64,000 nt of DNA. It comes from Salibacter halophilus. GTDB taxonomy: Bacteria > Bacteroidota > Bacteroidia > Flavobacteriales_G > Salibacteraceae. Positions within the stretch are counted from its first letter, which is position 1. Every line of letters begins with the position of its first letter. The notes under the pieces are model-generated. The model saw only the letters and a list, made by a program, of their open reading frames with translations, made no database searches and was not told the origin of the DNA. This document shows, in pieces, positions 1 to 64,000 of this stretch. The stretch lies in NCBI RefSeq assembly GCF_008806325.1, contig NZ_WACR01000013.1, positions 1-64,000 on the forward strand, read 5' to 3'. Made by a program: the position numbers and the translations under genes.

Positions 1-1
1 G

Positions 2-868
2 ATGATGCAACCGGGAAGGGTGTACAACTCGCCTGAGTATCGTTATGGCTTCCAGGGACAGGAAAAAGATGATGAAATCAAAGGAAGTGGAAACTCAATT
101 AATTATAAGTACCGGGTACATGATCCAAGGCTGGGCAGATTTATGAGTATTGATCCTCTGTCTCCCAAGTATCCTCAATGGTCTCCTTATGTCTTTAGCG
201 GAAATAGAGTTGTTGATGCTTTTGAATTAGAAGGACTAGAGCCCGTTGATGCAAAGAAAGGAGCAAAACATTTAGTAGTTGTTGTACAAGGTTTTTGGGG
301 GGAACCAGGAAAGAATAAAACTTTGGTCAGTAATACTCCAATGGCTGTTGATAATACCGGTCTTGGCTCTGTAGAACAAGGTTTTGGGGGTAAAAGTCAA
401 ATTCAAGTTGCCACTTATAATTCTTCTCGCAAGAGCGGAACTATTGCTGACGTAGGTCAAACAATAGATAACTTTATGTCAGCAAATCCAGATGGTGAAA
501 TAATCATGGTGGGACATAGTTTAGGAGCTGATAATGTAATGGATATAGCAAATGAAACAGAACATGAAATTGATTTAATCATAACTCTTGATATTGCTGA
601 TTACTGGGATAGCGACAACGCGCCATCAAATGTCAATAATGTGGTTAACATATATCAAACCAATGATTTTCCCGGTGGAGAAGATGTAGAAGGTAATGGG
701 AATACTAATGTGCAGAACTTCAATGCAAAAAAATCTACTCATAGGTCAATTGATCAAGATTTTGCTGGAACTATTTTGCAAATAATTGAGAATCAAGTGC
801 ATGTAAAACCGAGTAGTACCAGTGCTGGGAATGCTGCAAGTCATGAAGATGTAGATAAAGATGAATAA
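2..868 (+). CDS. RHS-family polymorphic toxin, C-terminal part (5' truncated by window) with lipase-like tip
   Basis: The first ~80 residues match the RHS repeat-associated core that ends the YD-repeat shell: YRYGFQGQEKDDE, then YRVHDPRLGRFMSIDPL and YPQWSPYVFSGN. The gene surely extends upstream of the window, so the ATG at 2 is only the first one visible. The following ~200 residues form a variable tip. It has a hydrophobic strand (HLVVVVQGFWG) and a nucleophile elbow GHSLGAD at about residue 169, as in alpha/beta-hydrolase lipases. A later Asp (ITLDIADYW) and His (KSTHRSID) could complete a Ser-Asp-His triad. In RHS toxins this tip is the released effector. A lipase or esterase effector is inferred from the motif. 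The next gene starts inside its last codons. Confidence 0.8.
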   Translation: MMQPGRVYNSPEYRYGFQGQEKDDEIKGSGNSINYKYRVHDPRLGRFMSIDPLSPKYPQWSPYVFSGNRVVDAFELEGLEPVDAKKGAKHLVVVVQGFWGEPGKNKTLVSNTPMAVDNTGLGSVEQGFGGKSQIQVATYNSSRKSGTIADVGQTIDNFMSANPDGEIIMVGHSLGADNVMDIANETEHEIDLIITLDIADYWDSDNAPSNVNNVVNIYQTNDFPGGEDVEGNGNTNVQNFNAKKSTHRSIDQDFAGTILQIIENQVHVKPSSTSAGNAASHEDVDKDE

Positions 869-1124
869 TAGAAGCGTTAAAATATTTATTGCTGTCCTTG
901 TTTTAGCTATCACCGCTTTGATGCTCATCATAAATACGAGGCCTTCTAAAGATTGGTTGTGGCTGACTTTATTAGGAGTAATTTTTTTATTCACTGCTAG
1001 AGAAATATTCTTTTACTGGAAAAAGAAAAGAATACTTCATCTTATTATCGTATTATTATATATGACCATCTTCTGTTTTGTGCTTTTCTATTTTTTTTAT
1101 GGAAAACTGCTAATAGTCAATTGA
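861..1124 (+). CDS. Small three-helix membrane protein, candidate immunity protein
   Basis: This 87-residue protein consists of three hydrophobic segments (about residues 7-25, 33-50 and 58-80) separated by short basic stretches such as FYWKKKR. It has no recognisable domain. Its ATG lies 8 bp inside the end of the RHS toxin gene, in another frame, so the two are co-transcribed and probably translationally coupled. A small gene directly behind an RHS tip is the usual place for the cognate immunity gene, and an inner-membrane protein would suit a membrane-acting lipase. The role is inferred from position only. Confidence 0.6.
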   Translation: MNNRSVKIFIAVLVLAITALMLIINTRPSKDWLWLTLLGVIFLFTAREIFFYWKKKRILHLIIVLLYMTIFCFVLFYFFYGKLLIVN

Positions 1125-1339
1125 CTTAGGTGATGTCGGTAATGTCTCAAACATGTTGGTAGCCCTGTCTTACTTCTTTAAAATGCAGATTATCAGTGTT
1201 TCAATCAAAGTGAAATGATCGGTTTTAACCGAAACTACACCTCACTCAACAACTTTTAATCGCTAAAAACCACCTTAAAAAGGCTTCTTCCTGTACCTGG
1301 TGTATCAAATGTGTTGGAAATCTTATAAAACACTCACCC

Positions 1340-1504
1340 ATGAAACCCCTCCAACGCATCCTGTCAGACTTTATCAACCTGATTTTCGCTCCTAAAGAGC
1401 GAGAAGAAGAAACGGTAAAGCGGAGCTGGGGAGAAATCATTTTAGTACTGATAGTTTTTGATAGGTATAGGAACCATTACGGCATAAGTAACCGTAATAA
1501 GTAG
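1340..1504 (+). CDS. Possible small ORF, 54 aa, unknown
   Basis: An ATG at 1340 opens 54 codons to TAG at 1502-1504. The product begins MKPLQRILSDFINLIF, has an acidic/basic middle (APKEREEETVKRSW) and a hydrophobic patch (EIILVLIVF). It is too short for domain recognition and has no clear ribosome-binding site. It lies alone in the 396-bp gap between the putative immunity gene and the next small gene; the rest of that gap shows nothing else I can name. It may be a remnant of accessory DNA. Confidence 0.3.
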   Translation: MKPLQRILSDFINLIFAPKEREEETVKRSWGEIILVLIVFDRYRNHYGISNRNK

Positions 1505-1520
1505 ATAAAGAATTAATATT

Positions 1521-1751
1521 ATGACGTATAAAAAATACTTTGAACAGCTGAGAAAGGACTTTGAGAGAACAACAGATGCTTACATGAAAGCTAAGCAAAA
1601 CGGCATTGATAAAAAAACAGAAGAAGATTTTAGGTATGCAAAAACCGAATGGGAAAACGCAACTAACAACTGTAATACATTCCTTGCCTTTGCAAAGAAA
1701 TATGAAATTAATCCTGAGGACGAGATAAAAGCTTCTAATGTGAACTTATAA
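1521..1751 (+). CDS. Small hypothetical protein, 76 aa, helical
   Basis: The product is charged, probably all-helical and soluble (MTYKKYFEQLRKDFERT...), with no signal peptide, membrane segment or domain that I recognise. It is followed by a good intrinsic terminator at 1827-1853, which supports a real transcription unit. It sits in the accessory stretch between the RHS toxin and the transposase, so it could be a leftover orphan immunity or cargo gene. Function unknown. Confidence 0.5.
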   Translation: MTYKKYFEQLRKDFERTTDAYMKAKQNGIDKKTEEDFRYAKTEWENATNNCNTFLAFAKKYEINPEDEIKASNVNL

Positions 1752-1826
1752 GAAGCATCGAAACCAACTAGTATACGTCATAAATGAACTGGAAAGAGGG
1801 CTTTTCTATTAGGAAAAGCGACAAAG

Positions 1827-1853
1827 CCCGGGAAGAGTAGCCCGGGTTTTTTT
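1827..1853 (+). terminator. Intrinsic terminator
   Basis: CCCGGG at 1827-1832, an 8-nt loop, CCCGGG at 1841-1846, then a run of seven T. It lies 76 bp after the 76-aa ORF and would end that unit. Confidence 0.8.
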
Positions 1854-1906
1854 GATTATTGCTTAAACTGATTTTTTACTTTAATAGAACTTAATTCGAT
1901 AAAGCC

Positions 1907-2011
1907 ATGAAATTTGATATTGAAAAGGTTACAATGCTACTTCCACGCAAATACTGGAATAAATTATCCGCTGGAGCGGAAGTGACAGAAAATGAGGTTG
2001 TTGAGTGCTAG
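1907..2011 (+). CDS. Possible tiny ORF, 34 aa, or gene remnant
   Basis: ATG at 1907 to TAG at 2009-2011, product starting MKFDIEKVTMLLPRKYW. It may be the 5' stub of a gene interrupted by the transposase insertion just downstream, because the reading frame ends about 80 bp before the transposase stop codon. No homology recognised. Confidence 0.25.
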   Translation: MKFDIEKVTMLLPRKYWNKLSAGAEVTENEVVEC

Positions 2012-2094
2012 TTAAAAGTAGAGGTATGAACCATTACTTTTTCAAGTTCACCAGGAAAGAGAAGTATGAACTTAGGAGAGTTCAGGTTGAACTG

Positions 2095-3474
2095 TTACTT
2101 GCAGACATTACAATTTGTTTTGCGGTTTTCTTTAATCCTTTTTGCTCTTGCTGTATAGGTGTTTTGATATTCTTTTGGTCTTTTTTGTATTGGATAAGTG
2201 TAAGCTTCGTAAGGGGTGAGGCCATCAAGTGAATTATGAGGTCTGTTATAATTGTAATCTTCTACTGCTTTCATGAGGTGTTTTTCGAGAGACTCTTTTG
2301 TGGTTGAATGAAATGCTATAATGCGTAAGTATCGTTTCATGATTTTGATAACTGCTTCTACAGGTGAATTAGAAAAGCGAATATGCTTACGGGCTATAAG
2401 CTTTTGAATGGTTGTTGAATTTGTTTCAGAGATCAGTGTTTCAATTTCTTTGTTATGGTTTTCCATACCGCCATCAGCCAGGAGATTTATCAGCTCACAG
2501 TTTGGGTAATAGTAGTTGATCTTTGCAATTGCATCTCCAAGAGCATCTTTAACGTTTTGTGCATTATTTAAAAATGAAGTATTCCAGCCCAGTATTTTTC
2601 TTGAGTAGTTATCTGTGACAATAGCAATAGCCAGTTTTTTATTTGATGAAGGAAGCTCCCAAAAAGTTGTATCAACATGGATGAATTGATTTGGACACTC
2701 GGTTTTGATGCCTTCCCTTTTCTTGAGTTTTGAAGGATGAAGCCTCTTTAAGTTGAGAAGTTTAGCATACTTGTAAAAAGTGCCTTTTGCTACTTGAATT
2801 TGTCCTTCTCTCAATCCTTTGTAATAGAGAGATGAAATCGGCCAACATTTAAATTGAGGGTTTTCAAAAAGGTTTTTAATACTATTTATTTCAGAAGTTG
2901 ATAATTGAAGTGGATTTCTTCTGAAACAATTTTGAGTCGGTGAAATACCACATTTGAGTTTTACATTCATCAATTTGTTATAGAAGCCAGAAGATGAAAT
3001 ACGGAACCATTTAAAGTTTGTGTTTCCTGGGAAAAACTCTATCATGTACTGGATTTTGTCAATAAAGAAATCTTCATATTCTTTCATTTTGTAAACTACA
3101 GGCATAATAATTTTGCTACTTTGGATCCATACTCTTTTTATTGCAAATAATACTTTTTTGAGATTTCTATGCTCATTTAATAGAGCATAATGGTCGATCA
3201 CTTCTTTGAGCATTGTGTTCATTTCAGAACCAAAATAGTGAGAGTGGTAGTTGCGGTTTTTCCAATCGTTGATTGTTGAACTGGGTATTTGACTGTGTAA
3301 CTCTTCAGGAATTAAATGCTCTTTACCCATTGAACAGATTAAGGGTAGAGCTGTATCATACTGTTTTCTCATAGTAATAACTGACGGTTGTTCATGCAAT
3401 AATGCAAAGAAGTTTTGTCGGTTATTTCTAGAATTCAATGTCGTAAAACGACAGACCCCCTCGTAAAAATACAT
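2095..3474 (-). CDS. DDE integrase-core transposase
   Basis: Single-ORF transposase of up to 459 residues. The N-terminal part has an HTH-like segment (IPSSTINDWKNRNY, about residues 65-78). The C-terminal half is an rve integrase core with the expected acidic triad: Asp in FIHVDTTFWEL, Asp in LLADGGMENHN, and Glu in NSPVEAVIKIMKR, followed by YNYNRPHNSLDGLTPYEA, typical of IS3/IS481-like enzymes. The first ~34 codons are doubtful; a second Met (MRKQYD, near 3372) may be the true start. I could not resolve terminal inverted repeats or a target duplication, so element borders are unknown. It is the only transposase in the window. Confidence 0.85.
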   Translation of the reverse strand: MYFYEGVCRFTTLNSRNNRQNFFALLHEQPSVITMRKQYDTALPLICSMGKEHLIPEELHSQIPSSTINDWKNRNYHSHYFGSEMNTMLKEVIDHYALLNEHRNLKKVLFAIKRVWIQSSKIIMPVVYKMKEYEDFFIDKIQYMIEFFPGNTNFKWFRISSSGFYNKLMNVKLKCGISPTQNCFRRNPLQLSTSEINSIKNLFENPQFKCWPISSLYYKGLREGQIQVAKGTFYKYAKLLNLKRLHPSKLKKREGIKTECPNQFIHVDTTFWELPSSNKKLAIAIVTDNYSRKILGWNTSFLNNAQNVKDALGDAIAKINYYYPNCELINLLADGGMENHNKEIETLISETNSTTIQKLIARKHIRFSNSPVEAVIKIMKRYLRIIAFHSTTKESLEKHLMKAVEDYNYNRPHNSLDGLTPYEAYTYPIQKRPKEYQNTYTARAKRIKENRKTNCNVCK

Positions 3475-3585
3475 TTACTGTTGGCGGTTATTTCGCTTTG
3501 ATTTTTAGCAATTTAGTTAGCTGTCGAGGATTCATATTTGGATCTGACCATGAGAATAAAGTGTTAATCTAAAATCTAAAATTCT

Positions 3586-5238
3586 ATGAAAAAATTAGCA
3601 GTAAGTGTTTTTGCGTTGGCTGTGAGCTTCGCAGGAATGTCACAAACATCGAATAATCTTGTCGATTTTGAGGATATTAACGGACATGCTCCGGTTGAAA
3701 CAAACTCAATCGACAATAATTACTTTTACAACAATTATTGTATCGAGTTCTTTCATGATTCAATCAATAGTTCTACTTTACCTATTTACTCACAAGTTGG
3801 AGCACCCAGAACGGCTTTTGTAGTTGCATATAATACTTATAGTACTTCAAAAGGGACCGTATGTAATAATATATCGACAGACGATGATGCTCCTATAAGT
3901 TCTCCTTTGGATGAAGGGTGTTACTTACTTACAGACGTTGATGCTGGTCCTACTCAAAATCCAAAGCCGCTTGTCATTGATTACGATGAAGATTGTACTG
4001 TTTGCGACAGTGCATCTGGTTTTTTACTTGATGTTGATGGAAACAGTAACTTTCAGGAAGGCTGGAGATTAGAGGCTTTTACAACAAACCCAAATATTGC
4101 TGAAGATACTATTTACATTCTTTCAGACGACTGGAGTAATTGTGGAGTTTGTCCTAATGTTCCAGGTTTTTCTTCACCAGGCTATTACAATTCTGCTGAC
4201 GATGGAACGGCAAAGTACTGGGAGTTTCAATTGAATAATCCAATCGATTATTTGAAATTTACATATATAGGTCACCCTGATCGTGGTGCCGGTATAGCTT
4301 TTGACGAATTTTATTTCTGTAGTATTGAACAGGATACTACACCTGAGCCGGAAATCTGTGAAGTGAATGCAGGCTTTGAACCGCAAATAGACATGTGTAA
4401 AGTTTCATTCACGAACTTTTCTGCACCCGGAAATTCATCAACTGAAATTGTCGGTTACAAATGGACTTTTGGTGATGGAACCTCATCAAATGAAGAAAAC
4501 CCTGTTTATTTCTATGATCAGCCGGGAGTATATCAGGTTTGTCTTGAAGTAACAGCCATTAAAGACGGAGAATGCTGTACTGATATTTACTGTACTGAGA
4601 TAGAAATCAACGAAGAGTGTCCTGAAGGTTGTGAAGGTGATATAGAATTAAACTATGAAAGGACAACGGTTTGTGATTCATGTGCTTATACTTTTAGTGC
4701 TAATATCTTTGGAAATTACTATCCGGTAATTGGATATCAATGGGACTTTGGAGACGGTACAACAAGCACAGAAGCGAATCCGACTCATGTTTACCAGGTT
4801 CCAGGGGCACAACAAGTTTGCTTGAGGGTTGTATTGGATAGCCCTGAAGAATGCTGCATTATCGAGAGATGTATTGAAATTCCGGGTTGTGAAGAAGTAA
4901 AAGCGATGATGAAAAATGAATCTACCGGATTCAATCCGTCAGACTCGGAAAGAGATTTCACAGATGATGTTAGAACAGGAGATAAGGTGAGCTTATTTCC
5001 AAATCCTGTAAACGATATGATGAATATAGAATTACTCGATAAAGTTGAGAGTTCAACTTTATACAATAAGCGTTATACAATATTTGATGTGCGCGGAGTT
5101 GAAGTACAATCAGGTACACTCGAAAGCACCTCAAAGAACAAAGCTATAGTTGATGTTTCTGAACTTCCTGAAGGAATGTATATCATGAAGATTAACGGCT
5201 TTGATGTAAACGAATCTTTCTCTTTCCAAAAGAAGTAA
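3586..5238 (+). CDS. Secreted PKD-domain protein with T9SS C-terminal sorting domain
   Basis: 550 residues. A signal peptide (MKKLAVSVFALAVSFAGMSQ) is followed by a ~230-residue N-terminal region, then two PKD domains around residues 255-345 and 350-435, each with the YxWxFGDGTxS...NPxHxY signature and paired cysteines. The tail (SLFPNPVNDMMNIEL to the end) is a type A T9SS sorting domain, so the protein should cross the outer membrane and be anchored at the surface or released. It shares its PKD/Cys-rich layout with the protein at 17488-19305; the pair flanks the secretion/pilus locus. One copy of the GGNTCTGACC word lies 37 bp upstream of the start. Confidence 0.85.
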   Translation: MKKLAVSVFALAVSFAGMSQTSNNLVDFEDINGHAPVETNSIDNNYFYNNYCIEFFHDSINSSTLPIYSQVGAPRTAFVVAYNTYSTSKGTVCNNISTDDDAPISSPLDEGCYLLTDVDAGPTQNPKPLVIDYDEDCTVCDSASGFLLDVDGNSNFQEGWRLEAFTTNPNIAEDTIYILSDDWSNCGVCPNVPGFSSPGYYNSADDGTAKYWEFQLNNPIDYLKFTYIGHPDRGAGIAFDEFYFCSIEQDTTPEPEICEVNAGFEPQIDMCKVSFTNFSAPGNSSTEIVGYKWTFGDGTSSNEENPVYFYDQPGVYQVCLEVTAIKDGECCTDIYCTEIEINEECPEGCEGDIELNYERTTVCDSCAYTFSANIFGNYYPVIGYQWDFGDGTTSTEANPTHVYQVPGAQQVCLRVVLDSPEECCIIERCIEIPGCEEVKAMMKNESTGFNPSDSERDFTDDVRTGDKVSLFPNPVNDMMNIELLDKVESSTLYNKRYTIFDVRGVEVQSGTLESTSKNKAIVDVSELPEGMYIMKINGFDVNESFSFQKK

Positions 5239-5267
5239 GAGATTAGTTTTACATTGATTAATTAGAA

Positions 5268-5289
5268 AAGGGCCTCCGGGCCCTTTTTT
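5268..5289 (+). terminator. Intrinsic terminator
   Basis: A GC hairpin AGGGCC-TCC-GGGCCCT followed by a T run (to about 5289), 30 bp after the PKD protein gene. It separates that gene from the downstream pilus operon. Confidence 0.8.
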
Positions 5290-5349
5290 AGTTATTAAGT
5301 GTCGTGTTTTACGCAGGTAAATTGCGAAAAACCCGACAGTGTTTAGGGT

Positions 5350-5357
5350 TATATTTG
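5350..5357 (+). promoter_or_regulatory. Bacteroidota-type -7 box for the pilus/T2SS-like operon
   Basis: TATATTTG at 5350-5357 matches TAnnTTTG exactly and lies 26 bp before the proposed ATG at 5384. A TTG occurs at 5322-5324, but the 25-bp spacing is longer than the usual ~19, so only the -7 element is convincing. Confidence 0.5.
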
Positions 5358-5383
5358 GAGCTCTTCAATATAAACACCTAATC

Positions 5384-5830
5384 ATGAAATTCAACAACCC
5401 TATTCATACCGGAACTTTTAATTGTAAAACATCAAAATCTAAGTTGGCTGCGTGGACCTTGATGGAAGTGTTGCTTGTTTTAGCTATAGTAGGCATACTG
5501 GTGTTATTGGCGCTTCCAAATTTCACTTCTATTATCTCTAAAGCCAAAGGAAAAGAAGCTGAGCTACAATTGAATGCCCTGCATATGATGCAAAAAACTC
5601 ATTTCTACGAAAAGTCAAAGTATGGCAAGACGCTTGAATCTGTAGGGTTTCAACAGGAAAAACTTACAACTGAAGGGGGGAAAGCCAATTACAAAATTGA
5701 AATTGTGGAGGCTTCAAACACAGGTTACACGGCAAGGGCAACTGCTGTTGTCGATTTTGATGGTGACGGGCAGTACAACGTTTGGGAAATTGATGAGGAT
5801 AAGAACTTAGAAGAAGTAACTAAAGATTGA
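5384..5830 (+). CDS. Type II secretion/type IV pilus major pseudopilin (GspG/PilA-like)
   Basis: The start at ATG 5384 (MKFNNPIHTG) places a 26-residue leader before the class III signal LAAWTLMEVLLVLAIVGI. The rule Glu at +5 is present. Unusually, the expected Gly at -1 is Ala and the +1 residue is Trp instead of Phe. After the hydrophobic helix comes a short globular domain whose end has a DFDGDGQYNVWEIDED loop, which resembles the calcium-binding C-terminus of T2SS major pseudopilins more than a pilin disulfide loop. It is the first gene of the forward operon; the next gene's TTG start overlaps its stop. Processing is expected by the A24 peptidase encoded next. Confidence 0.8.
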   Translation: MKFNNPIHTGTFNCKTSKSKLAAWTLMEVLLVLAIVGILVLLALPNFTSIISKAKGKEAELQLNALHMMQKTHFYEKSKYGKTLESVGFQQEKLTTEGGKANYKIEIVEASNTGYTARATAVVDFDGDGQYNVWEIDEDKNLEEVTKD

Positions 5831-6327
5831 ATACCATTCTCTACATAGTATTGGGGATTGCACTCTTCATGATTCTTTACCAGGACTTGAAAGACCGTGC
5901 AGTTGAAGTACTTTGGTTGTTACTACCGGGGATAACAGGAGTGGTGTATTTGATAAGTGATTCTGCCAATAACATTGAAACCACACTTTATAATCTCGCA
6001 TTGATTACAGTACTTTATGCAGTTGTCTATCTCTATTTTCTTTTAAAAAGCAAGATAAAGCAAACCAGATTTCAGTCATTTATAGGAGCGGGAGATGTTG
6101 TTTTTCATCTTTCGCTTTGTACCGTCATGTCTCCGGTTAGCCTAGTTACTCTTATAGTATTTGGAAATATAGCCGGTCTCTTGCTTTTGTTATTAAAACA
6201 GGCAAAACTGACACGAAACAGTATTCCGCTTGCAGGTATTCACTCCGGGACTTTGTTTGTGTGGTTGTTATTTGCTGTATTCTTATCTCCTAATTCAAAT
6301 CCTCTTTTAATACCACTTGCCCAATGA
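5827..6327 (+). CDS. A24-family prepilin peptidase, peptidase domain only
   Basis: 166 residues, polytopic. The two aspartates of the type 4 prepilin peptidase family are visible: QDLKDR after the first helix (about residue 20) and the GxGD motif in FIGAGDVVF (about residue 92). The usual N-terminal cytoplasmic methyltransferase region is absent, as in archaeal preflagellin peptidase-type enzymes and some bacterial ones. The start is a TTG overlapping the pseudopilin stop codon; no ATG is available nearby, so translation is probably coupled. It should cleave the pseudopilins of this locus on the cytoplasmic face of the inner membrane. Confidence 0.8.
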   Translation: MNTILYIVLGIALFMILYQDLKDRAVEVLWLLLPGITGVVYLISDSANNIETTLYNLALITVLYAVVYLYFLLKSKIKQTRFQSFIGAGDVVFHLSLCTVMSPVSLVTLIVFGNIAGLLLLLLKQAKLTRNSIPLAGIHSGTLFVWLLFAVFLSPNSNPLLIPLAQ

Positions 6328-7742
6328 TTGAAAGTGAATTTGAAATAAAGACAAGCTTATTGCAATTGATCTCATCAGATCAGGCTCATCAGTATGAAAT
6401 AGTCCCAAATTCAAGTGAGGGAGAAGTCTTGTCTTTGCTCACCTTTGAAAACAGCAAGGCTATTCAGAATAAAGATGAACTAGAACTTGTTTTAGGAAAG
6501 TCGATCGATTTTGAGATCATCGATAAAGAAACATTCAATCATCTTCTTCATTCCAATTACAGGAAGCGCAGGGATCAAGCGAAAGTTCTCAAAGGAAACA
6601 GCGCTGATTTTTTGGATGAATTGTTATCCCTTTCTACAGAGTTAGACAGTTCAGATATTCATATAGAGCCTTACGACAAAAGATGCCGGGTGAGGTACCG
6701 TATAGACGGTCACCTCGTGGAAAAATTCACGATCAGTAAAGTGAATTACCCTCCCTTGCTCAACAAATTGAAGATCAGATCCAATCTCGACATTTCTGAG
6801 AAAAGATTACCGCAGGACGGTCGGTTGAGATGGAAGAACCACGGCAAAGAGTTTGAATTCAGAGTATCTGTTTTGCCAACGCTCCACGGAGAAAAAGTGG
6901 TTTTACGTCTCCTTCAGAATGATGCCGATCACGTAGAGCTATTGAGGTTGGGAATGAACGATGATCAGTATAGAACATACAGCGAAATACTGAAAAGACC
7001 TAACGGAATCATCTTAATATCAGGTCCAACCGGTTCGGGGAAAACAACTACACTTTACGCCACGCTGAAAGAGCTCAACAAGATAGATCGCAACATCTGC
7101 ACAGTTGAAGATCCAATTGAATACACACTGGAAGGAATCAACCAGGTACAGGTCAAGGCCGATATCGGGTTGACATTCGCCAAAGCATTGAGGTCATTTT
7201 TGCGGCAGGACCCCGATGTGATAATGCTCGGTGAGATCCGTGATGGCGAAACAGCCCAAATGGCGATCAGGGCAGCGCTGACAGGTCACCTGGTATTGTC
7301 TACCATTCACACAAACTCTTCTATCGATACAATCAACAGGCTTATCGATATGGGGGTACCTACATTTTTATTGTCCTCAACGCTCAACCTCAGCGCAGCT
7401 CAAAGATTGCTGCGTAAGCTCTGTCCGCACTGCAAGCAAAAACAGGATGATTTGAGCCAGGTCAAACCACCTGAGGGTTATTCAGTTAAAAACGATCACG
7501 AAATATATAAACCGGTAGGGTGTCAGGAATGTCATTACACCGGCTACAGCGGTCGACTGGCCATTTATGAATTAGTTGCCATCAGCAGTGCTATATCGAC
7601 CGAAATCCGCAAGGGATCTGACCCTGATAAAATCAGGGAATCTGCTGACCATTTTAAATCACTTTCTGAACAAGCCTGGTATCACTACACACATGGGACA
7701 ACTTCTCTCGAAGAAGTATATCCACTGCTAATACAAGATTAG
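6324..7742 (+). CDS. GspE/PilB-type assembly ATPase
   Basis: 472 residues. A short N1-like domain is followed by the secretion ATPase core. Walker A GPTGSGKT is at about residue 233, the Asp/His box region (TVEDPIEY) follows, and the Walker B stretch is DPDVIMLGEIRDGET at about 295. A four-cysteine zinc knuckle (CPHCKQ near 367 and CQECHYTG near 400) is typical of GspE/PilB and absent from PilT retraction ATPases. The ATG overlaps the stop of the peptidase gene (ATGA). It powers pseudopilin polymerisation at the inner membrane. No PilT-like retraction ATPase is present in the window, which favours a T2SS-like or non-twitching machine. Confidence 0.9.
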   Translation: MIESEFEIKTSLLQLISSDQAHQYEIVPNSSEGEVLSLLTFENSKAIQNKDELELVLGKSIDFEIIDKETFNHLLHSNYRKRRDQAKVLKGNSADFLDELLSLSTELDSSDIHIEPYDKRCRVRYRIDGHLVEKFTISKVNYPPLLNKLKIRSNLDISEKRLPQDGRLRWKNHGKEFEFRVSVLPTLHGEKVVLRLLQNDADHVELLRLGMNDDQYRTYSEILKRPNGIILISGPTGSGKTTTLYATLKELNKIDRNICTVEDPIEYTLEGINQVQVKADIGLTFAKALRSFLRQDPDVIMLGEIRDGETAQMAIRAALTGHLVLSTIHTNSSIDTINRLIDMGVPTFLLSSTLNLSAAQRLLRKLCPHCKQKQDDLSQVKPPEGYSVKNDHEIYKPVGCQECHYTGYSGRLAIYELVAISSAISTEIRKGSDPDKIRESADHFKSLSEQAWYHYTHGTTSLEEVYPLLIQD

Positions 7743-7745
7743 TTT

Positions 7746-9653
7746 ATGCGAACAAACAACATCATATTAATGACAGTCTTCGGTTTCCTGATGAGCATTT
7801 TGGCTCTTCAGGCTAATGGTCAGAACCGGATTGACACCCTGCGTAACACGCTGGATTCACTTTCTGCAGAGTTTCCCGGATTGGAAGAAAAAGTAGAGTT
7901 CAGCGTGAGTGGAGCTACCATTCACGAGTTTTTGAGAGGGATAGCTGAAAACCACGATCTCAATATTTCAGTTGATCAAAATCTCGATATAAGAGTATCG
8001 AATAACTTCAATAACGCAGTCGTGAAAGACGTCCTTATTTTTCTCAGTGAAAAATATCGTCTCGATGCAGATGTTTATGGTTCTATATTAGCGTTCAGGC
8101 AATTGCCGGAAAAAGAAAAAAAGCCGGTTATCAGGGAGCCTGATGTGAACTTCAACAACCTCAATTCCTTTCTCAGTCTGGATCTCAAGAATGATACACT
8201 GGCTAAAGTGATAAGAAAAATCACAGATCAATCAGGTCTTAACGTACTCGCTGATCCCGCAGTAAAAGACAGGAGAGTCAATGCTTTCATCAAGAACAGA
8301 CCATTTGAAAATGCCATTATTATGATGGCTGAATCAAACGACTTGAAAGTTGAAAAAAAGGCAGATAACTACTTTTTCATCACAGAAAAAGGCCAGGAAG
8401 AGAACGAAAGGACTGCCCAACAAAACACTGATGAAAGAGGAGGCAGAGAAGAGATAGAACTGGTAAAAGGTCTTGAGATTGAGCTGGAAGACGACAGGCT
8501 TACAGTTGTAGCTAATGAAGTTGAGTTGAAAACAATACTCGACAAGGTTTCACAAAAATGTGAAGCCAGGTATTTTCTCTACACTGAACCTAAAGGCAAA
8601 ATCTCAACTTACATTGATAATGTTACATACGAAGATTTTGTCGAGTATTTATTGCACGGCACAGAATACACATTTAAGTTCACTGAAGGAGTCTATCTCA
8701 TCGGTAAGCGGGATCATGAGATTCTGAGAACAACAGAATTGGTGAGGTTACAAAACCGCACAATAGAGTCTATCTTAGATTTTGTTCCCCAGGAGCTAAA
8801 AAAGGGAGTAGACATAAAAGAATTTACTGAGCTAAACGGGTTGATCCTTAGTGGGTCAAGACCCAATATCAGGGAGCTTAAAACCTTTTTAGCTTCTGTC
8901 GATCAGGTTGTGCCGGTTGTTAAGATTGAAGTGATGATTGTTGATGTTACCCGTAATTCAACATTACAGGGAGGTGTTGATCTCAGGCTTGGAGGTGATG
9001 TTGTTCAACAAACATCAGGAAAACTGAGTCCCGGTATTGACATGGAACTATCCAGCACAACAATCAATCAGTTAATCAACAGCTTTAATGGATTCGGGTT
9101 TGTGAACCTGGGAAAAGTTACGCCTAATTTTTATGCAAGTATCCAGGCTCTGGAAGCAAACGGAGTACTGAAAATGCGTTCCACACCAATGCTAGCGACA
9201 CTAAACGGACATGAAGCCGATCTCAAAATCGGGAATACCGAATACTATCTTGAAGTACAAAATGACTTAGTGGGAACTCAAAATCCGGTACAGCAGCAAT
9301 CGCAAACATATAAAGCCGTAAATGCTGATCTATCGCTCAACATAAAACCGATTGTGTCAAGTGATGATAATGTTACGCTTGAAATTGAGGTTCAGCAATC
9401 AGATTTTACAGCACGGATTTCAGAAACAGCTCCACCAGGTAAAGTGACACGGAATTTTAAATCCTACATCAGGGTGAGAAACGGAGAAATGATTATGCTT
9501 GGCGGATTGGAAGAAAAATCGGTGGAACGTTCAGGAAGCGGGCTTCCATTCTTATCAAAAGTTCCGGTTTTGAAGTGGATCTTTGGCAAGCAGTCAAAGA
9601 ACAATAATAAAACGAGGTTGAATATTTTCATCAGACCTCGAGTAATCTATTAG
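7746..9653 (+). CDS. Secretin (GspD/PilQ-like outer-membrane channel)
   Basis: 635 residues with an N-terminal signal peptide (cleavage near ANGQNRID). There are several periplasmic STN/N-type modules (about residues 50-110, 140-200 and 250-320). The C-terminal secretin domain (about 390-635) contains the conserved VEVMIVDV-like strand, STPMLATLNGHEA and a terminal VPVLKWIFG...RLNIFIRPRVI. It should form the multimeric channel for the machine. I see no C-terminal S-domain for a pilotin. The gene follows the ATPase gene by 3 bp and is followed 7 bp later by the GspL/PilM-like gene. Copies of the GGNTCTGACC word lie near its start (7818-7827) and in the end of the ATPase gene (7613-7622). Confidence 0.9.
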   Translation: MRTNNIILMTVFGFLMSILALQANGQNRIDTLRNTLDSLSAEFPGLEEKVEFSVSGATIHEFLRGIAENHDLNISVDQNLDIRVSNNFNNAVVKDVLIFLSEKYRLDADVYGSILAFRQLPEKEKKPVIREPDVNFNNLNSFLSLDLKNDTLAKVIRKITDQSGLNVLADPAVKDRRVNAFIKNRPFENAIIMMAESNDLKVEKKADNYFFITEKGQEENERTAQQNTDERGGREEIELVKGLEIELEDDRLTVVANEVELKTILDKVSQKCEARYFLYTEPKGKISTYIDNVTYEDFVEYLLHGTEYTFKFTEGVYLIGKRDHEILRTTELVRLQNRTIESILDFVPQELKKGVDIKEFTELNGLILSGSRPNIRELKTFLASVDQVVPVVKIEVMIVDVTRNSTLQGGVDLRLGGDVVQQTSGKLSPGIDMELSSTTINQLINSFNGFGFVNLGKVTPNFYASIQALEANGVLKMRSTPMLATLNGHEADLKIGNTEYYLEVQNDLVGTQNPVQQQSQTYKAVNADLSLNIKPIVSSDDNVTLEIEVQQSDFTARISETAPPGKVTRNFKSYIRVRNGEMIMLGGLEEKSVERSGSGLPFLSKVPVLKWIFGKQSKNNNKTRLNIFIRPRVIY

Positions 9654-9660
9654 TGTTGGT

Positions 9661-10839
9661 ATGGCGCTATCTGATTTAAAAGAAAAGTTTCTCAAGCGAA
9701 AGGAGCTCGGTTTAAGTATTGAGCTGGGAAATGAAGAGCGTACGTTCCATCTCTTTAAATCATCAGTAAAAGAGGGCAACCTCTCAGTTGATGAAACAAT
9801 AAGTGTGCCTTCAATTACTGAAGTAACAGATCATTTTAAGGGAAGGAGTATTGTACTCCATTTGAGTGGTAAGGGAATTTTAGCCAAAACCGGTTACGAG
9901 GAAAGAGTGGAGGATGTTTTCCCCACGATCTCTGTCGATGAGTTTTTTATCCAGCATTTCAGCTTTGGTTCAAAGCATGTTTGGAGCATAGCTAGAAAAG
10001 AAACAGTGAACGCTGTGGTGGAGGAGTTGCTGAATGAAAACATACTGGTAAAATCAGTTTATTTGGGCCCTTCAGCAGTTCAGTTGGTGAATAGTGATCT
10101 CGTAAAATCTGATGATAAAATCGTTGCCAATCCGTATACCATAAATCCGGTTAGAGAAGAAGTTACAGTTGGTACAGAGGGAACGATAAAAAGCTATCAA
10201 ATTGATCAGTTTGAAGTTGAAAGCATTTTCCTGAACGTTTTCGGAGCCGTTTTGATGAACATTCTGTCACCCCAAAAAGCAATCCCGGTAAAGGGATCTG
10301 AGAATGAGGAATTGCTAAATGATTTGATTTACAGTCAGCGGTTTAAGACACTGGCACCTGTAATGATTTTTACTTTTTTCTTTATCTTGTTGGTGAACTT
10401 TGGCGTGCAACAACATTTACAGGGCGAGAGAGAAACACTCAATGCTGAGGTGCAGTTATTAGAGAAAGATGCTGAAAGACTCGAGGAGATAGAGAAAGCA
10501 ATTACGACTCAAAAATCACTGTTGGGAAACACGGGACAGTCTGTTAGGTGGTCTTATTACTTCGATCTACTGGCACAGGATATTCCCGGGGAAATCCAAC
10601 TGGAAAGCTTAAACGCTTACCCGATGGACAATGATGAAATGCAACTGTCAGATCCGATGAAGGCTGACGTTGACAATATCGTGGTTGAAGGGTTGGTAGC
10701 TGATGTAACTGATTTTGAAAAATGGTACAAGAAACTGGATCAACACGACTGGATTAAAGGGAAATCAATCCTGAATTATGGAAAAAAATCAGGAGTTGAA
10801 AGATCAGTGTTTAAGATCAAACTGAATGTTTCGGTATGA
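9661..10839 (+). CDS. GspL/PilM-PilN-like inner-membrane assembly protein
   Basis: 392 residues. The N-terminal ~230 residues are cytoplasmic and look like a degenerate actin-like PilM/GspL cytoplasmic domain. One transmembrane helix follows (LAPVMIFTFFFILLVNFGV, about residues 236-255), then a coiled-coil stretch (ERETLNAEVQLLEKDAERLEE) and a periplasmic domain of PilN/GspL type. This single-protein arrangement resembles GspL or a PilM-PilN fusion. The call rests on topology and operon position between secretin and GspM/PilO-like genes, not on a strong sequence motif. It would link the ATPase to the periplasmic components. Confidence 0.65.
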   Translation: MALSDLKEKFLKRKELGLSIELGNEERTFHLFKSSVKEGNLSVDETISVPSITEVTDHFKGRSIVLHLSGKGILAKTGYEERVEDVFPTISVDEFFIQHFSFGSKHVWSIARKETVNAVVEELLNENILVKSVYLGPSAVQLVNSDLVKSDDKIVANPYTINPVREEVTVGTEGTIKSYQIDQFEVESIFLNVFGAVLMNILSPQKAIPVKGSENEELLNDLIYSQRFKTLAPVMIFTFFFILLVNFGVQQHLQGERETLNAEVQLLEKDAERLEEIEKAITTQKSLLGNTGQSVRWSYYFDLLAQDIPGEIQLESLNAYPMDNDEMQLSDPMKADVDNIVVEGLVADVTDFEKWYKKLDQHDWIKGKSILNYGKKSGVERSVFKIKLNVSV

Positions 10840-11342
10840 ATTTGAATTCGCAGCAGAAATATTATTTACTGATAGCGGGAAGCATACTACTGCTGATCCT
10901 GATTTATCCGTTGGCGATTTCTAAAACTGTTGCAGTTAGCTCGTCAATCGATAAACTGGAAAAGCGGAAAACGGAGTTGGCCAGCCTCAAGTCAAAAGAA
11001 AATGAGTTGCTCCGGATGCAATCCCGCCTCAAGGATACGGCTACCATCGGTTCTGACCGTAACTCTATATTGACTTATATTTCCATGAAAGGAGAGAAGT
11101 TGCCGGGATTGGAAGTTGCTCAAATTCCTGAAGTTCACTTTTACTCGAGTGATGACCTGAATATTGAAACGAATGTTTTTGTGCTGGAAGGACCGTTTAA
11201 GAGTCATTTGGGAATTTTAGACAGCCTGTATTTCAACGGAAAAATTTCACCTAAAAGTGTGCACCTGTACAAACAAAGAAACTTTAAAAAGCGAAAAAAT
11301 GAGCTTTACTGTAAACTGTATTTTCAAAGAGTTAAGGATTGA
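10836..11342 (+). CDS. GspM/PilO-like inner-membrane protein
   Basis: 168 residues. One N-terminal helix (YYLLIAGSILLLILIYPLAI) is followed by a coiled coil (SSIDKLEKRKTELASLKSKENELLRMQSRL) and a small alpha/beta periplasmic domain, the layout of PilO and GspM. The ATG overlaps the end of the GspL/PilM-like gene by 4 bp (ATGA). The lipoprotein gene that follows starts about 44 bp before its stop. Function inferred from architecture and position. Confidence 0.65.
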   Translation: MNLNSQQKYYLLIAGSILLLILIYPLAISKTVAVSSSIDKLEKRKTELASLKSKENELLRMQSRLKDTATIGSDRNSILTYISMKGEKLPGLEVAQIPEVHFYSSDDLNIETNVFVLEGPFKSHLGILDSLYFNGKISPKSVHLYKQRNFKKRKNELYCKLYFQRVKD

Positions 11343-12261
11343 TTATTTGTCTGTTCTGCTCGTGATAGGCCTGCTTAGCAGCTGTGATGATATTATTGAA
11401 AAGGATATCAGTGATGAGCGTGTGTCCATTATTGCACCTGCAGACAGTTTGCGAACTGAAGAGAGCAGCCAGTTTTTCATCTGGAACGAAATTGACGGTG
11501 CAAGTGAGTATCAGTTGCAAATTGTTTCTCCCTCATTCAAACAGGTGAGAAGGTTTGAGCTGGATACAACAATAAATGATTATCGCTACGAGTATTCTTT
11601 TACACCAGGCGTTTACCAGTGGCGTGTAAGGGCAAAGAACGGAAGTTACGAAACTCCTTACGCTACAAGGACAATTATCATTGACAGCTCACTCAACCTG
11701 AGCAATACGACTGTGTTTTTGACCAGTCCGCCTGATAATTCGGTGATGAGAGAAGGTCCGGGGGAATTTCGTTGGAGTGAAGTTTACAATGCAAATTACT
11801 ACGTGTTCAGGCTTGTAGAGGGAAATAACTTTGACGGAGGCGTCAGGGTCGTGCAGGATGAAGAAGTCAATACTCTTCAGTTCAATTATTCTGATTCATT
11901 ACCTGAAGGTGATTACACATGGGGGGTGAGTGCTGAAAATCAAATTTCAAAATCTGCCTTTTCAACGAGAACCTTTACCATTGATCGCACTCCGCCTACC
12001 GTACCGCAGTTGACAAGTCCAAATGACGGAGATATTGTGAACCCCAATGTCACTTTAACGTGGAATTCTAACTCAGAATACGATTCATTGATTATTGGAA
12101 GTGATGGCCAGCTTAACCAGGTGCTTCAAAAAGTTTATTCTGATTCGAACTCTTACTCTGACTCACTGAGTAATGGTACTTATTACTGGACAGTGAAATC
12201 CTTTGATAATGCAGGAAATGTTTCGCAGGCTAATGAGATAAGAGAATTTATGGTTCAATGA
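11299..12261 (+). CDS. Lipoprotein with Fn3-like repeats, secretion-locus accessory
   Basis: The start at ATG 11299 gives MSFTVNCIFKELRIDY, then a hydrophobic stretch and lipobox LLSSC, so the mature protein is lipid-anchored. Three Fn3-like or BACON-like beta domains follow, each with an FxWxxxxxAxxYxLQ-type strand: FFIWNEIDGASEYQLQ, GEFRWSEVYNANYYVF and LTWNSNSEYDSLIIG. An N-terminal extension to 11257 is possible but would bury the signal. The gene overlaps the PilO/GspM-like gene by 44 bp and the following gene by 4 bp, so it belongs to the operon. It may act as a pilotin-like or surface accessory protein, which is speculative. Confidence 0.7.
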   Translation: MSFTVNCIFKELRIDYLSVLLVIGLLSSCDDIIEKDISDERVSIIAPADSLRTEESSQFFIWNEIDGASEYQLQIVSPSFKQVRRFELDTTINDYRYEYSFTPGVYQWRVRAKNGSYETPYATRTIIIDSSLNLSNTTVFLTSPPDNSVMREGPGEFRWSEVYNANYYVFRLVEGNNFDGGVRVVQDEEVNTLQFNYSDSLPEGDYTWGVSAENQISKSAFSTRTFTIDRTPPTVPQLTSPNDGDIVNPNVTLTWNSNSEYDSLIIGSDGQLNQVLQKVYSDSNSYSDSLSNGTYYWTVKSFDNAGNVSQANEIREFMVQ

Positions 12262-12791
12262 GTAAGCCCAAAAAGAAGAAATATTTGACGTTTATACTCA
12301 TTCCTGTAGTTGCAGGAGTTTGGGGATATATTGCCTATATCATTTACGATATGCTAAACCCTGATGAACCTGTTGTTTCAACTCAAACCAACTACAGCGA
12401 ACACAAAACCGAGCCCGATTCAATCGATGAAGCTCAATTGAAGCTGAATTACGATGATCCGTTTTTAAAAGGGAGCCCTTACACCAGGAGGAAATACACG
12501 GTTCAAAAAAAGAAAGAACCTCAAAAAACACAGCAGGTCATTCAGCAGAGCAACCAAAATATACCAAAGTCTAAATTCAATTGGCCTGATATTGTCTTTG
12601 TGGGAAAAATGGAAAACAGATCAGATAACAGGACACAGGTGTTGTTGACCATAGGTGAAAAGCAGAATATTTACTCAATAGGTGATAGTCTCACAGCTGG
12701 TATTTACATTGATGAACTCCATCAGGATACTTTGATTTTAAAGCGAAGTTCCGGTGGAGAGTCAAAAACGCTGGTCATCAACTCCCGATAG
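12258..12791 (+). CDS. GspC/PilP-like inner-membrane protein
   Basis: 177 residues with one N-terminal transmembrane helix (YLTFILIPVVAGVWGYIAYII), a Pro/Gln/Lys-rich linker and a C-terminal beta domain (WPDIVFVGKMENRSDN...VLLTIGEKQNIYSIGDSLT). That domain has the HR-domain flavour of GspC and PilP, which dock onto the secretin's N0 domain. It is the last gene of the forward operon; its 3' end overlaps the platform-protein gene on the other strand by 14 bp. The assignment comes from topology, size and context. Confidence 0.65.
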   Translation: MSKPKKKKYLTFILIPVVAGVWGYIAYIIYDMLNPDEPVVSTQTNYSEHKTEPDSIDEAQLKLNYDDPFLKGSPYTRRKYTVQKKKEPQKTQQVIQQSNQNIPKSKFNWPDIVFVGKMENRSDNRTQVLLTIGEKQNIYSIGDSLTAGIYIDELHQDTLILKRSSGGESKTLVINSR

Positions 12792-13899
12792 AGAGCGAGA
12801 ACAATGGCATGTACATCGCGACAAGTATCGTCCCGATTACGATAGCTACAAATGTAATGAGGATAGGTTCCAGGATCTTTCCCACTATTGAGGCCTGGGA
12901 TTCGAGATCTTCACGCACCTGGCTCGAGATGCGTTCAAAGGCCTGGTGAAGTTGATTCGTCTCCTCAGAGATCTCGATATACATCAGTTCCGATTCACTG
13001 AACATCTCCGTGTTTTCCAACGATTTTTTCAGAGAACTACCATGAGCGATTTTTTCTGAAGCTTCACCCACTTTTGAAGAAATGTATTTGGTGTTCATCG
13101 AGTTTTGAGCGAGGTTGAGTGCCTCCAGTAAGTTGACATTCGCTTTTAACAGGAAAAACAGAACACTGCTGAATCGGCTTTTTACTGATTTGATGTAGAA
13201 TGATCCAAAGAAAGGCACTCTGATCAGGATACTTTCAACCCTGATCCTGAAGGAATCCTTTTTCCATAGCTGCATGAAAACGAGGATCAGGATGAGTACA
13301 GCCATCAACCAGTACAAATATTGATTCTGAACAGTGTCACTGATCGCAATGATATGTTGTGTGATTTGTGGCAGTTCAGATCCCAGTCTTTCGTACAGTC
13401 CGCCAAACATGGGAACCACAACATTTACCATGAAGAATAAAATACCCGTTGAAACAACGATCAGTAACAAAGGGTAAGACATGGAACCGATGATCGTCTT
13501 CTGTATTTTGGCATTGAACTCATAGAAATACAGGAGATCGCCAAAAACAGCTTCCAGTTGTCCGCTCTCCTCACCGGCCTTTATGCTGGATGACTCAAAT
13601 TTTGAAAAGTGCCCTGTTTGTTCAACAGCCTCTGCAAGTGAATTTCCTTTGAGTACACTCTGTTTGATTTCTGACAACACCTTAGCGTATTTATCCTTCT
13701 TTTTGGTGTTGACCGTGATCATTTCAAGGAGCGTATTCATGTCGACTCCCGCCTTGAGCAGTGAGTGAAACTCTTTGTAAAAACGAATCTTATATTTTTT
13801 GCCAAAACTGTCCTTTTTCAGGGCAGCGAGTATTCCGCTTCCTGTTTTTGATGAGGACTTAGCCTGAACTTTAGTATTTGCTTTGAGTTCTATCGGCAT
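12778..13899 (-). CDS. GspF/PilC-type platform protein
   Basis: 373 residues with two T2SS_F domains (about residues 40-160 and 240-360) and three membrane helices. Conserved features are visible: FYKEFHSLLKAGVDMNTLLE and GNSLAEAVEQTG in the first half, FSSVLFFLLKANVNLLEALNLA and GSSLKKSLENTEMFS in the second. It is the inner-membrane platform on which the ATPase drives pseudopilin assembly. It is the last gene of the reverse operon and converges on the GspC/PilP-like gene with overlapping 3' ends. Its start overlaps the upstream minor pseudopilin gene by 29 bp. Confidence 0.9.
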   Translation of the reverse strand: MPIELKANTKVQAKSSSKTGSGILAALKKDSFGKKYKIRFYKEFHSLLKAGVDMNTLLEMITVNTKKKDKYAKVLSEIKQSVLKGNSLAEAVEQTGHFSKFESSSIKAGEESGQLEAVFGDLLYFYEFNAKIQKTIIGSMSYPLLLIVVSTGILFFMVNVVVPMFGGLYERLGSELPQITQHIIAISDTVQNQYLYWLMAVLILILVFMQLWKKDSFRIRVESILIRVPFFGSFYIKSVKSRFSSVLFFLLKANVNLLEALNLAQNSMNTKYISSKVGEASEKIAHGSSLKKSLENTEMFSESELMYIEISEETNQLHQAFERISSQVREDLESQASIVGKILEPILITFVAIVIGTILVAMYMPLFSLSIGS

Positions 13900-14347
13900 A
13901 ATTGATCAATTGAGTAGCTGAGTACTGTTTCTTTAAAATAAATGGGTATTTTGATTGCGGGAACTGAACCTCAATAGCGTTTACCAGTTTCGTGTTTTTT
14001 TGATACCCGGTGTTTTGAACTGAAAAAGTGAGCGTGTCACTACCGGGTGAATTGCTCGTGGTTCTGACAGTGAACCCGGGTTTCAGCTCATAGTTGATTA
14101 CTTCACCTGTTTTTTTCATCACCAGTGATGAGGTTGACTTGTTGATCTCTTTTGAAGATTCAATATCTGATTGCAGGACATGTAAACCCTGAAGTTGGTC
14201 GTATTTGGTGATCGATTGATGTTCAATATTCAGGAGGAAGTTATTACTCTGTTGATACACAAAGGCTCCCAGTAATGCCACGATGGATATAACAGCCATC
14301 ACGATCATGAGTTCCAGAATCGTAAATGCTTTGAGTTTACTCTTCAT
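13871..14347 (-). CDS. Minor pseudopilin
   Basis: 158 residues with a class III signal: KSKLKAFTILELMIVMAVISIVALLG, where FTILE carries the +5 Glu and the residue before Phe is Ala rather than Gly, as in the major pseudopilin of this locus. The globular part has no recognised domain. Its ATG overlaps the end of the next pseudopilin gene by 11 bp. By analogy with GspH/I/J it would cap or prime the pseudopilus. Confidence 0.75.
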   Translation of the reverse strand: MKSKLKAFTILELMIVMAVISIVALLGAFVYQQSNNFLLNIEHQSITKYDQLQGLHVLQSDIESSKEINKSTSSLVMKKTGEVINYELKPGFTVRTTSNSPGSDTLTFSVQNTGYQKNTKLVNAIEVQFPQSKYPFILKKQYSATQLINYADRTQSKY

Positions 14348-14678
14348 GATCTTCCAGTTGTTTCAGGTTGCAGACTTGCAGATCATGATCAGTTGTGGAA
14401 GCACATATTTTCATCAGACCTGGGTTCAGTTTTTCGAAAGTTAAATGGATTTTTTTGTTTTTGTAGGATACTTCAACTTTATCAGACGAGAGGTTTTCCA
14501 ACTCTCGGGTTGATTTGTTGCAGTATGAAACGGAAATAAAGCTCAACTCTGATCGGGTTAACCTGCTGTTCAAAGAGGTGAGTTTTCCAAATGTGGAAAA
14601 AGCAAGGAGGGCCACCAGTACGATTAAACTGGTAGCAATCACAACTTCGAGTATGCTGACAGCTCTTAGTTTAACCAT
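14337..14678 (-). CDS. Minor pseudopilin, short
   Basis: 113 residues starting MVKLRAVSILEVVIATSLIVLVALLAF. The SILEV pattern supplies the +5 Glu, again after Ala, which suggests that this system's prepilin peptidase accepts Ala at -1. A small C-terminal domain has two cysteine pairs (SYCNKSTRE and KICASTTDHDLQVCN). It overlaps the genes on both sides (11 and 13 bp), so the pseudopilins are translated as one block. GspI-like by size and position; the exact subunit cannot be fixed. Confidence 0.75.
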   Translation of the reverse strand: MVKLRAVSILEVVIATSLIVLVALLAFSTFGKLTSLNSRLTRSELSFISVSYCNKSTRELENLSSDKVEVSYKNKKIHLTFEKLNPGLMKICASTTDHDLQVCNLKQLEDHEE

Positions 14679-15880
14679 TTCATTACCTTTCCTTTTTGAC
14701 TTCCTTTCATCGTGACGGAGAGGAAGTCTTTTTGATGCATGTCGTGGTTGATTATTCCGTCCATCAAGGTATTCGTGTAAACACCCGTGGGAGTTTTTAA
14801 GTAAAAGCGCTGGGCAAAAACACTGCCCTGTACTTCTCCCTGCAGTTGGATGTCACCGTTTGTGATGATATTTCCTTTAACTGTGCTTTTGTCTCCTATT
14901 TTGATAAACGATTTTTTTTCAGTCAGGAAGATTTCACCGTTATATTCAGAACCCTCATCAATCTCAGCGTATCCGTTTTCACCCGTAACGACAATGTGTG
15001 AAGGATAGTTCAACTGAGCCATTGAGGAGATGAAGAGCGAATCGGTTGCCCAAAACTGTCCGGAGCCCTTAAAGCCGGCTTCGAGTCTGATCTCGGGTGC
15101 TGCCACGATTCCGCTATTTATGGTAATGCTGGACGGTATCGACAGCGGAGTGTTTGATTTCAGAATAATATTTCCCTCAAAAACGGAGGGGCGGGAGAGA
15201 GGCTGATCGATTTGAATAATCAGTGGATTTGACCTGAATGAGTTCCTTATTGTATCAGAATTGAATTCAGATAAAAGTCTGGTATTGCCGAATCCCGTGA
15301 GTCTCTTTGCTGTGTTTCGAATGTTTGTGATCGTTTCTTTGATCTCTTTAGGAAAGTCGCGATCACTCTGTTTCGGTTTCGACTTGAGAAAATCCTGAAC
15401 AGTTGATGACTTCCCCTCAATGTAAACCTCTTTTACGCTTTTACTAGGGAGAAAAGCTTCACCGAATATTTCAGCCTTGCCAGTGTATTTGAGTTCATCA
15501 AAATTACCGGCCAGGTAAATTGCCGGCCAGTGTTTGTCTGCATAACCGATAGCCCATCCTTTGTAAAAGGTATCCTGTTCAGTTTTGATGTAGCCGGTAT
15601 AGACATTGAGTAGTCCGAAGTTTTTAACAGATAATAAAGACGATGCAATAGATTGGGGTTTCCAGGAAGAGTTGTCAGATTCACTTATCGGAGACTTTGA
15701 GAATTCAACCATATTTTGAAATTCGTGGTTGATAAGAATGTTTTGTTCAATTTTAGAATTGACCGTTTGCTGTTTATCGAAAAAAAGGAGAATGGCAGAA
15801 AGCAGAGCAAATACAAGGGTTGCTATCAACAAGCTCTGTAAAATAGCTGACGACCTGAGTTTTTTGTTGTAAAACTTCAT
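14666..15880 (-). CDS. Large pseudopilin-like protein in the GspK/PilX position with bactofilin-like beta region
   Basis: 404 residues. The N-terminus (KKLRSSAILQSLLIATLVFALLSAILLF) resembles a pseudopilin helix but lacks the +5 Glu, as GspK does. After an unremarkable middle part, residues ~240-385 form a repetitive beta region alternating INSGIVAAP, GYAEIDEGSEYNGEI and DKSTVKGNIITNGDIQLQGEVQGSV. This reads like a polymer-forming bactofilin-type beta helix and would be unusual on a pilus tip. It overlaps the short pseudopilin gene and the lipoprotein gene. The role is inferred from position. Confidence 0.6.
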   Translation of the reverse strand: MKFYNKKLRSSAILQSLLIATLVFALLSAILLFFDKQQTVNSKIEQNILINHEFQNMVEFSKSPISESDNSSWKPQSIASSLLSVKNFGLLNVYTGYIKTEQDTFYKGWAIGYADKHWPAIYLAGNFDELKYTGKAEIFGEAFLPSKSVKEVYIEGKSSTVQDFLKSKPKQSDRDFPKEIKETITNIRNTAKRLTGFGNTRLLSEFNSDTIRNSFRSNPLIIQIDQPLSRPSVFEGNIILKSNTPLSIPSSITINSGIVAAPEIRLEAGFKGSGQFWATDSLFISSMAQLNYPSHIVVTGENGYAEIDEGSEYNGEIFLTEKKSFIKIGDKSTVKGNIITNGDIQLQGEVQGSVFAQRFYLKTPTGVYTNTLMDGIINHDMHQKDFLSVTMKGSQKGKVMKWLN

Positions 15881-16593
15881 TCACATGCATCGTTTTTCTC
15901 TTTCTTCTCATCCTTTTTGAAAAAGAGTTTTACTCGTTTAAAGAATGTGGTATCGTTTTCCTGCTTCTTGAGTTCACGCTTCTGTTTCCTCAGTTCTCTT
16001 TTTTGTTCACGTTCTTTTGTTTTTTCGGGATCTGCTTTAAACAGAGATTTAAAAAAACGTTCTTTTTCTGGTTGAATGATTCCGTTTGAGTAATAGATTT
16101 CTGCTATAAGTGTATCATTATGATACTTCTTTGACCAACCATGCTTTAACCCGTTTTTAAATGGAGTGCTTATCACGGTATCTGACTTGTAAATGATAGT
16201 AGACCCGTTTTTCAATCCCTTTTTAAAATTTTCGATCTTGTGCAGTTCACCATTTTGATACCAAACTTTCCATTCCCCCACTTTCAGCCCTTTTTCGAAC
16301 TCTCCTTTTTCCCTGAGGTTACCCTCGAAGTAATGAGAAGTGTATTCACCGTCAAGGAGTTTACCTGAGTAATCTCCTTCAGATTTGTGTATTTCGCGCG
16401 CCTTCATCCAGTAATAGTCCTTGCAGTTGATGGTACCTGTACTTTTATCAGTATAGGAAGTGTGAATAGTGCCGGAATCGGTACGTATCCGCAAAAGGTT
16501 ATAATTGATGTCTTCTTTGACGTTGTAAGAGCTGCATCCAGTCAAAAGACAAATCATTAGGATACATATAAATGATGTGATTCTGAGAAACAT
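15877..16593 (-). CDS. Lipoprotein with MORN/YwqK-type repeats
   Basis: 238 residues. A signal sequence ends in lipobox LLTGC. Repeats of the YwqK/MORN type follow (EKGEFEKGLKVGEWKVWYQNG, FKKGLKNGSTIIY, FKNGLKHGWSKKY), then a very basic and glutamate-rich C-terminal tail (about residues 185-238). Databases often label such proteins 'toxin-antitoxin system YwqK family antitoxin', but nothing here suggests a toxin-antitoxin role. It overlaps the GspK-position gene by 4 bp and begins 13 bp after the regulator's stop, so it is probably part of the reverse operon. Confidence 0.7.
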   Translation of the reverse strand: MFLRITSFICILMICLLTGCSSYNVKEDINYNLLRIRTDSGTIHTSYTDKSTGTINCKDYYWMKAREIHKSEGDYSGKLLDGEYTSHYFEGNLREKGEFEKGLKVGEWKVWYQNGELHKIENFKKGLKNGSTIIYKSDTVISTPFKNGLKHGWSKKYHNDTLIAEIYYSNGIIQPEKERFFKSLFKADPEKTKEREQKRELRKQKRELKKQENDTTFFKRVKLFFKKDEKKEKNDACE

Positions 16594-16606
16594 ATATAAA
16601 AATAAG

Positions 16607-17254
16607 TTATACAGTTAGCACTCCTTCCTCAAGCATCTTACGCATAAGCCCGAGAATATTGTCTGATCTTGTTTTCTTCAATAGACGAGATCTATATCTT
16701 TCAATTGACCTCACAGAAAGAGATAGTCTATCAGCAATTTCATCATTCGTTTCACCTTTCCATAATAGCGAAATGATTTCTTTTTCAATGCTCTTTAGTT
16801 CAGCAACTAGCACACCTTCAAGGTTTTTTTGCTTTGTCGCTATTATTCTGTCAATAAACCCTTTTGGATAGTAGGTTCTCATTGATTTATGACCGATACA
16901 ATGATCAATATCAATTTTCAGTTCACTAATAGATGATGAAGAGTTAATAAATCTTTGAACACCATGTTTAAAAGCAAGATAACATTCTAGAGTATCATTT
17001 GAGTTATAACAAGCGATTGTCTTTTTAATTGCTTTAGCATCATTTAAAAGAATGAAAAAGTTATTTACTTGTTGTTTAGTGAAACCACTTAAGAATATAA
17101 TGATATCTGAGAAGCCAGATAAATCAGGAAGGTGATCAGTTTCTATCCAGGTTTCAAATTCGACAGATGATTGACAAAGGTTTGTTATACCAAAAGTCTG
17201 AAATTCGCCTGTGCTAATACACAGAACTTTAGGGTCAGTAGCTTGAATTGTCAT
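16607..17254 (-). CDS. LuxR-type transcriptional regulator with degenerate receiver domain
   Basis: 215 residues. The C-terminal ~60 residues are a LuxR/GerE helix-turn-helix (EKEIISLLWKGETNDEIADRLSLSVRSIERYRSRLLKKT). The N-terminal half folds plausibly as a receiver, but the phosphoacceptor position reads DIIIFLSGF, without the usual Asp after the strand, so it is probably not phosphorylated. It is the first gene of the reverse operon that leads into the lipoprotein and pseudopilin genes, and is the obvious candidate to control the locus. The 233-bp AT-rich gap before the divergent PKD gene must hold its promoter. Confidence 0.75.
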   Translation of the reverse strand: MTIQATDPKVLCISTGEFQTFGITNLCQSSVEFETWIETDHLPDLSGFSDIIIFLSGFTKQQVNNFFILLNDAKAIKKTIACYNSNDTLECYLAFKHGVQRFINSSSSISELKIDIDHCIGHKSMRTYYPKGFIDRIIATKQKNLEGVLVAELKSIEKEIISLLWKGETNDEIADRLSLSVRSIERYRSRLLKKTRSDNILGLMRKMLEEGVLTV

Positions 17255-17487
17255 GTTCGCGGTATTAGGGTATTAGTAATTAAAGGGACTACTAAGTTAA
17301 AGTAATTTATATATAATTAACAAATCTTGATATAAAATAATGCCATATAACCTGTTATCAGATTAAAGTTTCATAAAAGTGGCGGTTTTTACTAGCTCTT
17401 CATTAGTAAAAATACTTTTTTCATTGGCGATTATCCGACTTCATAAGCCTTTAGTTTTACATCATTAAAACAATAAATTATTGCATT

Positions 17488-19305
17488 ATGAAAACACTTA
17501 AAACTTTAGGCTTATTAGTCTTAATGTCGATGCTGAGCTATGTCAGTATTGCACAATCACCCAGCTGTAGTAGTTCAGGGTGTATCGTTGATACTTTAAT
17601 ACTCAATACTGGTTATGATCACACGACTAATAGTCAGTATAGTTATGGAGATTATGATAATTACTGGAGATTAACTAATGTTCCCAGTTCTTCAGGATTG
17701 ACTTTACCGTCTCCAAGTTATGTTATTAGTCCGAACAGTGCATGGCATAATTTCCCGAATTCTCAGTGGATCTCGGCCTTTAATGATAATTCTTACAATA
17801 CAAATAACCCTGTTCCTGATGATCCTTACAGCTTTGAGAACTGTTTTTGTATCTGTCAGGACACTACGGTGTACTTTAATTTTGAAGTTGTAGCCGATGA
17901 TTATGGTTATGTTTATCTTGACAATAATCTGCTTGCAGCTGGAGATTCAGGTTATCATTTTCAGTATGGAAACAGGATTATCGTTGATACTGCCATTTCA
18001 TTAACATCAGGAACACACTGTCTGAGGCTAGATATGAGAAATATTTCTGGAGTGGCAATGGGAATTAGCCTTGAAGGTTACATGACAGGTGGAAGCCCTC
18101 TAGATCAAAATTGTTGTAATCCAAACGGTAGTATTTGCGGAGTTAAGTATCTTGATCAAAACTGTGACAGTTCCTATGCTGGTGATCCAACATTAGATGG
18201 TTTTGAAATTATCTTGTACGACAGCCTCAATAACCCTATTGATACTACAATTACGGATTCACTCGGTAATTATTGCTTCCTGGATATCCCTGCCGGTAAT
18301 TATTATGTTGGTGAGATTAACCAACCGGGTTATGTTCAGACTTACCCATCATCAGGACAACATAATATAGATGTTACAGTAGGTACTGTAACAGGAGCTG
18401 ATTTTGCAAACTGTGATACAACAACTACACCATCAGAGCCAGATCCATGTGAAGAAAAACTGGAAATCAAACCTGAAATAAAAAATTGTAAAGCAACATT
18501 TAATTTACTCAACAGTCCTAGTAATCCGTGGGTTCTACTCAGCGCAGAATGGACATTTGGTGATGGTTACAGCTCCAATGAAGTTTCACCAACTCATTAC
18601 TATGATGCTCCAGGAGCATATCAGGTTTGCGTTGAGGTTACTTATTACAATACAGAGACACAAGAATGCTGTACAGTTAAAGAATGTCTTGAAATAGAAA
18701 TAAAAGAGCCTTGTCCTGAAGAGTGTCAAATTGATGGAGAAATACTGGTAGATTTTGACGAATGTTGTGAGTATGAATTCTCACTCAATGTGAATTCAAA
18801 CACAGAGATCATCGGTTACATTTGGACATTAGGAGATGGAACAACTTTAACAGGTGAAGAAGTTGAGCACATTTATACTCAAGCTGGCGGTTATCAAGTT
18901 TGTGTTACTGTTATAGCTGAAGGCCCAGACGGAAGATGTTGCTCAAAACGCATCTGTATTGAACTCGAAGTTCCATGTGAAGGAAAACCACAGGATGACA
19001 GTAGTGGAAAGAGAAGTCTTGGAAATGATGAAACAGATGTTGATGATCAATACAACTTCAAGGTTTACCCTAATCCAACAAGTGATAATGTGAACATCGC
19101 ACTCAACTTATCAGAAAAGCAGCAAGTGCAAATAAGAATGTTCGATATCAACGGACGTGTGGTAATCGAAAAAAATGCCGGTGAGCAAGGTGCCGGTAGT
19201 CACAAGTTCCCGATGAGCACAAGTAATCTCAATACAGGAATGTATTTCTGCTATGTGACGTTATCTAATGGAGAGGTATTACACACTAAAGTTGTAATAG
19301 AGTAG
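17488..19305 (+). CDS. Secreted SdrD-B-like/PKD protein with T9SS sorting domain
   Basis: 605 residues. A signal peptide (ending SYVSIAQ) is followed by a PA14/CBM-like N-terminal region with a CFCICQDTTVYFNFEV strand, an SdrD B-like module (about 210-310: CGVKYLDQNCDSSYAGD ... NYCFLDIPAGNYYVGE), and two PKD domains (about 330-410 and 420-500) with FGDGYSSNE and LGDGTTLTGE. A T9SS type A sorting domain (FKVYPNPTSDNVNIAL to the end) closes the protein. The PKD half, with ECCTVKECLEIEI and CPEECQ, closely resembles the protein at 3586-5238. It is transcribed divergently from the LuxR-type regulator. Confidence 0.85.
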   Translation: MKTLKTLGLLVLMSMLSYVSIAQSPSCSSSGCIVDTLILNTGYDHTTNSQYSYGDYDNYWRLTNVPSSSGLTLPSPSYVISPNSAWHNFPNSQWISAFNDNSYNTNNPVPDDPYSFENCFCICQDTTVYFNFEVVADDYGYVYLDNNLLAAGDSGYHFQYGNRIIVDTAISLTSGTHCLRLDMRNISGVAMGISLEGYMTGGSPLDQNCCNPNGSICGVKYLDQNCDSSYAGDPTLDGFEIILYDSLNNPIDTTITDSLGNYCFLDIPAGNYYVGEINQPGYVQTYPSSGQHNIDVTVGTVTGADFANCDTTTTPSEPDPCEEKLEIKPEIKNCKATFNLLNSPSNPWVLLSAEWTFGDGYSSNEVSPTHYYDAPGAYQVCVEVTYYNTETQECCTVKECLEIEIKEPCPEECQIDGEILVDFDECCEYEFSLNVNSNTEIIGYIWTLGDGTTLTGEEVEHIYTQAGGYQVCVTVIAEGPDGRCCSKRICIELEVPCEGKPQDDSSGKRSLGNDETDVDDQYNFKVYPNPTSDNVNIALNLSEKQQVQIRMFDINGRVVIEKNAGEQGAGSHKFPMSTSNLNTGMYFCYVTLSNGEVLHTKVVIE

Positions 19306-19345
19306 TCTGAATAGTACCCCACACTTACTTTCTTTATCAGAGAAT

Positions 19346-19379
19346 AAAAGCCGCTGCAAATTTTGCAGCGGCTTTTTTA
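19346..19379 (+). terminator. Intrinsic terminator
   Basis: A strong hairpin AAGCCGCTGCAAA / TTTGCAGCGGCTT followed by a T run, about 45 bp after the PKD protein gene. Confidence 0.85.
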
Positions 19380-19385
19380 TAGCAG

Positions 19386-19571
19386 CTAACTCCCCTGATC
19401 AATTATTAAAACAACTCCATTGTGTATTACTTCCCTTTTTTCGCAATACTGACATATTCTTGAATAAGGTTCTTTGTTTGGTTTAGTCTTATCAATAATT
19501 GCCCATTTATGAAAACCTAAATAGTTGCAACCAAAGCGAACGCGAAGAGATTTATTATTTGATTTTTTCAT
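19386..19571 (-). CDS. Small hypothetical protein with CxxC pair
   Basis: 61 residues, basic at the N-terminus (MKKSNNKSLRVRFGCNY), with an RICQYCEKREVIHNG segment. This is one CxxC plus an earlier Cys and His residues, which could bind zinc as a small rubredoxin-like knuckle. No family recognised. Its ATG overlaps the stop of the 68-aa gene upstream by 4 bp, so the two form a small operon on the minus strand, backed against the PKD gene terminator. Real-gene status rests on this overlap. Confidence 0.45.
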   Translation of the reverse strand: MKKSNNKSLRVRFGCNYLGFHKWAIIDKTKPNKEPYSRICQYCEKREVIHNGVVLIIDQGS

Positions 19572-19774
19572 TTTGAACGGATTTCGAGAATTACATTATC
19601 GCCCACTTGCATGCGATGCAGTATTTCAGTGACTTTTTGTTTTTTCTTTAAGTTGCGGTGAAGTTCAAGTAGTGACAGGTCATCACGATCTTGATTGTTA
19701 TTCAGTAGCTCCAGATATTCTTTCAGAGCCTCTCTTATAACTTCGTGCCATTTGGAATCAGCTTCGATTAGCAT
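19568..19774 (-). CDS. Small hypothetical helical protein
   Basis: 68 residues, charged and mostly helical (SKWHEVIREALKEYLELLNNNQ... LHRNLKKKQKVTEILHRM), ending in a short beta-like stretch (VGDNVILEIRSK). No domain, signal peptide or membrane segment is seen. It is the first gene of a two-gene minus-strand unit with the CxxC protein. The 348-bp gap upstream (19775-20122) is AT-rich and holds the XRE regulator's promoter; I see nothing else in it. Confidence 0.45.
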   Translation of the reverse strand: MLIEADSKWHEVIREALKEYLELLNNNQDRDDLSLLELHRNLKKKQKVTEILHRMQVGDNVILEIRSK

Positions 19775-20098
19775 AAATTCGGTTGGTTTTGTAGTGAATA
19801 TTTGAGGAATTGTTATTTAACTATCCACCTCGTTTAATGTGCGGTTTTTGCATGTTCATTGGCTGAATATCTCGCCACAACATTGGGAGTTGATGTTTTT
19901 TGTGTTTGCCGTTATTAAAAAAGGTTGTTAAATAGTTTTTTATTCTATTTTCGCTTGACTTCATAAATCAATTTTTCAGTATTCCTCTTCTCTTTTATTG
20001 CGTTATTGTGTGTTTTTGTTCGTTTTTAGAGTAATTAATTGACTCAAAAATAGCATAAATATGCGAAATAAGGTGTAGTATACTGATCGGTGTAGCTA

Positions 20099-20106
20099 TA
20101 GATTTG
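20099..20106 (+). promoter_or_regulatory. Bacteroidota -7 box of the XRE regulator gene
   Basis: TAGATTTG matches TAnnTTTG exactly and lies 16 bp before the ATG at 20123, implying a very short 5' leader. No TTG element at the usual distance was found. Confidence 0.45.
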
Positions 20107-20122
20107 CGAAAAATGACTTTTT

Positions 20123-20494
20123 ATGGGTTCGAAAAATGAAAGCCCGAGTGATTTATTAATTGAAAGATTAAAGAAAGTTCGCAACGACAGAGGATTCTCC
20201 CAGGAGTATGTTGCCGATAAGCTCGACACAAGTGTAACATCCTATCAAAGACTCGAAGCCGGAAAGGTGAAGATTACTGTTGATCGACTTTTGCAGTTAT
20301 CCTCGATTCTCAATGTCTCATTTAAGTATTTTGTCGATGACTTTATCGATGATGAAGTTGAAACTTCAACACTCAATGATGAGCAGGTTCCGTACGATAA
20401 AAAAAGCAGCAGAAAAATTCTCATCGAACTGGAAGTTGATGATGAGCTCGATAAAATTCTACGTGATAAAGTAAAAGAACAGTACAGTTCATAA
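20123..20494 (+). CDS. XRE-family helix-turn-helix regulator
   Basis: 123 residues. An HTH_3 domain spans about residues 11-65 (LIERLKKVRNDRGFSQEYVADKLDTSVTSYQRLEAGKVKITVDRLLQLSSIL), with the typical SQEYVADKL...YQRLE recognition helices. The acidic C-terminal part (about 70-123) may dimerise. It stands alone with its own promoter and no adjacent partner that would identify a toxin-antitoxin or phage role. Confidence 0.85.
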   Translation: MGSKNESPSDLLIERLKKVRNDRGFSQEYVADKLDTSVTSYQRLEAGKVKITVDRLLQLSSILNVSFKYFVDDFIDDEVETSTLNDEQVPYDKKSSRKILIELEVDDELDKILRDKVKEQYSS

Positions 20495-20587
20495 TATCTA
20501 TTTATATCATCTGTTAGGTGAAGTTCTGAGAAAATAGACAAGGAGTACCGTCAGTTTGATTTAGCCATGCTCGAATGCAGATAGTAC

Positions 20588-20622
20588 AAAAAAAGCCTCT
20601 CAATCAACCGATTAAGAGGTTT
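20588..20622 (-). terminator. Hairpin terminator (minus strand) next to a tRNA-like remnant
   Basis: CCTCTCAATC / GATTAAGAGG arms with a short loop. The A run at 20588-20594 is a T run on the minus strand. It lies just downstream, on that strand, of the 20-bp copy of the tRNA-Pro 3' end. It could also serve the XRE gene from the other side. Confidence 0.5.
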
Positions 20623-20645
20623 AATGCTTGAAGCTCAGTGAAGAG

Positions 20646-20665
20646 TTTGTCGGGGTGGCAGGATT
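20646..20665. repeat. 20-bp copy of the tRNA-Pro 3' end (att-like or tRNA remnant)
   Basis: TTTGTCGGGGTGGCAGGATT occurs at 20646-20665 and again at 20815-20834, where it covers the 3' acceptor and T-arm end of tRNA-Pro. The copy here has lost the rest of the tRNA. Either it marks a decayed tRNA duplicate (it has its own downstream terminator) or one side of an old integration at the tRNA 3' end. The 150 bp between the copies carries no gene; I see nothing else in it except the tRNA terminator. Confidence 0.7.
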
Positions 20666-20778
20666 GAATATCCTTTTACCCCTTAAGTGTTAGCAAACAA
20701 AACCCTGAGCTCGCTTCGCAGCGCTACTGGTCTTTTTTAATTCCTAAACCCTTGTGTAGTGGCACAGATGTTCAGCAA

Positions 20779-20813
20779 TAAAAAAGCCCATTCGTTGGCA
20801 CGAACAGGCTTTT
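20779..20813 (-). terminator. Terminator of tRNA-Pro
   Basis: An imperfect hairpin AGCC..TTCG / CGAA..GGCT, with an A run at 20780-20785 giving the minus-strand T tract, starts 6 bp past the tRNA 3' end. Confidence 0.6.
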
Positions 20814-20818
20814 ATTTG

Positions 20819-20893
20819 TCGGGGTGGCAGGATTCGAACCTGCGACCTCCTGCTCCCAAAGCAGGCGCGATGACCGGGCTACGCTACACCCCG
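20819..20893 (-). tRNA. tRNA-Pro (anticodon TGG)
   Basis: On the minus strand the acceptor arms CGGGGTG (5') and CACCCCG (3') pair fully and are followed by discriminator A. The anticodon stem CCTGC/GCAGG encloses the loop TTTGGGA, so the anticodon is TGG (proline). The T-arm shows GGTTCGAATCC. CCA is not encoded. A well-formed promoter lies upstream and a terminator downstream. Confidence 0.95.
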
Positions 20894-20911
20894 TTTCCGT
20901 CAAACGGATGG

Positions 20912-20941
20912 CAAAAGTAAACAACATTTTTACTTTCCCAA
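20912..20941 (-). promoter_or_regulatory. Promoter of tRNA-Pro (TTG-N19-TACTTTTG)
   Basis: On the minus strand a TTG (20939-20941) is followed, after exactly 19 bp, by TACTTTTG (20912-20919), an exact TAnnTTTG box. It ends 18 bp before the tRNA 5' end. This is the Bacteroidota primary sigma factor pattern. Confidence 0.75.
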
Positions 20942-21110
20942 GTTCTTTAATGGAAGAATTCAACCTTTTTACAACTCTTCAATCACATTTTGCTGACTCA
21001 AAACTATTTAGAACTCTATTAAAATGTCTTATAGCTTTATTGACAAAAGTTAAATATGATTATCGGTATATGTTTATGATTTTTTATTTTTGACAAAAAT
21101 CTGACAATCC

Positions 21111-22181
21111 ATGAAGAAAGTATTAATAAGCGCTACAATAATTACAGCAACAATAGTTGCTTGTAACTCTGGTTCTGACCAAAAAGAAAGCGGAAAAGAA
21201 GAAAAAGCGAAGACGGAAACGAAAAAGAAGGAAGAAGCAGATCCGGTAGCTAAACAGGCTAAAGCTTACTTCAAGCAATTGCCTAAACCAGCTTCATTTG
21301 ATAGACCAATAGCTAAACTCGGTAAAAAACTCTACTACGAAACAGATGTGAGTCTGTCGGGGGATATGAGTTGTAATTCTTGCCACATGCTAGATAATTA
21401 TGGAGTGGATAACGAGCCAACTTCTCCCGGTCATGATGGTACGCGAGGAGAGCGAAATAGTCCAAGTGTTTACAATGCTTATTTCCATATCGCACAATTT
21501 TGGGACGGTAGAGCGGCAGATTTAAAAGAGCAGGCAAAAGGTCCGGTCCTCAACCCAATTGAAATGGGGATGAAGTCTAAAACGGATGTTGAAAGTGTAC
21601 TTGGCGACAATGATGAGTATAAAAAGATGTTTGCTGAAGCTTTTCCTGACGACAAAAAACCGATCAACTTCGATAATATGGCTGAAGCTATTGCAGAGTT
21701 TGAAAAGACTCTCTCTACTCCGGCTCCTTTTGATGATTATCTCGGTGGAAAAAGTGATGCTTTGAGCAGCGCACAAAAAGAAGGACTTCAAACTTTCATC
21801 GAAACCGGTTGTACAACTTGTCACATGGGACCGGGGCTTGGCGGTCAGATGTATCAAAAATTCGGATTAGTTGAAGGTCCGTACTGGGAATACACCGGAT
21901 CAGAGCACAAAGATGAAGGTCGTTTTGATGTTACTGGAAACGAAGGTGATAAATATTTCTTCAAAGTTCCATCACTCCGTAACGTTCACAAAACTGCTCC
22001 ATATTTCCACGATGGAAGCGTTGCTGATCTTAACGAAGCGATTAAGATCATGGGAAAAACACAACTCGGTAAAGACTTAACTGAAAAACAGGTAGCCAGC
22101 ATTTCAACTTTCCTCAAATCGTTGACTGGTGAAATTCCTGAGCACGCTTTACAGTCAGAACCGGCAACCGCTTCAATGTAA
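21111..22181 (+). CDS. Di-heme cytochrome c peroxidase (CcpA/MauG family), lipoprotein
   Basis: 356 residues. A signal sequence with lipobox-like IVACNSG is followed by a Lys/Glu-rich linker (residues ~25-50). Two heme-c motifs are present: CNSCH near residue 88 and CTTCH near residue 235, each within the expected CcP context (ERNSPSVYNAYFHIAQFWDGRA; FKVPSLRNVHKTAPYFHDGS). It should reduce hydrogen peroxide in the periplasm using electrons from cytochrome c. The start ATG is preceded by a TATTTTTG -7 box at 21085-21092. Monocistronic, ended by a strong terminator. Confidence 0.9.
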   Translation: MKKVLISATIITATIVACNSGSDQKESGKEEKAKTETKKKEEADPVAKQAKAYFKQLPKPASFDRPIAKLGKKLYYETDVSLSGDMSCNSCHMLDNYGVDNEPTSPGHDGTRGERNSPSVYNAYFHIAQFWDGRAADLKEQAKGPVLNPIEMGMKSKTDVESVLGDNDEYKKMFAEAFPDDKKPINFDNMAEAIAEFEKTLSTPAPFDDYLGGKSDALSSAQKEGLQTFIETGCTTCHMGPGLGGQMYQKFGLVEGPYWEYTGSEHKDEGRFDVTGNEGDKYFFKVPSLRNVHKTAPYFHDGSVADLNEAIKIMGKTQLGKDLTEKQVASISTFLKSLTGEIPEHALQSEPATASM

Positions 22182-22208
22182 GTCTAAACGTTTTTCACAA
22201 TATTTATC

Positions 22209-22245
22209 GAGCGCCTGTTCAATATTGAGCAGGCGCTTTTTTATG
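22209..22245 (+). terminator. Intrinsic terminator
   Basis: A long near-perfect stem AGCGCCTGTTCAAT / ATTGAGCAGGCGCT followed by a T run, about 30 bp after the peroxidase gene. Confidence 0.85.
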
Positions 22246-22357
22246 TTCTGATCTGCCTTTTTGTCTGTCATTTTTCAAATTGACTGACTTTTTTACCGTT
22301 TCTATCCCTGTAATCTCAATTGGTCTCGTATTTGACAATATCAGAGAAAAAAGTCAA

Positions 22358-24985
22358 ATGAACTTCAATAACTTTACAATAAAAGCACAGGAAGCTGTAC
22401 AGCAGGCACAGCAAATGGCTCAGGGAAATGGCCAGCAGGCTGTTGAAACGGGGCATTTACTGAAAGCCATGCTCGATGTTGACGAAAACGTAATACCGTT
22501 TTTACTCAAAAAAAATGCAGTCAATGAAGACACCTTCAGCAGAGCGATAGATAAGGTTGTAGAATCTTATCCCAAAGTTGAAGGCGGCAGCCTTTATCTC
22601 AGTCAGAACGCAGGAAAAGCTCTGAACAAAGCATCAGACCTCGCGAAGAAAAACGGAGACGAATACGTTTCGCTTGAACACGTATTCCTCGGATTGCTCA
22701 ACGGATCTGACCAGGTTGCTTCAATGATGAAGGACAGTGGATTGAAATCTACTGATGTTGAAAAAGCGATTAACGAACTTAGAAAAGGAGAAAAAGTGAA
22801 AAGTCAGAGTGCTGAAGAAACATATAATGCATTAAATAAATACGCTATTCATCTGAATGAGCGTGCTAAAAACGGAAAACTGGATCCCGTAATCGGGCGT
22901 GACGAAGAAATTAGACGTGTACTTCAAATCTTGTCCAGGAGAACAAAAAACAACCCTATTTTAATCGGTGAGCCGGGAGTTGGTAAAACAGCTATTGCCG
23001 AAGGAATCGCACATCGTATTGTGAATGGTGACGTGCCTGAAAACCTCAAGTCTAAAGAGATTTTCTCACTCGATATGGGTGCGCTTGTAGCCGGTGCCAA
23101 GTACAAAGGTGAATTTGAGGAGCGACTCAAAGCTGTGGTAAAAGAAGTGACAAAGAGCGATGGAAATATCGTTTTGTTCATAGATGAAATCCACACATTG
23201 GTCGGAGCCGGTGGAGGCGAAGGCGCAATGGATGCAGCGAACATTTTGAAACCCGCATTGGCGCGTGGTGAGCTCCGTGCAATAGGTGCCACAACTTTAG
23301 GAGAGTATCAAAAGTACTTTGAGAAAGACAAAGCTCTTGAAAGAAGATTCCAAACGATTGTAGTTGATGAGCCAAATACTGATGATGCTATTTCCATCTT
23401 GCGTGGTATCAAGGAAAAATATGAAACACACCACAAGGTAAGGATCAAAGACGAGGCGATTATCTCAGCTGTAGAACTCAGTGAGCGATACATCACTGAC
23501 CGTTTCCTTCCGGATAAAGCGATCGACTTAATCGATGAGGCTTCATCAAAGATGCGCATGGAAATCAACTCGATGCCGGCTGAACTCGATGAAGTTGAAC
23601 GTAAAATTCGTCAGCTCGAAATTGAGCGCGAGGCAATCAAGCGTGAAAAAGATGATAAGAAGCTCGAAAAATTATCGAAGGATATTTCAGAATTGAGCGA
23701 AGAGCGCAATTCACTCAAAGCTCAATGGGAGAGTGAGAAAGAAGTGATTGAAGGCTTGCAAAAAGTCAAGGAGGACATTGAGAAATACAAGCTAGAAGCA
23801 AACCGGGCAGAGCGTGAAGGCGACTTTGGTAAAGTGGCCGAGTTGCGCTACGGTAAAATCAATGAACTTCAGGAGCAGTTGAAAGAGTACGAGTCTAAGG
23901 TTGCAGATTTACGCGAAAAAGGATCAGCTCTTATCAAAGAGGAAGTAGATGCTGAGGATATTGCTGAGGTAGTTTCGAAATGGTCTGGAGTACCGGTGAG
24001 CAAAATGCTACAAAGCGAACGCGAAAAGTTGCTCCACCTCGAAGATGAATTGCACAAACGTGTAATTGGTCAGGAGGAAGCAATCGAAGCTGTTTCTGAT
24101 GCGGTTCGCAGATCACGATCAGGATTACAGGATGAGGATAGACCAATTGGTTCGTTCCTGTTCCTGGGTACGACTGGTGTTGGTAAAACAGAGCTGGCCA
24201 AAGCACTTGCCGAGTTCTTATTCGACACTGAAAATGCCATTACACGAATCGATATGAGTGAGTACCAGGAGCGTCATGCTGTATCCAGATTGGTGGGAGC
24301 GCCTCCCGGATATGTAGGCTACGATGAAGGTGGTCAGCTCACTGAGGCTGTCCGCAGGAAACCGTACTCAGTAGTGCTGCTAGATGAAATTGAAAAAGCA
24401 CACCCAGATGTGTTCAACATCTTGCTGCAGGTACTCGATGATGGCCGATTGACTGATAACAAAGGTCGTGTCGCGAACTTCAAGAACACGATCATTATCA
24501 TGACATCGAACCTCGGTTCTGACATTATCAAGCAGAGTTTTGAGAACCTGAATGATACGAATGAAGAAGAACTCTTTGAACAAACGAAGAACGAGTTGTT
24601 GGCTTATGTTCGTCAGAACCTGAAGCCAGAGTTCCTTAACAGGATTGATGAAACCATCATGTTTACACCGCTCAGCAAAAGCGATGTGCTCGATATAGTG
24701 AAATTGCAATTTGCTCACATTCAGAACCGGGTGAAAAAGCAAAACATCACCATCTCCGCAACTGATGAGGTGTTGGAAAAACTCGCCAGCCGTGGATTCG
24801 ATCCGCAATTTGGTGCACGCCCCATCAAGCGATTGATGCAAAAGGAGATACTGAATACACTCTCGAAAGAGATACTGGCTAATAAAATTCAGGCAGGTGA
24901 TAAAGCCGTGCTCGATGAATTTGATGACCGATTTGTATTCAGGAAACCTATCGAGAAAGATCAAATTTCAACAGAAGAAGAATAA
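22358..24985 (+). CDS. clpB: ClpB disaggregase
   Basis: With the start at ATG 22358 ([14 protein letters not shown]) the protein is 875 residues, the normal ClpB length; an upstream in-frame ATG at 22280 would add 26 atypical residues. Order: Clp N-domain (1-145), first AAA+ domain with Walker A GEPGVGKT and Walker [11 protein letters not shown], the long coiled-coil middle domain (about 410-525) that distinguishes ClpB from ClpA/C, then the second AAA+ with GTTGVGKT and [15 protein letters not shown], and the D2-small domain ending. It resolubilises aggregates with DnaK in the cytoplasm. Two near-matches to the abundant word, and one exact copy at 22703, lie within it. Confidence 0.97.
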
Positions 24986-24989
24986 GAGA

Positions 24990-25013
24990 AAGGCCGGATC
25001 CCCCGGCCTTTTT
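24990..25013 (+). terminator. Intrinsic terminator
   Basis: AAGGCCGG-ATCC-CCGGCCTT plus T run, directly after clpB. Confidence 0.85.
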
Positions 25014-25041
25014 ATTTTGCCCTAATTTCCAGTGACTTATT

Positions 25042-25071
25042 TTGCAACTGGATAAATAATCACTAATTTTG
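25042..25071 (+). promoter_or_regulatory. Promoter of rpsA (TTG-N19-TAATTTTG)
   Basis: TTG at 25042-25044 and TAATTTTG at 25064-25071 are separated by exactly 19 bp, the same geometry as the tRNA-Pro promoter. The expected transcript would have a ~90-nt leader before the S1 start at 25170. Confidence 0.7.
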
Positions 25072-25169
25072 CACCTCCTTTCCAAAAGGAAGGGGCTGTT
25101 TAATGCGGAAACAGCTGAAGTTAAATTACTTGCAGATACCGCAAACTGCAATACAAATCGAGGCCATTC

Positions 25170-27236
25170 ATGGCAGAAGAGAAAAAAGAAGCTGCTGAAA
25201 ACAAAGAAGCAGCAAAAACCGAAGCGGCACAGGAGTCTGCTTCTAAAACTCCTGAAACCAAAGCTGATTCTAAAGCTGAGGAAAAATCAACTGAAAAATT
25301 TGAGCCAAAGGCTGAAACAAAAACCGAAGCGAAAAAAGCTGAGAAGGTTGACGTGGATGCTGAAACGGAAAAATCAGAACCTGAAGACAAAGGCGGCAAC
25401 GCTAAAGCTTCTGGATCTGACAGTGAACCGGTTGATTACGACAAGGTTGAGCCATTAGACGATTTCGACTGGAGTAAACTCGGAAAGCAAAAAGAGATTT
25501 ACTCTGAAGATGAAGTTTCTGAGATGGATGAAGAGTACAGCAAAACGCTTACTTCTATCGCAGAACACGAAGTTGTTGAAGGAACAATCGTTTCTCTCGG
25601 TAAAAAAGAAGCTGTAATCAACATCGGTTACAAATCTGAAGGAATTGTTCAAACATCTGAATTCCGTTACGATCCTGATCTTAAGGTTGGTGACAAAGTA
25701 GATGTTTACGTTGAAAGTCTTGAAGATAAAGAAGGACAGCTCGTTCTTTCTCACAAAAAAGCGCGTACACTTAGCGCATGGGAGAAAGTTAACAAAGCGA
25801 AAGAAAACGATGAAATCATCAAAGGATACGTTAAATGTCGTACTAAAGGTGGTCTTATCGCTGATGTATTTGGACTTGAAGCTTTCCTTCCGGGTTCTCA
25901 AATTGACGTGAAGCCAATTCGCGACTACGATCAGTTTGTGAACAAGACAATGGATTTCAAGGTTGTGAAAATCAACCACGAATTCAAAAACGTTGTTGTA
26001 TCACACAAAGCATTGATTGAAGCTGAGCTAGAACAGCAAAAAGCTGAGATCATGACGAAACTAGAAAAAGGTCAGGTACTTGAAGGTACTGTTAAAAATA
26101 TCACTTCTTACGGTGTATTTATCGACCTTGGTGGAGTTGATGGTCTTATCCACATTACAGATCTTTCATGGGGTCGTATCAACCACCCTGAGGAAGTTGT
26201 GGAACTCGATCAAAAACTCAATGTTGTTATCCTCGACTTTGATGATTCGAAGAAACGCATTGCACTTGGTCTAAAACAACTTCAGTCTCACCCATGGGAT
26301 AACCTTGATGAAAACCTCAAAGTAGGCGACAAAGTAAAAGGTAAAGTAGTAGTACTTGCTGATTACGGTGCTTTCGTTGAAATTCAGCCAGGTGTTGAAG
26401 GTCTTATCCACGTTTCTGAAATGAGCTGGTCACAACACTTGCGCACAGCGCAGGACTTCTTTAAAGTTGGTGACGAAGTAGAGGCTGTTATCATGACGCT
26501 CGATCGCGAAGAGCGTAAGATGTCGCTTTCAACTCGCAGACTCACTCCAGATCCATGGGAGAATATCGAAGAAAAATATCCTGTTGAATCTAAGCATAAA
26601 GGTAAAGTTACCAACCTTTCAAACTTCGGTGTGTTCGTTGAACTCGAAGAAGGAATTGACGGATTGGTACACATTTCTGACCTTTCTTGGAGCAAGAAAA
26701 TCAATCACCCAACGGAATTCTGTAAAGTTGGTGACGAGCTAGAAGTAGTTGTTCTCGAAATCGATAAGGACAACCGCAGACTATCACTCGGTCACAAACA
26801 ACTCGAAGAAAACCCATGGGATGTATTCGAAACTGTGTTCACTGAAGGATCAGTTCACCAGGGTACTGTAATTTCTAAGAATGATAAAGGATTCATCGTT
26901 TCACTTCCTTACGGAGTTGAAGGATTCTGCCCAACACGTCACGCTAACAAAGAAGACGGTGGCAAAATCAATATCGATGATACTTTAGATTTCGAAATCC
27001 TCGAATTCAACAAAGAAGCGAAGAAAATTATCATCTCGCATGGTAAACTTCACGATGATGTTGATGAGAGTAAAAGCAGTGGCGGTGGAGCCAAGAAGAA
27101 ACCTTCTGGCGCCAGAAAAGCTACACGTCAACAAATCAAGTCGCACAATGACAAAGGAGAAAGAACCACTCTTGGTGATCTCGATGCATTGAGTGATTTG
27201 AAACAAAAAATGGAAAATGGCGATGACGAGAAATAG
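25170..27236 (+). CDS. rpsA: 30S ribosomal protein S1
   Basis: 688 residues. The first ~85 residues are a low-complexity Lys/Glu/Ala-rich extension (AEEKKEAAENKEAAKTEAA...). Six S1/OB repeats follow from about residue 130, each with the G-x-V-x-x-hydrophobic-x-x-[YF]-G-[VA]-[FV] pattern: GVFIDLGGVDGLIH, GAFVEIQPGVEGLIH, GVFVELEEGIDGLVH and others. The C-terminal tail is basic. S1 binds mRNA on the 30S subunit, which matters in Bacteroidota where Shine-Dalgarno pairing is weak. Monocistronic with its own promoter and terminator. Confidence 0.95.
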   Translation: MAEEKKEAAENKEAAKTEAAQESASKTPETKADSKAEEKSTEKFEPKAETKTEAKKAEKVDVDAETEKSEPEDKGGNAKASGSDSEPVDYDKVEPLDDFDWSKLGKQKEIYSEDEVSEMDEEYSKTLTSIAEHEVVEGTIVSLGKKEAVINIGYKSEGIVQTSEFRYDPDLKVGDKVDVYVESLEDKEGQLVLSHKKARTLSAWEKVNKAKENDEIIKGYVKCRTKGGLIADVFGLEAFLPGSQIDVKPIRDYDQFVNKTMDFKVVKINHEFKNVVVSHKALIEAELEQQKAEIMTKLEKGQVLEGTVKNITSYGVFIDLGGVDGLIHITDLSWGRINHPEEVVELDQKLNVVILDFDDSKKRIALGLKQLQSHPWDNLDENLKVGDKVKGKVVVLADYGAFVEIQPGVEGLIHVSEMSWSQHLRTAQDFFKVGDEVEAVIMTLDREERKMSLSTRRLTPDPWENIEEKYPVESKHKGKVTNLSNFGVFVELEEGIDGLVHISDLSWSKKINHPTEFCKVGDELEVVVLEIDKDNRRLSLGHKQLEENPWDVFETVFTEGSVHQGTVISKNDKGFIVSLPYGVEGFCPTRHANKEDGGKINIDDTLDFEILEFNKEAKKIIISHGKLHDDVDESKSSGGGAKKKPSGARKATRQQIKSHNDKGERTTLGDLDALSDLKQKMENGDDEK

Positions 27237-27260
27237 ATAGTCGCTCTTCTATAAATTTTG

Positions 27261-27291
27261 AAACCGCTCCAATTTTCGGAGCGGTTTTTTT
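27261..27291 (+). terminator. Intrinsic terminator
   Basis: AACCGCTCC / GGAGCGGTT arms and a T run, 25 bp after rpsA. Confidence 0.85.
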
Positions 27292-27357
27292 ATACCTAAA
27301 AAATTACATGTATAAACAAATAATTACTAAATTTGGTTATATCAAAAACAGAATGAT

Positions 27358-28500
27358 ATGAGTACCAAAAATGACAGGAGAAGTTTTTTGAGTAAACTCA
27401 CGGTCGGAACCACAGCCGTGTTAACGTGGCCGTTTTCAGGAGTAACTCGTTCTGGATTTGTCAACGATCAAAAATCAGTAGATGTGAACCCGATAAGAAA
27501 CATAAAACCGCTAGGATTTAACTGGGAAACGCCAAACCCGTTTCTCTTTTGTGTACACCATGATGACCAATTTCCACAGGGAAATGAAAATATGGGACCC
27601 GATAAGGAACTGCTCAAAGGTAGGGATATCGGAAACGACTTCATCATTAAAGATGGGTTCCGAATGTATCACGGAACAAAAGTACCCGGATTTCCGGGAC
27701 ATCCGCACCGCGGATTTGAAACCATAACGCTCGTTCGTGAGGGATTAATCGACCATGCTGATTCACTGGGTGCTGCTGGTCGTTATGGATTTGGTGACGT
27801 TCAATGGATGACAGCCGGAGAAGGAGTACAACACTCTGAGATGTTTCCGCTCATTAATGAAGATAAGGAAAACCCGCTCGAACTATTTCAAATATGGTTG
27901 AATCTACCGCGAAAAAGCAAAATGGTAAAGCCACATTTTAAAATGATGTGGAAAGAAGATCAGTCGAAATACTCTGCTCGCGATGAAAATGGCAATAAGA
28001 TTAAAGCTGAAGTTATTGCCGGTAAGCTCGGAGATGTTAAAGCTCCGGCACCACCACCTGATTCATGGGCAGCAGATGAAAACAATCACGTTGGAGTTTG
28101 GAACATTGTCCTCAACCCAAACGCTAAATGGACATTACCAAAAGCACCAAAAGGCGTAAACCGCACTGTTTATTTCTATGTAGGTAAAAGCATCACAGTA
28201 GCAGGAAAAGAGATTCCACGCTATCACTCAATCGAGGTTGAGCCAGATGTCGATTTGCCAATTATTAACCACGATCACGTGTCACGTATACTTGTTTTAC
28301 AGGGCCGCCCGATCGATGAGCCGGTTATTCAGTATGGTCCGTTTGTGATGAATTCCAAGGAAGAAATCCAGCAAGCATTTAAAGATTACCAACAAACACA
28401 ATTTGGAGGATGGCCATGGCCGCGCAGAGATCAGGTTCATGATCGCAATGAAGGAAGATTTGCGATCCATGCTGATGGCCGCAAAGAAGTTAAGGGGTAA
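27358..28500 (+). CDS. Pirin-family protein with twin-arginine-like signal
   Basis: 380 residues. The N-terminus NDRRSFLSKLTVGTTAVLTWPF is a twin-arginine-type export signal, unusual for pirins, which are mostly cytosolic. The pirin N-terminal cupin follows with its metal-ligand region GHPHRGFETITLVREG...HADSLG and QWMTAGEGVQHSE. A pirin_C-like cupin ends the protein. Some pirins are quercetin dioxygenases, but the substrate here is unknown. A TAAATTTG -7 box lies at 27328-27335, 22 bp before the ATG. Confidence 0.85.
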   Translation: MSTKNDRRSFLSKLTVGTTAVLTWPFSGVTRSGFVNDQKSVDVNPIRNIKPLGFNWETPNPFLFCVHHDDQFPQGNENMGPDKELLKGRDIGNDFIIKDGFRMYHGTKVPGFPGHPHRGFETITLVREGLIDHADSLGAAGRYGFGDVQWMTAGEGVQHSEMFPLINEDKENPLELFQIWLNLPRKSKMVKPHFKMMWKEDQSKYSARDENGNKIKAEVIAGKLGDVKAPAPPPDSWAADENNHVGVWNIVLNPNAKWTLPKAPKGVNRTVYFYVGKSITVAGKEIPRYHSIEVEPDVDLPIINHDHVSRILVLQGRPIDEPVIQYGPFVMNSKEEIQQAFKDYQQTQFGGWPWPRRDQVHDRNEGRFAIHADGRKEVKG

Positions 28501-28522
28501 ACGAAAATTTATATTAGAAAAT

Positions 28523-28559
28523 GAGGAGTGCTGAAATATTCAGGATTCCTCTTTTTTTT
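28523..28559 (+). terminator. Intrinsic terminator
   Basis: GAGGA...CTGAA-ATA-TTCAG...TCCTC hairpin followed by eight T, between the pirin gene and the converging nuclease-family gene. Confidence 0.7.
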
Positions 28560-29535
28560 ACAAAGATTTCACTTCAAAATCAGCGATCACAGGCAAGTGA
28601 TCACTAACGATTCGCATTCTGCCGGGCTCAAAAGGCTTGTAGATCTTAGCAGAACTATCGATCAATGATTTCTCCATGCTGCTGTTGTAAAGAATGTAAT
28701 CCAATCTCCTTTGAGGTTGATCAGAAGGGTGAGAGTAAACAGAGTCACCTAACGGATCAAAGAGCTGTGTGCGTTTTGTTCCCTGTTTGAGCAGCTCCAG
28801 CTCTTTACTGTCTGGATAGGCGTTGAAATCACCTAGAACAACAAGGTTTTCGCGTTTGTTGATCTTTGTCAACTGTTTCATCTGGTAGTTCAAAAAATCA
28901 ATCTGACCGGCACGAGTAGCGATATCTCGGTTATCTCTTCCGGCTTTTAAATGTAAACCGGTAATCACGACAGATTTCTTCTGAGTGGGCCAAACGCGGC
29001 AACTCCACATGCGTGTATTGATATTGATCTGTGTTTCTTTGCGCTCTTTCCCTTTTTCGTCAACATACTCAACCGGAGTGTATACATTCCCATAACCGTA
29101 CATTACACCCAGCGGAACTTTGCTCATGATCACAACATTCATGTACCAACCCAAACTTTCATAATCGGCAAAGAATTGATAATCGTGTTCCTGATCGAGT
29201 TCACCCATCAATTTTTCGAGATACTGGGCACTCTCAAATTCCTGAAGTACTACAACATCTGCGTCTGATTTTAGAATAGCCTCAATGAAAAGAGCCTTTT
29301 TCTCAGGTGCAACTGACGGATTATTTTCTTTGTAGGCATCAGTGTAAGGAGAATCGTATTCATCGACAAAATGCTCCACATTCCAGGTCATGATGCGCAG
29401 TTCATCACCAACCGGATTTTTGTAATCCATGGGCAAAGCAGCCTGATTCGGTAACATTTCAATTTGTGAGCAACCCAGCAACGAACCGAGTGCAAACAAA
29501 ACCAATAACTTGTATGAAAGAGAGAGCAATTTCAT
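28558..29535 (-). CDS. Lipoprotein of the endonuclease/exonuclease/phosphatase family
   Basis: 325 residues. A signal sequence ends in lipobox LLGCS. The EEP fold motifs are all present: MTWNVEHF (Asn), VVVLQEFES (Glu), ITGLHLKAG (His), VVLGDFNAYPDS (Asp/Asn) and the final VSDHLPVIADF (Asp-His). It should be a metal-dependent phosphodiesterase or nuclease exposed at the cell envelope; the substrate (nucleic acid, phospholipid or other phosphoester) cannot be told. Convergent with the pirin gene and 47 bp downstream of ndk. Confidence 0.85.
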   Translation of the reverse strand: MKLLSLSYKLLVLFALGSLLGCSQIEMLPNQAALPMDYKNPVGDELRIMTWNVEHFVDEYDSPYTDAYKENNPSVAPEKKALFIEAILKSDADVVVLQEFESAQYLEKLMGELDQEHDYQFFADYESLGWYMNVVIMSKVPLGVMYGYGNVYTPVEYVDEKGKERKETQININTRMWSCRVWPTQKKSVVITGLHLKAGRDNRDIATRAGQIDFLNYQMKQLTKINKRENLVVLGDFNAYPDSKELELLKQGTKRTQLFDPLGDSVYSHPSDQPQRRLDYILYNSSMEKSLIDSSAKIYKPFEPGRMRIVSDHLPVIADFEVKSL

Positions 29536-29549
29536 CTGAGAATAGAAAT

Positions 29550-29576
29550 TAAAAAAGGCAGCTTTGAGCTGCCCTG
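29550..29576 (-). terminator. Terminator of ndk
   Basis: GGCAGC-TTTGA-GCTGCC hairpin with an A run at its left side, which is the T tract on the minus strand. Confidence 0.75.
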
Positions 29577-29582
29577 CTATTT

Positions 29583-30002
29583 TTAGAATTTTTCGAAACG
29601 TGAAAAGAAGAAGCTTCCTTCAATCTGTGCATTTTCATCACTGTCAGAACCGTGAACCGCGTTCTCAGCTTTTGACGTAGCGTATTTTTTGCGGATAGTT
29701 CCTTCAGCAGCTTCGCTTGGATCAGTTGCACCGATCAACTCACGGAAGTCAGCTACAGCGTTGTCTTTTTCCAAAATTGCAGCAACGATAGGACCTGAAC
29801 ACATGTAGTCAACTAACTCACCGTAAAATGGACGCTCTTTGTGTACTGCGTAAAATTCACCAGCCTGGTCTTTGTTCAATTGCGTTTTTTTGAGCGCAAC
29901 AATTCTAAAACCAGCCTCATTAATCATCTGTAAAATGTTTCCAATATGCCCTGCTTCTACTGCTTCGGGCTTGATCATTGTAAATGTGGTTGTACCAGCC
30001 AT
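29583..30002 (-). CDS. ndk: Nucleoside diphosphate kinase
   Basis: 139 residues, normal length. It has the start [18 protein letters not shown] and the active-site segment [16 protein letters not shown] with the phospho-accepting His at residue 117. It transfers gamma phosphate between NTPs and NDPs. An exact TACTTTTG box lies on the minus strand at 30033-30040, 30 bp before the start. Confidence 0.97.
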
Positions 30003-30096
30003 TGTTAATAATTTTCTTGTTCAATTTCGCTGCAAAAGTAGCATTATTGTTACTATTAACCTTTCCTTTGTTTTATCTAATTTTAAAATAAAAATT

Positions 30097-31119
30097 TTGA
30101 CAGAAGGCGATTATTTACATTTACACGATATACTCAACAAACCGCAAAAAATTGCGATCACCATGCACAAGAGTCCTGACGGTGATGCCGTTGGATCTGC
30201 TCTCGGTTTGTTTCACTACCTCAAGCTTATCGGTCAGCAGGAAGTTACAATCGTAGCACCTGATCCGTATCCTAATTTTTTGAACTGGCTGCCCGGAAGT
30301 GATGAAATCATGGTTTACACTGAGCAGGAAGAAGAAGCAAAATCTGCGCTCAAAAAGGCAGAATACATCTTCAGCCTCGATTACAACAATCTCAAACGTA
30401 CCGGTGATCTGACCGAAATACTAGAAGACAGCGATGCTTGTTTTATCATGGTTGATCATCACCAGGAGCCTGATGAGTTTGCGGAGTTTGTATTGAGTAA
30501 AACGAGTGCTTCTTCAACGGCTGAGTTGATTTACGAACTCATCAAGAATCTCGAATTTGATCAAAAATTGACGCTCAACTCTGCCCAGGCACTTTACACC
30601 GGGATTTTGACTGATACAGGCGGATTTAGATTTAATTCTACTTCAGCTAAAACGCACCGAATTGCAGCTGAGTTTATCGATATTGGACTCAAACCACACG
30701 TTGTTTATGACCGCGTTTTTGATCAAAACAAGTTGTCAAAACTCAAGTTGATGGGGTACGTTCTCAACGATAAGCTCAAACTAGTGGAGGAAAATGCAGC
30801 TTACTTCGCTTTATCGCAGGATGAGTTAAACGCTTACGATTATCAAAAAGGCGATACTGAGGGTCTTGTGAATTACGGACTCAGCATAAAAGGTGTTGTT
30901 TTTTCAACATTTATGCGTGAGAGTAGTGAAGGATTTATCAAACTTTCATTTAGGTCAAAGGGGGATTTTGACGTCAATAAATTTGCTCGCGAACATTTTG
31001 AAGGTGGTGGTCACATCAATGCTGCGGGAGGAAAGAGTGATCTTTCTCTTCAGGAAACTATCGATAAACTGGAAGCGTTAATCAAAGAAGTTAAACTGGA
31101 ACTTTCTCAAAATGCGTAG
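30097..31119 (+). CDS. DHH-family phosphoesterase (NrnA-like oligoribonuclease/PAP phosphatase)
   Basis: The frame is open from upstream, but the first good start is the TTG at 30097 (LTEGDYLHLHDILNKPQKI). This gives 340 residues, the usual NrnA length; the next ATG (30163) would delete a strand. The DHH domain has HKSPDGDAVGSALG, the second Asp in FSLDYNN and the signature VDHHQEP. The DHHA1 domain ends with GGGHINAAGG. NrnA-type enzymes degrade nanoRNAs or dephosphorylate pAp. The gldI-like gene starts 8 bp before its end, a coupling typical of flavobacteria. Confidence 0.85.
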   Translation: MTEGDYLHLHDILNKPQKIAITMHKSPDGDAVGSALGLFHYLKLIGQQEVTIVAPDPYPNFLNWLPGSDEIMVYTEQEEEAKSALKKAEYIFSLDYNNLKRTGDLTEILEDSDACFIMVDHHQEPDEFAEFVLSKTSASSTAELIYELIKNLEFDQKLTLNSAQALYTGILTDTGGFRFNSTSAKTHRIAAEFIDIGLKPHVVYDRVFDQNKLSKLKLMGYVLNDKLKLVEENAAYFALSQDELNAYDYQKGDTEGLVNYGLSIKGVVFSTFMRESSEGFIKLSFRSKGDFDVNKFAREHFEGGGHINAAGGKSDLSLQETIDKLEALIKEVKLELSQNA

Positions 31120-31648
31120 CCTCATCTTTTTGTTTCTGTTATCTGCGATTTTCAGTTGCAACTCCAACTCAAAGTCATCTGAAAATAAGTTGGTAAATGC
31201 CGATAAAAAGGATTTTACAAAAGAGGAGTTGTTGGAAATCAACCGCGAACGTGAGATGGTTGAGTTCAAGCTGATTGAAAAATACATCGAGCGAAGAGGA
31301 TGGGAGATGGAAAGATCAGGATCAGGACTTTTTTATTCCGTTTATGATTCGGCATCAACTCCCGGACCCAAAGCAACAGAAAAGAGAGTGGCAACGATTG
31401 AATACGTTGTGTCATTACTCAACGGAGATACCGTTTATACCAGCGAAGAGGACGGTTTAAAAGAATTTGTCATCGGGATGGATCACGTTGAAAACGGCTT
31501 GCATGAGGGGATTACCTACATGCGGGTTGGTGATAGGGCACGTTTTATTATTCCGCCCCGTTTAGCTCACGGTTTGGCTGGTGACAGAAAGAAAATTCCA
31601 ATGCACTCATCAATTGTTTACGATGTTAAACTGGTGTCGCTTAAGTAG
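31112..31648 (+). CDS. gldI: GldI-like FKBP peptidyl-prolyl isomerase lipoprotein
   Basis: 178 residues. A signal peptide with lipobox AIFSCNS is followed by a charged helix (residues ~30-65) and one FKBP domain (about 70-178) with LLNGDTVYTSEEDG, GLHEGITYMRVGDRARFIIPPRLAHGL and SSIVYDVKLVSL. Size and layout match GldI, the gliding-associated isomerase lipoprotein of Flavobacteriia. That does not prove gliding here, since GldI homologues also occur with T9SS in non-gliders. First of three overlapping FKBP genes. Confidence 0.75.
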   Translation: MRSLIFLFLLSAIFSCNSNSKSSENKLVNADKKDFTKEELLEINREREMVEFKLIEKYIERRGWEMERSGSGLFYSVYDSASTPGPKATEKRVATIEYVVSLLNGDTVYTSEEDGLKEFVIGMDHVENGLHEGITYMRVGDRARFIIPPRLAHGLAGDRKKIPMHSSIVYDVKLVSLK

Positions 31649-32504
31649 TTTGATCGTTCTTGTGTTGCTCACATTTGGCTGCCAAAAGCACGAAATGGAC
31701 GGGAGCTCAATAACTGCGAGCGGGCTCGAATACAAGATTCACTCTTTCTCTGATACTCGTGATTCAGCCCGGGATAATCAATGGATCGGCATTCGCTACA
31801 AAGCTGAAACAATCAACGGAGATGTCATTCAGAACCCGGATTCTATCACTGTCATTCCATATCAAACTTATGTGGATACCGGAATTATGGAAGCGCTATC
31901 ATTGTTGTATTTAGGTGATAGCGCAAGCTTTGTCATGCCTGGGCGCAGGTTGAGACCACTTGGCATTTCAAGCAGTGCACCAAAAGTGAAATTGACATTG
32001 AGCTTCAAAGAAATATTTTCACCTGAAGAATACCAGTTTTCAAAGCAATATCCCGGATTATTACAGTTAATTCCTGATTCTAATCAGCAGCACATTATTT
32101 CGATGGTCAGATCCAAATCTATAGCTGACTATCGTGTGACAAGCGGAATTCACGCTTTTTGGTTGAAAGAAAATCATCAAGGCAAAAGAGCAATTGCAGG
32201 TAAACGAGTGGTGATTGATTATGAAGGATTCACGACAGAAGAAAAACTCTTTGACAGCACTGTAAAGCGATCAGAGCCGTTTGATTTTGAGTTAGGCTTA
32301 CAGGGACAGGTTCTCCGCGGAATTGAAATTCTACTCCAACAGATGCGAGAAGGTGAAGAAGTGTTGGCGGTGATTCCGCCCGAATTAGCATTTCAAAACG
32401 GCTCAAGTGATGGAACGATTCCGCCAAACACCGTTGTAATGTACAATGTGAAATTGCGAAAAGTATTTGACAATGAAACAGCAGACGCTACTACTTCTCT
32501 TTAG
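31623..32504 (+). CDS. Lipoprotein with two FKBP domains, first degenerate
   Basis: The start at ATG 31623 (MLNWCRLSSLIVLVLLTFGCQ) gives a proper lipoprotein signal and 293 residues; it overlaps the gldI-like gene by 26 bp. The first FKBP-like domain (about 30-125) lacks most of the aromatic pocket. The second (about 150-285) keeps VIDYEGF, LFDSTVKRSEPFDFELG, QVLRGIEILLQQMREGEE and IPPNTVVMYNVKL. It is probably an envelope chaperone or isomerase working with its neighbours. One GGTCAGANCC copy lies inside (32105-32114). Confidence 0.8.
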   Translation: MLNWCRLSSLIVLVLLTFGCQKHEMDGSSITASGLEYKIHSFSDTRDSARDNQWIGIRYKAETINGDVIQNPDSITVIPYQTYVDTGIMEALSLLYLGDSASFVMPGRRLRPLGISSSAPKVKLTLSFKEIFSPEEYQFSKQYPGLLQLIPDSNQQHIISMVRSKSIADYRVTSGIHAFWLKENHQGKRAIAGKRVVIDYEGFTTEEKLFDSTVKRSEPFDFELGLQGQVLRGIEILLQQMREGEEVLAVIPPELAFQNGSSDGTIPPNTVVMYNVKLRKVFDNETADATTSL

Positions 32505-33327
32505 TTTCTTCTTCATGATTGGTTGTAACAACAGCCAGACTAACAAAAACGGTTCAGGAAATGAAAACGAAGGTGAGCCAGTTAAAGGCTCTGACCGTGA
32601 AACAGAATACACTGTTCTTGATAGTTCGGGATTGATGTATAAAACGCTTGAAAAAGGGAAAGGCGAAAAAATTGATTCTGGAGATGTTGTAATCTTTCAT
32701 TACAAAGGAAGGCCACAAAATGATGATCGTTTTTTCAGCAATACTTTTCAGTCTGGAAGCCCTTCACAAATGGAGGTTGGGCAGGTTCAAATGGTTGACG
32801 GGATGAACCGGTTTTTCCCTCATTCCAGAGAAGGAGGAAGGTATATTTTGAAAGTGCCATCTCACCTCGGGTTTGGAAATAAGATTGTGATGCGTGTCCC
32901 GTCAAACTCAGATTTACACTACGAAATTCAGGTGCTGGGAAAAAAGAAATCGGTTGCTCCACTCGATACTGCCGGAGCTGAAGAATTGATTACTAATTCA
33001 GGACTGAAAATTTATAAGGTTAGCTCAGGAGGCGGTGCCAGGCCAGCTCCCGGAGATCTCGTCAAGATTCACTACAACGGTTATTTCAAAAATGGGCTCA
33101 AATTCGATTCGTCTTATGACAGGGATAAGCCTCTGGTTTTTAACCTCGGTAAGGGACAGGTTGTTCGCGGATTGGATGAAGCGGTGTCAATGATGAGACA
33201 AGGCGATCAATGGAGAGTTGTCATTCCTTCTTATCTCGGCTATGGAGAGCAGGGGAAAGGTGTTGTAGGTCCAGATAAAGACCTGATTTTTGATGTGAAA
33301 CTGATCGATTTTAAGAAGCCTGAATAA
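32473..33327 (+). CDS. Lipoprotein with two FKBP domains
   Basis: The start at ATG 32473 (MKQQTLLLLFSFFFMIGCNN) is preferred to the TTG two codons upstream; the signal ends in lipobox MIGC. The first FKBP domain (about 50-160) is divergent (VVIFHYKGRPQNDDRFFSNT). The second (about 175-284) is canonical, with VKIHYNGYFKNGLKFDSSYDR, VVRGLDEAVSMMRQGDQWR and IPSYLGYGEQG. It overlaps the preceding gene by 32 bp, so the three FKBP genes form one coupled block behind the DHH gene. It ends 17 bp into the rsmI-like gene, convergent. Confidence 0.85.
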   Translation: MKQQTLLLLFSFFFMIGCNNSQTNKNGSGNENEGEPVKGSDRETEYTVLDSSGLMYKTLEKGKGEKIDSGDVVIFHYKGRPQNDDRFFSNTFQSGSPSQMEVGQVQMVDGMNRFFPHSREGGRYILKVPSHLGFGNKIVMRVPSNSDLHYEIQVLGKKKSVAPLDTAGAEELITNSGLKIYKVSSGGGARPAPGDLVKIHYNGYFKNGLKFDSSYDRDKPLVFNLGKGQVVRGLDEAVSMMRQGDQWRVVIPSYLGYGEQGKGVVGPDKDLIFDVKLIDFKKPE

Positions 33328-34021
33328 GAAAAACAGCGGGCTGTTTGTTGAAGTCTGGCGTTTTGTTTTTCCATTCTGACACCGTTTTGGTCATAATCTT
33401 TTCCTGATCAGTTGTGATGTTAGCTGCCACGCAAACATGAGTTTTTGGACCGCACGTTTCCACGATGCTTTTTATCATTTGATTATTCCTGTACGGAGTC
33501 TCGATGAAAATTTGTGTTTGATGATGCCTGCTGCTCAACCGCTCAAGCTCAAGTAGCTTTTGTTTTCTGTCTTTTTCATCTCGCGGTAGATAACCGTGAA
33601 AAGTAAAAGACTGCCCGTTGAGTCCGCTCGCCATCAATGCCAATAGAATAGAAGAGGGACCGACAAAAGGAACCACCTTTATCTTATTTTCGTGAGCCAT
33701 TTTCACGAGCAAACTTCCGGGATCAGCAACTGCAGGAGCTCCGGCTTCAGAGAGCATTCCCACATCTTTACCCATTAAAAGTTCCTGTAAAATCTCAAGA
33801 ACATCATCTTCGCTCGATTTTTTGTTGAGAATGAAAAACGAAGTGCTGTCAATATCGCGATCTCTATTCACTTTTTTGAGAAATCTGCGAGCTGTTTTCA
33901 CTTTTTCAACCGCAAAACAGTTGAGTTCATCAATTTTGGTCAGAACCTCACCTGGCAGGGAAGTCTCCAGTTTTCCAGGGCCAAGAGTAGTTGGTATGAG
34001 ATAGAGTGTTCCTTTATTCAT
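33311..34021 (-). CDS. RsmI-like SAM-dependent methyltransferase (tetrapyrrole methylase fold)
   Basis: 236 residues. TP_methylase fold features are visible: TLYLIPTTLGPG at the start, GKDVGMLSEAGAPAVADPGSLLV with the GxPxxxDPG signature, and VVPFVGPSSILLALMASGLNGQSFTFHGYLP. RsmI 2'-O-methylates C1402 of 16S rRNA. The shorter Bacteroidota form annotated as an SAM-dependent methyltransferase is related, so the same substrate is likely but unproven. The start overlaps the end of the phosphatase gene by 8 bp. Confidence 0.85.
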   Translation of the reverse strand: MNKGTLYLIPTTLGPGKLETSLPGEVLTKIDELNCFAVEKVKTARRFLKKVNRDRDIDSTSFFILNKKSSEDDVLEILQELLMGKDVGMLSEAGAPAVADPGSLLVKMAHENKIKVVPFVGPSSILLALMASGLNGQSFTFHGYLPRDEKDRKQKLLELERLSSRHHQTQIFIETPYRNNQMIKSIVETCGPKTHVCVAANITTDQEKIMTKTVSEWKNKTPDFNKQPAVFLIQAS

Positions 34022-34475
34022 CCTCGATTCTGTTTAGGAGATTGTCAGATGCAGCATCCAACAACTTGAAAACGTGCTCAAAACCGTCTTCATGACCAAA
34101 ATAAGGATCGGGAACACTCAGGTTTTCGCCATCGATCTCTGATAAGAAGAACTTCACCTTTTTGCGCTCTGACCGATCTTTTGCCTGAGCAATAATGTCG
34201 TTGTAATTATTCTCATCCATCGCAAAGATTTCATCGTATTCCTCAAAGTCTGATGGAATGAATTGTCTGCCTTTTAAATCGCTGATATCGTAACCGTAGC
34301 TTTTCATTTTCTCCTGGGCACGATTATCAGGTGACTCATCAACATGGAAATTACTGGTGCCGGCACTTTCAATTTCCAATTCGATACCGCGTTTTTGAGA
34401 CTTGTCGCGAAGCAAACCGTGAGCCATTGGAGAGCGGCATATATTTCCTAAACAAACAACGAGAATCTTCTTCAT
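34014..34475 (-). CDS. Low-molecular-weight protein-tyrosine phosphatase
   Basis: The start at 34475 (MKKILVVCLGNICRSPMAHG) puts the P-loop CLGNICRSP at its usual place, with nucleophile Cys8 and Arg14; the longer frame to 34502 adds an atypical 9 residues. The general acid is in VPDPYFGHEDGFEHV. The product has 153 residues, the family norm. Possible substrates include tyrosine-phosphorylated capsule kinases. It lies between dnaA and the rsmI-like gene on the same strand. Confidence 0.9.
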   Translation of the reverse strand: MKKILVVCLGNICRSPMAHGLLRDKSQKRGIELEIESAGTSNFHVDESPDNRAQEKMKSYGYDISDLKGRQFIPSDFEEYDEIFAMDENNYNDIIAQAKDRSERKKVKFFLSEIDGENLSVPDPYFGHEDGFEHVFKLLDAASDNLLNRIEDE

Positions 34476-34483
34476 AGGGCGAA

Positions 34484-34511
34484 AATAAAAAAGGAACCGC
34501 AATGCAGTTCC
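34484..34511 (-). terminator. Probable terminator of dnaA
   Basis: GGAAC-CGCAATGCA-GTTCC hairpin flanked by an A run at 34485-34491, giving a minus-strand T tract. It lies between the dnaA stop and the phosphatase start. Confidence 0.6.
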
Positions 34512-34539
34512 TTTTATCCAATAACAATGCAGTAATTAA

Positions 34540-35976
34540 TTACTGTATAGAGATTTTCTTTTCAAGGTCGTCAATGTAGTTTCTAAAGCGCTTATCTGTA
34601 TCGATAAGGTTGTTGACTGTTTTGCAGGCGTGCAATACAGTAGCGTGATCTTTCCCGCCACAGTGAGCACCGATGTTTGCCAATGACGATTTAGTCATTT
34701 GCTTGGCAAAGAACATCGCAATTTGACGAGCCTGAACAACTTCTCTCTTGCGCGTTTTAGATTTCAGTAGTTCAATTGGTAGGTTGAAGTAATCGCATAC
34801 AACTTTTTGTATGTAATCGATTGAAACTTCTCTAGCCGTGTTTTTCACAAACTTGTCAATCATCTCCTTGGCCAAATCGAGTGTAATCGATTTTTTGTTG
34901 AGTGACGATTGTGCGATAAGTGAAATTAGCGCACCTTCAAGTTCGCGAATATTACTGGTAATGCTGTATGCAAGATACTCAACAACTTCGTTAGGAAGCT
35001 CTATTCCTTCAGTGTACATCTTCTTTTGAAGGATAGCAATTCGCGTTTCGAGTGACGGAACCTGTAGATCAGCACTCAATCCCCATTTGAAACGCGATAA
35101 CAAACGTTGTTCAATGCCCTGCATTTCAACCGGAGGTTTATCAGCTGTTAAAACTAACTGCTTACCGGTTTGGTGCAAATGGTTAAAAATGTGGAAGAAA
35201 ACATCTTGTGTCTTTTCCTTTCCGGCAAAGAATTGCACATCGTCAATGATGAGTACATCAATCATTTGGTAGAAGTGCACAAAATCATTTTGTGTGTTAT
35301 TCCTTACCGAGTCGATAAACTGCTGAGTGAATTTCTCTGAAGAAACGTAAAGAACAGTTTTGTTGGGATGATTATTCTTAATCTCGATCCCAATAGCGTG
35401 TGCCAAATGTGTTTTACCCAAGCCAACGCCTCCATAAATAAGTAATGGATTGAAAGCAGTTCCTCCTGGCTTGCTAGCTACTGCATAGCCTGCACTCCTG
35501 GCCAAACGGTTGCATTCACCTTCTACAAAATTCTCAAAAGAATAGTTTGGATTGAGTTGTGATTCAACAACAACTTTCTTCAACCCCGGTATGATGAATG
35601 GATTCTTGATTCCTTTATTTCCACCAACTTCATAAGGCATGGAAACAGAGGGATTTTTCACGGCACTCTTATTTGTAGTGGGAACTTTTACAGACAACGA
35701 TTTGTTGTTGTTCTTGTAATTGTTCTCCATGATGATAGAGTACTCGAGTGAACCATTAGGACCCAGTTCTTTTTTAATGGTTTTCTTGAGTAGAGTGATA
35801 TAGTGCTCTTCTAACCATTCATAAAAAAACTGACTTGGAACTTGAATTGTTAACGTGCTCCCTTTTTGATTGAGAGGCTTGATTGGCTCGAACCATGTTT
35901 TGAAGCTCTGGTGACTAACATTATCCTTGATAATAGACAAGCAATTGTTCCAGACCTCCTCGTGTGGTTTACTCAT
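34540..35976 (-). CDS. dnaA: Chromosomal replication initiator DnaA
   Basis: 478 residues. Domain I covers about 1-85 (VWNNCLSIIKDNVSHQSFKTWF), followed by a variable linker (about 90-140). The AAA+ domain III has Walker A YGGVGLGKTHLAHA near residue 182 and Walker B DVLIIDDVQFFAGK. The C-terminal domain IV has the DnaA signature GGKDHATVLHACKTV. It binds DnaA boxes and opens the origin. A 455-bp AT-rich non-coding region lies upstream and is an origin candidate. Confidence 0.98.
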   Translation of the reverse strand: MSKPHEEVWNNCLSIIKDNVSHQSFKTWFEPIKPLNQKGSTLTIQVPSQFFYEWLEEHYITLLKKTIKKELGPNGSLEYSIIMENNYKNNNKSLSVKVPTTNKSAVKNPSVSMPYEVGGNKGIKNPFIIPGLKKVVVESQLNPNYSFENFVEGECNRLARSAGYAVASKPGGTAFNPLLIYGGVGLGKTHLAHAIGIEIKNNHPNKTVLYVSSEKFTQQFIDSVRNNTQNDFVHFYQMIDVLIIDDVQFFAGKEKTQDVFFHIFNHLHQTGKQLVLTADKPPVEMQGIEQRLLSRFKWGLSADLQVPSLETRIAILQKKMYTEGIELPNEVVEYLAYSITSNIRELEGALISLIAQSSLNKKSITLDLAKEMIDKFVKNTAREVSIDYIQKVVCDYFNLPIELLKSKTRKREVVQARQIAMFFAKQMTKSSLANIGAHCGGKDHATVLHACKTVNNLIDTDKRFRNYIDDLEKKISIQ

Positions 35977-36431
35977 TACGCTAACAGTTATTAAATTAAT
36001 AAATCGTTTAACTTAAACACCAAAGGAAAATTGTTAACGTCTCTCCTGACAGTTTAGGGTAGGTTAAAGACTTTTTGTTCCGTTTGATGCAAGACAAAAA
36101 TTTTAAGAAAAAAGTGAAAAAAAAAACCGAATGTGGGTTGTAATTCAAGTTTTTTTTACTCCGTGTTTTGCCTCTCAATTTAAAGAAAAAAACGAGACTA
36201 CAAAAGGTTTAGAGCTTAGAGTTCACGCGGTTTTTTGATATTTTTTCTTTTCTTAACAACAGTTCCTTTGATGCTCAGTAGATTGGTGACTTTTGACTTT
36301 GTTTCAACAAATTTGAAAATTCTGTGTATAACCTCTATTTACCCAATTTTTGACGATTACATATACAAAAATTAGTATGTGAAAATTTCTTTTTTAACCT
36401 TTAACAACTGTTCATAAATCGATTTTAAATA
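35977..36431. other. AT-rich dnaA upstream region, candidate replication origin
   Basis: 455 bp without a gene between divergent dnaA and the thioesterase gene. It contains one perfect DnaA box in reverse orientation (TGTGTATAA at 36323-36331), one near-match (TGTTCATAA near 36410) and long A and T tracts (36105-36126, 36149-36158, 36231-36251). One perfect box is thin evidence for oriC, and in several Bacteroidota the origin is not beside dnaA. It also must hold the promoters of both neighbouring genes. Confidence 0.35.
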
Positions 36432-36836
36432 ATGCTTCAATTTACACATAAGTTAAGGGTCCGTTATGCCGATACTGATCGCATGGGATATGTCTATTAC
36501 GGGAATTATGCAACTTATTTTGAGGTTGCCAGAGTAGAGATGTTGAGAAATTTGGGAATTTCTTACCGTGATTTAGAGGATTCTGGTGTGATGCTTCCCG
36601 TTTTGGAATATCAAACGAAGTTTTTCAATCCGGCTTATTACGATGAAAACATCACAATAAAAGTTGAAGTTCGCGAATTGCCATCTGTGCGAATTACTTT
36701 CCATTACAAGGCTTACAATGAAAAGGGAAAACAACTAAACACAGCTTACACAACGCTTGTTTTTGTGGATGTCAAAACTGGTAAGCCAACCAAACCACCT
36801 GAAGATCTCATCTCAAAATTCAAACCTTATTTTTAA
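36432..36836 (+). CDS. Acyl-CoA thioesterase, YbgC/4-HBT family
   Basis: 134 residues, one hotdog domain. The family signature RVRYADTDRMGYVYYGNYATYFEVARVE holds the catalytic Asp (YADTDRMG) and the dimer helix; SVRITFHYKAYNEKGK and AYTTLVFVDVKTGKP complete the fold. YbgC-type enzymes hydrolyse acyl-CoA thioesters and often associate with the envelope. It is transcribed divergently from dnaA and its stop codon overlaps the converging protease gene by 4 bp. Confidence 0.9.
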   Translation: MLQFTHKLRVRYADTDRMGYVYYGNYATYFEVARVEMLRNLGISYRDLEDSGVMLPVLEYQTKFFNPAYYDENITIKVEVRELPSVRITFHYKAYNEKGKQLNTAYTTLVFVDVKTGKPTKPPEDLISKFKPYF

Positions 36837-38608
36837 GGAACAACGATTTTTTGAATGCGGCTTGCATTATCTGTTTTCACTTCGATGATGTAAAGTCCGC
36901 TTGTGGGTAGTTTGTTAGCTACAATTCGGTAATGGTCAGATCCCGGCTCTGACCGAAAAACCAATTTACCTGAAATGTTGTAAACCGAAATTGATTTGAG
37001 TGGGCTTGAAGCATTTACTTCTAAAGAGCCATTTTGATAGGTAAACCCGTAAGTGTTTTTTATTTCGATAAATGAACTGTGATTGACTTCCTCAGCATCG
37101 GCAATGATACCGGGTGGGCGGGGAACCTGAGACTCCTGGATAAATCCGCGATCTAATAATATGTGTGAAATAACAGGATAATTAGATCCGCCAGTGAGGT
37201 TGCTATCAGCCTGAATGAAAAGGTGGGCTGCTTGCCTCATCGTCATTCCAGATTGGTAGTTTCTCATACTTTCGAACAATATTTCATGAGTGAGATCTCT
37301 GCTAAGGTTGTTTTCAATGTGAACAAGAGCTGAACTCCACAACTCTGCATTTTGGTAAAAGTTACCGGTTAAAGTCTGCGGATAAGGATCGTTGCGCCAT
37401 GCAATGCGACCATCCCAAAATTGATTGTGACCGTCCCAATTGAAAACCTCACTGTACAAATGATTGGTGTATGTTTTTGAATAAGAAACAGCTGTGTAAT
37501 CGCAAATTCCTTCATCGAGCGCTCTTCGTTCGCCACCCGAGTTTGTAAAAGGAGCCAATGCGTGGGAAATAGCGTGAGTGTATTCGTGGACGATTACGTC
37601 TGCATCCTCGCCATCATCTACTCCTCCTTCACCAAATGTGAGTTGAGGTGGGTTAGTGAAATTGTCAAATGATGATTGATCATCACCGTTAAATCCGTGT
37701 GCATCGACAGGTATTGAATAGTTTATCTCAGTACCGTAGCCGAGTCCATCTATATAATGCCAAAAATTTGAAATGTGATAGAGAATATTGGCGTCTTCAA
37801 ATCCTGATTGATCTCTGGTGAAATCAAAGTTTGGAGTTGATGAGGTGACAGGAGCTACATTTGGCAAACTGTGTTCGCGTATTCTCACATAGTCGTTTTG
37901 GAGAAAATACGTTCCGGTATCGAGGGTAACTTCTACAGAATCGAATTGTATTTCAGCTTCTAATGCTGAGTTGTTAGCGTCATTGTTATCGAGGAAAGGA
38001 GATTGCGAGTAGGAGGAGCCTGAGCTCGAAATGGGATCGGGAGCGTAGTGACTGCATCTTGCTTTTACGTTTTGCCCGGAGAAAGCTCCCCAGGGTCTTT
38101 TTATAAGGTTACTTCCATCGAGCTTCGTGACAGATTCGTAGTGCATTCCCCCAGCATCTTCAGATGTCTCGGTCAGAGCCGGAATCAGCTCCTTACCATC
38201 GAAAAACCAAACGTCAAATTCCTGGCTCGAAGTAGGTCTGGCGTTCCATTTATCTGGTGATGAAACTCCAATAAAGACTTTATTCTGAAGCCGTTTTAAT
38301 CGCTGTACAGAAAGTTGAGCTAGATAGACCGGTTTATCCTGGTAAGAAATATTGTAGCGAATGATGGCTCCGGTTTTTGTTGTCTTGTGACTTGTCTCGC
38401 TAAGCGTGATGTCTCTTGCAATATGAGCTGGGAGCGTTTTAGAGATGGCTTTTTGAGCCAAATATTCAGTTGGTGCATCGCTTACTTCCTTATTCAAATA
38501 GAAATAATGGGATTTGTTGCCCGTATAAGTATCAACTTGTAAATCCTTTTGTGCTAAAGCACTAAATGAAAGGGTTGTAGTGAACAGAAGTGTGAAAAAA
38601 AGCTTCAT
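36833..38608 (-). CDS. Secreted gluzincin-type metalloprotease with T9SS sorting domain
   Basis: 591 residues. Signal peptide (TLSFSALAQ), a propeptide-like N-terminal half, then a zinc site at about residue 340: VIVHEYTHAIS (HExxH) followed by ALDEGICDYTAV, whose Glu would be the third ligand, as in M4/M36 peptidases. The tail (SLEVNASSPLKSISVYNISGKLVF to the end) is a T9SS type A sorting domain. An exported protease is strongly suggested; substrate unknown. Two copies of the abundant word form an inverted pair within the sorting-domain coding region (36934-36954). Confidence 0.85.
   Translation of the reverse strand: MKLFFTLLFTTTLSFSALAQKDLQVDTYTGNKSHYFYLNKEVSDAPTEYLAQKAISKTLPAHIARDITLSETSHKTTKTGAIIRYNISYQDKPVYLAQLSVQRLKRLQNKVFIGVSSPDKWNARPTSSQEFDVWFFDGKELIPALTETSEDAGGMHYESVTKLDGSNLIKRPWGAFSGQNVKARCSHYAPDPISSSGSSYSQSPFLDNNDANNSALEAEIQFDSVEVTLDTGTYFLQNDYVRIREHSLPNVAPVTSSTPNFDFTRDQSGFEDANILYHISNFWHYIDGLGYGTEINYSIPVDAHGFNGDDQSSFDNFTNPPQLTFGEGGVDDGEDADVIVHEYTHAISHALAPFTNSGGERRALDEGICDYTAVSYSKTYTNHLYSEVFNWDGHNQFWDGRIAWRNDPYPQTLTGNFYQNAELWSSALVHIENNLSRDLTHEILFESMRNYQSGMTMRQAAHLFIQADSNLTGGSNYPVISHILLDRGFIQESQVPRPPGIIADAEEVNHSSFIEIKNTYGFTYQNGSLEVNASSPLKSISVYNISGKLVFRSEPGSDHYRIVANKLPTSGLYIIEVKTDNASRIQKIVVP
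36934..36954. repeat. Inverted pair of the GGNTCTGACC word
   Basis: GGTCAGATCC (36934-36943) and GGCTCTGACC (36945-36954) are separated by a single base, so seven-base arms GGTCAGA/TCTGACC face each other around a 7-base loop. This is the only head-to-head pair among the exact copies. It lies in the T9SS sorting-domain coding region of the metalloprotease, not at a transcript end, so it is not a terminator. Confidence 0.8.
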
Positions 38609-39222
38609 TGTACTGTTTTAATAAATGTAGGCTCGCTCAGTTGTTTGGCAGTTAGCTGTGCTAGCAATTGCTCGCTGTTTGTGGTTCTGACCGCAAAAGT
38701 CATACTGACAGAGCTCCCAAAATCCTGATTGACAATTCTAACGTTTTGCTGCTCTAATATACGATTTAACAGACTAATGTTTTCGTAACTTTCTGTAATG
38801 CTGTAATAGTGCTCGATGTATCGTTTTTCAACGGTGTTGTTTTCGAGTGCTTCACGGGCTGCTGTTTTGTAGGCGTTGATCAACCCAGAAACTCCCAGCT
38901 TTGTACCTCCGTAATACCGGACAACTGCAACGAGTGTGTTGGTAACTTCAAATGATCTGATTTGATTTAGTATTGGAGTTCCGGCAGAGTTTGATGGTTC
39001 TCCGTCATCATTTGCTCTTATCTGCGGTTGTTTCACACCAATGATGTGAGCAAAACAAACGTGGCGTGCATTGTGATGTTCTTTCCACAAAGCATCAATT
39101 TTTTCTTTCACTTCCTCAACGCTTTCAATCGGAATTGCATATCCTAGAAACTTGCTGCCTTTTTCTTTGTAAAAGCCTTCAGTTTGCTTAGTTATAGTAA
39201 GGTATGTGTCTTGCTCATCCAT
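38605..39222 (-). CDS. YigZ/IMPACT-family protein
   Basis: 205 residues. The UPF0029 N-terminal domain has the signature KGSKFLGYAIPIESVEEV, HHNARHVCFAHIIG and NDDGEPSNSAGTPILNQI, then VRYYGGTKLGVSGLINAYK. The C-terminal half is the ferredoxin-like DUF1949-type domain. The biochemical role is not firmly known; the eukaryotic homologue IMPACT modulates Gcn2. Its start overlaps the transporter gene by 8 bp and its stop overlaps the protease start by 4 bp, so it lies in a tight minus-strand run. Confidence 0.9.
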   Translation of the reverse strand: MDEQDTYLTITKQTEGFYKEKGSKFLGYAIPIESVEEVKEKIDALWKEHHNARHVCFAHIIGVKQPQIRANDDGEPSNSAGTPILNQIRSFEVTNTLVAVVRYYGGTKLGVSGLINAYKTAAREALENNTVEKRYIEHYYSITESYENISLLNRILEQQNVRIVNQDFGSSVSMTFAVRTTNSEQLLAQLTAKQLSEPTFIKTVQ

Positions 39223-40066
39223 GACTTAAAAATCCTAAAATTGCAATGCTCGCTATTGCGAAGAGTATCCCTAAAATATTGAGCAATGATAACTTTTCTT
39301 TGAAAAAAGAGGCTGAAACAAAGGTCGAGCACAATACAATTGAAAGGTTGTTGATGGGAAATATGGCGCTTGCACCCAGAATATCGGCATTGAGAGTTTT
39401 GAGAATAAAGTAAATACTGCCAAAGTTTACGGTTCCCAGTACCAAACCGCCAATTAGAGCTTTGTTCTGGAGCTTTTCCCGCTTAAAAAGGATGGCTATA
39501 GCGCCTAAAATTCCGGCAGATAAAAAGATAAATGAAGTGAAAATTCCTTCAAATTCCCTCACTAATTTAAAGGCTGCATAATTTAAGATTGTATCGATGA
39601 GTCCGCTACCCAGGAATACAATTATTGGAAACAACCCGATGTATTTACTGCTGTCTTTTCCTTTCTTTTTGTTGGTAAGGTACAGGCTGACGATAGCGAG
39701 CAAAATCCCGATAACCTTCCATGAATTTACGGGCTCTGAATAGAGAAAGATGGCAACAACTGTGGGGATAACGACTGCCATTTTATTGGCTACACTTCCC
39801 ACGCTGATGCCGTACTCTTGTGTGGTTCTTACCATGAAGTAAAAAATGGTGATAAAGAGGATTCCCATCGCTCCGCTAGTAATGAGATTATCTGATTTTG
39901 CTGTAAACTCCGGGACATCCCTGAAGAATAGTCCGAGCCCCAACAATCCGGCAACCCAGTAGTTGATAGCGACTGCCTGAAAGTTGTTGATGCGCGCTAC
40001 GCCAATCCACCTGAAAATGACAAATAAAAGGGTAGAAGAGGCTATGGACAGTATTAAATAGATCAT
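39215..40066 (-). CDS. EamA/DMT-family transporter
   Basis: 283 residues with ten hydrophobic segments in two EamA repeats. The second repeat ends in SIVLCSTFVSASFFKEKLSLLNILGILFAIASIAIL, the typical DMT closing helices. Probably an inner-membrane metabolite exporter; substrate unknown. It overlaps the TPR protein gene by 4 bp. Confidence 0.85.
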   Translation of the reverse strand: MIYLILSIASSTLLFVIFRWIGVARINNFQAVAINYWVAGLLGLGLFFRDVPEFTAKSDNLITSGAMGILFITIFYFMVRTTQEYGISVGSVANKMAVVIPTVVAIFLYSEPVNSWKVIGILLAIVSLYLTNKKKGKDSSKYIGLFPIIVFLGSGLIDTILNYAAFKLVREFEGIFTSFIFLSAGILGAIAILFKREKLQNKALIGGLVLGTVNFGSIYFILKTLNADILGASAIFPINNLSIVLCSTFVSASFFKEKLSLLNILGILFAIASIAILGFLSHG

Positions 40067-41469
40067 TTATTGACGCTTTTACGGACGGCAAAAGTGTAGA
40101 AAATAATGGAGGATAATGTTGTTATTCCAAGCTGGAGTGTGAAGTTTAGTTTGCTTGAAAAGTCGATATTCCAATAATACTGAACGATGTGATAAAGAAT
40201 TCCTGAGAAGCTGAAAATGATAAGGAACCAGGATACTTTTTTGATAAGCTGAGAAATAAATGATGTTTTTAATTTTAGTGATATTAGGTTGATTATCAGG
40301 AAAAGTGCTAGAGAGCTTGAGTAGACCCATAGTCCGAACCTGAATCTGTTTTTTCGTTTCTCTTCAAATGCTTTTTGTTTTATTTCTGCTTCAGTCCTTT
40401 CCTGAATCTCAGCTATTTTCACTCCATCGTTTACCAGGTCAAGGCTGTCTCGAAGTTGAATACTCCTCTTGTAATGCTCGAGAGCCTTTTTGTGATCTCC
40501 TTTTGATGAGTAATATTTCGAGAATGTTTTGTAGTAATCGAACTCCAAATCCGGGTAGTTGATTTCTTTCGTCAATTTAAGTCCTTTGGTTCCGTATTTC
40601 AATGCTGAATCTAATTGACCTTTATAAATATACAGGTCAAAAATGTTCAATAGCGCTACTGCTTTACTTTCAACATCCATAGCTGAGTCGAACCGACTCA
40701 AAGCTTTTCTTGTGTAGTACAACCCGAGGTCATAGTCGCCTTTTTCAGCATATAGATTTCCAATATTGATGTAACTTTTGACAATACCGTTGTCTCTTTT
40801 TAACTGTTTTTCGAGTTCCAGCGATTTCATAAGATACTCAGCTGCTGTATCGTATTTGCTGAGCTTTTGATAACAAAGAGCTACGTTGTTGTAAGAATTA
40901 CAAATTCCAAATGTGTCTTTATCACTTATATTGAGTAAAAGCCCTTTTTTCGCTGTTTCAAGTGCCTTTCTATATTTTCCCTGTATGCGGTATATTTCGC
41001 ATAAATTGGAATAGTTAGCTCCGGCTGAAGAGAGATAATTCAACTCCTGGTTGATCTTTAGAGCATTCATGATGCTACTGATTGCATTGCCGTAATCAGT
41101 TTTTTTCTTGTAAATTATCCCCAACAAGTTGTATGTGAGAGCCGCATTGCTTTTATCATCATTTATGACTTGAATTTCGAGTGCTCGATCAGCTAGGTGT
41201 AAAGCTGAATCCAGCTCACCGGCATAGAGTTGTTTTACTGCTTTGTAGCGCCATCCCTGGCTAACTCCTGCATGATAACCAATTGCTTTTGCATCCTTCA
41301 TTATCTCACTCACTTCCGTCTCAAATGAATCGGGGTGTGAGGACATATAATCCCAAATGTCGTAAAGTCGCTGATCAATTTTTTTGATAAGAGCGGAGTC
41401 TGGGTTCTGACCAAAACTCATGCTACTCAATAGCAGAAAAATGAATGAAATGAAAAGTCTAATTTTCAT
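40063..41469 (-). CDS. Secreted/membrane TPR protein
   Basis: The start at ATG 41469 (MKIRLFISFIFLLLSSMSFGQ) gives a signal peptide; the TTG at 41478 would add three residues. About seven TPR units follow (residues ~80-340), such as ALTYNLLGIIYKKKTDYGNAIS and YINIGNLYAEKGDYDLGLYYTRKAL. Then come a short coiled coil and two to four C-terminal membrane helices (FRFGLWVYSSSLALFLIINLI to the end). The layout resembles the sensory half of Bacteroidota TPR histidine kinases or LuxR regulators, but no kinase or DNA-binding domain is attached. Function unknown. Confidence 0.75.
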   Translation of the reverse strand: MKIRLFISFIFLLLSSMSFGQNPDSALIKKIDQRLYDIWDYMSSHPDSFETEVSEIMKDAKAIGYHAGVSQGWRYKAVKQLYAGELDSALHLADRALEIQVINDDKSNAALTYNLLGIIYKKKTDYGNAISSIMNALKINQELNYLSSAGANYSNLCEIYRIQGKYRKALETAKKGLLLNISDKDTFGICNSYNNVALCYQKLSKYDTAAEYLMKSLELEKQLKRDNGIVKSYINIGNLYAEKGDYDLGLYYTRKALSRFDSAMDVESKAVALLNIFDLYIYKGQLDSALKYGTKGLKLTKEINYPDLEFDYYKTFSKYYSSKGDHKKALEHYKRSIQLRDSLDLVNDGVKIAEIQERTEAEIKQKAFEEKRKNRFRFGLWVYSSSLALFLIINLISLKLKTSFISQLIKKVSWFLIIFSFSGILYHIVQYYWNIDFSSKLNFTLQLGITTLSSIIFYTFAVRKSVNK

Positions 41470-42496
41470 AATATTCAATTAAATCATTACCAATTGAAAA
41501 GCGGTTTTTAAACGGAAAGTTGAAAGTTGGTGCTTTAACTCCTTCGGTCAGAACCTTGGGTGAGCTGTAGAGCCAGGCATCATCCCATAAATCACGTTCA
41601 ATGAAGCTTTGCAAGAGCATCGATCCACCTTCAACAAAAAGCGATTGAACTTGCAATTCATGTAAATCGTGAAGCAGAGACGGAATTAAATCGTTATCAA
41701 AAGAGCGCTTTTTATAAACCACTTCTCTTTCCACATGATTTTCCTGTGCATTGAAAACAACTGTGGGTTTTCCATCTGTGAAAAGCTTAAGGTCTTTTGG
41801 CAACATAACATTGCGATCGAGCGTGATGCGCACCGGGTCATTTCCATTCCAGTATCGCGTGTTGAGTGAAGGATTATCCAGCCATGCAGTTCGGGTGCCA
41901 ACCATAATGGCTGCATGTCTGCTGCGCATCTTGTGAGTTAGAATTGCTGTATGCTGACCTGAAATTGCCTGAGCACTTTTCTCACTCGAAATACGGTGGT
42001 GATCGATAAAGCCATCTGCACTTTTAGCCCATTTAAGTGTGATAAAAGGACGCTTTTTCGTGTGAAAAGTAATGAAAGGTCTGTTCAGTTGTTGAGCCTC
42101 ACGTTCGAGCACTCCGATCTTTACCTCGACTCCGTTTTTTTTCAATCGTTTGAGTCCTTTTCCCGCAACAGCTTTGTGCGGATCCTGCATAGCAACTACA
42201 ACACGTTTTATCTTTTTTTCTACTATCAGATCACTGCATGGAGGAGTTTTACCGTGATGCGAACAAGGCTCTAAATTGACATAGAGAGTGGACTCAGGAA
42301 GCAATGACTGATCTTCAACCGAGTTGATCGCATTTACTTCAGCATGAGGTTCGCCAGCTTTTTTATGAAATCCTTCACCGATGATTTTTCCATTGTGAAC
42401 AATCACACAACCAACCATCGGGTTGGGAGCTGTAAATCCGTTGGCCAAATTCGCCAATTCCAAACAACGCTGCATGTACTGTTCATCAATGTTCAT
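41459..42496 (-). CDS. ribD: Riboflavin biosynthesis deaminase/reductase RibD
   Basis: 345 residues. The N-terminal cytidine-deaminase-like domain has zinc ligands in EPHAEVNAI (His51, Glu53 catalytic) and EPCSHHGKTPPC (Cys78, Cys87). The C-terminal reductase (about 150-345) has FITLKWAKSADGFIDH, MVGTRTAWLDNPSLNTR and SLFVEGGSMLLQSFIE. It performs the two steps after GTP cyclohydrolase II in riboflavin synthesis. A ribB homologue lies at 48914-50041. Divergent from prmC, whose start region it overlaps only if the long prmC frame is used. Confidence 0.95.
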   Translation of the reverse strand: MNIDEQYMQRCLELANLANGFTAPNPMVGCVIVHNGKIIGEGFHKKAGEPHAEVNAINSVEDQSLLPESTLYVNLEPCSHHGKTPPCSDLIVEKKIKRVVVAMQDPHKAVAGKGLKRLKKNGVEVKIGVLEREAQQLNRPFITFHTKKRPFITLKWAKSADGFIDHHRISSEKSAQAISGQHTAILTHKMRSRHAAIMVGTRTAWLDNPSLNTRYWNGNDPVRITLDRNVMLPKDLKLFTDGKPTVVFNAQENHVEREVVYKKRSFDNDLIPSLLHDLHELQVQSLFVEGGSMLLQSFIERDLWDDAWLYSSPKVLTEGVKAPTFNFPFKNRFSIGNDLIEYYEN

Positions 42497-42557
42497 CGGG
42501 TATTCAGATTTTCATTTTAATGGCTCAAATGTATCCATTTCTCATAACTTCGCAGTC

Positions 42558-45995
<3,438 letters not shown>

Positions 45996-45999
45996 GATT

Positions 46000-46893
46000 A
46001 TGGATAAATTCAATGGAGTAGGCGTAGCGATTGTCACGCCATTCAAGCAAGATACAAGCATCGATTACAAAGGATTTGAAAAACTGATTGAGCACCTTAT
46101 AGCAGGCGGAGTTGATTATCTCGTTGTTCAGGGAACGACAGGCGAAGCTGCTACGCTCAATCGCGAACAAAAGAATAACTCGCTCGATTTTGTGATTGAA
46201 ACGGTTAATAACAGAGTTCCGGTTGTGTACGGACACGGAGGAAACAATACTTCTGCATTAATTGATCAACTGGCAGATATCGATTCACTGGCAAAAGTTG
46301 ATGCGCTGTTATCAGCTAGTCCGGCTTATGTTAAACCCAACCAGGAAGGAATTTACCGCCATTTTGAAGCTGTGGCAAAAGCAACAGACAAGCCAATTAT
46401 TCTGTACAATGTTCCGGGGAGAACCGGTTCAAACATGGCCGCTTCAACAACTCTCAGTCTGGCACGCGAATTCAGCAACATTGTTGGAATTAAAGAAGCG
46501 AGCGGAGATCTTGCTCAAATGACGCAACTCATCAAAAACAGACCAGAGAATTTTAAAGTAATCTCAGGAGATGATGATTTAGTACTTCCTCAAATGGCTA
46601 TCGGTGCTGATGGAGTCATCAGTGTTATCGCCAATGCATTTCCAAAACGATTTAAATCGTTGATTGAAGCCGGTAAATCTGGCGACCTGGAAACTGCGAG
46701 AAAGTATCACTACCAACTTTGTGATATTATTCCGCTGCTCTTCAAAGAAGGCAGCCCGAGCGGAATTAAAGCTGTACTCGAAATGCTCGGAATTTGTGAA
46801 AGCACGGTAAGACTTCCTGTTGCACCGATCAGCAAAGAATTACGCGATGAACTATATCGCACCATCGGGAATGCGGGAATCAGTCTTGATTAA
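46000..46893 (+). CDS. dapA: 4-hydroxy-tetrahydrodipicolinate synthase DapA
   Basis: 297 residues, TIM barrel. The catalytic Tyr136 (IILYNVPGRTG) and Schiff-base Lys165 (IVGIKEASGDL) are present, with QGTTGEAATL near the N-terminus. It condenses pyruvate and aspartate semialdehyde for lysine and diaminopimelate synthesis. Last gene of the prmC-ligA-DUF6913-dapA run, convergent with the ABC-F gene (14-bp overlap). Confidence 0.96.
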   Translation: MDKFNGVGVAIVTPFKQDTSIDYKGFEKLIEHLIAGGVDYLVVQGTTGEAATLNREQKNNSLDFVIETVNNRVPVVYGHGGNNTSALIDQLADIDSLAKVDALLSASPAYVKPNQEGIYRHFEAVAKATDKPIILYNVPGRTGSNMAASTTLSLAREFSNIVGIKEASGDLAQMTQLIKNRPENFKVISGDDDLVLPQMAIGADGVISVIANAFPKRFKSLIEAGKSGDLETARKYHYQLCDIIPLLFKEGSPSGIKAVLEMLGICESTVRLPVAPISKELRDELYRTIGNAGISLD

Positions 46894-48850
46894 CAGCTTC
46901 CATTTCATCGAGCTCATTCTGTAAAGTCTCCCATTCGTGCATGTATTGCTCGAGTTTTTTGGTGAGCTCACCGTGTTCAAAAAAAGTATCTTTTGAATGC
47001 TCCTGATCGTAAAAATCGGGGGCATTCATTTTTTCTTCCAACTCGGCAATTTTATCTTCAGTCTGCGAAACTTTTTTCTCCTTGTTATTGACCGCTTTTT
47101 TCAATTTTCTGATCTCTTTTTCGCGTTCCTTACGCTCCTCATGAGATTCTTTCTGCTTCTTTTTAGCAGTCGATTTCTTTTGCTTTTTCTCCTTCTGTTT
47201 TTGGTCAGATCCACCTTGTTCAAACCCGCGGAAATCCTCAACCTGGTGGTGATCTAAAAACTCTTTGATATCGCCCAGGTGTTCTTTGATTTTTTGATCC
47301 TTGAACTCAAACGTTTTATTGGTCAGATCCTGGAGGAAGTCACGGTCGTGAGATACGAGAATCAACGTTCCGTCAAAATCCTGTAGAGCTTGTTTTAAAA
47401 CTGCCTTACTGTCCATATCGAGGTGGTTCGTGGGCTCATCGAGAATGAGTAAATTACTCGGGTGAAGGAGTAATTTGGCCAGAGCTAACCTTGACTTTTC
47501 ACCTCCAGAAAGCACTTTCACACGCTTGTCCATATCCGCGTCTCCAAAGAGGAAAGCACCTAACAGCGACCTGATGTGTGTAACATTTCGCCAGTCACCG
47601 GTAGCTTCATCGTCAATTGTGTCGAAGACTTTCTTTTCTGGGTCGAGCTGCCCTTCCTGGATCTGAGCGTAATAACCGATCTTTACTTTGTGTCCCAACT
47701 CGAGTTCCCCCTCGTGTTCAAGACCTTCAGCGATGATTTTAACCAGAGTTGATTTTCCCTGTCCGTTTTGTCCCACAAATGCTACACGATCGCCACGTTC
47801 CAGTTCAAAGTCCAGACCTTTAAACACCGTTTTGTTTTCGTATTCTTTACCAATGTCTTTCCCTTTCATCGCGATTTTACCACTGTGCGGAGCGGGAGGG
47901 AAGTTGAACTGAATAGAGGCCGTATCGAATTGATCGGTCTCGATTTCATCTAACTTTTCGAGCTGTTTGATCTTGGACTGAACCTGCTTGGCTTTGTTGG
48001 CCTGGGCTCTGAATCGCTCGATAAAACGTTCTTGCTGCTCGATGAACTTATCCTGATTGCGTTTGGCATTCAATTGTTGTTCTAGTCGTTCTTCTCGTTG
48101 AATCACATACTTTGAATACGGAACGTTGTAATCGTAAATTCTGCCGGCTACAATTTCAATCGTGCGGTTTGTGACGCTGTCTAAAAACATGCGGTCGTGA
48201 GAGATCATCAAAATTGACCCCGAGTAATTTTTGAGGAACTGCTCCAGCCATAGAATTGCCTCGATATCGAGGTGGTTTGTAGGCTCATCGAGAAGGAGAA
48301 GAGTCGGCCTTTTGATGAGCAGCTTGGCGAGCTCGATTCGCATTTGCCAGCCACCACTGAGTTCACTTACAGATTTTTGAAACTCTGAAGGCTTAAAACC
48401 GAGTCCTTTCAGAACCCTTTCAGCTTCACTCTCCACTTTTCCCGGATCGAGGAGGTGAAGTCGTTCGTGCTTTTCGCTCAGCTTTTGAATGAGATCAGAA
48501 TAACTTTCAGATTCATAATCGGTGCGGTTTTCGAGTTGTTTGTTGATTTCTTCTATTTCCCTTTCCAGCGAATGGACTTCCTCAAATACACTTAGCGTTT
48601 CAGCCATGATCGATTTTTGACTGGAAACTTCGAGTTCCTGTGGAAGATAACCGAGTGTGTCGTCTTCAGATAGCGCAACTGAACCGCTGTCCGGTTCCTG
48701 GATGTTCATAATGACTTTGAGGAGAGTGGATTTCCCTACACCATTTTTCCCTGTTAAACCGATGCGGTCTTTAGGGAGTATTTTAAAGGAAATGTCTTCA
48801 AAAAGCTGGTGTCCGCTAAACGAAACAGAAATGTTGTTGATTCCGATCAT
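46880..48850 (-). CDS. ABC-F family ATPase (Uup/YheS-like)
   Basis: 656 residues, no membrane helix. Two ABC domains: GLTGKNGVGKSTLLK with LSGGWQMRIELAKLL, and FVGQNGQGKSTLVKI with LSGGEKSRLALAKLL. Both are followed by Walker B LLLLDEPTNHLD or LLILDEPTNHLD. The inter-domain linker (about 235-320) is long and charged, as in ABC-F translation factors. The C-terminal coiled coil (about 545-650) is very Lys/Glu-rich. It probably acts on ribosomes rather than in transport. Confidence 0.9.
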   Translation of the reverse strand: MIGINNISVSFSGHQLFEDISFKILPKDRIGLTGKNGVGKSTLLKVIMNIQEPDSGSVALSEDDTLGYLPQELEVSSQKSIMAETLSVFEEVHSLEREIEEINKQLENRTDYESESYSDLIQKLSEKHERLHLLDPGKVESEAERVLKGLGFKPSEFQKSVSELSGGWQMRIELAKLLIKRPTLLLLDEPTNHLDIEAILWLEQFLKNYSGSILMISHDRMFLDSVTNRTIEIVAGRIYDYNVPYSKYVIQREERLEQQLNAKRNQDKFIEQQERFIERFRAQANKAKQVQSKIKQLEKLDEIETDQFDTASIQFNFPPAPHSGKIAMKGKDIGKEYENKTVFKGLDFELERGDRVAFVGQNGQGKSTLVKIIAEGLEHEGELELGHKVKIGYYAQIQEGQLDPEKKVFDTIDDEATGDWRNVTHIRSLLGAFLFGDADMDKRVKVLSGGEKSRLALAKLLLHPSNLLILDEPTNHLDMDSKAVLKQALQDFDGTLILVSHDRDFLQDLTNKTFEFKDQKIKEHLGDIKEFLDHHQVEDFRGFEQGGSDQKQKEKKQKKSTAKKKQKESHEERKEREKEIRKLKKAVNNKEKKVSQTEDKIAELEEKMNAPDFYDQEHSKDTFFEHGELTKKLEQYMHEWETLQNELDEMEAVNQD

Positions 48851-48913
48851 GCTGCAAAATAACAGAGATTCGGGAAAATAGACGCAGTGGAGTTGGGTTG
48901 ATTTAAGAAATAA

Positions 48914-50041
48914 TCATGCTTTCTCTGTTAACGGAACAAACTCTGTAACCTCTAAACCGTAGCCTACCATTCCTGTGCGTTTTTTAGGATGGTTAGACAT
49001 GAGCTTCATTTTTTGAACCCCAAGATTGTTGAGGATTTGAGCTCCCACACCGTAATCGCGCGGATCCATTTTCATCTTTTGCAGTTTAGCATCAACAGCA
49101 TCGATTCCTTCTTTACGCTGTTTGCGATTCAGGATAGTGTTACTGTTTTCCTGCTGCATGTAAATGACTACACCTTTATCGGCATTTTCTATCATGGAAA
49201 GCGCTGCGTAGATTTCAGGTCCGGCTGAGATTTGAGTCGATTTCAAAATATCTCCGCGCAGATAGGAAGAGTGTACGCGAACCAGTACTTCTTCTCCTTT
49301 TTCCCATATTCCTTTTGTAACTGCCACATGTCGTTCACCTGTAGTGGTTTGGTTGAAAACATGGAGTTGAAATTTATCGCCATTGTGATCGAGCGTTGTG
49401 GAAAATACTTTCTCGATAAGCGATTCATTTTCCATCCTGTACGCAATTAGGTCTTCGATGGAAATGATCTTTAAATCGAATTTATCGGCAATGTCAAAGA
49501 GTTGTGGAAGCCTGGCCATGGTGCCGTCTTCATTCATGATTTCCACGATAACTCCGGCCGGTTTTAGTCCGGCCAAACGTGCCAAGTCAATAGAAGCTTC
49601 AGTATGACCGGTTCTGCGGAGCACACCACCGTTTTTGGCTTTTAGCGGGAAAATGTGCCCGGGACGGTTAAAATCTGTCGGTTTGGTTGATTTGTCGACA
49701 AGGGCTCTGACCGTATTTGCGCGATCGTGCGCAGAAATACCGGTTGTATTTCCGGCTCCGTTGAAGTCGATCGAAACAGTAAAAGCCGTTTCGTGCGGAT
49801 CTGTATTCTTGCCCACCATGAGCTCCAAATTCAGCTCTTTTGCTCGTGTTTCAGTAATGGGCGTGCAGATCAATCCGCGACCATGGGTAGCCATAAAATT
49901 GATCATTTCAGGAGTCGCCATTTCGGCTGCAGCCACAAAATCACCTTCATTTTCGCGGTCTTCATCATCAACGACAATGACAATTTTTCCCTGTTTGATA
50001 TCTTCAAGAGCTTCTTCTATCTTATTTAATTTATCGCGCAT
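48914..50041 (-). CDS. ribB: 3,4-dihydroxy-2-butanone-4-phosphate synthase fused to a degenerate GTP cyclohydrolase II domain (RibB-RibX-like)
   Basis: 375 residues. The RibB half (1-200) is intact: IVVDDEDRENEGDFV, MATHGRGLIC and RRTGHTEASIDLARLAG. The RibA-like half (about 205-375) keeps the fold (RVHSSYLRGD, DPRDYGVGAQILNNLGV, MVGYGLEVTEFVPL). It has lost the three zinc cysteines (the CLTGD Cys is Tyr; the CDC motif reads ISA) and the catalytic loop (here MQQENSNTIL). Only the DHBP synthase reaction is expected. Such hybrids with an inactive second half have been described as RibBX. Confidence 0.9.
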   Translation of the reverse strand: MRDKLNKIEEALEDIKQGKIVIVVDDEDRENEGDFVAAAEMATPEMINFMATHGRGLICTPITETRAKELNLELMVGKNTDPHETAFTVSIDFNGAGNTTGISAHDRANTVRALVDKSTKPTDFNRPGHIFPLKAKNGGVLRRTGHTEASIDLARLAGLKPAGVIVEIMNEDGTMARLPQLFDIADKFDLKIISIEDLIAYRMENESLIEKVFSTTLDHNGDKFQLHVFNQTTTGERHVAVTKGIWEKGEEVLVRVHSSYLRGDILKSTQISAGPEIYAALSMIENADKGVVIYMQQENSNTILNRKQRKEGIDAVDAKLQKMKMDPRDYGVGAQILNNLGVQKMKLMSNHPKKRTGMVGYGLEVTEFVPLTEKA

Positions 50042-50055
50042 CTAACTATGTTTCG

Positions 50056-51234
50056 TTATGCAATTACTCCGGAACCAATCAACTCGTCACCGTTGTACCA
50101 GGCCGCAAACTGGCCTGGCGTAATGCCGCGTTGAGGTTCGTCAAATTCAATGTAAATACCTTCTTCTGTCTTATGAACAGTTCCGGCTTGTAAAGGTTGG
50201 CGGTAGCGGATGCGAATATCGAACTTTTGGCTCTGACCAGCATTCATTTTCAAATCCTCGCGAACCCAGTGAGTATCACTGTTTGGAATGAAAAGAGCCG
50301 ATCGGTAGAGCCCCGGGTGATTTTCACCTTGCCCGGTATAAATAATGTTGTTTTCAGTATCCGTTTCAATCACAAAAAGCGGCTCAGGCGTTCCACCTAT
50401 GCCGAGACCTTTTCGCTGGCCGATTGTAAAAAAATGTGCTCCGTTGTGCTCTCCAACCACATTGCCCATTTCAGCAGTGTGAGCGAAGGGAGTAGCCATT
50501 TTTTCAAGGTCACGGTCAGAGCCGTTTTTAGCGTAAATCCCGGCATCTTTCGGAATTTCCACGACCTTGCCGACTTTGGGTTTGAGTTGTTGCTGAAGAA
50601 AATCAGGCAACTTCACCTTTCCGATGAAACACAACCCCTGGGAGTCTTTTTTGTCAGCCGTTACAAGACCGGCTTCCTCTGCAATTTTACGAACCTCAGG
50701 CTTTTGTAAATGCCCTATTGGAAATAAAGCCTTGCTCAGCTGATCCTGATTGAGTTGGCAGAGGAAGTAGCTCTGATCTTTATTTTTATCAGCCCCGGCA
50801 AGCAGTTTGTAAACTTTTTTGCCGTCAATTTCTTCAACACCTTTTTGACAATAATGACCGGTTGCCACATAATCGGCACCCAGTTTCATCGCAGCATCTA
50901 GGAAAATGTCAAACTTGATTTCGCGGTTGCACAGTACATCGGGATTGGGTGTGCGTCCACGTTGATATTCAGCAAACATGTAGTCGACAATTCGTTCTTT
51001 GTACTGTTCGCTGAGATCGATCGTTTGAAAAGGAATTCCGAGTGACTCAGCAACCTGCAGCGCATCATTGCTATCGTCAACCCAAGGGCATTCATCACTG
51101 ATTGTCACAGAGGTGTCGTGCCAGTTTTTCATGAACATCCCGATGACTTCATAGCCCTGTTGCTGAAGAAGATAAGCTGTTACGCTTGAATCAACTCCGC
51201 CCGATAAACCAACTACAACTCTTCCTTTTTCCAT
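50056..51234 (-). CDS. mnmA: tRNA 2-thiouridylase MnmA
   Basis: The start at 51234 ([17 protein letters not shown]) is supported by an exact TACCTTTG box at 51244-51251, which would put the transcript start at or just before this ATG; the TTG at 51246 would then be untranscribed. 392 residues: PP-loop SGGVDSSV, catalytic Cys in [12 protein letters not shown] and second Cys in [11 protein letters not shown], then the C-terminal tRNA-binding barrel ([11 protein letters not shown]). It thiolates U34 of tRNA Lys/Glu/Gln. Confidence 0.96.
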
Positions 51235-51264
51235 AATTCGCTGCAAAGGTAGGGCTTACATACG

Positions 51265-51296
51265 AAAAACCCCGACAAGTTTGTTGCCGGGGTTCG
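51265..51296 (-). terminator. Hairpin between the YceI gene and mnmA
   Basis: CCCCGaCAA / TTGcCGGGG arms with an A run on the left (minus-strand T tract), so it would terminate transcription coming from the YceI-family gene before mnmA. Confidence 0.7.
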
Positions 51297-51317
51297 GTTC
51301 TGATTGTTAATGATTTC

Positions 51318-51962
51318 TTATTTACAATCCTTTTGGACTTTTGAGGAAATTTCAATCTTGACCTCAGGCCACAATTTACTCACACCGTCAGATCCTTTGT
51401 GGAGATCGTAACAAACTGTGTTGAGTGAATCGACAGCAGGCTGGGCTTTCCATTGAGCAAGGTCAATTACACTTGATAAAATGATAGAATCATTGCGGAT
51501 TAAAGATTCTGTTTCCACGTCTTTTTGTATTCCATTCATTTCGATTGAAACACTTGACTTTTTATCACCGAGCTTTTTTACTCCACCAGTAATCATGGTT
51601 GTTTTATCAAGAACACCAAAGAAGTGTGCCAGGATTTTTTTGTCGCGGTCAGGAGCGTTGGAATTGACCGTAGCAACCGGAATTTCAAATGTCGCATTTT
51701 CAAAAACACCTGCTATTGAATTGGCTTTTTGTGTGTTTGAAACTATGAGTGAATCAAACGTTCCGCTCACGCCAATTTTTTCAGTGGTTTTGTAAGCAGT
51801 CCATTTAACTGAAGTGTTTTCAAGGTCAAATGCATAAGTGCATTCTTCTTTTTTTGCGGTTTTGTCTTTTTCTTCAGTTTTCTTCTCAGTTCCCTGATTT
51901 CCGCAACTCGCGAAAAAGGCAAACGAACCAACTGTCAATAGTGTTAAGAATTTTCTTTTCAT
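51318..51962 (-). CDS. YceI-family lipoprotein
   Basis: 214 residues. Signal with lipobox FFASCGN, a Lys/Glu linker, then a YceI lipocalin-like beta barrel: SVKWTAYKTTEKIGVSGTFDSL, FENATFEIPVATVNSNAPDRDKKI and MITGGVKKLGDKKSSVSIEMNG. YceI proteins bind polyisoprenoids or other amphipaths, but the ligand here is unknown. It follows the oxygenase gene by 6 bp. Confidence 0.85.
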   Translation of the reverse strand: MKRKFLTLLTVGSFAFFASCGNQGTEKKTEEKDKTAKKEECTYAFDLENTSVKWTAYKTTEKIGVSGTFDSLIVSNTQKANSIAGVFENATFEIPVATVNSNAPDRDKKILAHFFGVLDKTTMITGGVKKLGDKKSSVSIEMNGIQKDVETESLIRNDSIILSSVIDLAQWKAQPAVDSLNTVCYDLHKGSDGVSKLWPEVKIEISSKVQKDCK

Positions 51963-51968
51963 GACTTT

Positions 51969-52937
51969 TTATTTTTTGAGTCCTATTTCTTTTAAGCGTT
52001 CGTCCAGGTATTCACCGGCAGTGATATCGTCAAATTGTTTTGGATGTTCTTCATCAATACATGAATCGAGACAATCAAGCTTCATGTCACTCTTTGGGTG
52101 AAGGAAGAACGGGATTGAGTAGCGCGAAGTGTGCCACTTATCTTTGGGCGGATTCACAACGCGATGAGTAGTACTTCTCAGTTTCGCATTTGTGAGGCGT
52201 TGGAGCATATCACCAACATTGACCACGATGTGATCGGGAAGAGCTGTAACATCAACGTATTCACCTTTCCTGTTCAGAACCTGAAGTCCGTCAGCTGAAG
52301 CACCAATCAGCAATGTTATGAGGTTGATATCTTCGTGCTCACCGGCTCTGACCGCATCCTCAGGAGCGTTTTCATCGATGGGAGGGTAGTGAATAGCACG
52401 TAAAATGCTATTTCCTCTAAGCACTTTGTCATCGAAATAATTTTCATCCAGATCGAGGTAAATTGCGATAGCACGCAACATTTCAACACCTGTTGCTTCT
52501 AGCGATTGATAAGCTTTTTTACCGACTAAATTGAATCGTGGAATCTCTTCAACGTAAATGTTTTCAGGGTATTCTTCCCTTAGCGGATCATCATCTTCAA
52601 CGTATTGACCAAATTGCCAAAATTCTTTGAGGTCGCCTGTGTTGCGGTTTTTGGCGTGTTCTTTACCAAATGATGTGTAACCGCGTTGACCGGCTAACTC
52701 TGCGTGTTCATATTTCAACTTTACATCCTCATCGAGGTCAAAAAAGCACTTAACTTCTCTGTAAAGTTTTTCGATGAGTTCATCGTCAATTCCGTGGTTT
52801 TTCACAGCCACAAAACCTATTGTTTCGTAAGCTTCACCTAGTTTCTTGACGAAGTTTTGTTTCTTTTCACTATCGCCTGATGTGAAATCAGCTAAATCTA
52901 CACTGGGTATTCCTTGCATATTGTTATCTGCCGACAT
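51969..52937 (-). CDS. Isopenicillin N synthase-like Fe(II)/2-oxoglutarate oxygenase
   Basis: 322 residues. The DIOX_N domain (VDLADFTSGDSEKKQNFVKKLGEAYETIGFVAVKNHG) precedes the 2OG-FeII domain with ligands HEDINLITLL (HxD) and STTHRVVNPP (distal His), and the RYSIPFF Arg-x-Ser for 2-oxoglutarate. Such bacterial members hydroxylate small molecules; the substrate is not evident from neighbours. Probably co-transcribed with the YceI gene. Confidence 0.85.
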   Translation of the reverse strand: MSADNNMQGIPSVDLADFTSGDSEKKQNFVKKLGEAYETIGFVAVKNHGIDDELIEKLYREVKCFFDLDEDVKLKYEHAELAGQRGYTSFGKEHAKNRNTGDLKEFWQFGQYVEDDDPLREEYPENIYVEEIPRFNLVGKKAYQSLEATGVEMLRAIAIYLDLDENYFDDKVLRGNSILRAIHYPPIDENAPEDAVRAGEHEDINLITLLIGASADGLQVLNRKGEYVDVTALPDHIVVNVGDMLQRLTNAKLRSTTHRVVNPPKDKWHTSRYSIPFFLHPKSDMKLDCLDSCIDEEHPKQFDDITAGEYLDERLKEIGLKK

Positions 52938-53151
52938 GATTCGTTTATTTTAAACCAAAGTTGTCAATTTCCGTGAAAATACGAAAGTATGGGAATTCGG
53001 TTTTAGTATAGTCAGAGTGGATACCTTTTTTGGTAAACAATCGTTAATTATTGTTAGAATAGAGGCAGTAAGTGGACTTTTCGGGATTTTTTCAGTAAAC
53101 TTTGCGGTCAATTATAACCCCAATCTATATATAATTTTTATTTTTTATGAA

Positions 53152-53631
53152 ATGGATGCGAAAGAAATCATATTGAATATTCGCAAAATTGTGAGATCGA
53201 TTAACCTGGAGTCAAAACGAATTCAAAAAGAGTTTGGTGTGAGCATTCCCCAATTGTTGACACTTGTGTACCTCAATGAGCAGGAGGAGTTTAAGGCTCG
53301 TCAAAGTGATATCAAAAGATATCTCAATCTCAACGCGAGCACAGTAACCGGATTGATGTACAGGCTTGAAGCTAAAGGATATGTAGCTAAGTTACCAAAG
53401 ACTGGTGATAAACGTGTAACATATGTGTCGCTTACTAAAAAGGGAAAAGACGTTATTGAGAATTCTCCCGGCTTGTTGCACACTGAGCTAAAGGACAAAC
53501 TCGAAAATATGACTCCTCATCAGTTTGAGGAAGTTAAAAAAGCATCTGACTTGCTAGTTAACGTGTTAGGGGCTAAGGATATGAGTGCTTCACCGGTACT
53601 TACAGATCACGAACCAGCTAACGTTCAATAG
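53152..53631 (+). CDS. MarR-family transcriptional regulator
   Basis: The start at ATG 53152 (MDAKEIILNIRKIVRSINLESKR) fits MarR length (159 residues); the upstream 45 codons include an AT-rich untranslated-looking stretch. The winged helix has IPQLLTLVYLNEQEEFKARQ, LNASTVTGLMYRLEAKGYVAKL and GDKRVTYVSLTKKGK. Divergent from the oxygenase gene, which it may regulate; this is positional inference. Confidence 0.85.
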   Translation: MDAKEIILNIRKIVRSINLESKRIQKEFGVSIPQLLTLVYLNEQEEFKARQSDIKRYLNLNASTVTGLMYRLEAKGYVAKLPKTGDKRVTYVSLTKKGKDVIENSPGLLHTELKDKLENMTPHQFEEVKKASDLLVNVLGAKDMSASPVLTDHEPANVQ

Positions 53632-53710
53632 CAATATTTATTCCAAAATAGTTTGTACAAGAACTAAATTTTACTTTTTTTGTTTAACACTATATAATAT
53701 CAAGAAATAA

Positions 53711-54100
53711 ATGGCAACATCAACATCACAAAAGAAAGAGAAGGTTTTAAAGAAGCTCGTCAAGAAATTGGAAAAAGAAGGGTACGATGAGCTTAAAACC
53801 CGTTTTGCCGGCTACAAGACACCAATTGATCTCAACTACAATGGATCGATGAAGAAGTTTACTCCAGATTTAGTAGCCGTTAAAGATGAAGTTTCTGATG
53901 TGTACGAAATAGAACACAAAATGAAAGAGCGTGAAATACAGGATCAGGTAGCTAAGTGGATTCTGTTTAGCTCTTATTCAAAACAAAATAGAGGAAAATT
54001 CAAGCTTCTGGTACCTAAAGATCGTGCTGAGAAATTCCAAAATTTAATTGACCGTATGATGATTGATGCCGAACTCGTGAAGCTTGAGAATATAGCGTAA
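53711..54100 (+). CDS. Small protein with PD-(D/E)XK-like signature
   Basis: 129 residues, soluble, basic N-terminus. Residues 51-70 read TPDLVAVKDEVSDVYEIEHK. Thus Asp53 lies in a PD context, and Glu68-His-Lys70 fits E-x-K on the next strand, followed by QDQVAKW (Gln78). This is the core of the PD-(D/E)XK nuclease fold in a compact form. Nuclease activity is inferred; it could be an inactive or DNA-binding relative. It starts 7 bp before the symporter gene, with no obvious functional link. Confidence 0.6.
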   Translation: MATSTSQKKEKVLKKLVKKLEKEGYDELKTRFAGYKTPIDLNYNGSMKKFTPDLVAVKDEVSDVYEIEHKMKEREIQDQVAKWILFSSYSKQNRGKFKLLVPKDRAEKFQNLIDRMMIDAELVKLENIA

Positions 54101-54106
54101 TTCTCA

Positions 54107-55567
54107 ATGCACTGGATAGACCTAACGATTTTCATTACATATATGGTTGTCATGCTCGGTGTGGGCTTCTTCTTCATGAGGAGGAACAAATCCAAAGACG
54201 ACTATTATGTTGGCGGTAGGTCTATGGGAAGTTGGCATATTGGCCTTTCAGTCGTTGCTACCGATGTTGGTGGCGGATTTTCGATCGGACTGGGAGGCCT
54301 TGGTTTTGTTATGGGGATCAGTGGTTCGTGGATGTTGTTCACGGGACTGATAGGAGCCTGGTTGAGCGGTGCTTTTCTAATTCCCAAAGTAGCCAAATTA
54401 TCGAAAAAGGTCAATTTACTTACATTCCCGCAAATATTCAATCAATTTTACGGACCTGAGGTAGCGCTATTAGCCGGACTCATTTCTGCTATTGGCTACC
54501 TCGGTTTTACCAGCTCGCAAATTTTAGCTGGAGCTAAACTGGCTTCTGCTTCATTTGTGGATTTGGGTCTGACCCAGGCGCTCATCATCATGGGTGTTAT
54601 TGCGGTTGTTTATACCGTACTGGGCGGACTAAAAGCTGTTATTTACACCGATACAGTTCAGTGGGCGATTCTGATGATAGGTCTTATTTTCATCGGGTTG
54701 CCCTTGGCTTACGATGCTATTGGCGGGCTTTCAGCAATTAAAGCTTCAGTGGGACCCGAATTTTTGTCGCTCACCAATATAACGTGGAGTGAGCTAGTCA
54801 ATTGGGCAATTACGATTATTCCCATTTGGTTTGTCGGGATGACGCTTTACCAACGGATGTACGCGGCAAAAGGCGAAAAACAAGCTAAAAAAGCGTGGTT
54901 CATTGCAGGGATTTTGGAATGGCCCATAATGGCGATGATGGGTGTACTTCTAGGGCTTTTTGCTCGTGTGGCTTTCGATCAGGGAATGTTTGGTGAACTC
55001 GGTTTTCCGGTAGGATCTGACCTCGACTCTGAAATGGGTTTGCCGCTATTACTCAGAACCGTGCTCCCAGTTGGATTGATGGGAATCATGATGTCTGCAT
55101 ATTTCTCAGCGATCATGAGTACAGCAGATTCCTGCCTGATGGCTGCATCGGGAAATATCGTGTCAGACTTACTCTCTAAAATTGTCAACCTAAAAGAAAA
55201 TCAGGTTGTGCGAATTTCACAGGTCATTACATTGATCATTGGAGCAGCAGCAATTTTGATTGCACTCAATTTACAGAATGTACTCGATCTCATGTTGCTT
55301 TCATACTCTTTTATGGTATCGGGGCTTTTAGTACCGGTTATTGGTGCTTTCTTCTGGAAAAAGCGAAGTACAATTGGTGCTGTTACAGCAATGTTAGGAG
55401 GTGGATTGACAACGGTTTTCCTCAATGCTTTTGAAGTGAAACTTCCATTTGAGCTAGATGCCAATTTCTTTGGGATTCTTGCCTCAGCGGTACTTTTCGT
55501 ATCTTTTAGCAACTTATTTCCCAATAAAAGAACTGTAATTGAAGAAGAAATAGAAACTAAAACATAA
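54107..55567 (+). CDS. Sodium:solute symporter (SSS family)
   Basis: 486 residues with about 13 membrane helices. SSF signatures include YYVGGRSMGSWHIGLSVVATDVGGG near the N-terminus, VYTVLGGLKAVIYTDTVQ, and SAYFSAIMSTADSCLMAASGN with the sodium-site serines. The solute cannot be told from sequence. Downstream genes (GNAT, M20 amidohydrolase, two amino-acid racemases) make an amino acid or acylated amino acid a reasonable guess. Confidence 0.9.
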   Translation: MHWIDLTIFITYMVVMLGVGFFFMRRNKSKDDYYVGGRSMGSWHIGLSVVATDVGGGFSIGLGGLGFVMGISGSWMLFTGLIGAWLSGAFLIPKVAKLSKKVNLLTFPQIFNQFYGPEVALLAGLISAIGYLGFTSSQILAGAKLASASFVDLGLTQALIIMGVIAVVYTVLGGLKAVIYTDTVQWAILMIGLIFIGLPLAYDAIGGLSAIKASVGPEFLSLTNITWSELVNWAITIIPIWFVGMTLYQRMYAAKGEKQAKKAWFIAGILEWPIMAMMGVLLGLFARVAFDQGMFGELGFPVGSDLDSEMGLPLLLRTVLPVGLMGIMMSAYFSAIMSTADSCLMAASGNIVSDLLSKIVNLKENQVVRISQVITLIIGAAAILIALNLQNVLDLMLLSYSFMVSGLLVPVIGAFFWKKRSTIGAVTAMLGGGLTTVFLNAFEVKLPFELDANFFGILASAVLFVSFSNLFPNKRTVIEEEIETKT

Positions 55568-55571
55568 ACTC

Positions 55572-56006
55572 ATGAAATTTAAGACACTCAACAAAAACTC
55601 AGGAAAAGATAAACTGCACAGCAATGACGTTATTGCCGATTTTCTCCATGAACATCTCGAGGAGTTTGGTGATCCTAAAGAAGATATATTGAAAGCTCTC
55701 AATTATGTTTTTGATCGCGGAGGTTTTATCCTTTTGGGGCTTGAAAACAAAGAGATTGTTGGAGCTGTTGTCATCAATGATACGGGAATGTCAGGATATA
55801 TTCCTGAGCACATATTGGTTTACATAGCTGTTCACCACAATCAGCGCGGAAAAGGAGCAGGAAAAAAATTAATGGAAGGCGCCTTAAAACTTTGTACCGG
55901 AGATGTGGCACTTCACGTTGAGGATAATAATCCGGCCAAGTTCCTTTATGAAAAGGTTGGCTTTACAAATCCGTATCTTGAAATGCGCTGGAAAAGGAAA
56001 CAATAA
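55572..56006 (+). CDS. GNAT-family N-acetyltransferase
   Basis: 144 residues. The acetyl-CoA motif A is VYIAVHHNQRGKGAGKKLMEGAL (Q-x-x-G-x-G), followed by LHVEDNNPAKFLYEKVGFTNPYLEMRWKR. Substrate unknown. It starts 4 bp after the symporter gene and ends 2 bp before the amidohydrolase gene, so an N-acyl amino-acid substrate would fit the operon. Confidence 0.85.
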   Translation: MKFKTLNKNSGKDKLHSNDVIADFLHEHLEEFGDPKEDILKALNYVFDRGGFILLGLENKEIVGAVVINDTGMSGYIPEHILVYIAVHHNQRGKGAGKKLMEGALKLCTGDVALHVEDNNPAKFLYEKVGFTNPYLEMRWKRKQ

Positions 56007-56008
56007 GC

Positions 56009-57157
56009 ATGGAAATTGAGCAAGATTTAATCCAGGAAATCACCGATTTTAGAAGACAACTCCATCGTGAGCCGGAGGTTTCCGGAAATGAATACAACAC
56101 TTCGAAAAAAATTGAAACCAAGCTGAAATCGCTGGATCCTGATGAAATTGTCCATCTCGGAGATACGGGATTAGCTGCAATTTTTAAAGGTAAAGAGGAA
56201 GGTCCGTCAATTCTTTTCAGATGTGAGCTTGATGCTCTTCCAATACATGAAATCAATCAGTTTGATCATCGGTCAGAGCGCGATGGCGTTTCGCATAAGT
56301 GCGGACACGATGGCCACATGGCCATTATGGCAGCATTGGCAACTCTTGTATCCAAAAAAAGACCTAAAAAAGGTCGGGTGATTTTGCTCTATCAACCGGC
56401 TGAGGAAGATGGAAGAGGAGCTCGCTCTGTGATTGAAGATTCAAATTTCTCTAAAATTGAACCGGATTACGTTTATGCGCTCCACAATTTACCGGGATTT
56501 CCAAAAGGACAGGTTGCAGTTAAAAACGGAACATTTACGGCTGCAGCAAAGAGTATGATCTCGAAGTGGAAAGGTAAAACCTCTCATGCTGCTGAACCCG
56601 AAAAAGGCCTTAATCCGGCATATCCAATAGCTCAGGTTCTGACCGAAAGTGAAAATGTGGTGGTCAAAGATCCCACACACGAAAAATTCAGGCTCATAAC
56701 ACCAATTCATATTAACCTGGGGGAAAAAGCTTATGGTGTATCAGCCGGTTACGGAGAGCTTCACCTCACTTTCAGATCCTTTTCAAACGAGCTCATGGAT
56801 CAGTTGACGAATGATATGGTGGATCTGACCGAAAAGGCTTCAAAAGAATTTCACATTCCGGTTGATATTTCGTGGACAGAGGTTTTCAGCGCCAACCAAA
56901 ATGCGCCTGAAGCAGTCGATAAAGTGCGAAAAAGTGCGCACGATGCAGGAATAGATTTAAAAGAACTCGACACACCATTCAAATGGGGAGAGGACTTTGG
57001 TTTGTTCACTGAAAAATATGAGGGTGCTATGTTTGGTGTTGGCTCAGGAGAAGATTGCCCGGCATTGCACAACCCTGATTATGATTTCCCCGATGAAATT
57101 ATTGAGCCGGCTGTTAAAACTTTTTACGGGATTCTAAATCAGCACTTAAACGAATAA
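56009..57157 (+). CDS. M20D-family amidohydrolase
   Basis: 382 residues. Metal and catalytic positions are visible: FRRQLHREPEVSGNE, LFRCELDALPI (Asp), HKCGHDGHMAIM (His), QPAEEDGRGA (Glu-Glu) and YALHNLPGFPKGQV (His). The dimerisation domain contains KTSHAAEPEKGLNP. M20D enzymes hydrolyse N-acyl amino acids, hippurate or indole-conjugates. It sits between the GNAT and alanine racemase genes with 1-2 bp gaps. Confidence 0.88.
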   Translation: MEIEQDLIQEITDFRRQLHREPEVSGNEYNTSKKIETKLKSLDPDEIVHLGDTGLAAIFKGKEEGPSILFRCELDALPIHEINQFDHRSERDGVSHKCGHDGHMAIMAALATLVSKKRPKKGRVILLYQPAEEDGRGARSVIEDSNFSKIEPDYVYALHNLPGFPKGQVAVKNGTFTAAAKSMISKWKGKTSHAAEPEKGLNPAYPIAQVLTESENVVVKDPTHEKFRLITPIHINLGEKAYGVSAGYGELHLTFRSFSNELMDQLTNDMVDLTEKASKEFHIPVDISWTEVFSANQNAPEAVDKVRKSAHDAGIDLKELDTPFKWGEDFGLFTEKYEGAMFGVGSGEDCPALHNPDYDFPDEIIEPAVKTFYGILNQHLNE

Positions 57158-57158
57158 T

Positions 57159-58310
57159 ATGTTTCACACATCGGAAATTGAAATAGACAAATCAGCATTT
57201 AAAAACAATATTTCTTTTTTAAAGGATTTGTACGGTGATGATGTTGGTTTTTCTTCAGTGGTCAAGGGTAATGCTTACGGTCACGGGATTGAAGATTTCG
57301 TTCCGATTGCTGAAGATGTTGGAATTGATCATTTTTCGGTGTTCAGTGCAGATGAAGCACTTCGCGTTTTAAAAGCTGCAAATCATAAACCCACGGTTCT
57401 GATCATGGGAATGATCGATAATGATGAGTTAGAATGGGCTTTGAGAGGAGGTGTCCACTTTTACGTTTTTGAACTCGACCGGCTTGAGCACGCCTTGCGA
57501 CTGGCGAAAAAGATTGATATAAAAGCCAATATTCATATCGAGTTGGAAACCGGTATGAATCGCACCGGTTTTGAACCAGATGAATTGACATCTGTCGTAA
57601 AATTGCTAGAAGATTACGAAGGTCATTACGTTTTACAGGGAATGTGTACGCATTATGCCGGAGCAGAGAGTATAGCCAATCATGTTCGCGTGAAAGAACA
57701 GCATAAAACTTTCCTGAAAATGAAAAAATGGTTTTCACAGCAGGGAGTTGAAGCTGAGGAATATCATACGGCTTGCTCAGCAGCATCAATTCGTTATCCT
57801 AAAATGTTGATGGACCGCGTTCGGATTGGAATTTTGCAATATGGTTTTTGGCCCAGCCGAGAAACATTTATCCATTACGCAGCTCAACGCGATTTACAGT
57901 CAGATCCACTGAAACGCCTCATTTCGTGGCGCTCAAAGGTAATGGATATCAAGCATGTGAAGGCAGGCGAGTTTATAGGTTACGGGACGAGTTTTTTGGC
58001 TCAACGTGACATGAAAGTTGCGACAGTTCCGGTTGGTTATTTTCACGGTTTTAGTCGCTCGTTGAGTAATCGTGGTCGCGTTCTGATCAAAGGTGAAAGA
58101 ATAAACGTTGTGGGAATGGTCAATATGAATGCATTGATGGTTGACGTGACTTTGGTCGATGGTGTTGAAAAAGGAGATGAGGTTGTGCTTATCGGTAAAC
58201 AGGGAGATTTAGAGATCTCAGTATCGGCATTTGGAGAGATGAGCGTTCAGTTAAATTACGAGTTACTCACGCGTTTACCGGCAGATATTCCCAGAAATAT
58301 TGTAAATTGA
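57159..58310 (+). CDS. alr: Alanine racemase-like PLP enzyme
   Basis: 383 residues. PLP Lys36 is in VVKGNAYGHG, and the C-terminal catalytic Tyr in EFIGYGTSFLAQ. MDRVRIGILQYGFWPS and PVGYFHGFSRSLSNRGRVLI match the Alr family. The usual VCMDQ-type motif reads VGMVNMNALMVDVT, a divergence that could affect specificity. It would make D-alanine for peptidoglycan or racemise another amino acid. It begins 1 bp after the amidohydrolase stop. Confidence 0.88.
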   Translation: MFHTSEIEIDKSAFKNNISFLKDLYGDDVGFSSVVKGNAYGHGIEDFVPIAEDVGIDHFSVFSADEALRVLKAANHKPTVLIMGMIDNDELEWALRGGVHFYVFELDRLEHALRLAKKIDIKANIHIELETGMNRTGFEPDELTSVVKLLEDYEGHYVLQGMCTHYAGAESIANHVRVKEQHKTFLKMKKWFSQQGVEAEEYHTACSAASIRYPKMLMDRVRIGILQYGFWPSRETFIHYAAQRDLQSDPLKRLISWRSKVMDIKHVKAGEFIGYGTSFLAQRDMKVATVPVGYFHGFSRSLSNRGRVLIKGERINVVGMVNMNALMVDVTLVDGVEKGDEVVLIGKQGDLEISVSAFGEMSVQLNYELLTRLPADIPRNIVN

Positions 58311-58331
58311 ACCCCTAAGAAAGGATTACTT

Positions 58332-59402
58332 ATGGCTTATTTGAAGCTATTTAGAGACAAGTTAAAACACAATTATCAATACCTAGATAAACTTTTTAAA
58401 GACAACGATATTGAATGGGCTGTTGTTACGAAAGTTTTATGCGGTAATCGCGATTACATTCATGAAGTTATCAATCTAGGAACTCACGAAATATGTGATT
58501 CACGGATTTCTAATCTGAAGGTTGTAAAAGAAATTGATCCTTCGGTTCAAACGATATACATCAAACCACCGGCTAAAAGAAGTATCAGTACGATTGTGCG
58601 CTATGCTGATGTCAGTTTCAATTCTGAGTACGAAACAATTAGAATGCTCAATGAAGAAGCAAAGAAGCAGGAGAAAACGCACAAAATCGTGATCATGATC
58701 GAGCTTGGAGATTTGCGCGAAGGAGTAATGGGTGCAGATTTGATGGACTTTTATGGCAGGATTTTCGAACTTTCAAATATTGAAGTGGCCGGAATTGGAT
58801 CAAACCTGAATTGTTTACACGGAGTAATGCCTTCGCAGGATAAACTCGTTCAGTTGAGCTTGTATGAACAGTTGATTGAGGCGAAGTTTGATCAGAAAAT
58901 TCCGTACGTTACAGGCGGAACTAGTGTTGTGATTCCGCTCCTGATGAAAGGTCAGGTTCCGCAGGGTATCAATCACTTTAGAGTGGGAGAGATGCTCTAT
59001 TTTGGGAATGACCTTTTCTCTGAAGAGCCTGTGGAGGATATGTATCAGGATGTCATCAAGCTCTACGCTGAGATCATTGAATTGATGGAAAAGCCCAAAG
59101 TGCCAATCGGGACAATGGCAGCTAATCCGTCAGGCGAAATGACAGAGATCGATGAAGAGGATTACGGTAAAAAATCTTACCGCGCGATCATCGATTTGGG
59201 CTTACTCGATGTATCACCTGACTTCCTCGTTCCGGACGATCCCAACATTGAAATCACAGGAGCTAGCTCAGATATGCTCATTCTCGAATTAGGCGAAAAC
59301 AAACAAGACTTTCAGGTAGGAGATATTGTTTCGTTTAATCTAAAATACATGGGAGCTTTGAGTCTGCTCAATTCTGATTATATCGATAAGTTGTTGGTTT
59401 GA
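58332..59402 (+). CDS. Ornithine racemase-like PLP enzyme (alanine/ornithine racemase family)
   Basis: 356 residues. Lys34 in WAVVTKVLCGN should carry PLP. Family hallmarks resemble clostridial ornithine racemase: CDSRISNLKVVKEI, IVIMIELGDLREGVMG, IAGIGSNLNC-type segment (VAGIGSNLNCLHGV), VTGGTSVVIPLL and GINHFRVGEMLYFGND. The substrate is unproven. It lies 21 bp after alr, so two racemases of different subfamilies are in tandem. The following gene's start overlaps its stop (TGATG). Confidence 0.8.
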   Translation: MAYLKLFRDKLKHNYQYLDKLFKDNDIEWAVVTKVLCGNRDYIHEVINLGTHEICDSRISNLKVVKEIDPSVQTIYIKPPAKRSISTIVRYADVSFNSEYETIRMLNEEAKKQEKTHKIVIMIELGDLREGVMGADLMDFYGRIFELSNIEVAGIGSNLNCLHGVMPSQDKLVQLSLYEQLIEAKFDQKIPYVTGGTSVVIPLLMKGQVPQGINHFRVGEMLYFGNDLFSEEPVEDMYQDVIKLYAEIIELMEKPKVPIGTMAANPSGEMTEIDEEDYGKKSYRAIIDLGLLDVSPDFLVPDDPNIEITGASSDMLILELGENKQDFQVGDIVSFNLKYMGALSLLNSDYIDKLLV

Positions 59403-59947
59403 TGTATTTTGTAGGTGTTGAATATTTTAAAATGATTCTTGAAACTTTAACGTCTATAGGTACTCTTGGAGCAGTCTTAATAGGAGGCTTTGCAATTTAC
59501 TATTCAAATAAAAATAGTAGACGCGAAATTAGAACCCATAAGCTCGAAGAGATTTTTGAACTGTCTGAATCTTTAAGTATAAATTACTATGTATTTAAAG
59601 ATTTATATTTTGATATCGAAGAATTGAAAAACAGGAATAATATTGAAATCCAAACTTATAATGATTATTATAAGATTCGTGATAAGAGATTGACTTTAAA
59701 TGATAAAAACAAAATCCAATCAGATTTAATAAGATTTGAAGTACTAGCAAGGTGCTATACTAGAGGCTATCTCTTGAAAGAATTATTAGATTATAAAGAT
59801 CTAATGCACACTTTTTTAGAGTATGTCTTTGTAGGGGGAAGTTTGAGAAAAGAAATAAAATGGAAAGATGGATTCCCTAACTTTAAAGATTTTCATCAAC
59901 ACCAAAATGTTCTTAGAGAAGCTCTTATCAATCAAATCAATAATTAA
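59402..59947 (+). CDS. Membrane-anchored orphan protein
   Basis: 181 residues from ATG 59402; ATG 59432 (MILETLTSIGTLGAV) is an alternative. One N-terminal membrane helix (TSIGTLGAVLIGGFAIYYS) is followed by a charged helical cytoplasmic domain rich in Asn, Tyr and Lys (NNIEIQTYNDYYKIRDKRL). The layout resembles small phage-defence or accessory membrane proteins of unknown function. The stretch is clearly more AT-rich than its neighbours and has a poor C-terminal match to any family I know, suggesting recent acquisition. Confidence 0.6.
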   Translation: MYFVGVEYFKMILETLTSIGTLGAVLIGGFAIYYSNKNSRREIRTHKLEEIFELSESLSINYYVFKDLYFDIEELKNRNNIEIQTYNDYYKIRDKRLTLNDKNKIQSDLIRFEVLARCYTRGYLLKELLDYKDLMHTFLEYVFVGGSLRKEIKWKDGFPNFKDFHQHQNVLREALINQINN

Positions 59948-60034
59948 TAATCATTGTTTTTTTATTGTTTTTCACAAAACATCCTAAAATAAAACCGCTA
60001 ATGTAAAAGCTGCTGTTTGAGCTTGCGAGTAGTG

Positions 60035-60042
60035 TATATTTG
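60035..60042 (+). promoter_or_regulatory. -7 box of the LytS-LytTR operon
   Basis: TATATTTG matches TAnnTTTG exactly and ends only 5 bp before the ATG at 60048, so the transcript would begin at or within a base or two of the start codon (leaderless). Confidence 0.5.
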
Positions 60043-60047
60043 GCAAA

Positions 60048-61100
60048 ATGCAAGAAATGCGCAAGACATACATTGCACTGCAACTCGGTGGTTGGTTGCT
60101 CTACATCATCCTGGCCATTGTGACCAACATGTTGCAGGGTCAGCTCGTGACAATCGCTATGCTCTTTCAATATCTCATCGCTTATTTGGTGGGAGTATTG
60201 AGCTCGCATTTATACAGGAACCTGATCATCAAACTCAGGTGGACAGAGCTTCGCCTTTTGCCTTTGATTCCACGGGTAATGGTCGGATCCGTGAGTTTTG
60301 CATTTCTGTTCCAGCTCCTTTACGTCATAGCGAACTGGCTATTCTTCGGATCTGAGAGTTACAACTTCGTAGAAATTGCGATTCAAATTCTCAATTGGAC
60401 AGTGCTTTTTGTGTTGTGGAGTGTGATCTATTTTGCTTTTCACTTCTTCCAACGCTACAAAAGCGAAGAGATCAAGAACCTCACATGGGAGGCACACAAG
60501 AATGAAGTGGAGTTGAACAAACTCAAGTCACAACTCAATCCACACTTCATTTTCAATTCTATGAACACGATCAGAGCCCTCATCGATGAAGATCCAGTAA
60601 AAGCGAAGAAGTCTGTCACACAGCTTTCCAATCTTTTGCGAAACACCTTACTCATGGGACGCAAGAAAACAGTGCCTTTTTCAGAAGAATGGCAACTCGT
60701 TCAGGACTATGTGGATTTAGAGAAAAAGCGTTACGAAGAGCGGTTACATTTTGAAGCAGATATCGATCAAAGGGCAATGAAGTTTGAGGTTCCGGGAATG
60801 ATCGTGCAAACGATGGTAGAGAACTCTATCAAACACGGAATTGCTCATTTGCCTGAAGGAGGTGAAATCAAGCTCAAAGTTGAGGTGAAAGATGGCGAAC
60901 TACATGTTTGTATTGTGAATCCCGGTAAGCTGGGATCTGACCAAAAATATATAGATAAAAGGACTGGTTTTGGAGTGATCAATACCAGGCAGCGACTGAA
61001 CTTGCTTTACGGTGAAGATGCTGATTTTCAATTGAGAAACGGAGAAAATGAAACTGTAGAAACCTATATCAAAATCCCCAATAAAACCCTAAGTATATGA
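60048..61100 (+). CDS. LytS/YehU-type sensor histidine kinase
   Basis: 350 residues. Four membrane helices span residues ~10-145, then a short coiled coil. The His_kinase domain has LNPHFIFNSMNTIRALI with the phospho-accepting His166, and the HATPase has MVENSIKHGI and GFGVINTRQRL. There is no periplasmic sensor domain, so the signal is probably sensed in or near the membrane. Paired with the LytTR regulator that overlaps its stop by 4 bp. Confidence 0.93.
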   Translation: MQEMRKTYIALQLGGWLLYIILAIVTNMLQGQLVTIAMLFQYLIAYLVGVLSSHLYRNLIIKLRWTELRLLPLIPRVMVGSVSFAFLFQLLYVIANWLFFGSESYNFVEIAIQILNWTVLFVLWSVIYFAFHFFQRYKSEEIKNLTWEAHKNEVELNKLKSQLNPHFIFNSMNTIRALIDEDPVKAKKSVTQLSNLLRNTLLMGRKKTVPFSEEWQLVQDYVDLEKKRYEERLHFEADIDQRAMKFEVPGMIVQTMVENSIKHGIAHLPEGGEIKLKVEVKDGELHVCIVNPGKLGSDQKYIDKRTGFGVINTRQRLNLLYGEDADFQLRNGENETVETYIKIPNKTLSI

Positions 61101-61831
61101 AGTACAGAGCGATAATAATTGATGATGAGCGCCTTGCAAGGCAGGAGTTGAAATCGGTTCTCAAAAACCAGAAAAAGGTAGATGTTATCGATGAAGCGGC
61201 TAATGCAATTGAGGCTAAAGATAAAATTGAAAAGCTATCTCCTGATTTGATTTTCCTCGATATTCAAATGCCGGGAAAAAATGGTTTTGAATTACTGGAA
61301 AGTCTGGATTACACACCGGAGGTGATTTTCGTTACGGCTTATGATGAATTTGCTCTGCGCGCTTTTGAAGTGAGTGCTTTGGATTACATACTGAAACCAG
61401 TGGAGGAAGAGAAATTCTTGAAGTCTCTCGAGAACAAACTCGACCAGATGGAGCAAAAGGATGAAATCAAAACAAATGAAAATGAGTCTGAAACGCTCGG
61501 TGAAAATGATCAGGTTTTTGTGAAGGACGGGGATAAGTGTTGGTTTGTAACGTTAAAAGATATCAGGCTGTTTGAAAGTGAAGGAAATTACGTTCGTGTT
61601 TATTTTGACAATAACAAACCGCTTATTTTAAAATCGTTGAATGCACTCGACAAAAAATTGAGCGATAAAGTGTTCTTTCGGGCTAATCGCAAGCATATTA
61701 TCAACCTCAAATGGATCGATAAAATTGAAACGTGGTTTAATGGCGGATTGCTCGTAATCCTCAAAGATGAGAAGCGTATTGAAATTTCGAGAAGGCAGGC
61801 AGCCAAGCTGAAAGAGAAGATGAGTTTGTAA
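61097..61831 (+). CDS. LytTR-family response regulator
   Basis: 244 residues. The receiver (1-115) has the acidic pair IIDDERLARQ, phosphoacceptor Asp55 in LIFLDIQMPGKNG and Lys in DYILKPVEEEKF. A Glu/Asn linker leads to a LytTR DNA-binding domain (about 145-240: FVTLKDIRLFESEGNYVRVYF and VFFRANRKHIINLKWI). Target genes cannot be told; the gene converges on the CarboxypepD_reg protein gene with a 1-bp gap. Confidence 0.95.
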   Translation: MKYRAIIIDDERLARQELKSVLKNQKKVDVIDEAANAIEAKDKIEKLSPDLIFLDIQMPGKNGFELLESLDYTPEVIFVTAYDEFALRAFEVSALDYILKPVEEEKFLKSLENKLDQMEQKDEIKTNENESETLGENDQVFVKDGDKCWFVTLKDIRLFESEGNYVRVYFDNNKPLILKSLNALDKKLSDKVFFRANRKHIINLKWIDKIETWFNGGLLVILKDEKRIEISRRQAAKLKEKMSL

Positions 61832-61832
61832 G

Positions 61833-63575
61833 TTACTTTTCAGCATATGGGTCAAATAGTTTGAGGTTGTCAATATTCAGGTTTCTCACTATTCGGTCAT
61901 TCCATTTTTCCATTGCCTCTTTGTCTTTTCCCAGATTCACATCATCCATGTATTCCTCTGTCGTTTCTTCAGCGATTTGTGAATGCTTTTGATAAATGCG
62001 TTCTACTTCATTGATTTCTTTTACATCTTCTAACTCTTTTTCCATCTCAATTCGTTGCATTTCATAAAGATCGAAGAACATATTTATGAAAGCCATCGCT
62101 TTGCTATCGAGTTTCATTTTGTAAAAGCTTTTGTATGGATCGAAGATAGTAGCTGTTCTAATTGACAGCGAATCAGCAACAGGGGTGACATCGACATAGA
62201 GTTGAGCAGTTAACTGATAGAGGTTTTCCAGAATAACTGGTTCGTAAGGATCCTGTTCATGAATTTCATCTGGTTTGCTTTTGAGCAAAATACGCTTTTG
62301 ATTCCATTTGGTGTAATTGTGTTCAAAAAAGCCTGTTTTCCTCAATGCACTGTGAGGAGCATGGTTTTCCTTTGGTTTAAATAGTGTAATCGTATTGATG
62401 AAAGCACTGTCATTGATGAATTGCTCCACTTCTTCCTGATTACTCAATTCGAAGTCTCTCAACTCTGTCCAAAAAAGAGTATCATAACCGATAACACTCA
62501 TTTTTCTGAAATCGTTGGTCTGGCTTTCAAAATTGAAAAAGGGTAAGTTGAATTGTTCATCGAGATCATAAGCGTATAGGACGGCATTCGTATTGACGAT
62601 ATATCTTCTTCCTTTTCTGTTTTTGTATAGCAGTTGATAATCAAAATCGATCGATTTTATGAATTGGCGATCGTTGACAGACTCAAATGTTTTGGCAATA
62701 CGCATATCAATTTGCTCAATTTCATTATTCTTATGCAGCGGAATTAGTGGATGAGTTGATGCTTTGCTGATATTCAGATTTACTTTCTTGAGCACCATAG
62801 AAGTTGAATCGATCCAGGCTGTTCCTGAGAAAGAGCTCTTCTTATTTCTCTTCGGTTCGTAATCGATCACATAAACAATGTGCCCGTTTTCATCTTTGTA
62901 TCGTTGTGATAAAGAAAAGCTGAAGTTCCTTCTCAGCAACCATTTGTGGTATTCGAACGGACTTGAAGGAAAGTAATTATCATCTTCAAAAAGTTTGTTG
63001 AGGTAAATGGCCTTTGATGTTTCTAATGAAACAAAATAGAGGTTATTAAAATGTCGCATCCCGATTCTGCCTGCTTTTAAATTCAGATTATCGACATCAT
63101 AACCTTTGAAGTTTCCGTTGTAATACCCTTCAAATTGCTCGACTTTCCGGTTGTTGATTTTCGTTTGCAGAGCGAGATAAGTCTTACCAGTAAGCTCTTC
63201 GTTGTGTTCCTTTTTAGAAGCTTCTGCAATTAGTTCGATCAGAACCGCATCATCTGCTAAGATTGTGGCTTCCCTGAGCTTGGTCGATGTTCGTTTGAGT
63301 CTTAAAGTATCCCGATTAAGCAGTTCTTCGGCATTTCCGGTAAACCTGCTGTACCCGATAAAAGAAATAACAATTGAATCAGAACCACTGGAGACGGGGA
63401 TTTCGAAGTATCCATTCATATTGGATATTGTTCCCGTATTGTTGGTTTCATTTACGATGTGGGCATAAGAGATGGGCTGATTATTCGTGCCATCGACAAG
63501 GAAACATCTAATCTTTTGACCGATCGATATGGATGGAATTAATAATAAGACTGCGATCACTACTTGCCTAAACAT
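61833..63575 (-). CDS. Exported protein with CarboxypepD_reg-like domain
   Basis: 580 residues. A signal peptide (LLLIPSISIGQ) is followed by a carboxypeptidase regulatory-like beta domain (about 22-100: IRCFLVDGTNNQPISYAHIVNETNNTG ... FEIPVSSGSDSIVISFIGYSR). The ~470-residue C-terminal region, common in Bacteroidota, resembles the DUF5686-type body but lacks the outer-membrane barrel. It is likely periplasmic or surface-exposed. Function unknown. A 71-bp gap separates it from the upstream HmuY-like gene on the same strand. Confidence 0.75.
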   Translation of the reverse strand: MFRQVVIAVLLLIPSISIGQKIRCFLVDGTNNQPISYAHIVNETNNTGTISNMNGYFEIPVSSGSDSIVISFIGYSRFTGNAEELLNRDTLRLKRTSTKLREATILADDAVLIELIAEASKKEHNEELTGKTYLALQTKINNRKVEQFEGYYNGNFKGYDVDNLNLKAGRIGMRHFNNLYFVSLETSKAIYLNKLFEDDNYFPSSPFEYHKWLLRRNFSFSLSQRYKDENGHIVYVIDYEPKRNKKSSFSGTAWIDSTSMVLKKVNLNISKASTHPLIPLHKNNEIEQIDMRIAKTFESVNDRQFIKSIDFDYQLLYKNRKGRRYIVNTNAVLYAYDLDEQFNLPFFNFESQTNDFRKMSVIGYDTLFWTELRDFELSNQEEVEQFINDSAFINTITLFKPKENHAPHSALRKTGFFEHNYTKWNQKRILLKSKPDEIHEQDPYEPVILENLYQLTAQLYVDVTPVADSLSIRTATIFDPYKSFYKMKLDSKAMAFINMFFDLYEMQRIEMEKELEDVKEINEVERIYQKHSQIAEETTEEYMDDVNLGKDKEAMEKWNDRIVRNLNIDNLKLFDPYAEK

Positions 63576-63646
63576 GTTGTGAACTTACTGATAAAAATGT
63601 TAGCGTGCATGTTTTAATGAAAAGTGTTACGAACTCTATACAAGAA

Positions 63647-64000
63647 TCACAATCCCTGCACCTCCATTAAAGGAAAGCCTCTTTCACCTTTGTCGTTGTA
63701 AAAGTCGATAAAATGGAGTTTGTAATAATAACCTTCTGCATCCTGTACGATAAAATTCATCCAGTCGTAAATGATGTAAGAACTCGCTTCAAAATTGTAA
63801 AATTTCCAATCGTAGCCAATGGCATCTAATCTTGAAGAGAACTCATAAACGTTCACCATCTCCCGATTGATTTCACTAAAACTCGATGTTGTATCAATCG
63901 CCACACTCGTATTGTTTTCATTTATCAGTGTACCGGTTACGAGATAAGGCATATATTCCGGTTCATAGAAAATGTGTGTATATTGCGTAAACAATAAATC
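63647..64000 (-). CDS. HmuY-like protein, C-terminal part (truncated by window)
   Basis: The frame is open to the window edge; the visible 115+ residues start near TTG 63994 and surely continue upstream. The C-terminal pattern WMNFIVQDAEGYYYKLHFIDFYNDKGERGFPLMEV resembles the end of HmuY-family heme-binding proteins (VxxxDGxYYKLxFxDFY). Upstream residues are not visible, so heme-ligand histidines cannot be checked. HmuY relatives are usually surface lipoproteins next to TonB-dependent receptors. Confidence 0.6.
   Translation of the reverse strand, partial: DLLFTQYTHIFYEPEYMPYLVTGTLINENNTSVAIDTTSSFSEINREMVNVYEFSSRLDAIGYDWKFYNFEASSYIIYDWMNFIVQDAEGYYYKLHFIDFYNDKGERGFPLMEVQGL

Follow-up and report, generated by a model that had tools for sequence, protein, structure and literature searches.

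A putative DNA uptake sequence, over-represented with an A-rich 3' flank, in a genus of Bacteroidota

DNA uptake sequences have been described, in the excerpts of the open-access literature used here, in two proteobacterial families, both of which have type IV pili. The Pasteurellaceae USS (AAGTGCGGT) has a 9-bp core with A+T-rich segments on its 3' side, and its 9-mer occurs in hundreds to 1760 copies in the tabulated species, near 1/kb, with clade types that vary within the core (PMC1626085). H. influenzae uses type IV pili for DNA uptake (PMC7965970), and the predicted USS receptor is a minor pilin (PMC12616744). The DUS of Neisseriaceae are over-represented 10-12-mers, each quoted dialect having roughly two to six thousand copies; the dialects track phylogeny and all retain CTG and a later A (PMC3630211). 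The Neisseria DUS is described as having no flanking motif (PMC1626085). Riemerella has ComEC, DprA, and a three-HHH periplasmic protein, with no pilus homologs detected, and R. columbina favours its own DNA (PMC8459023, PMC7965970). It has no established uptake word in the latter source, where the tabulated candidates are poly-A-like k-mers; among the open-access PMC matches listed, which constitute weak evidence of absence, no uptake word was reported in Bacteroidota beyond these tentative k-mers (PMC7965970). A further over-represented short word limited to its lineage is HIP1 of cyanobacteria (GCGATCGC) (PMC4390886).

Here we analysed a 64-kb window of the Salibacter halophilus genome (G000) together with two other members of the genus, the draft genomes G001 (83% complete) and G002 (94%). 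Exact counting found GGNTCTGACC 31 times in the window (20 on the plus strand, 11 on the minus), which reproduced the strand split of the original prediction and made its minimum of at least 31 exact. Of the coordinates listed earlier, 28 were right and three were one base off (7613, 32588, and 38170, corrected to 7614, 32587, and 38171). The longer form also held, with A, C, or T at position 2 in 30/31 copies and a purine as the following base in 28/31. One copy in the window, that at 3540, lay outside crude ORF calls. The copies, each an exact match, are as follows.

3540..3549, plus, copy of GGNTCTGACC in the form GGATCTGACC, between ORFs
7614..7623, plus, copy, GGATCTGACC
7818..7827, minus, copy, GGTTCTGACC
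11049..11058, plus, copy, GGTTCTGACC
21171..21180, plus, copy, GGTTCTGACC
22703..22712, plus, copy, GGATCTGACC
32105..32114, minus, copy, GGATCTGACC
32587..32596, plus, copy, GGCTCTGACC
33938..33947, minus, copy, GGTTCTGACC
36934..36943, minus, copy, GGATCTGACC, inverted pair with 36945
36945..36954, plus, copy, GGCTCTGACC, inverted pair with 36934
38171..38180, minus, copy, GGCTCTGACC
38683..38692, plus, copy, GGTTCTGACC
41403..41412, plus, copy, GGTTCTGACC
41546..41555, minus, copy, GGTTCTGACC
42900..42909, minus, copy, GGCTCTGACC
43092..43101, plus, copy, GGCTCTGACC
43890..43899, plus, copy, GGTTCTGACC
45491..45500, plus, copy, GGCTCTGACC
45883..45892, minus, copy, GGTTCTGACC
47203..47212, minus, copy, GGATCTGACC
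47321..47330, minus, copy, GGATCTGACC
49703..49712, plus, copy, GGCTCTGACC
50229..50238, plus, copy, GGCTCTGACC
50514..50523, minus, copy, GGCTCTGACC
52344..52353, plus, copy, GGCTCTGACC
54565..54574, plus, copy, GGGTCTGACC, disfavoured G at position 2
55013..55022, plus, copy, GGATCTGACC
56635..56644, plus, copy, GGTTCTGACC
56821..56830, plus, copy, GGATCTGACC
60933..60942, plus, copy, GGATCTGACC

Dinucleotide shuffling predicted 0.32 copies in the window (maximum of 2 among 100 shuffles). The 3.12-Mb G000 genome contained 1482 copies divided 743/739 between strands, and the reversed word, used as a control, occurred four times (1 + 3). In 864 kb of G000, 420 copies were observed vs Markov expectations of 2.65 (order 3), 3.99 (order 4), and 32.8 (order 5), the last being raised by enrichment of the 6-mers that make up the word. 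Shuffling and Markov orders 3 and 4 thus put the excess at ~100-160-fold, and order 5 puts it at 13-fold. Strict density in G000 was 0.49/kb and that of the relaxed form ~1/kb, with 816 occurrences of GGHTCTGA within 776 kb of ORFs.

The word is asymmetric, and its anatomy extends beyond the core. On the 3' side of GGHTCTGACC in G000 (420 sites) came R (94%), W (88%), any base, and A (72%), followed by A-rich sequence to ~+20, past which base composition returned to background. A 464-kb sample contained 425 GGHTCTGA sites, of which 223 lacked CC yet still showed R (80%), W (77%), and A (54%) in the flank, so we read core and flank as one motif. Perfect copies outnumbered those with one mismatch in both G000 (410 vs 378) and G002 (166 vs 88, a ratio of 1.89), while samples of ten other genera had 1 perfect and 62 one-mismatch copies. 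In the 864-kb G000 sample the word occupied all five stop-free reading frames, antisense copies included, and by crude ORF calls its density was 0.489/kb inside and 0.454/kb between ORFs; 33/420 sites lay outside these calls, the copy at 3540 being the one among them in the window. The predicted excess stood; the figure given for it had been about 60-fold. Genome-wide excess, five frames, both strands, and background flanks bear out a genome-level DNA signal that protein homology does not explain. Both outcomes originally named as contrary to that signal were contradicted, a near-Markov genome frequency by the counts above and a repeated protein domain or mobile repeat by the frames and flanks.

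Among the genomes searched, the word is confined to the genus. The other two members had 486 and 824 copies, the 57 other relatives 1 to 38, and an order-wide count of 42 genomes gave ≤28 in each of the 39 outside the genus. Some distant genomes exceeded their own reversed control (G047 26 vs 0, G049 32 vs 4, G236 50 vs 1, G065 163 vs 15), so a mild excess is not unique to the genus. A de novo word search in 48-80 kb from each of ten other family genera returned no comparable word. The top 9-mers there reached z values of 13.4 (G004), 12.3 (G012), 12.1 (G006, a simple repeat), and 11.8 (G005); the corresponding values from 80-kb samples of G000 and G002 were 27.6 and 34.3. The G002 genome had its own dialect (171 sites, 596 kb), with T/C at position 2 in 97%, A at positions 10-13 in 71-89%, and G at -6 in 47%, and the G001 form agreed with it (13 sites). 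Individual sites turned over: for 22 G000 sites in 68 kb aligned to G002, one was exactly retained and three differed by one base, and control words in the same comparison were retained in 102/2168 cases.

By GC skew, we found no replication-strand bias (217/420, p 0.53; draft contigs, 864 of 3122 kb). Copies in the 864 kb were evenly spread with random spacing (CV 1.0). Nine of 411 intervals were under 60 bp; all nine were inverted pairs, whose terminator shape was assessed only visually. Inverted pairs that serve as terminators are common in DNA uptake sequences, including USS, although their role is disputed; here such pairs were not frequent, with gaps <100 bp making up 2.9% of intervals vs 4.9% expected. 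Copies were scarce in the A+T-richest fifth of G000 genes (0.14/kb) compared with the two G+C-richest fifths (0.61-0.70/kb), a deficit due in part to composition. Atypical codon usage was rejected as a marker of word-poor foreign genes, since the least typical fifth had 0.628 copies/kb and the most typical 0.231. Word-free gaps of at least 10 kb were in mild excess (six vs 2.6 expected from an exponential). Four of the six, picked as they were for absence of the word, looked foreign. Two of these are cassette arrays, one is a type I restriction island, and one combines an ORF6N gene with a single attC-like arm. For the other two gaps a foreign origin was not obvious. Depletion of the word in foreign DNA is only partly supported.

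We consider GGHTCTGACC with its A-rich tail to be probably a DNA uptake sequence, a self-recognition tag of the genus, because of its over-representation, core plus flank structure, genus restriction, dialect, site turnover, absence of replication polarity, low density in A+T-rich genes, and co-occurrence in G000 and G002 with ComEC, DprA, and a three-HHH protein. Among the functions first listed for the word, an uptake sequence gave the best fit, while Chi-like and segregation roles were weakened by the lack of strand bias and occurrence in one genus. Members of the genus would then be naturally competent, and the word would raise DNA uptake. A surface or periplasmic receptor of a competent cell would prefer tagged double-stranded DNA, ComEC would let one strand in, and DprA and RecA would recombine it. 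Tagged alleles would be taken up and recombined more often, so that tags would build up at places in genes that can accommodate them and would follow shifts in receptor preference, yielding species dialects.

ComEC, DprA, and a ComEA-like protein of ~340 aa with three HHH motifs were all present in G000 and G002. The G001 draft (83% complete) had a DprA fragment, and neither a ComEC nor an HHH_3 match was found in it. ComEC occurred in 57/60 relatives, and uptake machinery thus does not single out the genus. The two other genus members had DUF5689 matches above cut-off, of 49 bits in G001 and 46 bits in G002; none was found in G000, and the family was therefore rejected as a receptor family common to the genus. 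Among ten scanned proteins, two had the T9SS sorting domain PF18962, in accord with Bacteroidota.

Known and predicted uptake-sequence receptors are type IV minor pilins. No T2SSE-family ATPase matched above cut-off in G001 or G002, which counts against an uptake sequence given these usual receptors; no type IV pilus whose minor pilin reads sequence was found as a feature of the genus. The receptor may be something other than a type IV pilin, and the candidate uptake machine would be a non-pilus one, as proposed for Riemerella. We lean slightly towards a third origin of DNA uptake sequences, beyond Neisseriaceae and Pasteurellaceae, in a lineage whose DNA uptake apparently involves no type IV pilus, with a non-pilin receptor and diverged dialects. 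If true, this convergent case would mean that self-tagging evolves repeatedly with different receptors. In this lineage, where little of the DNA uptake apparatus is known so far, it would also offer a handle for finding the receptor, as some genus factor must read GGHTCTGACC and its flank and must differ between G000 and G002. The long-standing question of whether tags arise from biased uptake and recombination would become testable in an independent system.

A binding site for a protein peculiar to this genus, one that acts on the nucleoid, in segregation, or in division control, would suit both the one-genus occurrence and the even spread, but we consider it unlikely. Words of the KOPS type show polarity, and sites of the parS, matS, SlmA, or Noc type are either palindromes or limited to a region; this word is asymmetric, randomly spaced, scarce in A+T-rich genes, and retained in position no more than control words, and the leading-strand skew expected of an FtsK-orienting word was absent from the 864 kb. 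A Chi-like hotspot read by RecBCD or AddAB during DNA degradation is an improbable explanation, even though the word is abundant, non-palindromic, and dispersed on both strands. Chi in E. coli favours the leading strand, and the lack of strand bias in 864 kb of G000 led us to reject Chi and KOPS polarity readings alike. The remaining genera sampled in the family and the order were also at or near control level, and we know of no Chi word with an A-rich flank and species dialect like those seen here. A word recognized by a DNA methyltransferase or defence system peculiar to the genus, its mark read as 'self', would likewise be missing from foreign islands. This reading is very improbable, as restriction targets are usually avoided in genomes and this word is enriched, and known type I, II, or III targets do not resemble an asymmetric core of 10 bp followed by a graded A-rich flank.

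The window itself contains a T2SS/type IV pilus-like operon (5384-15880), which could be the uptake machine with its first pilin as receptor. That pilin (5384-5827) matched PF16732 ComP_DUS (28.7 bits vs a cut-off of 27.3) beside an ATPase, a secretin, a GspF-like protein, and minor pilins, and the ATPase is the only one of the T2SSE family above cut-off in G000. We nonetheless rejected the operon as an explanation of the word, and give it hardly any chance, because its distribution does not follow the word's. Its pilin and ATPase occurred in nine word-free genomes from eight other family genera (G003-G007, G009, G014-G016) and had no match in word-bearing G001 and G002. Loss from both drafts merely through incompleteness is possible but unlikely, and the perfect/one-mismatch ratio in G002, where the operon had no match, gives no sign of tag decay. 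A GspC-like match below cut-off (23.5 bits vs 27) leans toward a T2SS. A dispersed mobile repeat or single repeated protein motif would give high copy number, but the frames, antisense copies, similar density between ORFs, and absence of conserved sequence beyond word and flank leave it next to no probability, and both were rejected.

The proposed uptake sequence can be compared with described systems. Chi sites, in E. coli and others, are short non-palindromic dispersed words tied to recombination, whereas the genus word lacks replication polarity, is limited to one genus, and has an extended flank. It resembles HIP1 in being short, strongly over-represented, and lineage-limited, but HIP1 as described is palindromic, unlike the asymmetric genus word, and linked to methyltransferases. 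With DUS the genus core shares CTGA, perhaps by chance, and differs in its strong A-rich flank and in that DUS is read by the pilin ComP. As in Riemerella, G000 and G002 have ComEC, DprA, and a three-HHH protein, the HHH likeness being one of description and not alignment; DUF5689, to which a Riemerella transformation protein belongs, is the inconstant element within the genus. The core sequence and lineage are unrelated to those of the USS, a single broad A-rich tail takes the place of its two separate AT segments, and in two of the three genus members no T2SSE-family ATPase scored above cut-off, where H. influenzae has type IV pili. In its core with an A-rich 3' flank, its strict density, and its sister-species dialect, the word is nonetheless like the USS of Haemophilus and other Pasteurellaceae as described in these sources.

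GGNTCTGACC was present as 31 exact copies in the window, 20 on the plus strand and 11 on the minus strand, versus 0.32 expected from dinucleotide shuffling. The original prediction had this tally and strand split right, with three coordinates shifted by one. The genome containing the window (G000; 3.12 Mb, 32 contigs, 99.97% complete) held 743 + 739 copies, compared with 1 + 3 for the same word read backwards, our control. An 864-kb sample, made up of the window, the 20 kb right of it and parts of contigs 1-8, contained 420 copies where Markov models predicted 2.65 (order 3), 3.99 (order 4), and 32.8 (order 5), confirming at all three orders the excess that the original prediction had proposed to check.

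Among 60 genomes (G000 and 59 relatives), the other two genus members contained 486 copies (G001; 2.3 Mb, 83% complete) and 824 copies (G002, the sister; 2.8 Mb, 94% complete). The remaining 57 had 1 to 38 copies, mostly close to the reversed-word control. A few genomes of the same class exceeded the control (26 versus 0 in G047, 32 versus 4 in G049), and at the order level each of 39 non-genus genomes, among the 42 examined, had at most 28 copies. Across 296 genomes of the phylum, including G000, >100 copies occurred in two others, G065 (163, control 15) and G060 (146, control 29), both from family f31, and G236 had 50 copies versus 1 in the control. In these three genomes the copies may stem from codon usage, or may represent a weaker relative of the signal. 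Ten other genera of the family, searched de novo for words in 48-80 kb each, reached top z-scores ≤13.4, versus 27.6 for G000 and 34.3 for G002 in 80 kb. The word is a real, genus-specific signal at the DNA level. Among the matches listed in the open-access literature, none reported such a word in Bacteroidota.

Alignment of the 420 copies showed a lead with a slight pyrimidine excess (T 48% at -3), a core of GG, A/C/T (G 2%) and TCTGACC, and a 3' flank of R (94%), W (88%), any base, and A (72%), with mild A-richness to ~+20 and near-background composition beyond. We read the motif as one, with the terminal CC its looser part, because the GGHTCTGA sites without CC (223/425 in the window plus 400 kb) still showed the preferred flank (R 80%, W 77%, A 54%). 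ORFs totalling 776 kb contained 816 GGHTCTGA sites, or ~1/kb. Perfect copies outnumbered all one-mismatch copies in both G000 (410 vs 378) and G002 (166 vs 88), compared with 1 perfect and 62 one-mismatch copies in 749 kb from ten other genera. Mutational decay of the word should give the opposite, with one-mismatch copies in excess of perfect ones.

Other repeats were also seen. A second, weaker dispersed word in G000, TGAGTCCGC, belongs to the family TGAKTCYG and had 37 copies in 864 kb (stretches L101-L120 and L219-L238 plus the window), versus 1 for its reversed control and 5.5 expected at order 4; it has TCYG in common with the main word. TGAGTCCG was present in G002 too (38 in 596 kb). 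G001 had repeated words around GGAATGAGCAAACGG and AACCGTCTGCA (83 kb, L131-L140 and L142-L152, ~1 kb entering the count twice); an ordinary repeat is the probable source. At its left edge (2-868), the window appears to carry the end of a large RHS-type protein.

The sister lineage uses a distinct but related form of the word, as base preferences differ between the two genomes. In G002 (171 copies, 596 kb), position 2 was T in 75%, C in 22%, and A in 3%, positions 10 to 13 were A in 78, 81, 71, and 89%, and position -6 was G in 47%, while in G000 position 2 may be A, C, or T and position 10 is preferentially G or A. G001 agreed with G002 in its form of the word (13 copies in 61 kb).

Word density was 0.489/kb inside crude ORF calls and 0.454/kb between them, and all five stop-free frames were occupied (126, 98, 78, 54, and 31 copies). 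Within genes, 224 copies read sense and 163 antisense (p 0.002); an orientation bias in genes is likewise described for known uptake sequences in PMC2346458. The original prediction had also proposed a check of strand bias, and relative to GC skew none was found on these draft contigs: 217/420 copies fell on one strand class (p 0.53), and replication polarity is therefore absent in the 864-kb sample. Spacing between copies was random (CV 1.0). Nine neighbouring pairs lay <60 bp apart, all inverted (p 0.004), and no terminator shape was seen by eye in these nine; pairs <100 bp apart were rarer than by chance (2.9% vs 4.9%).

In a 68-kb alignment with G002 at 70% identity, 1 of 22 G000 copies was exactly kept and 3 were one base off; control 10-mers were kept in 102/2168 cases (4.7%). 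G002 had only 3 copies of its own in that stretch, and the word thus turns over and is scarcer where DNA is strongly conserved. Density was 0.143/kb in the A+T-richest fifth of genes compared with 0.61-0.70/kb in the two G+C-richest fifths, a ~five-fold drop where base composition alone predicts roughly 2.4-fold by our own arithmetic. By codon usage, copies were fewest in the most typical fifth (0.231/kb), with 0.628/kb in the least typical fifth; this measure therefore shows no depletion in foreign-like genes.

Six word-free intervals were ≥10 kb, versus 2.6 expected from an exponential by our own arithmetic. One was 11.0-21.2 kb of the window, and ORFs were listed for the other five, which included:

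L104, ~3500-11500: cassette-like array of small same-direction ORFs split by attC-like elements, by eye
L110, ~6600-14000: cassette-like array of the same description, by eye
L114, 13018-19961: type I restriction-modification island, with HsdM, PLD-family nuclease and AAA ATPase by Pfam, and HsdS-like by eye
L228, arm around 11182: ORF6N gene and a single attC-like arm

The L104 and L110 arrays resemble integron-type gene cassettes by eye. The fifth gap encoded proteins of very large size (3118 and 1845 aa), and a Pfam scan of a 1762-aa piece of the latter gave no match. The attC-like 3' arm pattern occurred five times in 864 kb, each time inside one of three word-free gaps, and matches to a looser pattern were scattered. 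The link to foreign islands is suggestive only; the gaps were inspected first, for lacking the word.

The combination of core and A-rich flank, density, excess of perfect over mismatched copies, dialect, turnover, and lack of polarity suggests that the word works like an uptake sequence, with uptake, competence, and a receptor as predictions. None of the main alternatives shows all of these features. One candidate machine lies in the window:

5384-15880: T2SS/type IV pilus-like operon with pilin, prepilin peptidase-like, GspE/PilB ATPase, secretin, GspC-like and GspF-like genes; minor pilins on the opposite strand

Its first pilin matched PF16732 ComP_DUS at 28.7 bits, just over the Pfam cut-off of 27.3, the GspC-like match fell below cut-off, and one protein of the region had a sub-threshold bactofilin match. 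The ATPase was found in 17/60 and the pilin in 18/60 genomes, G000 included. This operon is an unlikely cause of the word: both genes were present in nine word-less genomes from eight other genera of the family (G003-G007, G009, G014-G016), as well as in more distant genomes, and neither was found in G001 or G002.

When tested for the genus, the pilus-receptor feature of known uptake sequences did not hold. Should the word serve all three members as an uptake tag, its reading machine is unlikely to be a type IV pilus, because neither the ATPase nor the pilin of the window operon was found in G001 or G002 and a T2SSE family search found no domain above cut-off in either. ComEC was encoded just right of the window in G000 (683-aa ORF, domain match at 75,909 of contig 13) and was found in 57/60 relatives, G002 among them, and therefore does not set the genus apart; G001 (83% complete) gave no match. 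DprA was found in all three members, as a fragment in G001. G000 contig 11 encoded a 339-aa three-HHH protein with an N-terminal hydrophobic segment, and G002 contig 7 had a 348-aa three-HHH frame; a search for HHH_3 in G001, at the same completeness, gave no match.

By description, the three-HHH protein of G000 and G002 is like the periplasmic three-HHH protein that PMC8459023 reports as essential for transformation in Riemerella. The same source describes Riemerella as competent with no pilus homologs detected, which non-pilus uptake here would match. R. columbina favours its own DNA, with no tag established there (PMC7965970). Like the sister lineage here, Neisseriaceae have distinct but related dialects (PMC3630211), and a similar relation links the uptake types Hin and Apl (PMC1626085).

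Follow-up and report, generated by a model that had tools for sequence, protein, structure and literature searches.

Described relatives of the locus

The closest described system is that of Cytophaga hutchinsonii (chu_3191-chu_3202), which Wang (2017) called a putative type II secretion system (T2SS) needed for cellulose use (PMC5553014). A homologous system was published for Cytophaga and four other Bacteroidetes, with homologues in Flavobacterium johnsoniae, Pedobacter heparinus, and Odoribacter splanchnicus (PMC5553014). Disruption of the C. hutchinsonii D, F, or G homologue led to less growth on cellulose, less cellulose adhesion, and loss of two outer-membrane proteins; motility was kept and the extracellular protein profile was nearly unchanged (PMC5553014). 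The two missing proteins are porins, which the authors doubt to be direct cargo, and by electron microscopy the wild type and the secretin mutant were alike in morphology (PMC5553014). Denise et al. (2019) found that the Bacteroidetes system always clusters with type IVa pili (T4aP) and suggested that T4aP may have given rise to it as a secretion machine, independent of the T2SS (PMC6668835).

Gene content and layout

The window analyzed here, 64,000 nucleotides of Salibacter halophilus DNA, contains a complete type IV filament (TFF) machine at positions 5339-16593, based on open reading frames and Pfam and NCBIfam matches. Its TFF parts are a major pilin, a prepilin peptidase, an ATPase, a secretin, L-, M-, and C-like proteins, a platform protein, two minor pilins, and a K-position pilin. 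The Ig lipoprotein and MORN protein genes, which the earlier sequence-only reading left out of its list of machine parts, also belong to the conserved set. The genes, with window coordinates, are:

5384..5830, plus strand: major pilin/pseudopilin (G position) with a C-terminal DFDGDG acidic loop; there is an in-frame GTG start at 5339
5827..6327, plus strand: prepilin peptidase, A24 type, with a GxGD motif and without the N-terminal methylase domain
6324..7742, plus strand: assembly ATPase, GspE/PilB type, 472 aa
7746..9653, plus strand: outer-membrane secretin with three tandem STN-like domains, one N-domain, and the secretin core
9661..10839, plus strand: L-like protein with a PilM/GspL-type cytoplasmic domain, one transmembrane helix (about 231-249), and a PilN/GspL-type periplasmic domain
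10836..11342, plus strand: M-like protein, PilO/GspM type, with an N-terminal transmembrane helix
about 11299..12261 (start codon uncertain), plus strand: fibronectin-III/Ig-like lipoprotein (Ig) with three domains and an acidic stretch after the lipid-attached Cys
12258..12791, plus strand: C-like protein with an N-terminal transmembrane helix, an invariant DPF motif, and a GspC HR-type domain, no PDZ
12778..13899, minus strand: inner-membrane platform protein (GspF/PilC)
13871..14347, minus strand: minor pilin with an N-methylation motif
14337..14678, minus strand: minor pilin-like protein with a weak ComGE-type match
14666..15880, minus strand: K-position pilin without Glu5, with a ComZ-like predicted beta-solenoid
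15877..16593, minus strand: exported MORN-repeat protein with a Lys-rich tail
16607..17254, minus strand: LuxR/NarL-type regulator, a clade-specific neighbor and not a core part

The genes form two packed operons, ordered G-O-E-D-L-M-Ig-C on the plus strand and F-J-I-K-MORN on the minus strand (from the junction outward). Within both, adjacent genes overlap or lie at most 7 bp apart, and the operons converge with C and F tail to tail, overlapping by 14 bp. An earlier sequence-only reading had described a complete machine in two converging operons with almost every gene overlapping the next; open reading frames, Pfam and NCBIfam matches, and profile and fold searches bear out both the layout and every gene that it named, at the same coordinates.

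The published gene order in C. hutchinsonii, C-(chu_3192)-M-L-D-E-O-G and F-two minor pilins-chu_3202, is the same as here (PMC5553014), but the operons converge in S. halophilus, unlike those of C. hutchinsonii. Two of the published genes were unassigned by the authors: by position in that order, chu_3192 would correspond to the fibronectin-III lipoprotein and chu_3202 to K or the MORN gene. On this match of published gene order, the S. halophilus locus is another member of the Cytophaga-type system already described.

Motor, secretin, and inner-membrane proteins

The ATPase matches T2SSE (E=2e-128), the platform protein matches T2SSF (E=4e-41), and the secretin matches its family (E=6e-37) in Pfam/NCBIfam. 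The A24 peptidase match is weak (E=5e-4); the GxGD motif and the first Asp occur in most homologues. No NCBIfam T2SS model reaches its cut-off on the machine's proteins, with scores against the curated cut-offs of 491/630 bits for GspE, 145/351 for GspD, and 238/424 for GspF. In the secretin, the three STN-like domains are alike among themselves and lie upstream of one N-domain (hhalign probabilities 73-96%).

Neither L, M, nor the K-position protein has a family match in Pfam/NCBIfam; they were recovered by profile and fold searches, and about 33 other loci have them at the same position. L is predicted (pLDDT 87) to have the GspL architecture. In the predicted structure, PilM and GspL are about equally good matches for the cytoplasmic domain, and PilN and EpsL/XcpY match the periplasmic one; PilM-N fusion proteins align with L from end to end (E=2.5e-17). 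The best PDB match of M is Myxococcus PilO (E=5e-4), and hhalign also relates it to GspM. C matches T2SSC (E=5e-5, Pfam/NCBIfam), and its HR domain matches PDB entry 2lnv (E=0.0016) and, by hhalign, GspC (92.7%). The single GspL-like gene and the C-like protein of the earlier reading are therefore upheld, L being one chain and C carrying both a transmembrane helix and a GspC HR domain. In some Desulfobacteraceae T2SS loci (L179, L197), PilM-like proteins of about 500 aa replace the classical GspL.

Pilins and the K protein

Pilin-type N-termini were found among the locus pilins (Pfam/NCBIfam). The best match of the major pilin is a type IVa PilA, from Myxococcus. Its DFDGDG-type acidic loop, pointed out earlier as a DxDGDG tail, is kept in 35 of the 35 major pilins checked and may bind calcium.

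K is predicted (pLDDT 89, pTM 0.86) to fold as a long N-terminal pilin helix, three strands in a short antiparallel sheet, a beta-solenoid, and a last strand. We rejected the GspK-like fold expected for this position, as the beta-solenoid is predicted instead of the GspK helical domain; the hhalign alignment with GspK covers the N-terminal helix only. The best PDB match is Thermus ComZ, followed by ice-binding proteins. Like K, Thermus thermophilus ComZ carries a beta-solenoid on a pilin stem, inserted ahead of the last strand, and both match the ice-binding protein FfIBP, but the likeness is structural only and K's side of it comes from a predicted model (E=3e-4, TM 0.24, which is low). The ComZ paper reports that ComZ itself resembles the same structure pair, with the insertion before the last strand, and that it is a DNA-binding tip pilin (PMC6561018).

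The ComZ match brings up a DNA-uptake (competence) pilus with K as a ComZ-like tip DNA receptor, and the minor pilins have weak matches to ComG models and ComEC is present in the S. halophilus genome. Against this, ComEC occurs in 17 of 17 good-quality genomes of the family searched, whether or not they carry the machine, so the two are not associated, and there is no PilT for pulling DNA in. We regard a competence role as highly improbable.

Lipoprotein and MORN protein

The Ig gene adjoins C. It encodes a lipoprotein whose Cys aligns in at least 90% of rows and is followed by a conserved acidic stretch; the protein has three fibronectin-III-like domains. Among 396 Bacteroidia genomes, strong matches to Ig occur in 63 of 68 genomes carrying the machine and in 2 non-carriers; for the K gene the corresponding counts are 64 of 68 and 3. 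Because both co-occur with the secretin and are found almost nowhere else, they appear to be dedicated machine parts. Of the 25 loci with K, 23 also have the MORN gene. Its product is predicted to be exported and has a Lys-rich end, with a lipobox in S. halophilus and a plain signal peptide in most relatives.

Comparison with the T2SS and type IVa pili

The machine resembles the classical T2SS (GspC-O) in its ATPase, platform, secretin, pseudopilin, and M, and in two T2SS traits, the one-chain GspL and the membrane-anchored GspC with an HR domain; neither system has a retraction ATPase. It differs in an ATPase outside the T2SS clade, a C without PDZ, a K with a beta-solenoid and not a helical domain, the extra lipoprotein and MORN protein, a secretin with three STN-like domains, and scores below all curated cut-offs. 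With the type IVa pilus (PilB/C/D/M/N/O/P/Q) it shares an ATPase that branches on the T4aP side, a major pilin nearest PilA, and an M profile that matches PilO. It differs from that pilus in lacking PilT and in the type IVa traits of separate PilM and PilN and a lipoprotein PilP: PilM and PilN are fused in one chain, C has an N-terminal transmembrane helix rather than a lipobox, and no AMIN domain was found in the secretin.

Distribution in Bacteroidota

The secretin was found in 70 of 396 Bacteroidia genomes, or 68 without two weak, unrelated matches. The 68 carriers (about 17% of sampled Bacteroidia) span 23 family groups in a patchy pattern. In its own family (Salibacteraceae), 9 of 18 genomes have the machine, and it is absent from the two further genomes available for its genus (83% and 94% complete). 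The full locus had been called notable for a member of the Bacteroidota; it is real, but these counts and the earlier publication in Cytophaga and four other Bacteroidetes (PMC5553014) make it less exceptional. A part list was built with profiles iterated across 37 Bacteroidota loci. Most Bacteroidia loci yielded G, O, E, D, L, M, Ig, C, F, K, and MORN, and the full list is conserved in about 33 of them.

A whole-genome search of S. halophilus (99.97% complete) found one ATPase above the Pfam cut-off, one secretin, and no PilT. PilT was also found in 0 of 32 sampled Bacteroidia carrier genomes, which extends the earlier observation that the locus lacks it and speaks against an ordinary T4aP with pilT elsewhere. 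Among these 32, a second ATPase over the cut-off is present in G607 alone, a large genome of family f60 that has the system in two copies (C19 and C32). What is new here is the distribution, the absence of PilT in 32 of 32 carriers, and the three conserved parts Ig, MORN, and the beta-solenoid K, which T2SS models lack.

G, D, L, M, and C are also present in Rhodothermia-type relatives. Ig and MORN were unrecognized in 3 of 4 such loci, and the fourth gave one large fibronectin-like match only. In 3 of the 4 genomes there is the machine's ATPase plus a separate PilB and PilT. One genome (G143; L085, L086) has the machine alongside a separate PilC-PilB-PilT-PilQ pilus, and the secretin of that pilus, the PilQ near PilC-PilB-PilT, groups in the tree with E. 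coli and Aeromonas PilQ. Since a separate PilB/PilT pilus stands beside the machine in relatives, the machine is not simply the type IV pilus of the phylum.

The system or its ATPase is found on plasmids in Pontibacter, Persicobacter, and Flavobacterium (L098, from Pontibacter sp. G13, and hits H61-H64), and these locations suggest that the system may be mobile.

Ancestry

The trees used 80 GspE/PilB loci from about 20 phyla as references, typed by their neighbors, and further references from E. coli, Aeromonas, and plasmid T2SS/T4aP/MSH systems. The careful ATPase tree omits the HofB and MSH rows, whose branches were too long. The Bacteroidia systems form a single clade with the ATPase (100/100*), secretin (100/99*), and platform (100/97*). 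In the careful ATPase tree they join the Rhodothermia-type relatives in a clade (99/96*) outside the T2SS, and the T2SS stands alone on one side of a branch with weak support. Joining the ATPase to the T2SS was rejected (AU p=0.0101; with the main T2SS clade, p=0.0084). In the platform tree the Bacteroidota are also apart from the T2SS, but joining them is not rejected (AU p=0.34). The secretin tree has a T2SS clade (97/93*) and a distinct Bacteroidota clade (100/99*), with a sister relation at 64/52. We dropped the first AU tests (Bt+T2SS without the Rhodothermia-type relatives), which forced an unnatural split; repeated with those relatives, the platform test changed from p=0.028 (rejection) to p=0.34. 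The ATPase supports Denise et al., and the platform and secretin are neutral. On this phylogenetic evidence, the motor of the machine descends from the type IVa pilus.

A true but strongly diverged T2SS, of common ancestry with the GspE/D/F systems and secreting folded proteins, would fit the higher scores of the platform protein with GspF than PilC (238 vs 178 bits) and of the secretin with GspD than PilQ (145 vs 124 bits), the GspC/GspL architecture, a secretin tree that permits sister groups, and a platform tree that does not reject joining. We consider this origin improbable, given the rejection by the ATPase and the separate position of the T2SS in its tree, the lack of any NCBIfam T2SS model at cut-off, a K unlike GspK past the N-terminal helix, and published trees that put the system with T4aP (PMC6668835). 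The "divergent T2SS" of the sequence-only reading is right about the T2SS-like L/C architecture and acidic loop; its placement in the T2SS lineage is not supported by the ATPase, the PilA-like major pilin, or the ComZ-like K, and the platform and secretin trees take no side.

We tentatively propose, at a little under even confidence, that in Bacteroidota type IVa pili gave rise to a type II-like secretion or display machine, separately from the origin of the T2SS. It would have converged on a fused L, an anchored C, a calcium-type pseudopilin, and PilT loss, and added parts unknown elsewhere: the beta-solenoid tip pilin, the dedicated fibronectin-III lipoprotein, and the MORN protein. Should the independent origin hold, type IV pili would have given rise to secretion on at least two occasions, and a comparison of these would reveal which changes convert a pilus into a secretion machine.

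Predicted function

The L/C architecture, the absence of PilT, and the Cytophaga phenotypes make secretion or display the best reading. We judge, slightly above even confidence, that this TFF machine of the Cytophaga kind, with its T4aP-derived motor, spans the envelope and serves for secretion or surface display. Two points speak against secretion: extracellular proteins hardly changed in the Cytophaga mutants, whose missing porins are doubted as direct cargo (PMC5553014), and K resembles ComZ, a surface-exposed DNA receptor/adhesin pilin that suits an extended filament.

These same points make a non-retracting adhesive type IV pilus a serious rival. Here G would form a surface filament, K at the tip would display a beta-solenoid adhesin, and the adhesion loss in Cytophaga would be a direct effect. 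The ATPase on the T4aP side, the Myxococcus PilA match of the pilin, the resemblance of K to a tip pilin, and mutants that lose cellulose adhesion with normal extracellular proteins (PMC5553014) are all consistent with such a pilus. We nonetheless think it unlikely, because a retraction ATPase occurs in 0 of 32 genomes, the locus has a GspL-type fusion and a GspC-type protein with transmembrane helix and HR domain, the pilin has a Ca-type loop as in pseudopilins, specific outer-membrane proteins are also lost in the mutants, and electron microscopy showed no morphology difference between the wild type and the Cytophaga secretin mutant (PMC5553014).

For secretion or display, we predict that the ATPase, bound to both the platform protein and L's cytoplasmic domain, drives stepwise assembly of processed G subunits. 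These would form a short periplasmic pseudopilus, tipped by the two minor pilins and K with its beta-solenoid, and L-M-C would connect it to the secretin's periplasmic domains. As the filament grows, it may push folded cargo, periplasmic or lipid-anchored, out through the secretin and onto the cell surface, or keep the way open for it; the filament would shorten by disassembling, with no PilT motor involved. The fibronectin-III lipoprotein probably sits in the outer membrane or at the surface, where it would receive cargo, tether it, or hold the secretin in place, and the MORN protein probably acts as a scaffold in the periplasm. The parts, their order, conservation, and co-occurrence, the absence of PilT, and the ATPase ancestry are read directly from sequence; which way transport runs, what the cargo is, and what the lipoprotein, MORN protein, and K do are what we infer. 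As concrete targets for knockouts, the lipoprotein, the MORN protein, and the tip pilin, all conserved, make the function testable.

Genome context

The carriers already possess the T9SS (126 sorting-tail matches in the S. halophilus genome). PKD-domain proteins with T9SS sorting tails are encoded on both flanks (window 3586-5238 and 17488-19305); we rejected these genes as cargo, as they are not kept beside the machine in other loci. The LuxR-type regulator was rejected as a core part, being seen in only 4 other loci. An integrase-core (rve) transposase-like gene (window 2095-3474, minus strand) adjoins the left flank. Farther along the window, at 31112-33327, three consecutive overlapping genes for FKBP-type peptidyl-prolyl isomerases lie downstream of a DHH phosphoesterase gene.
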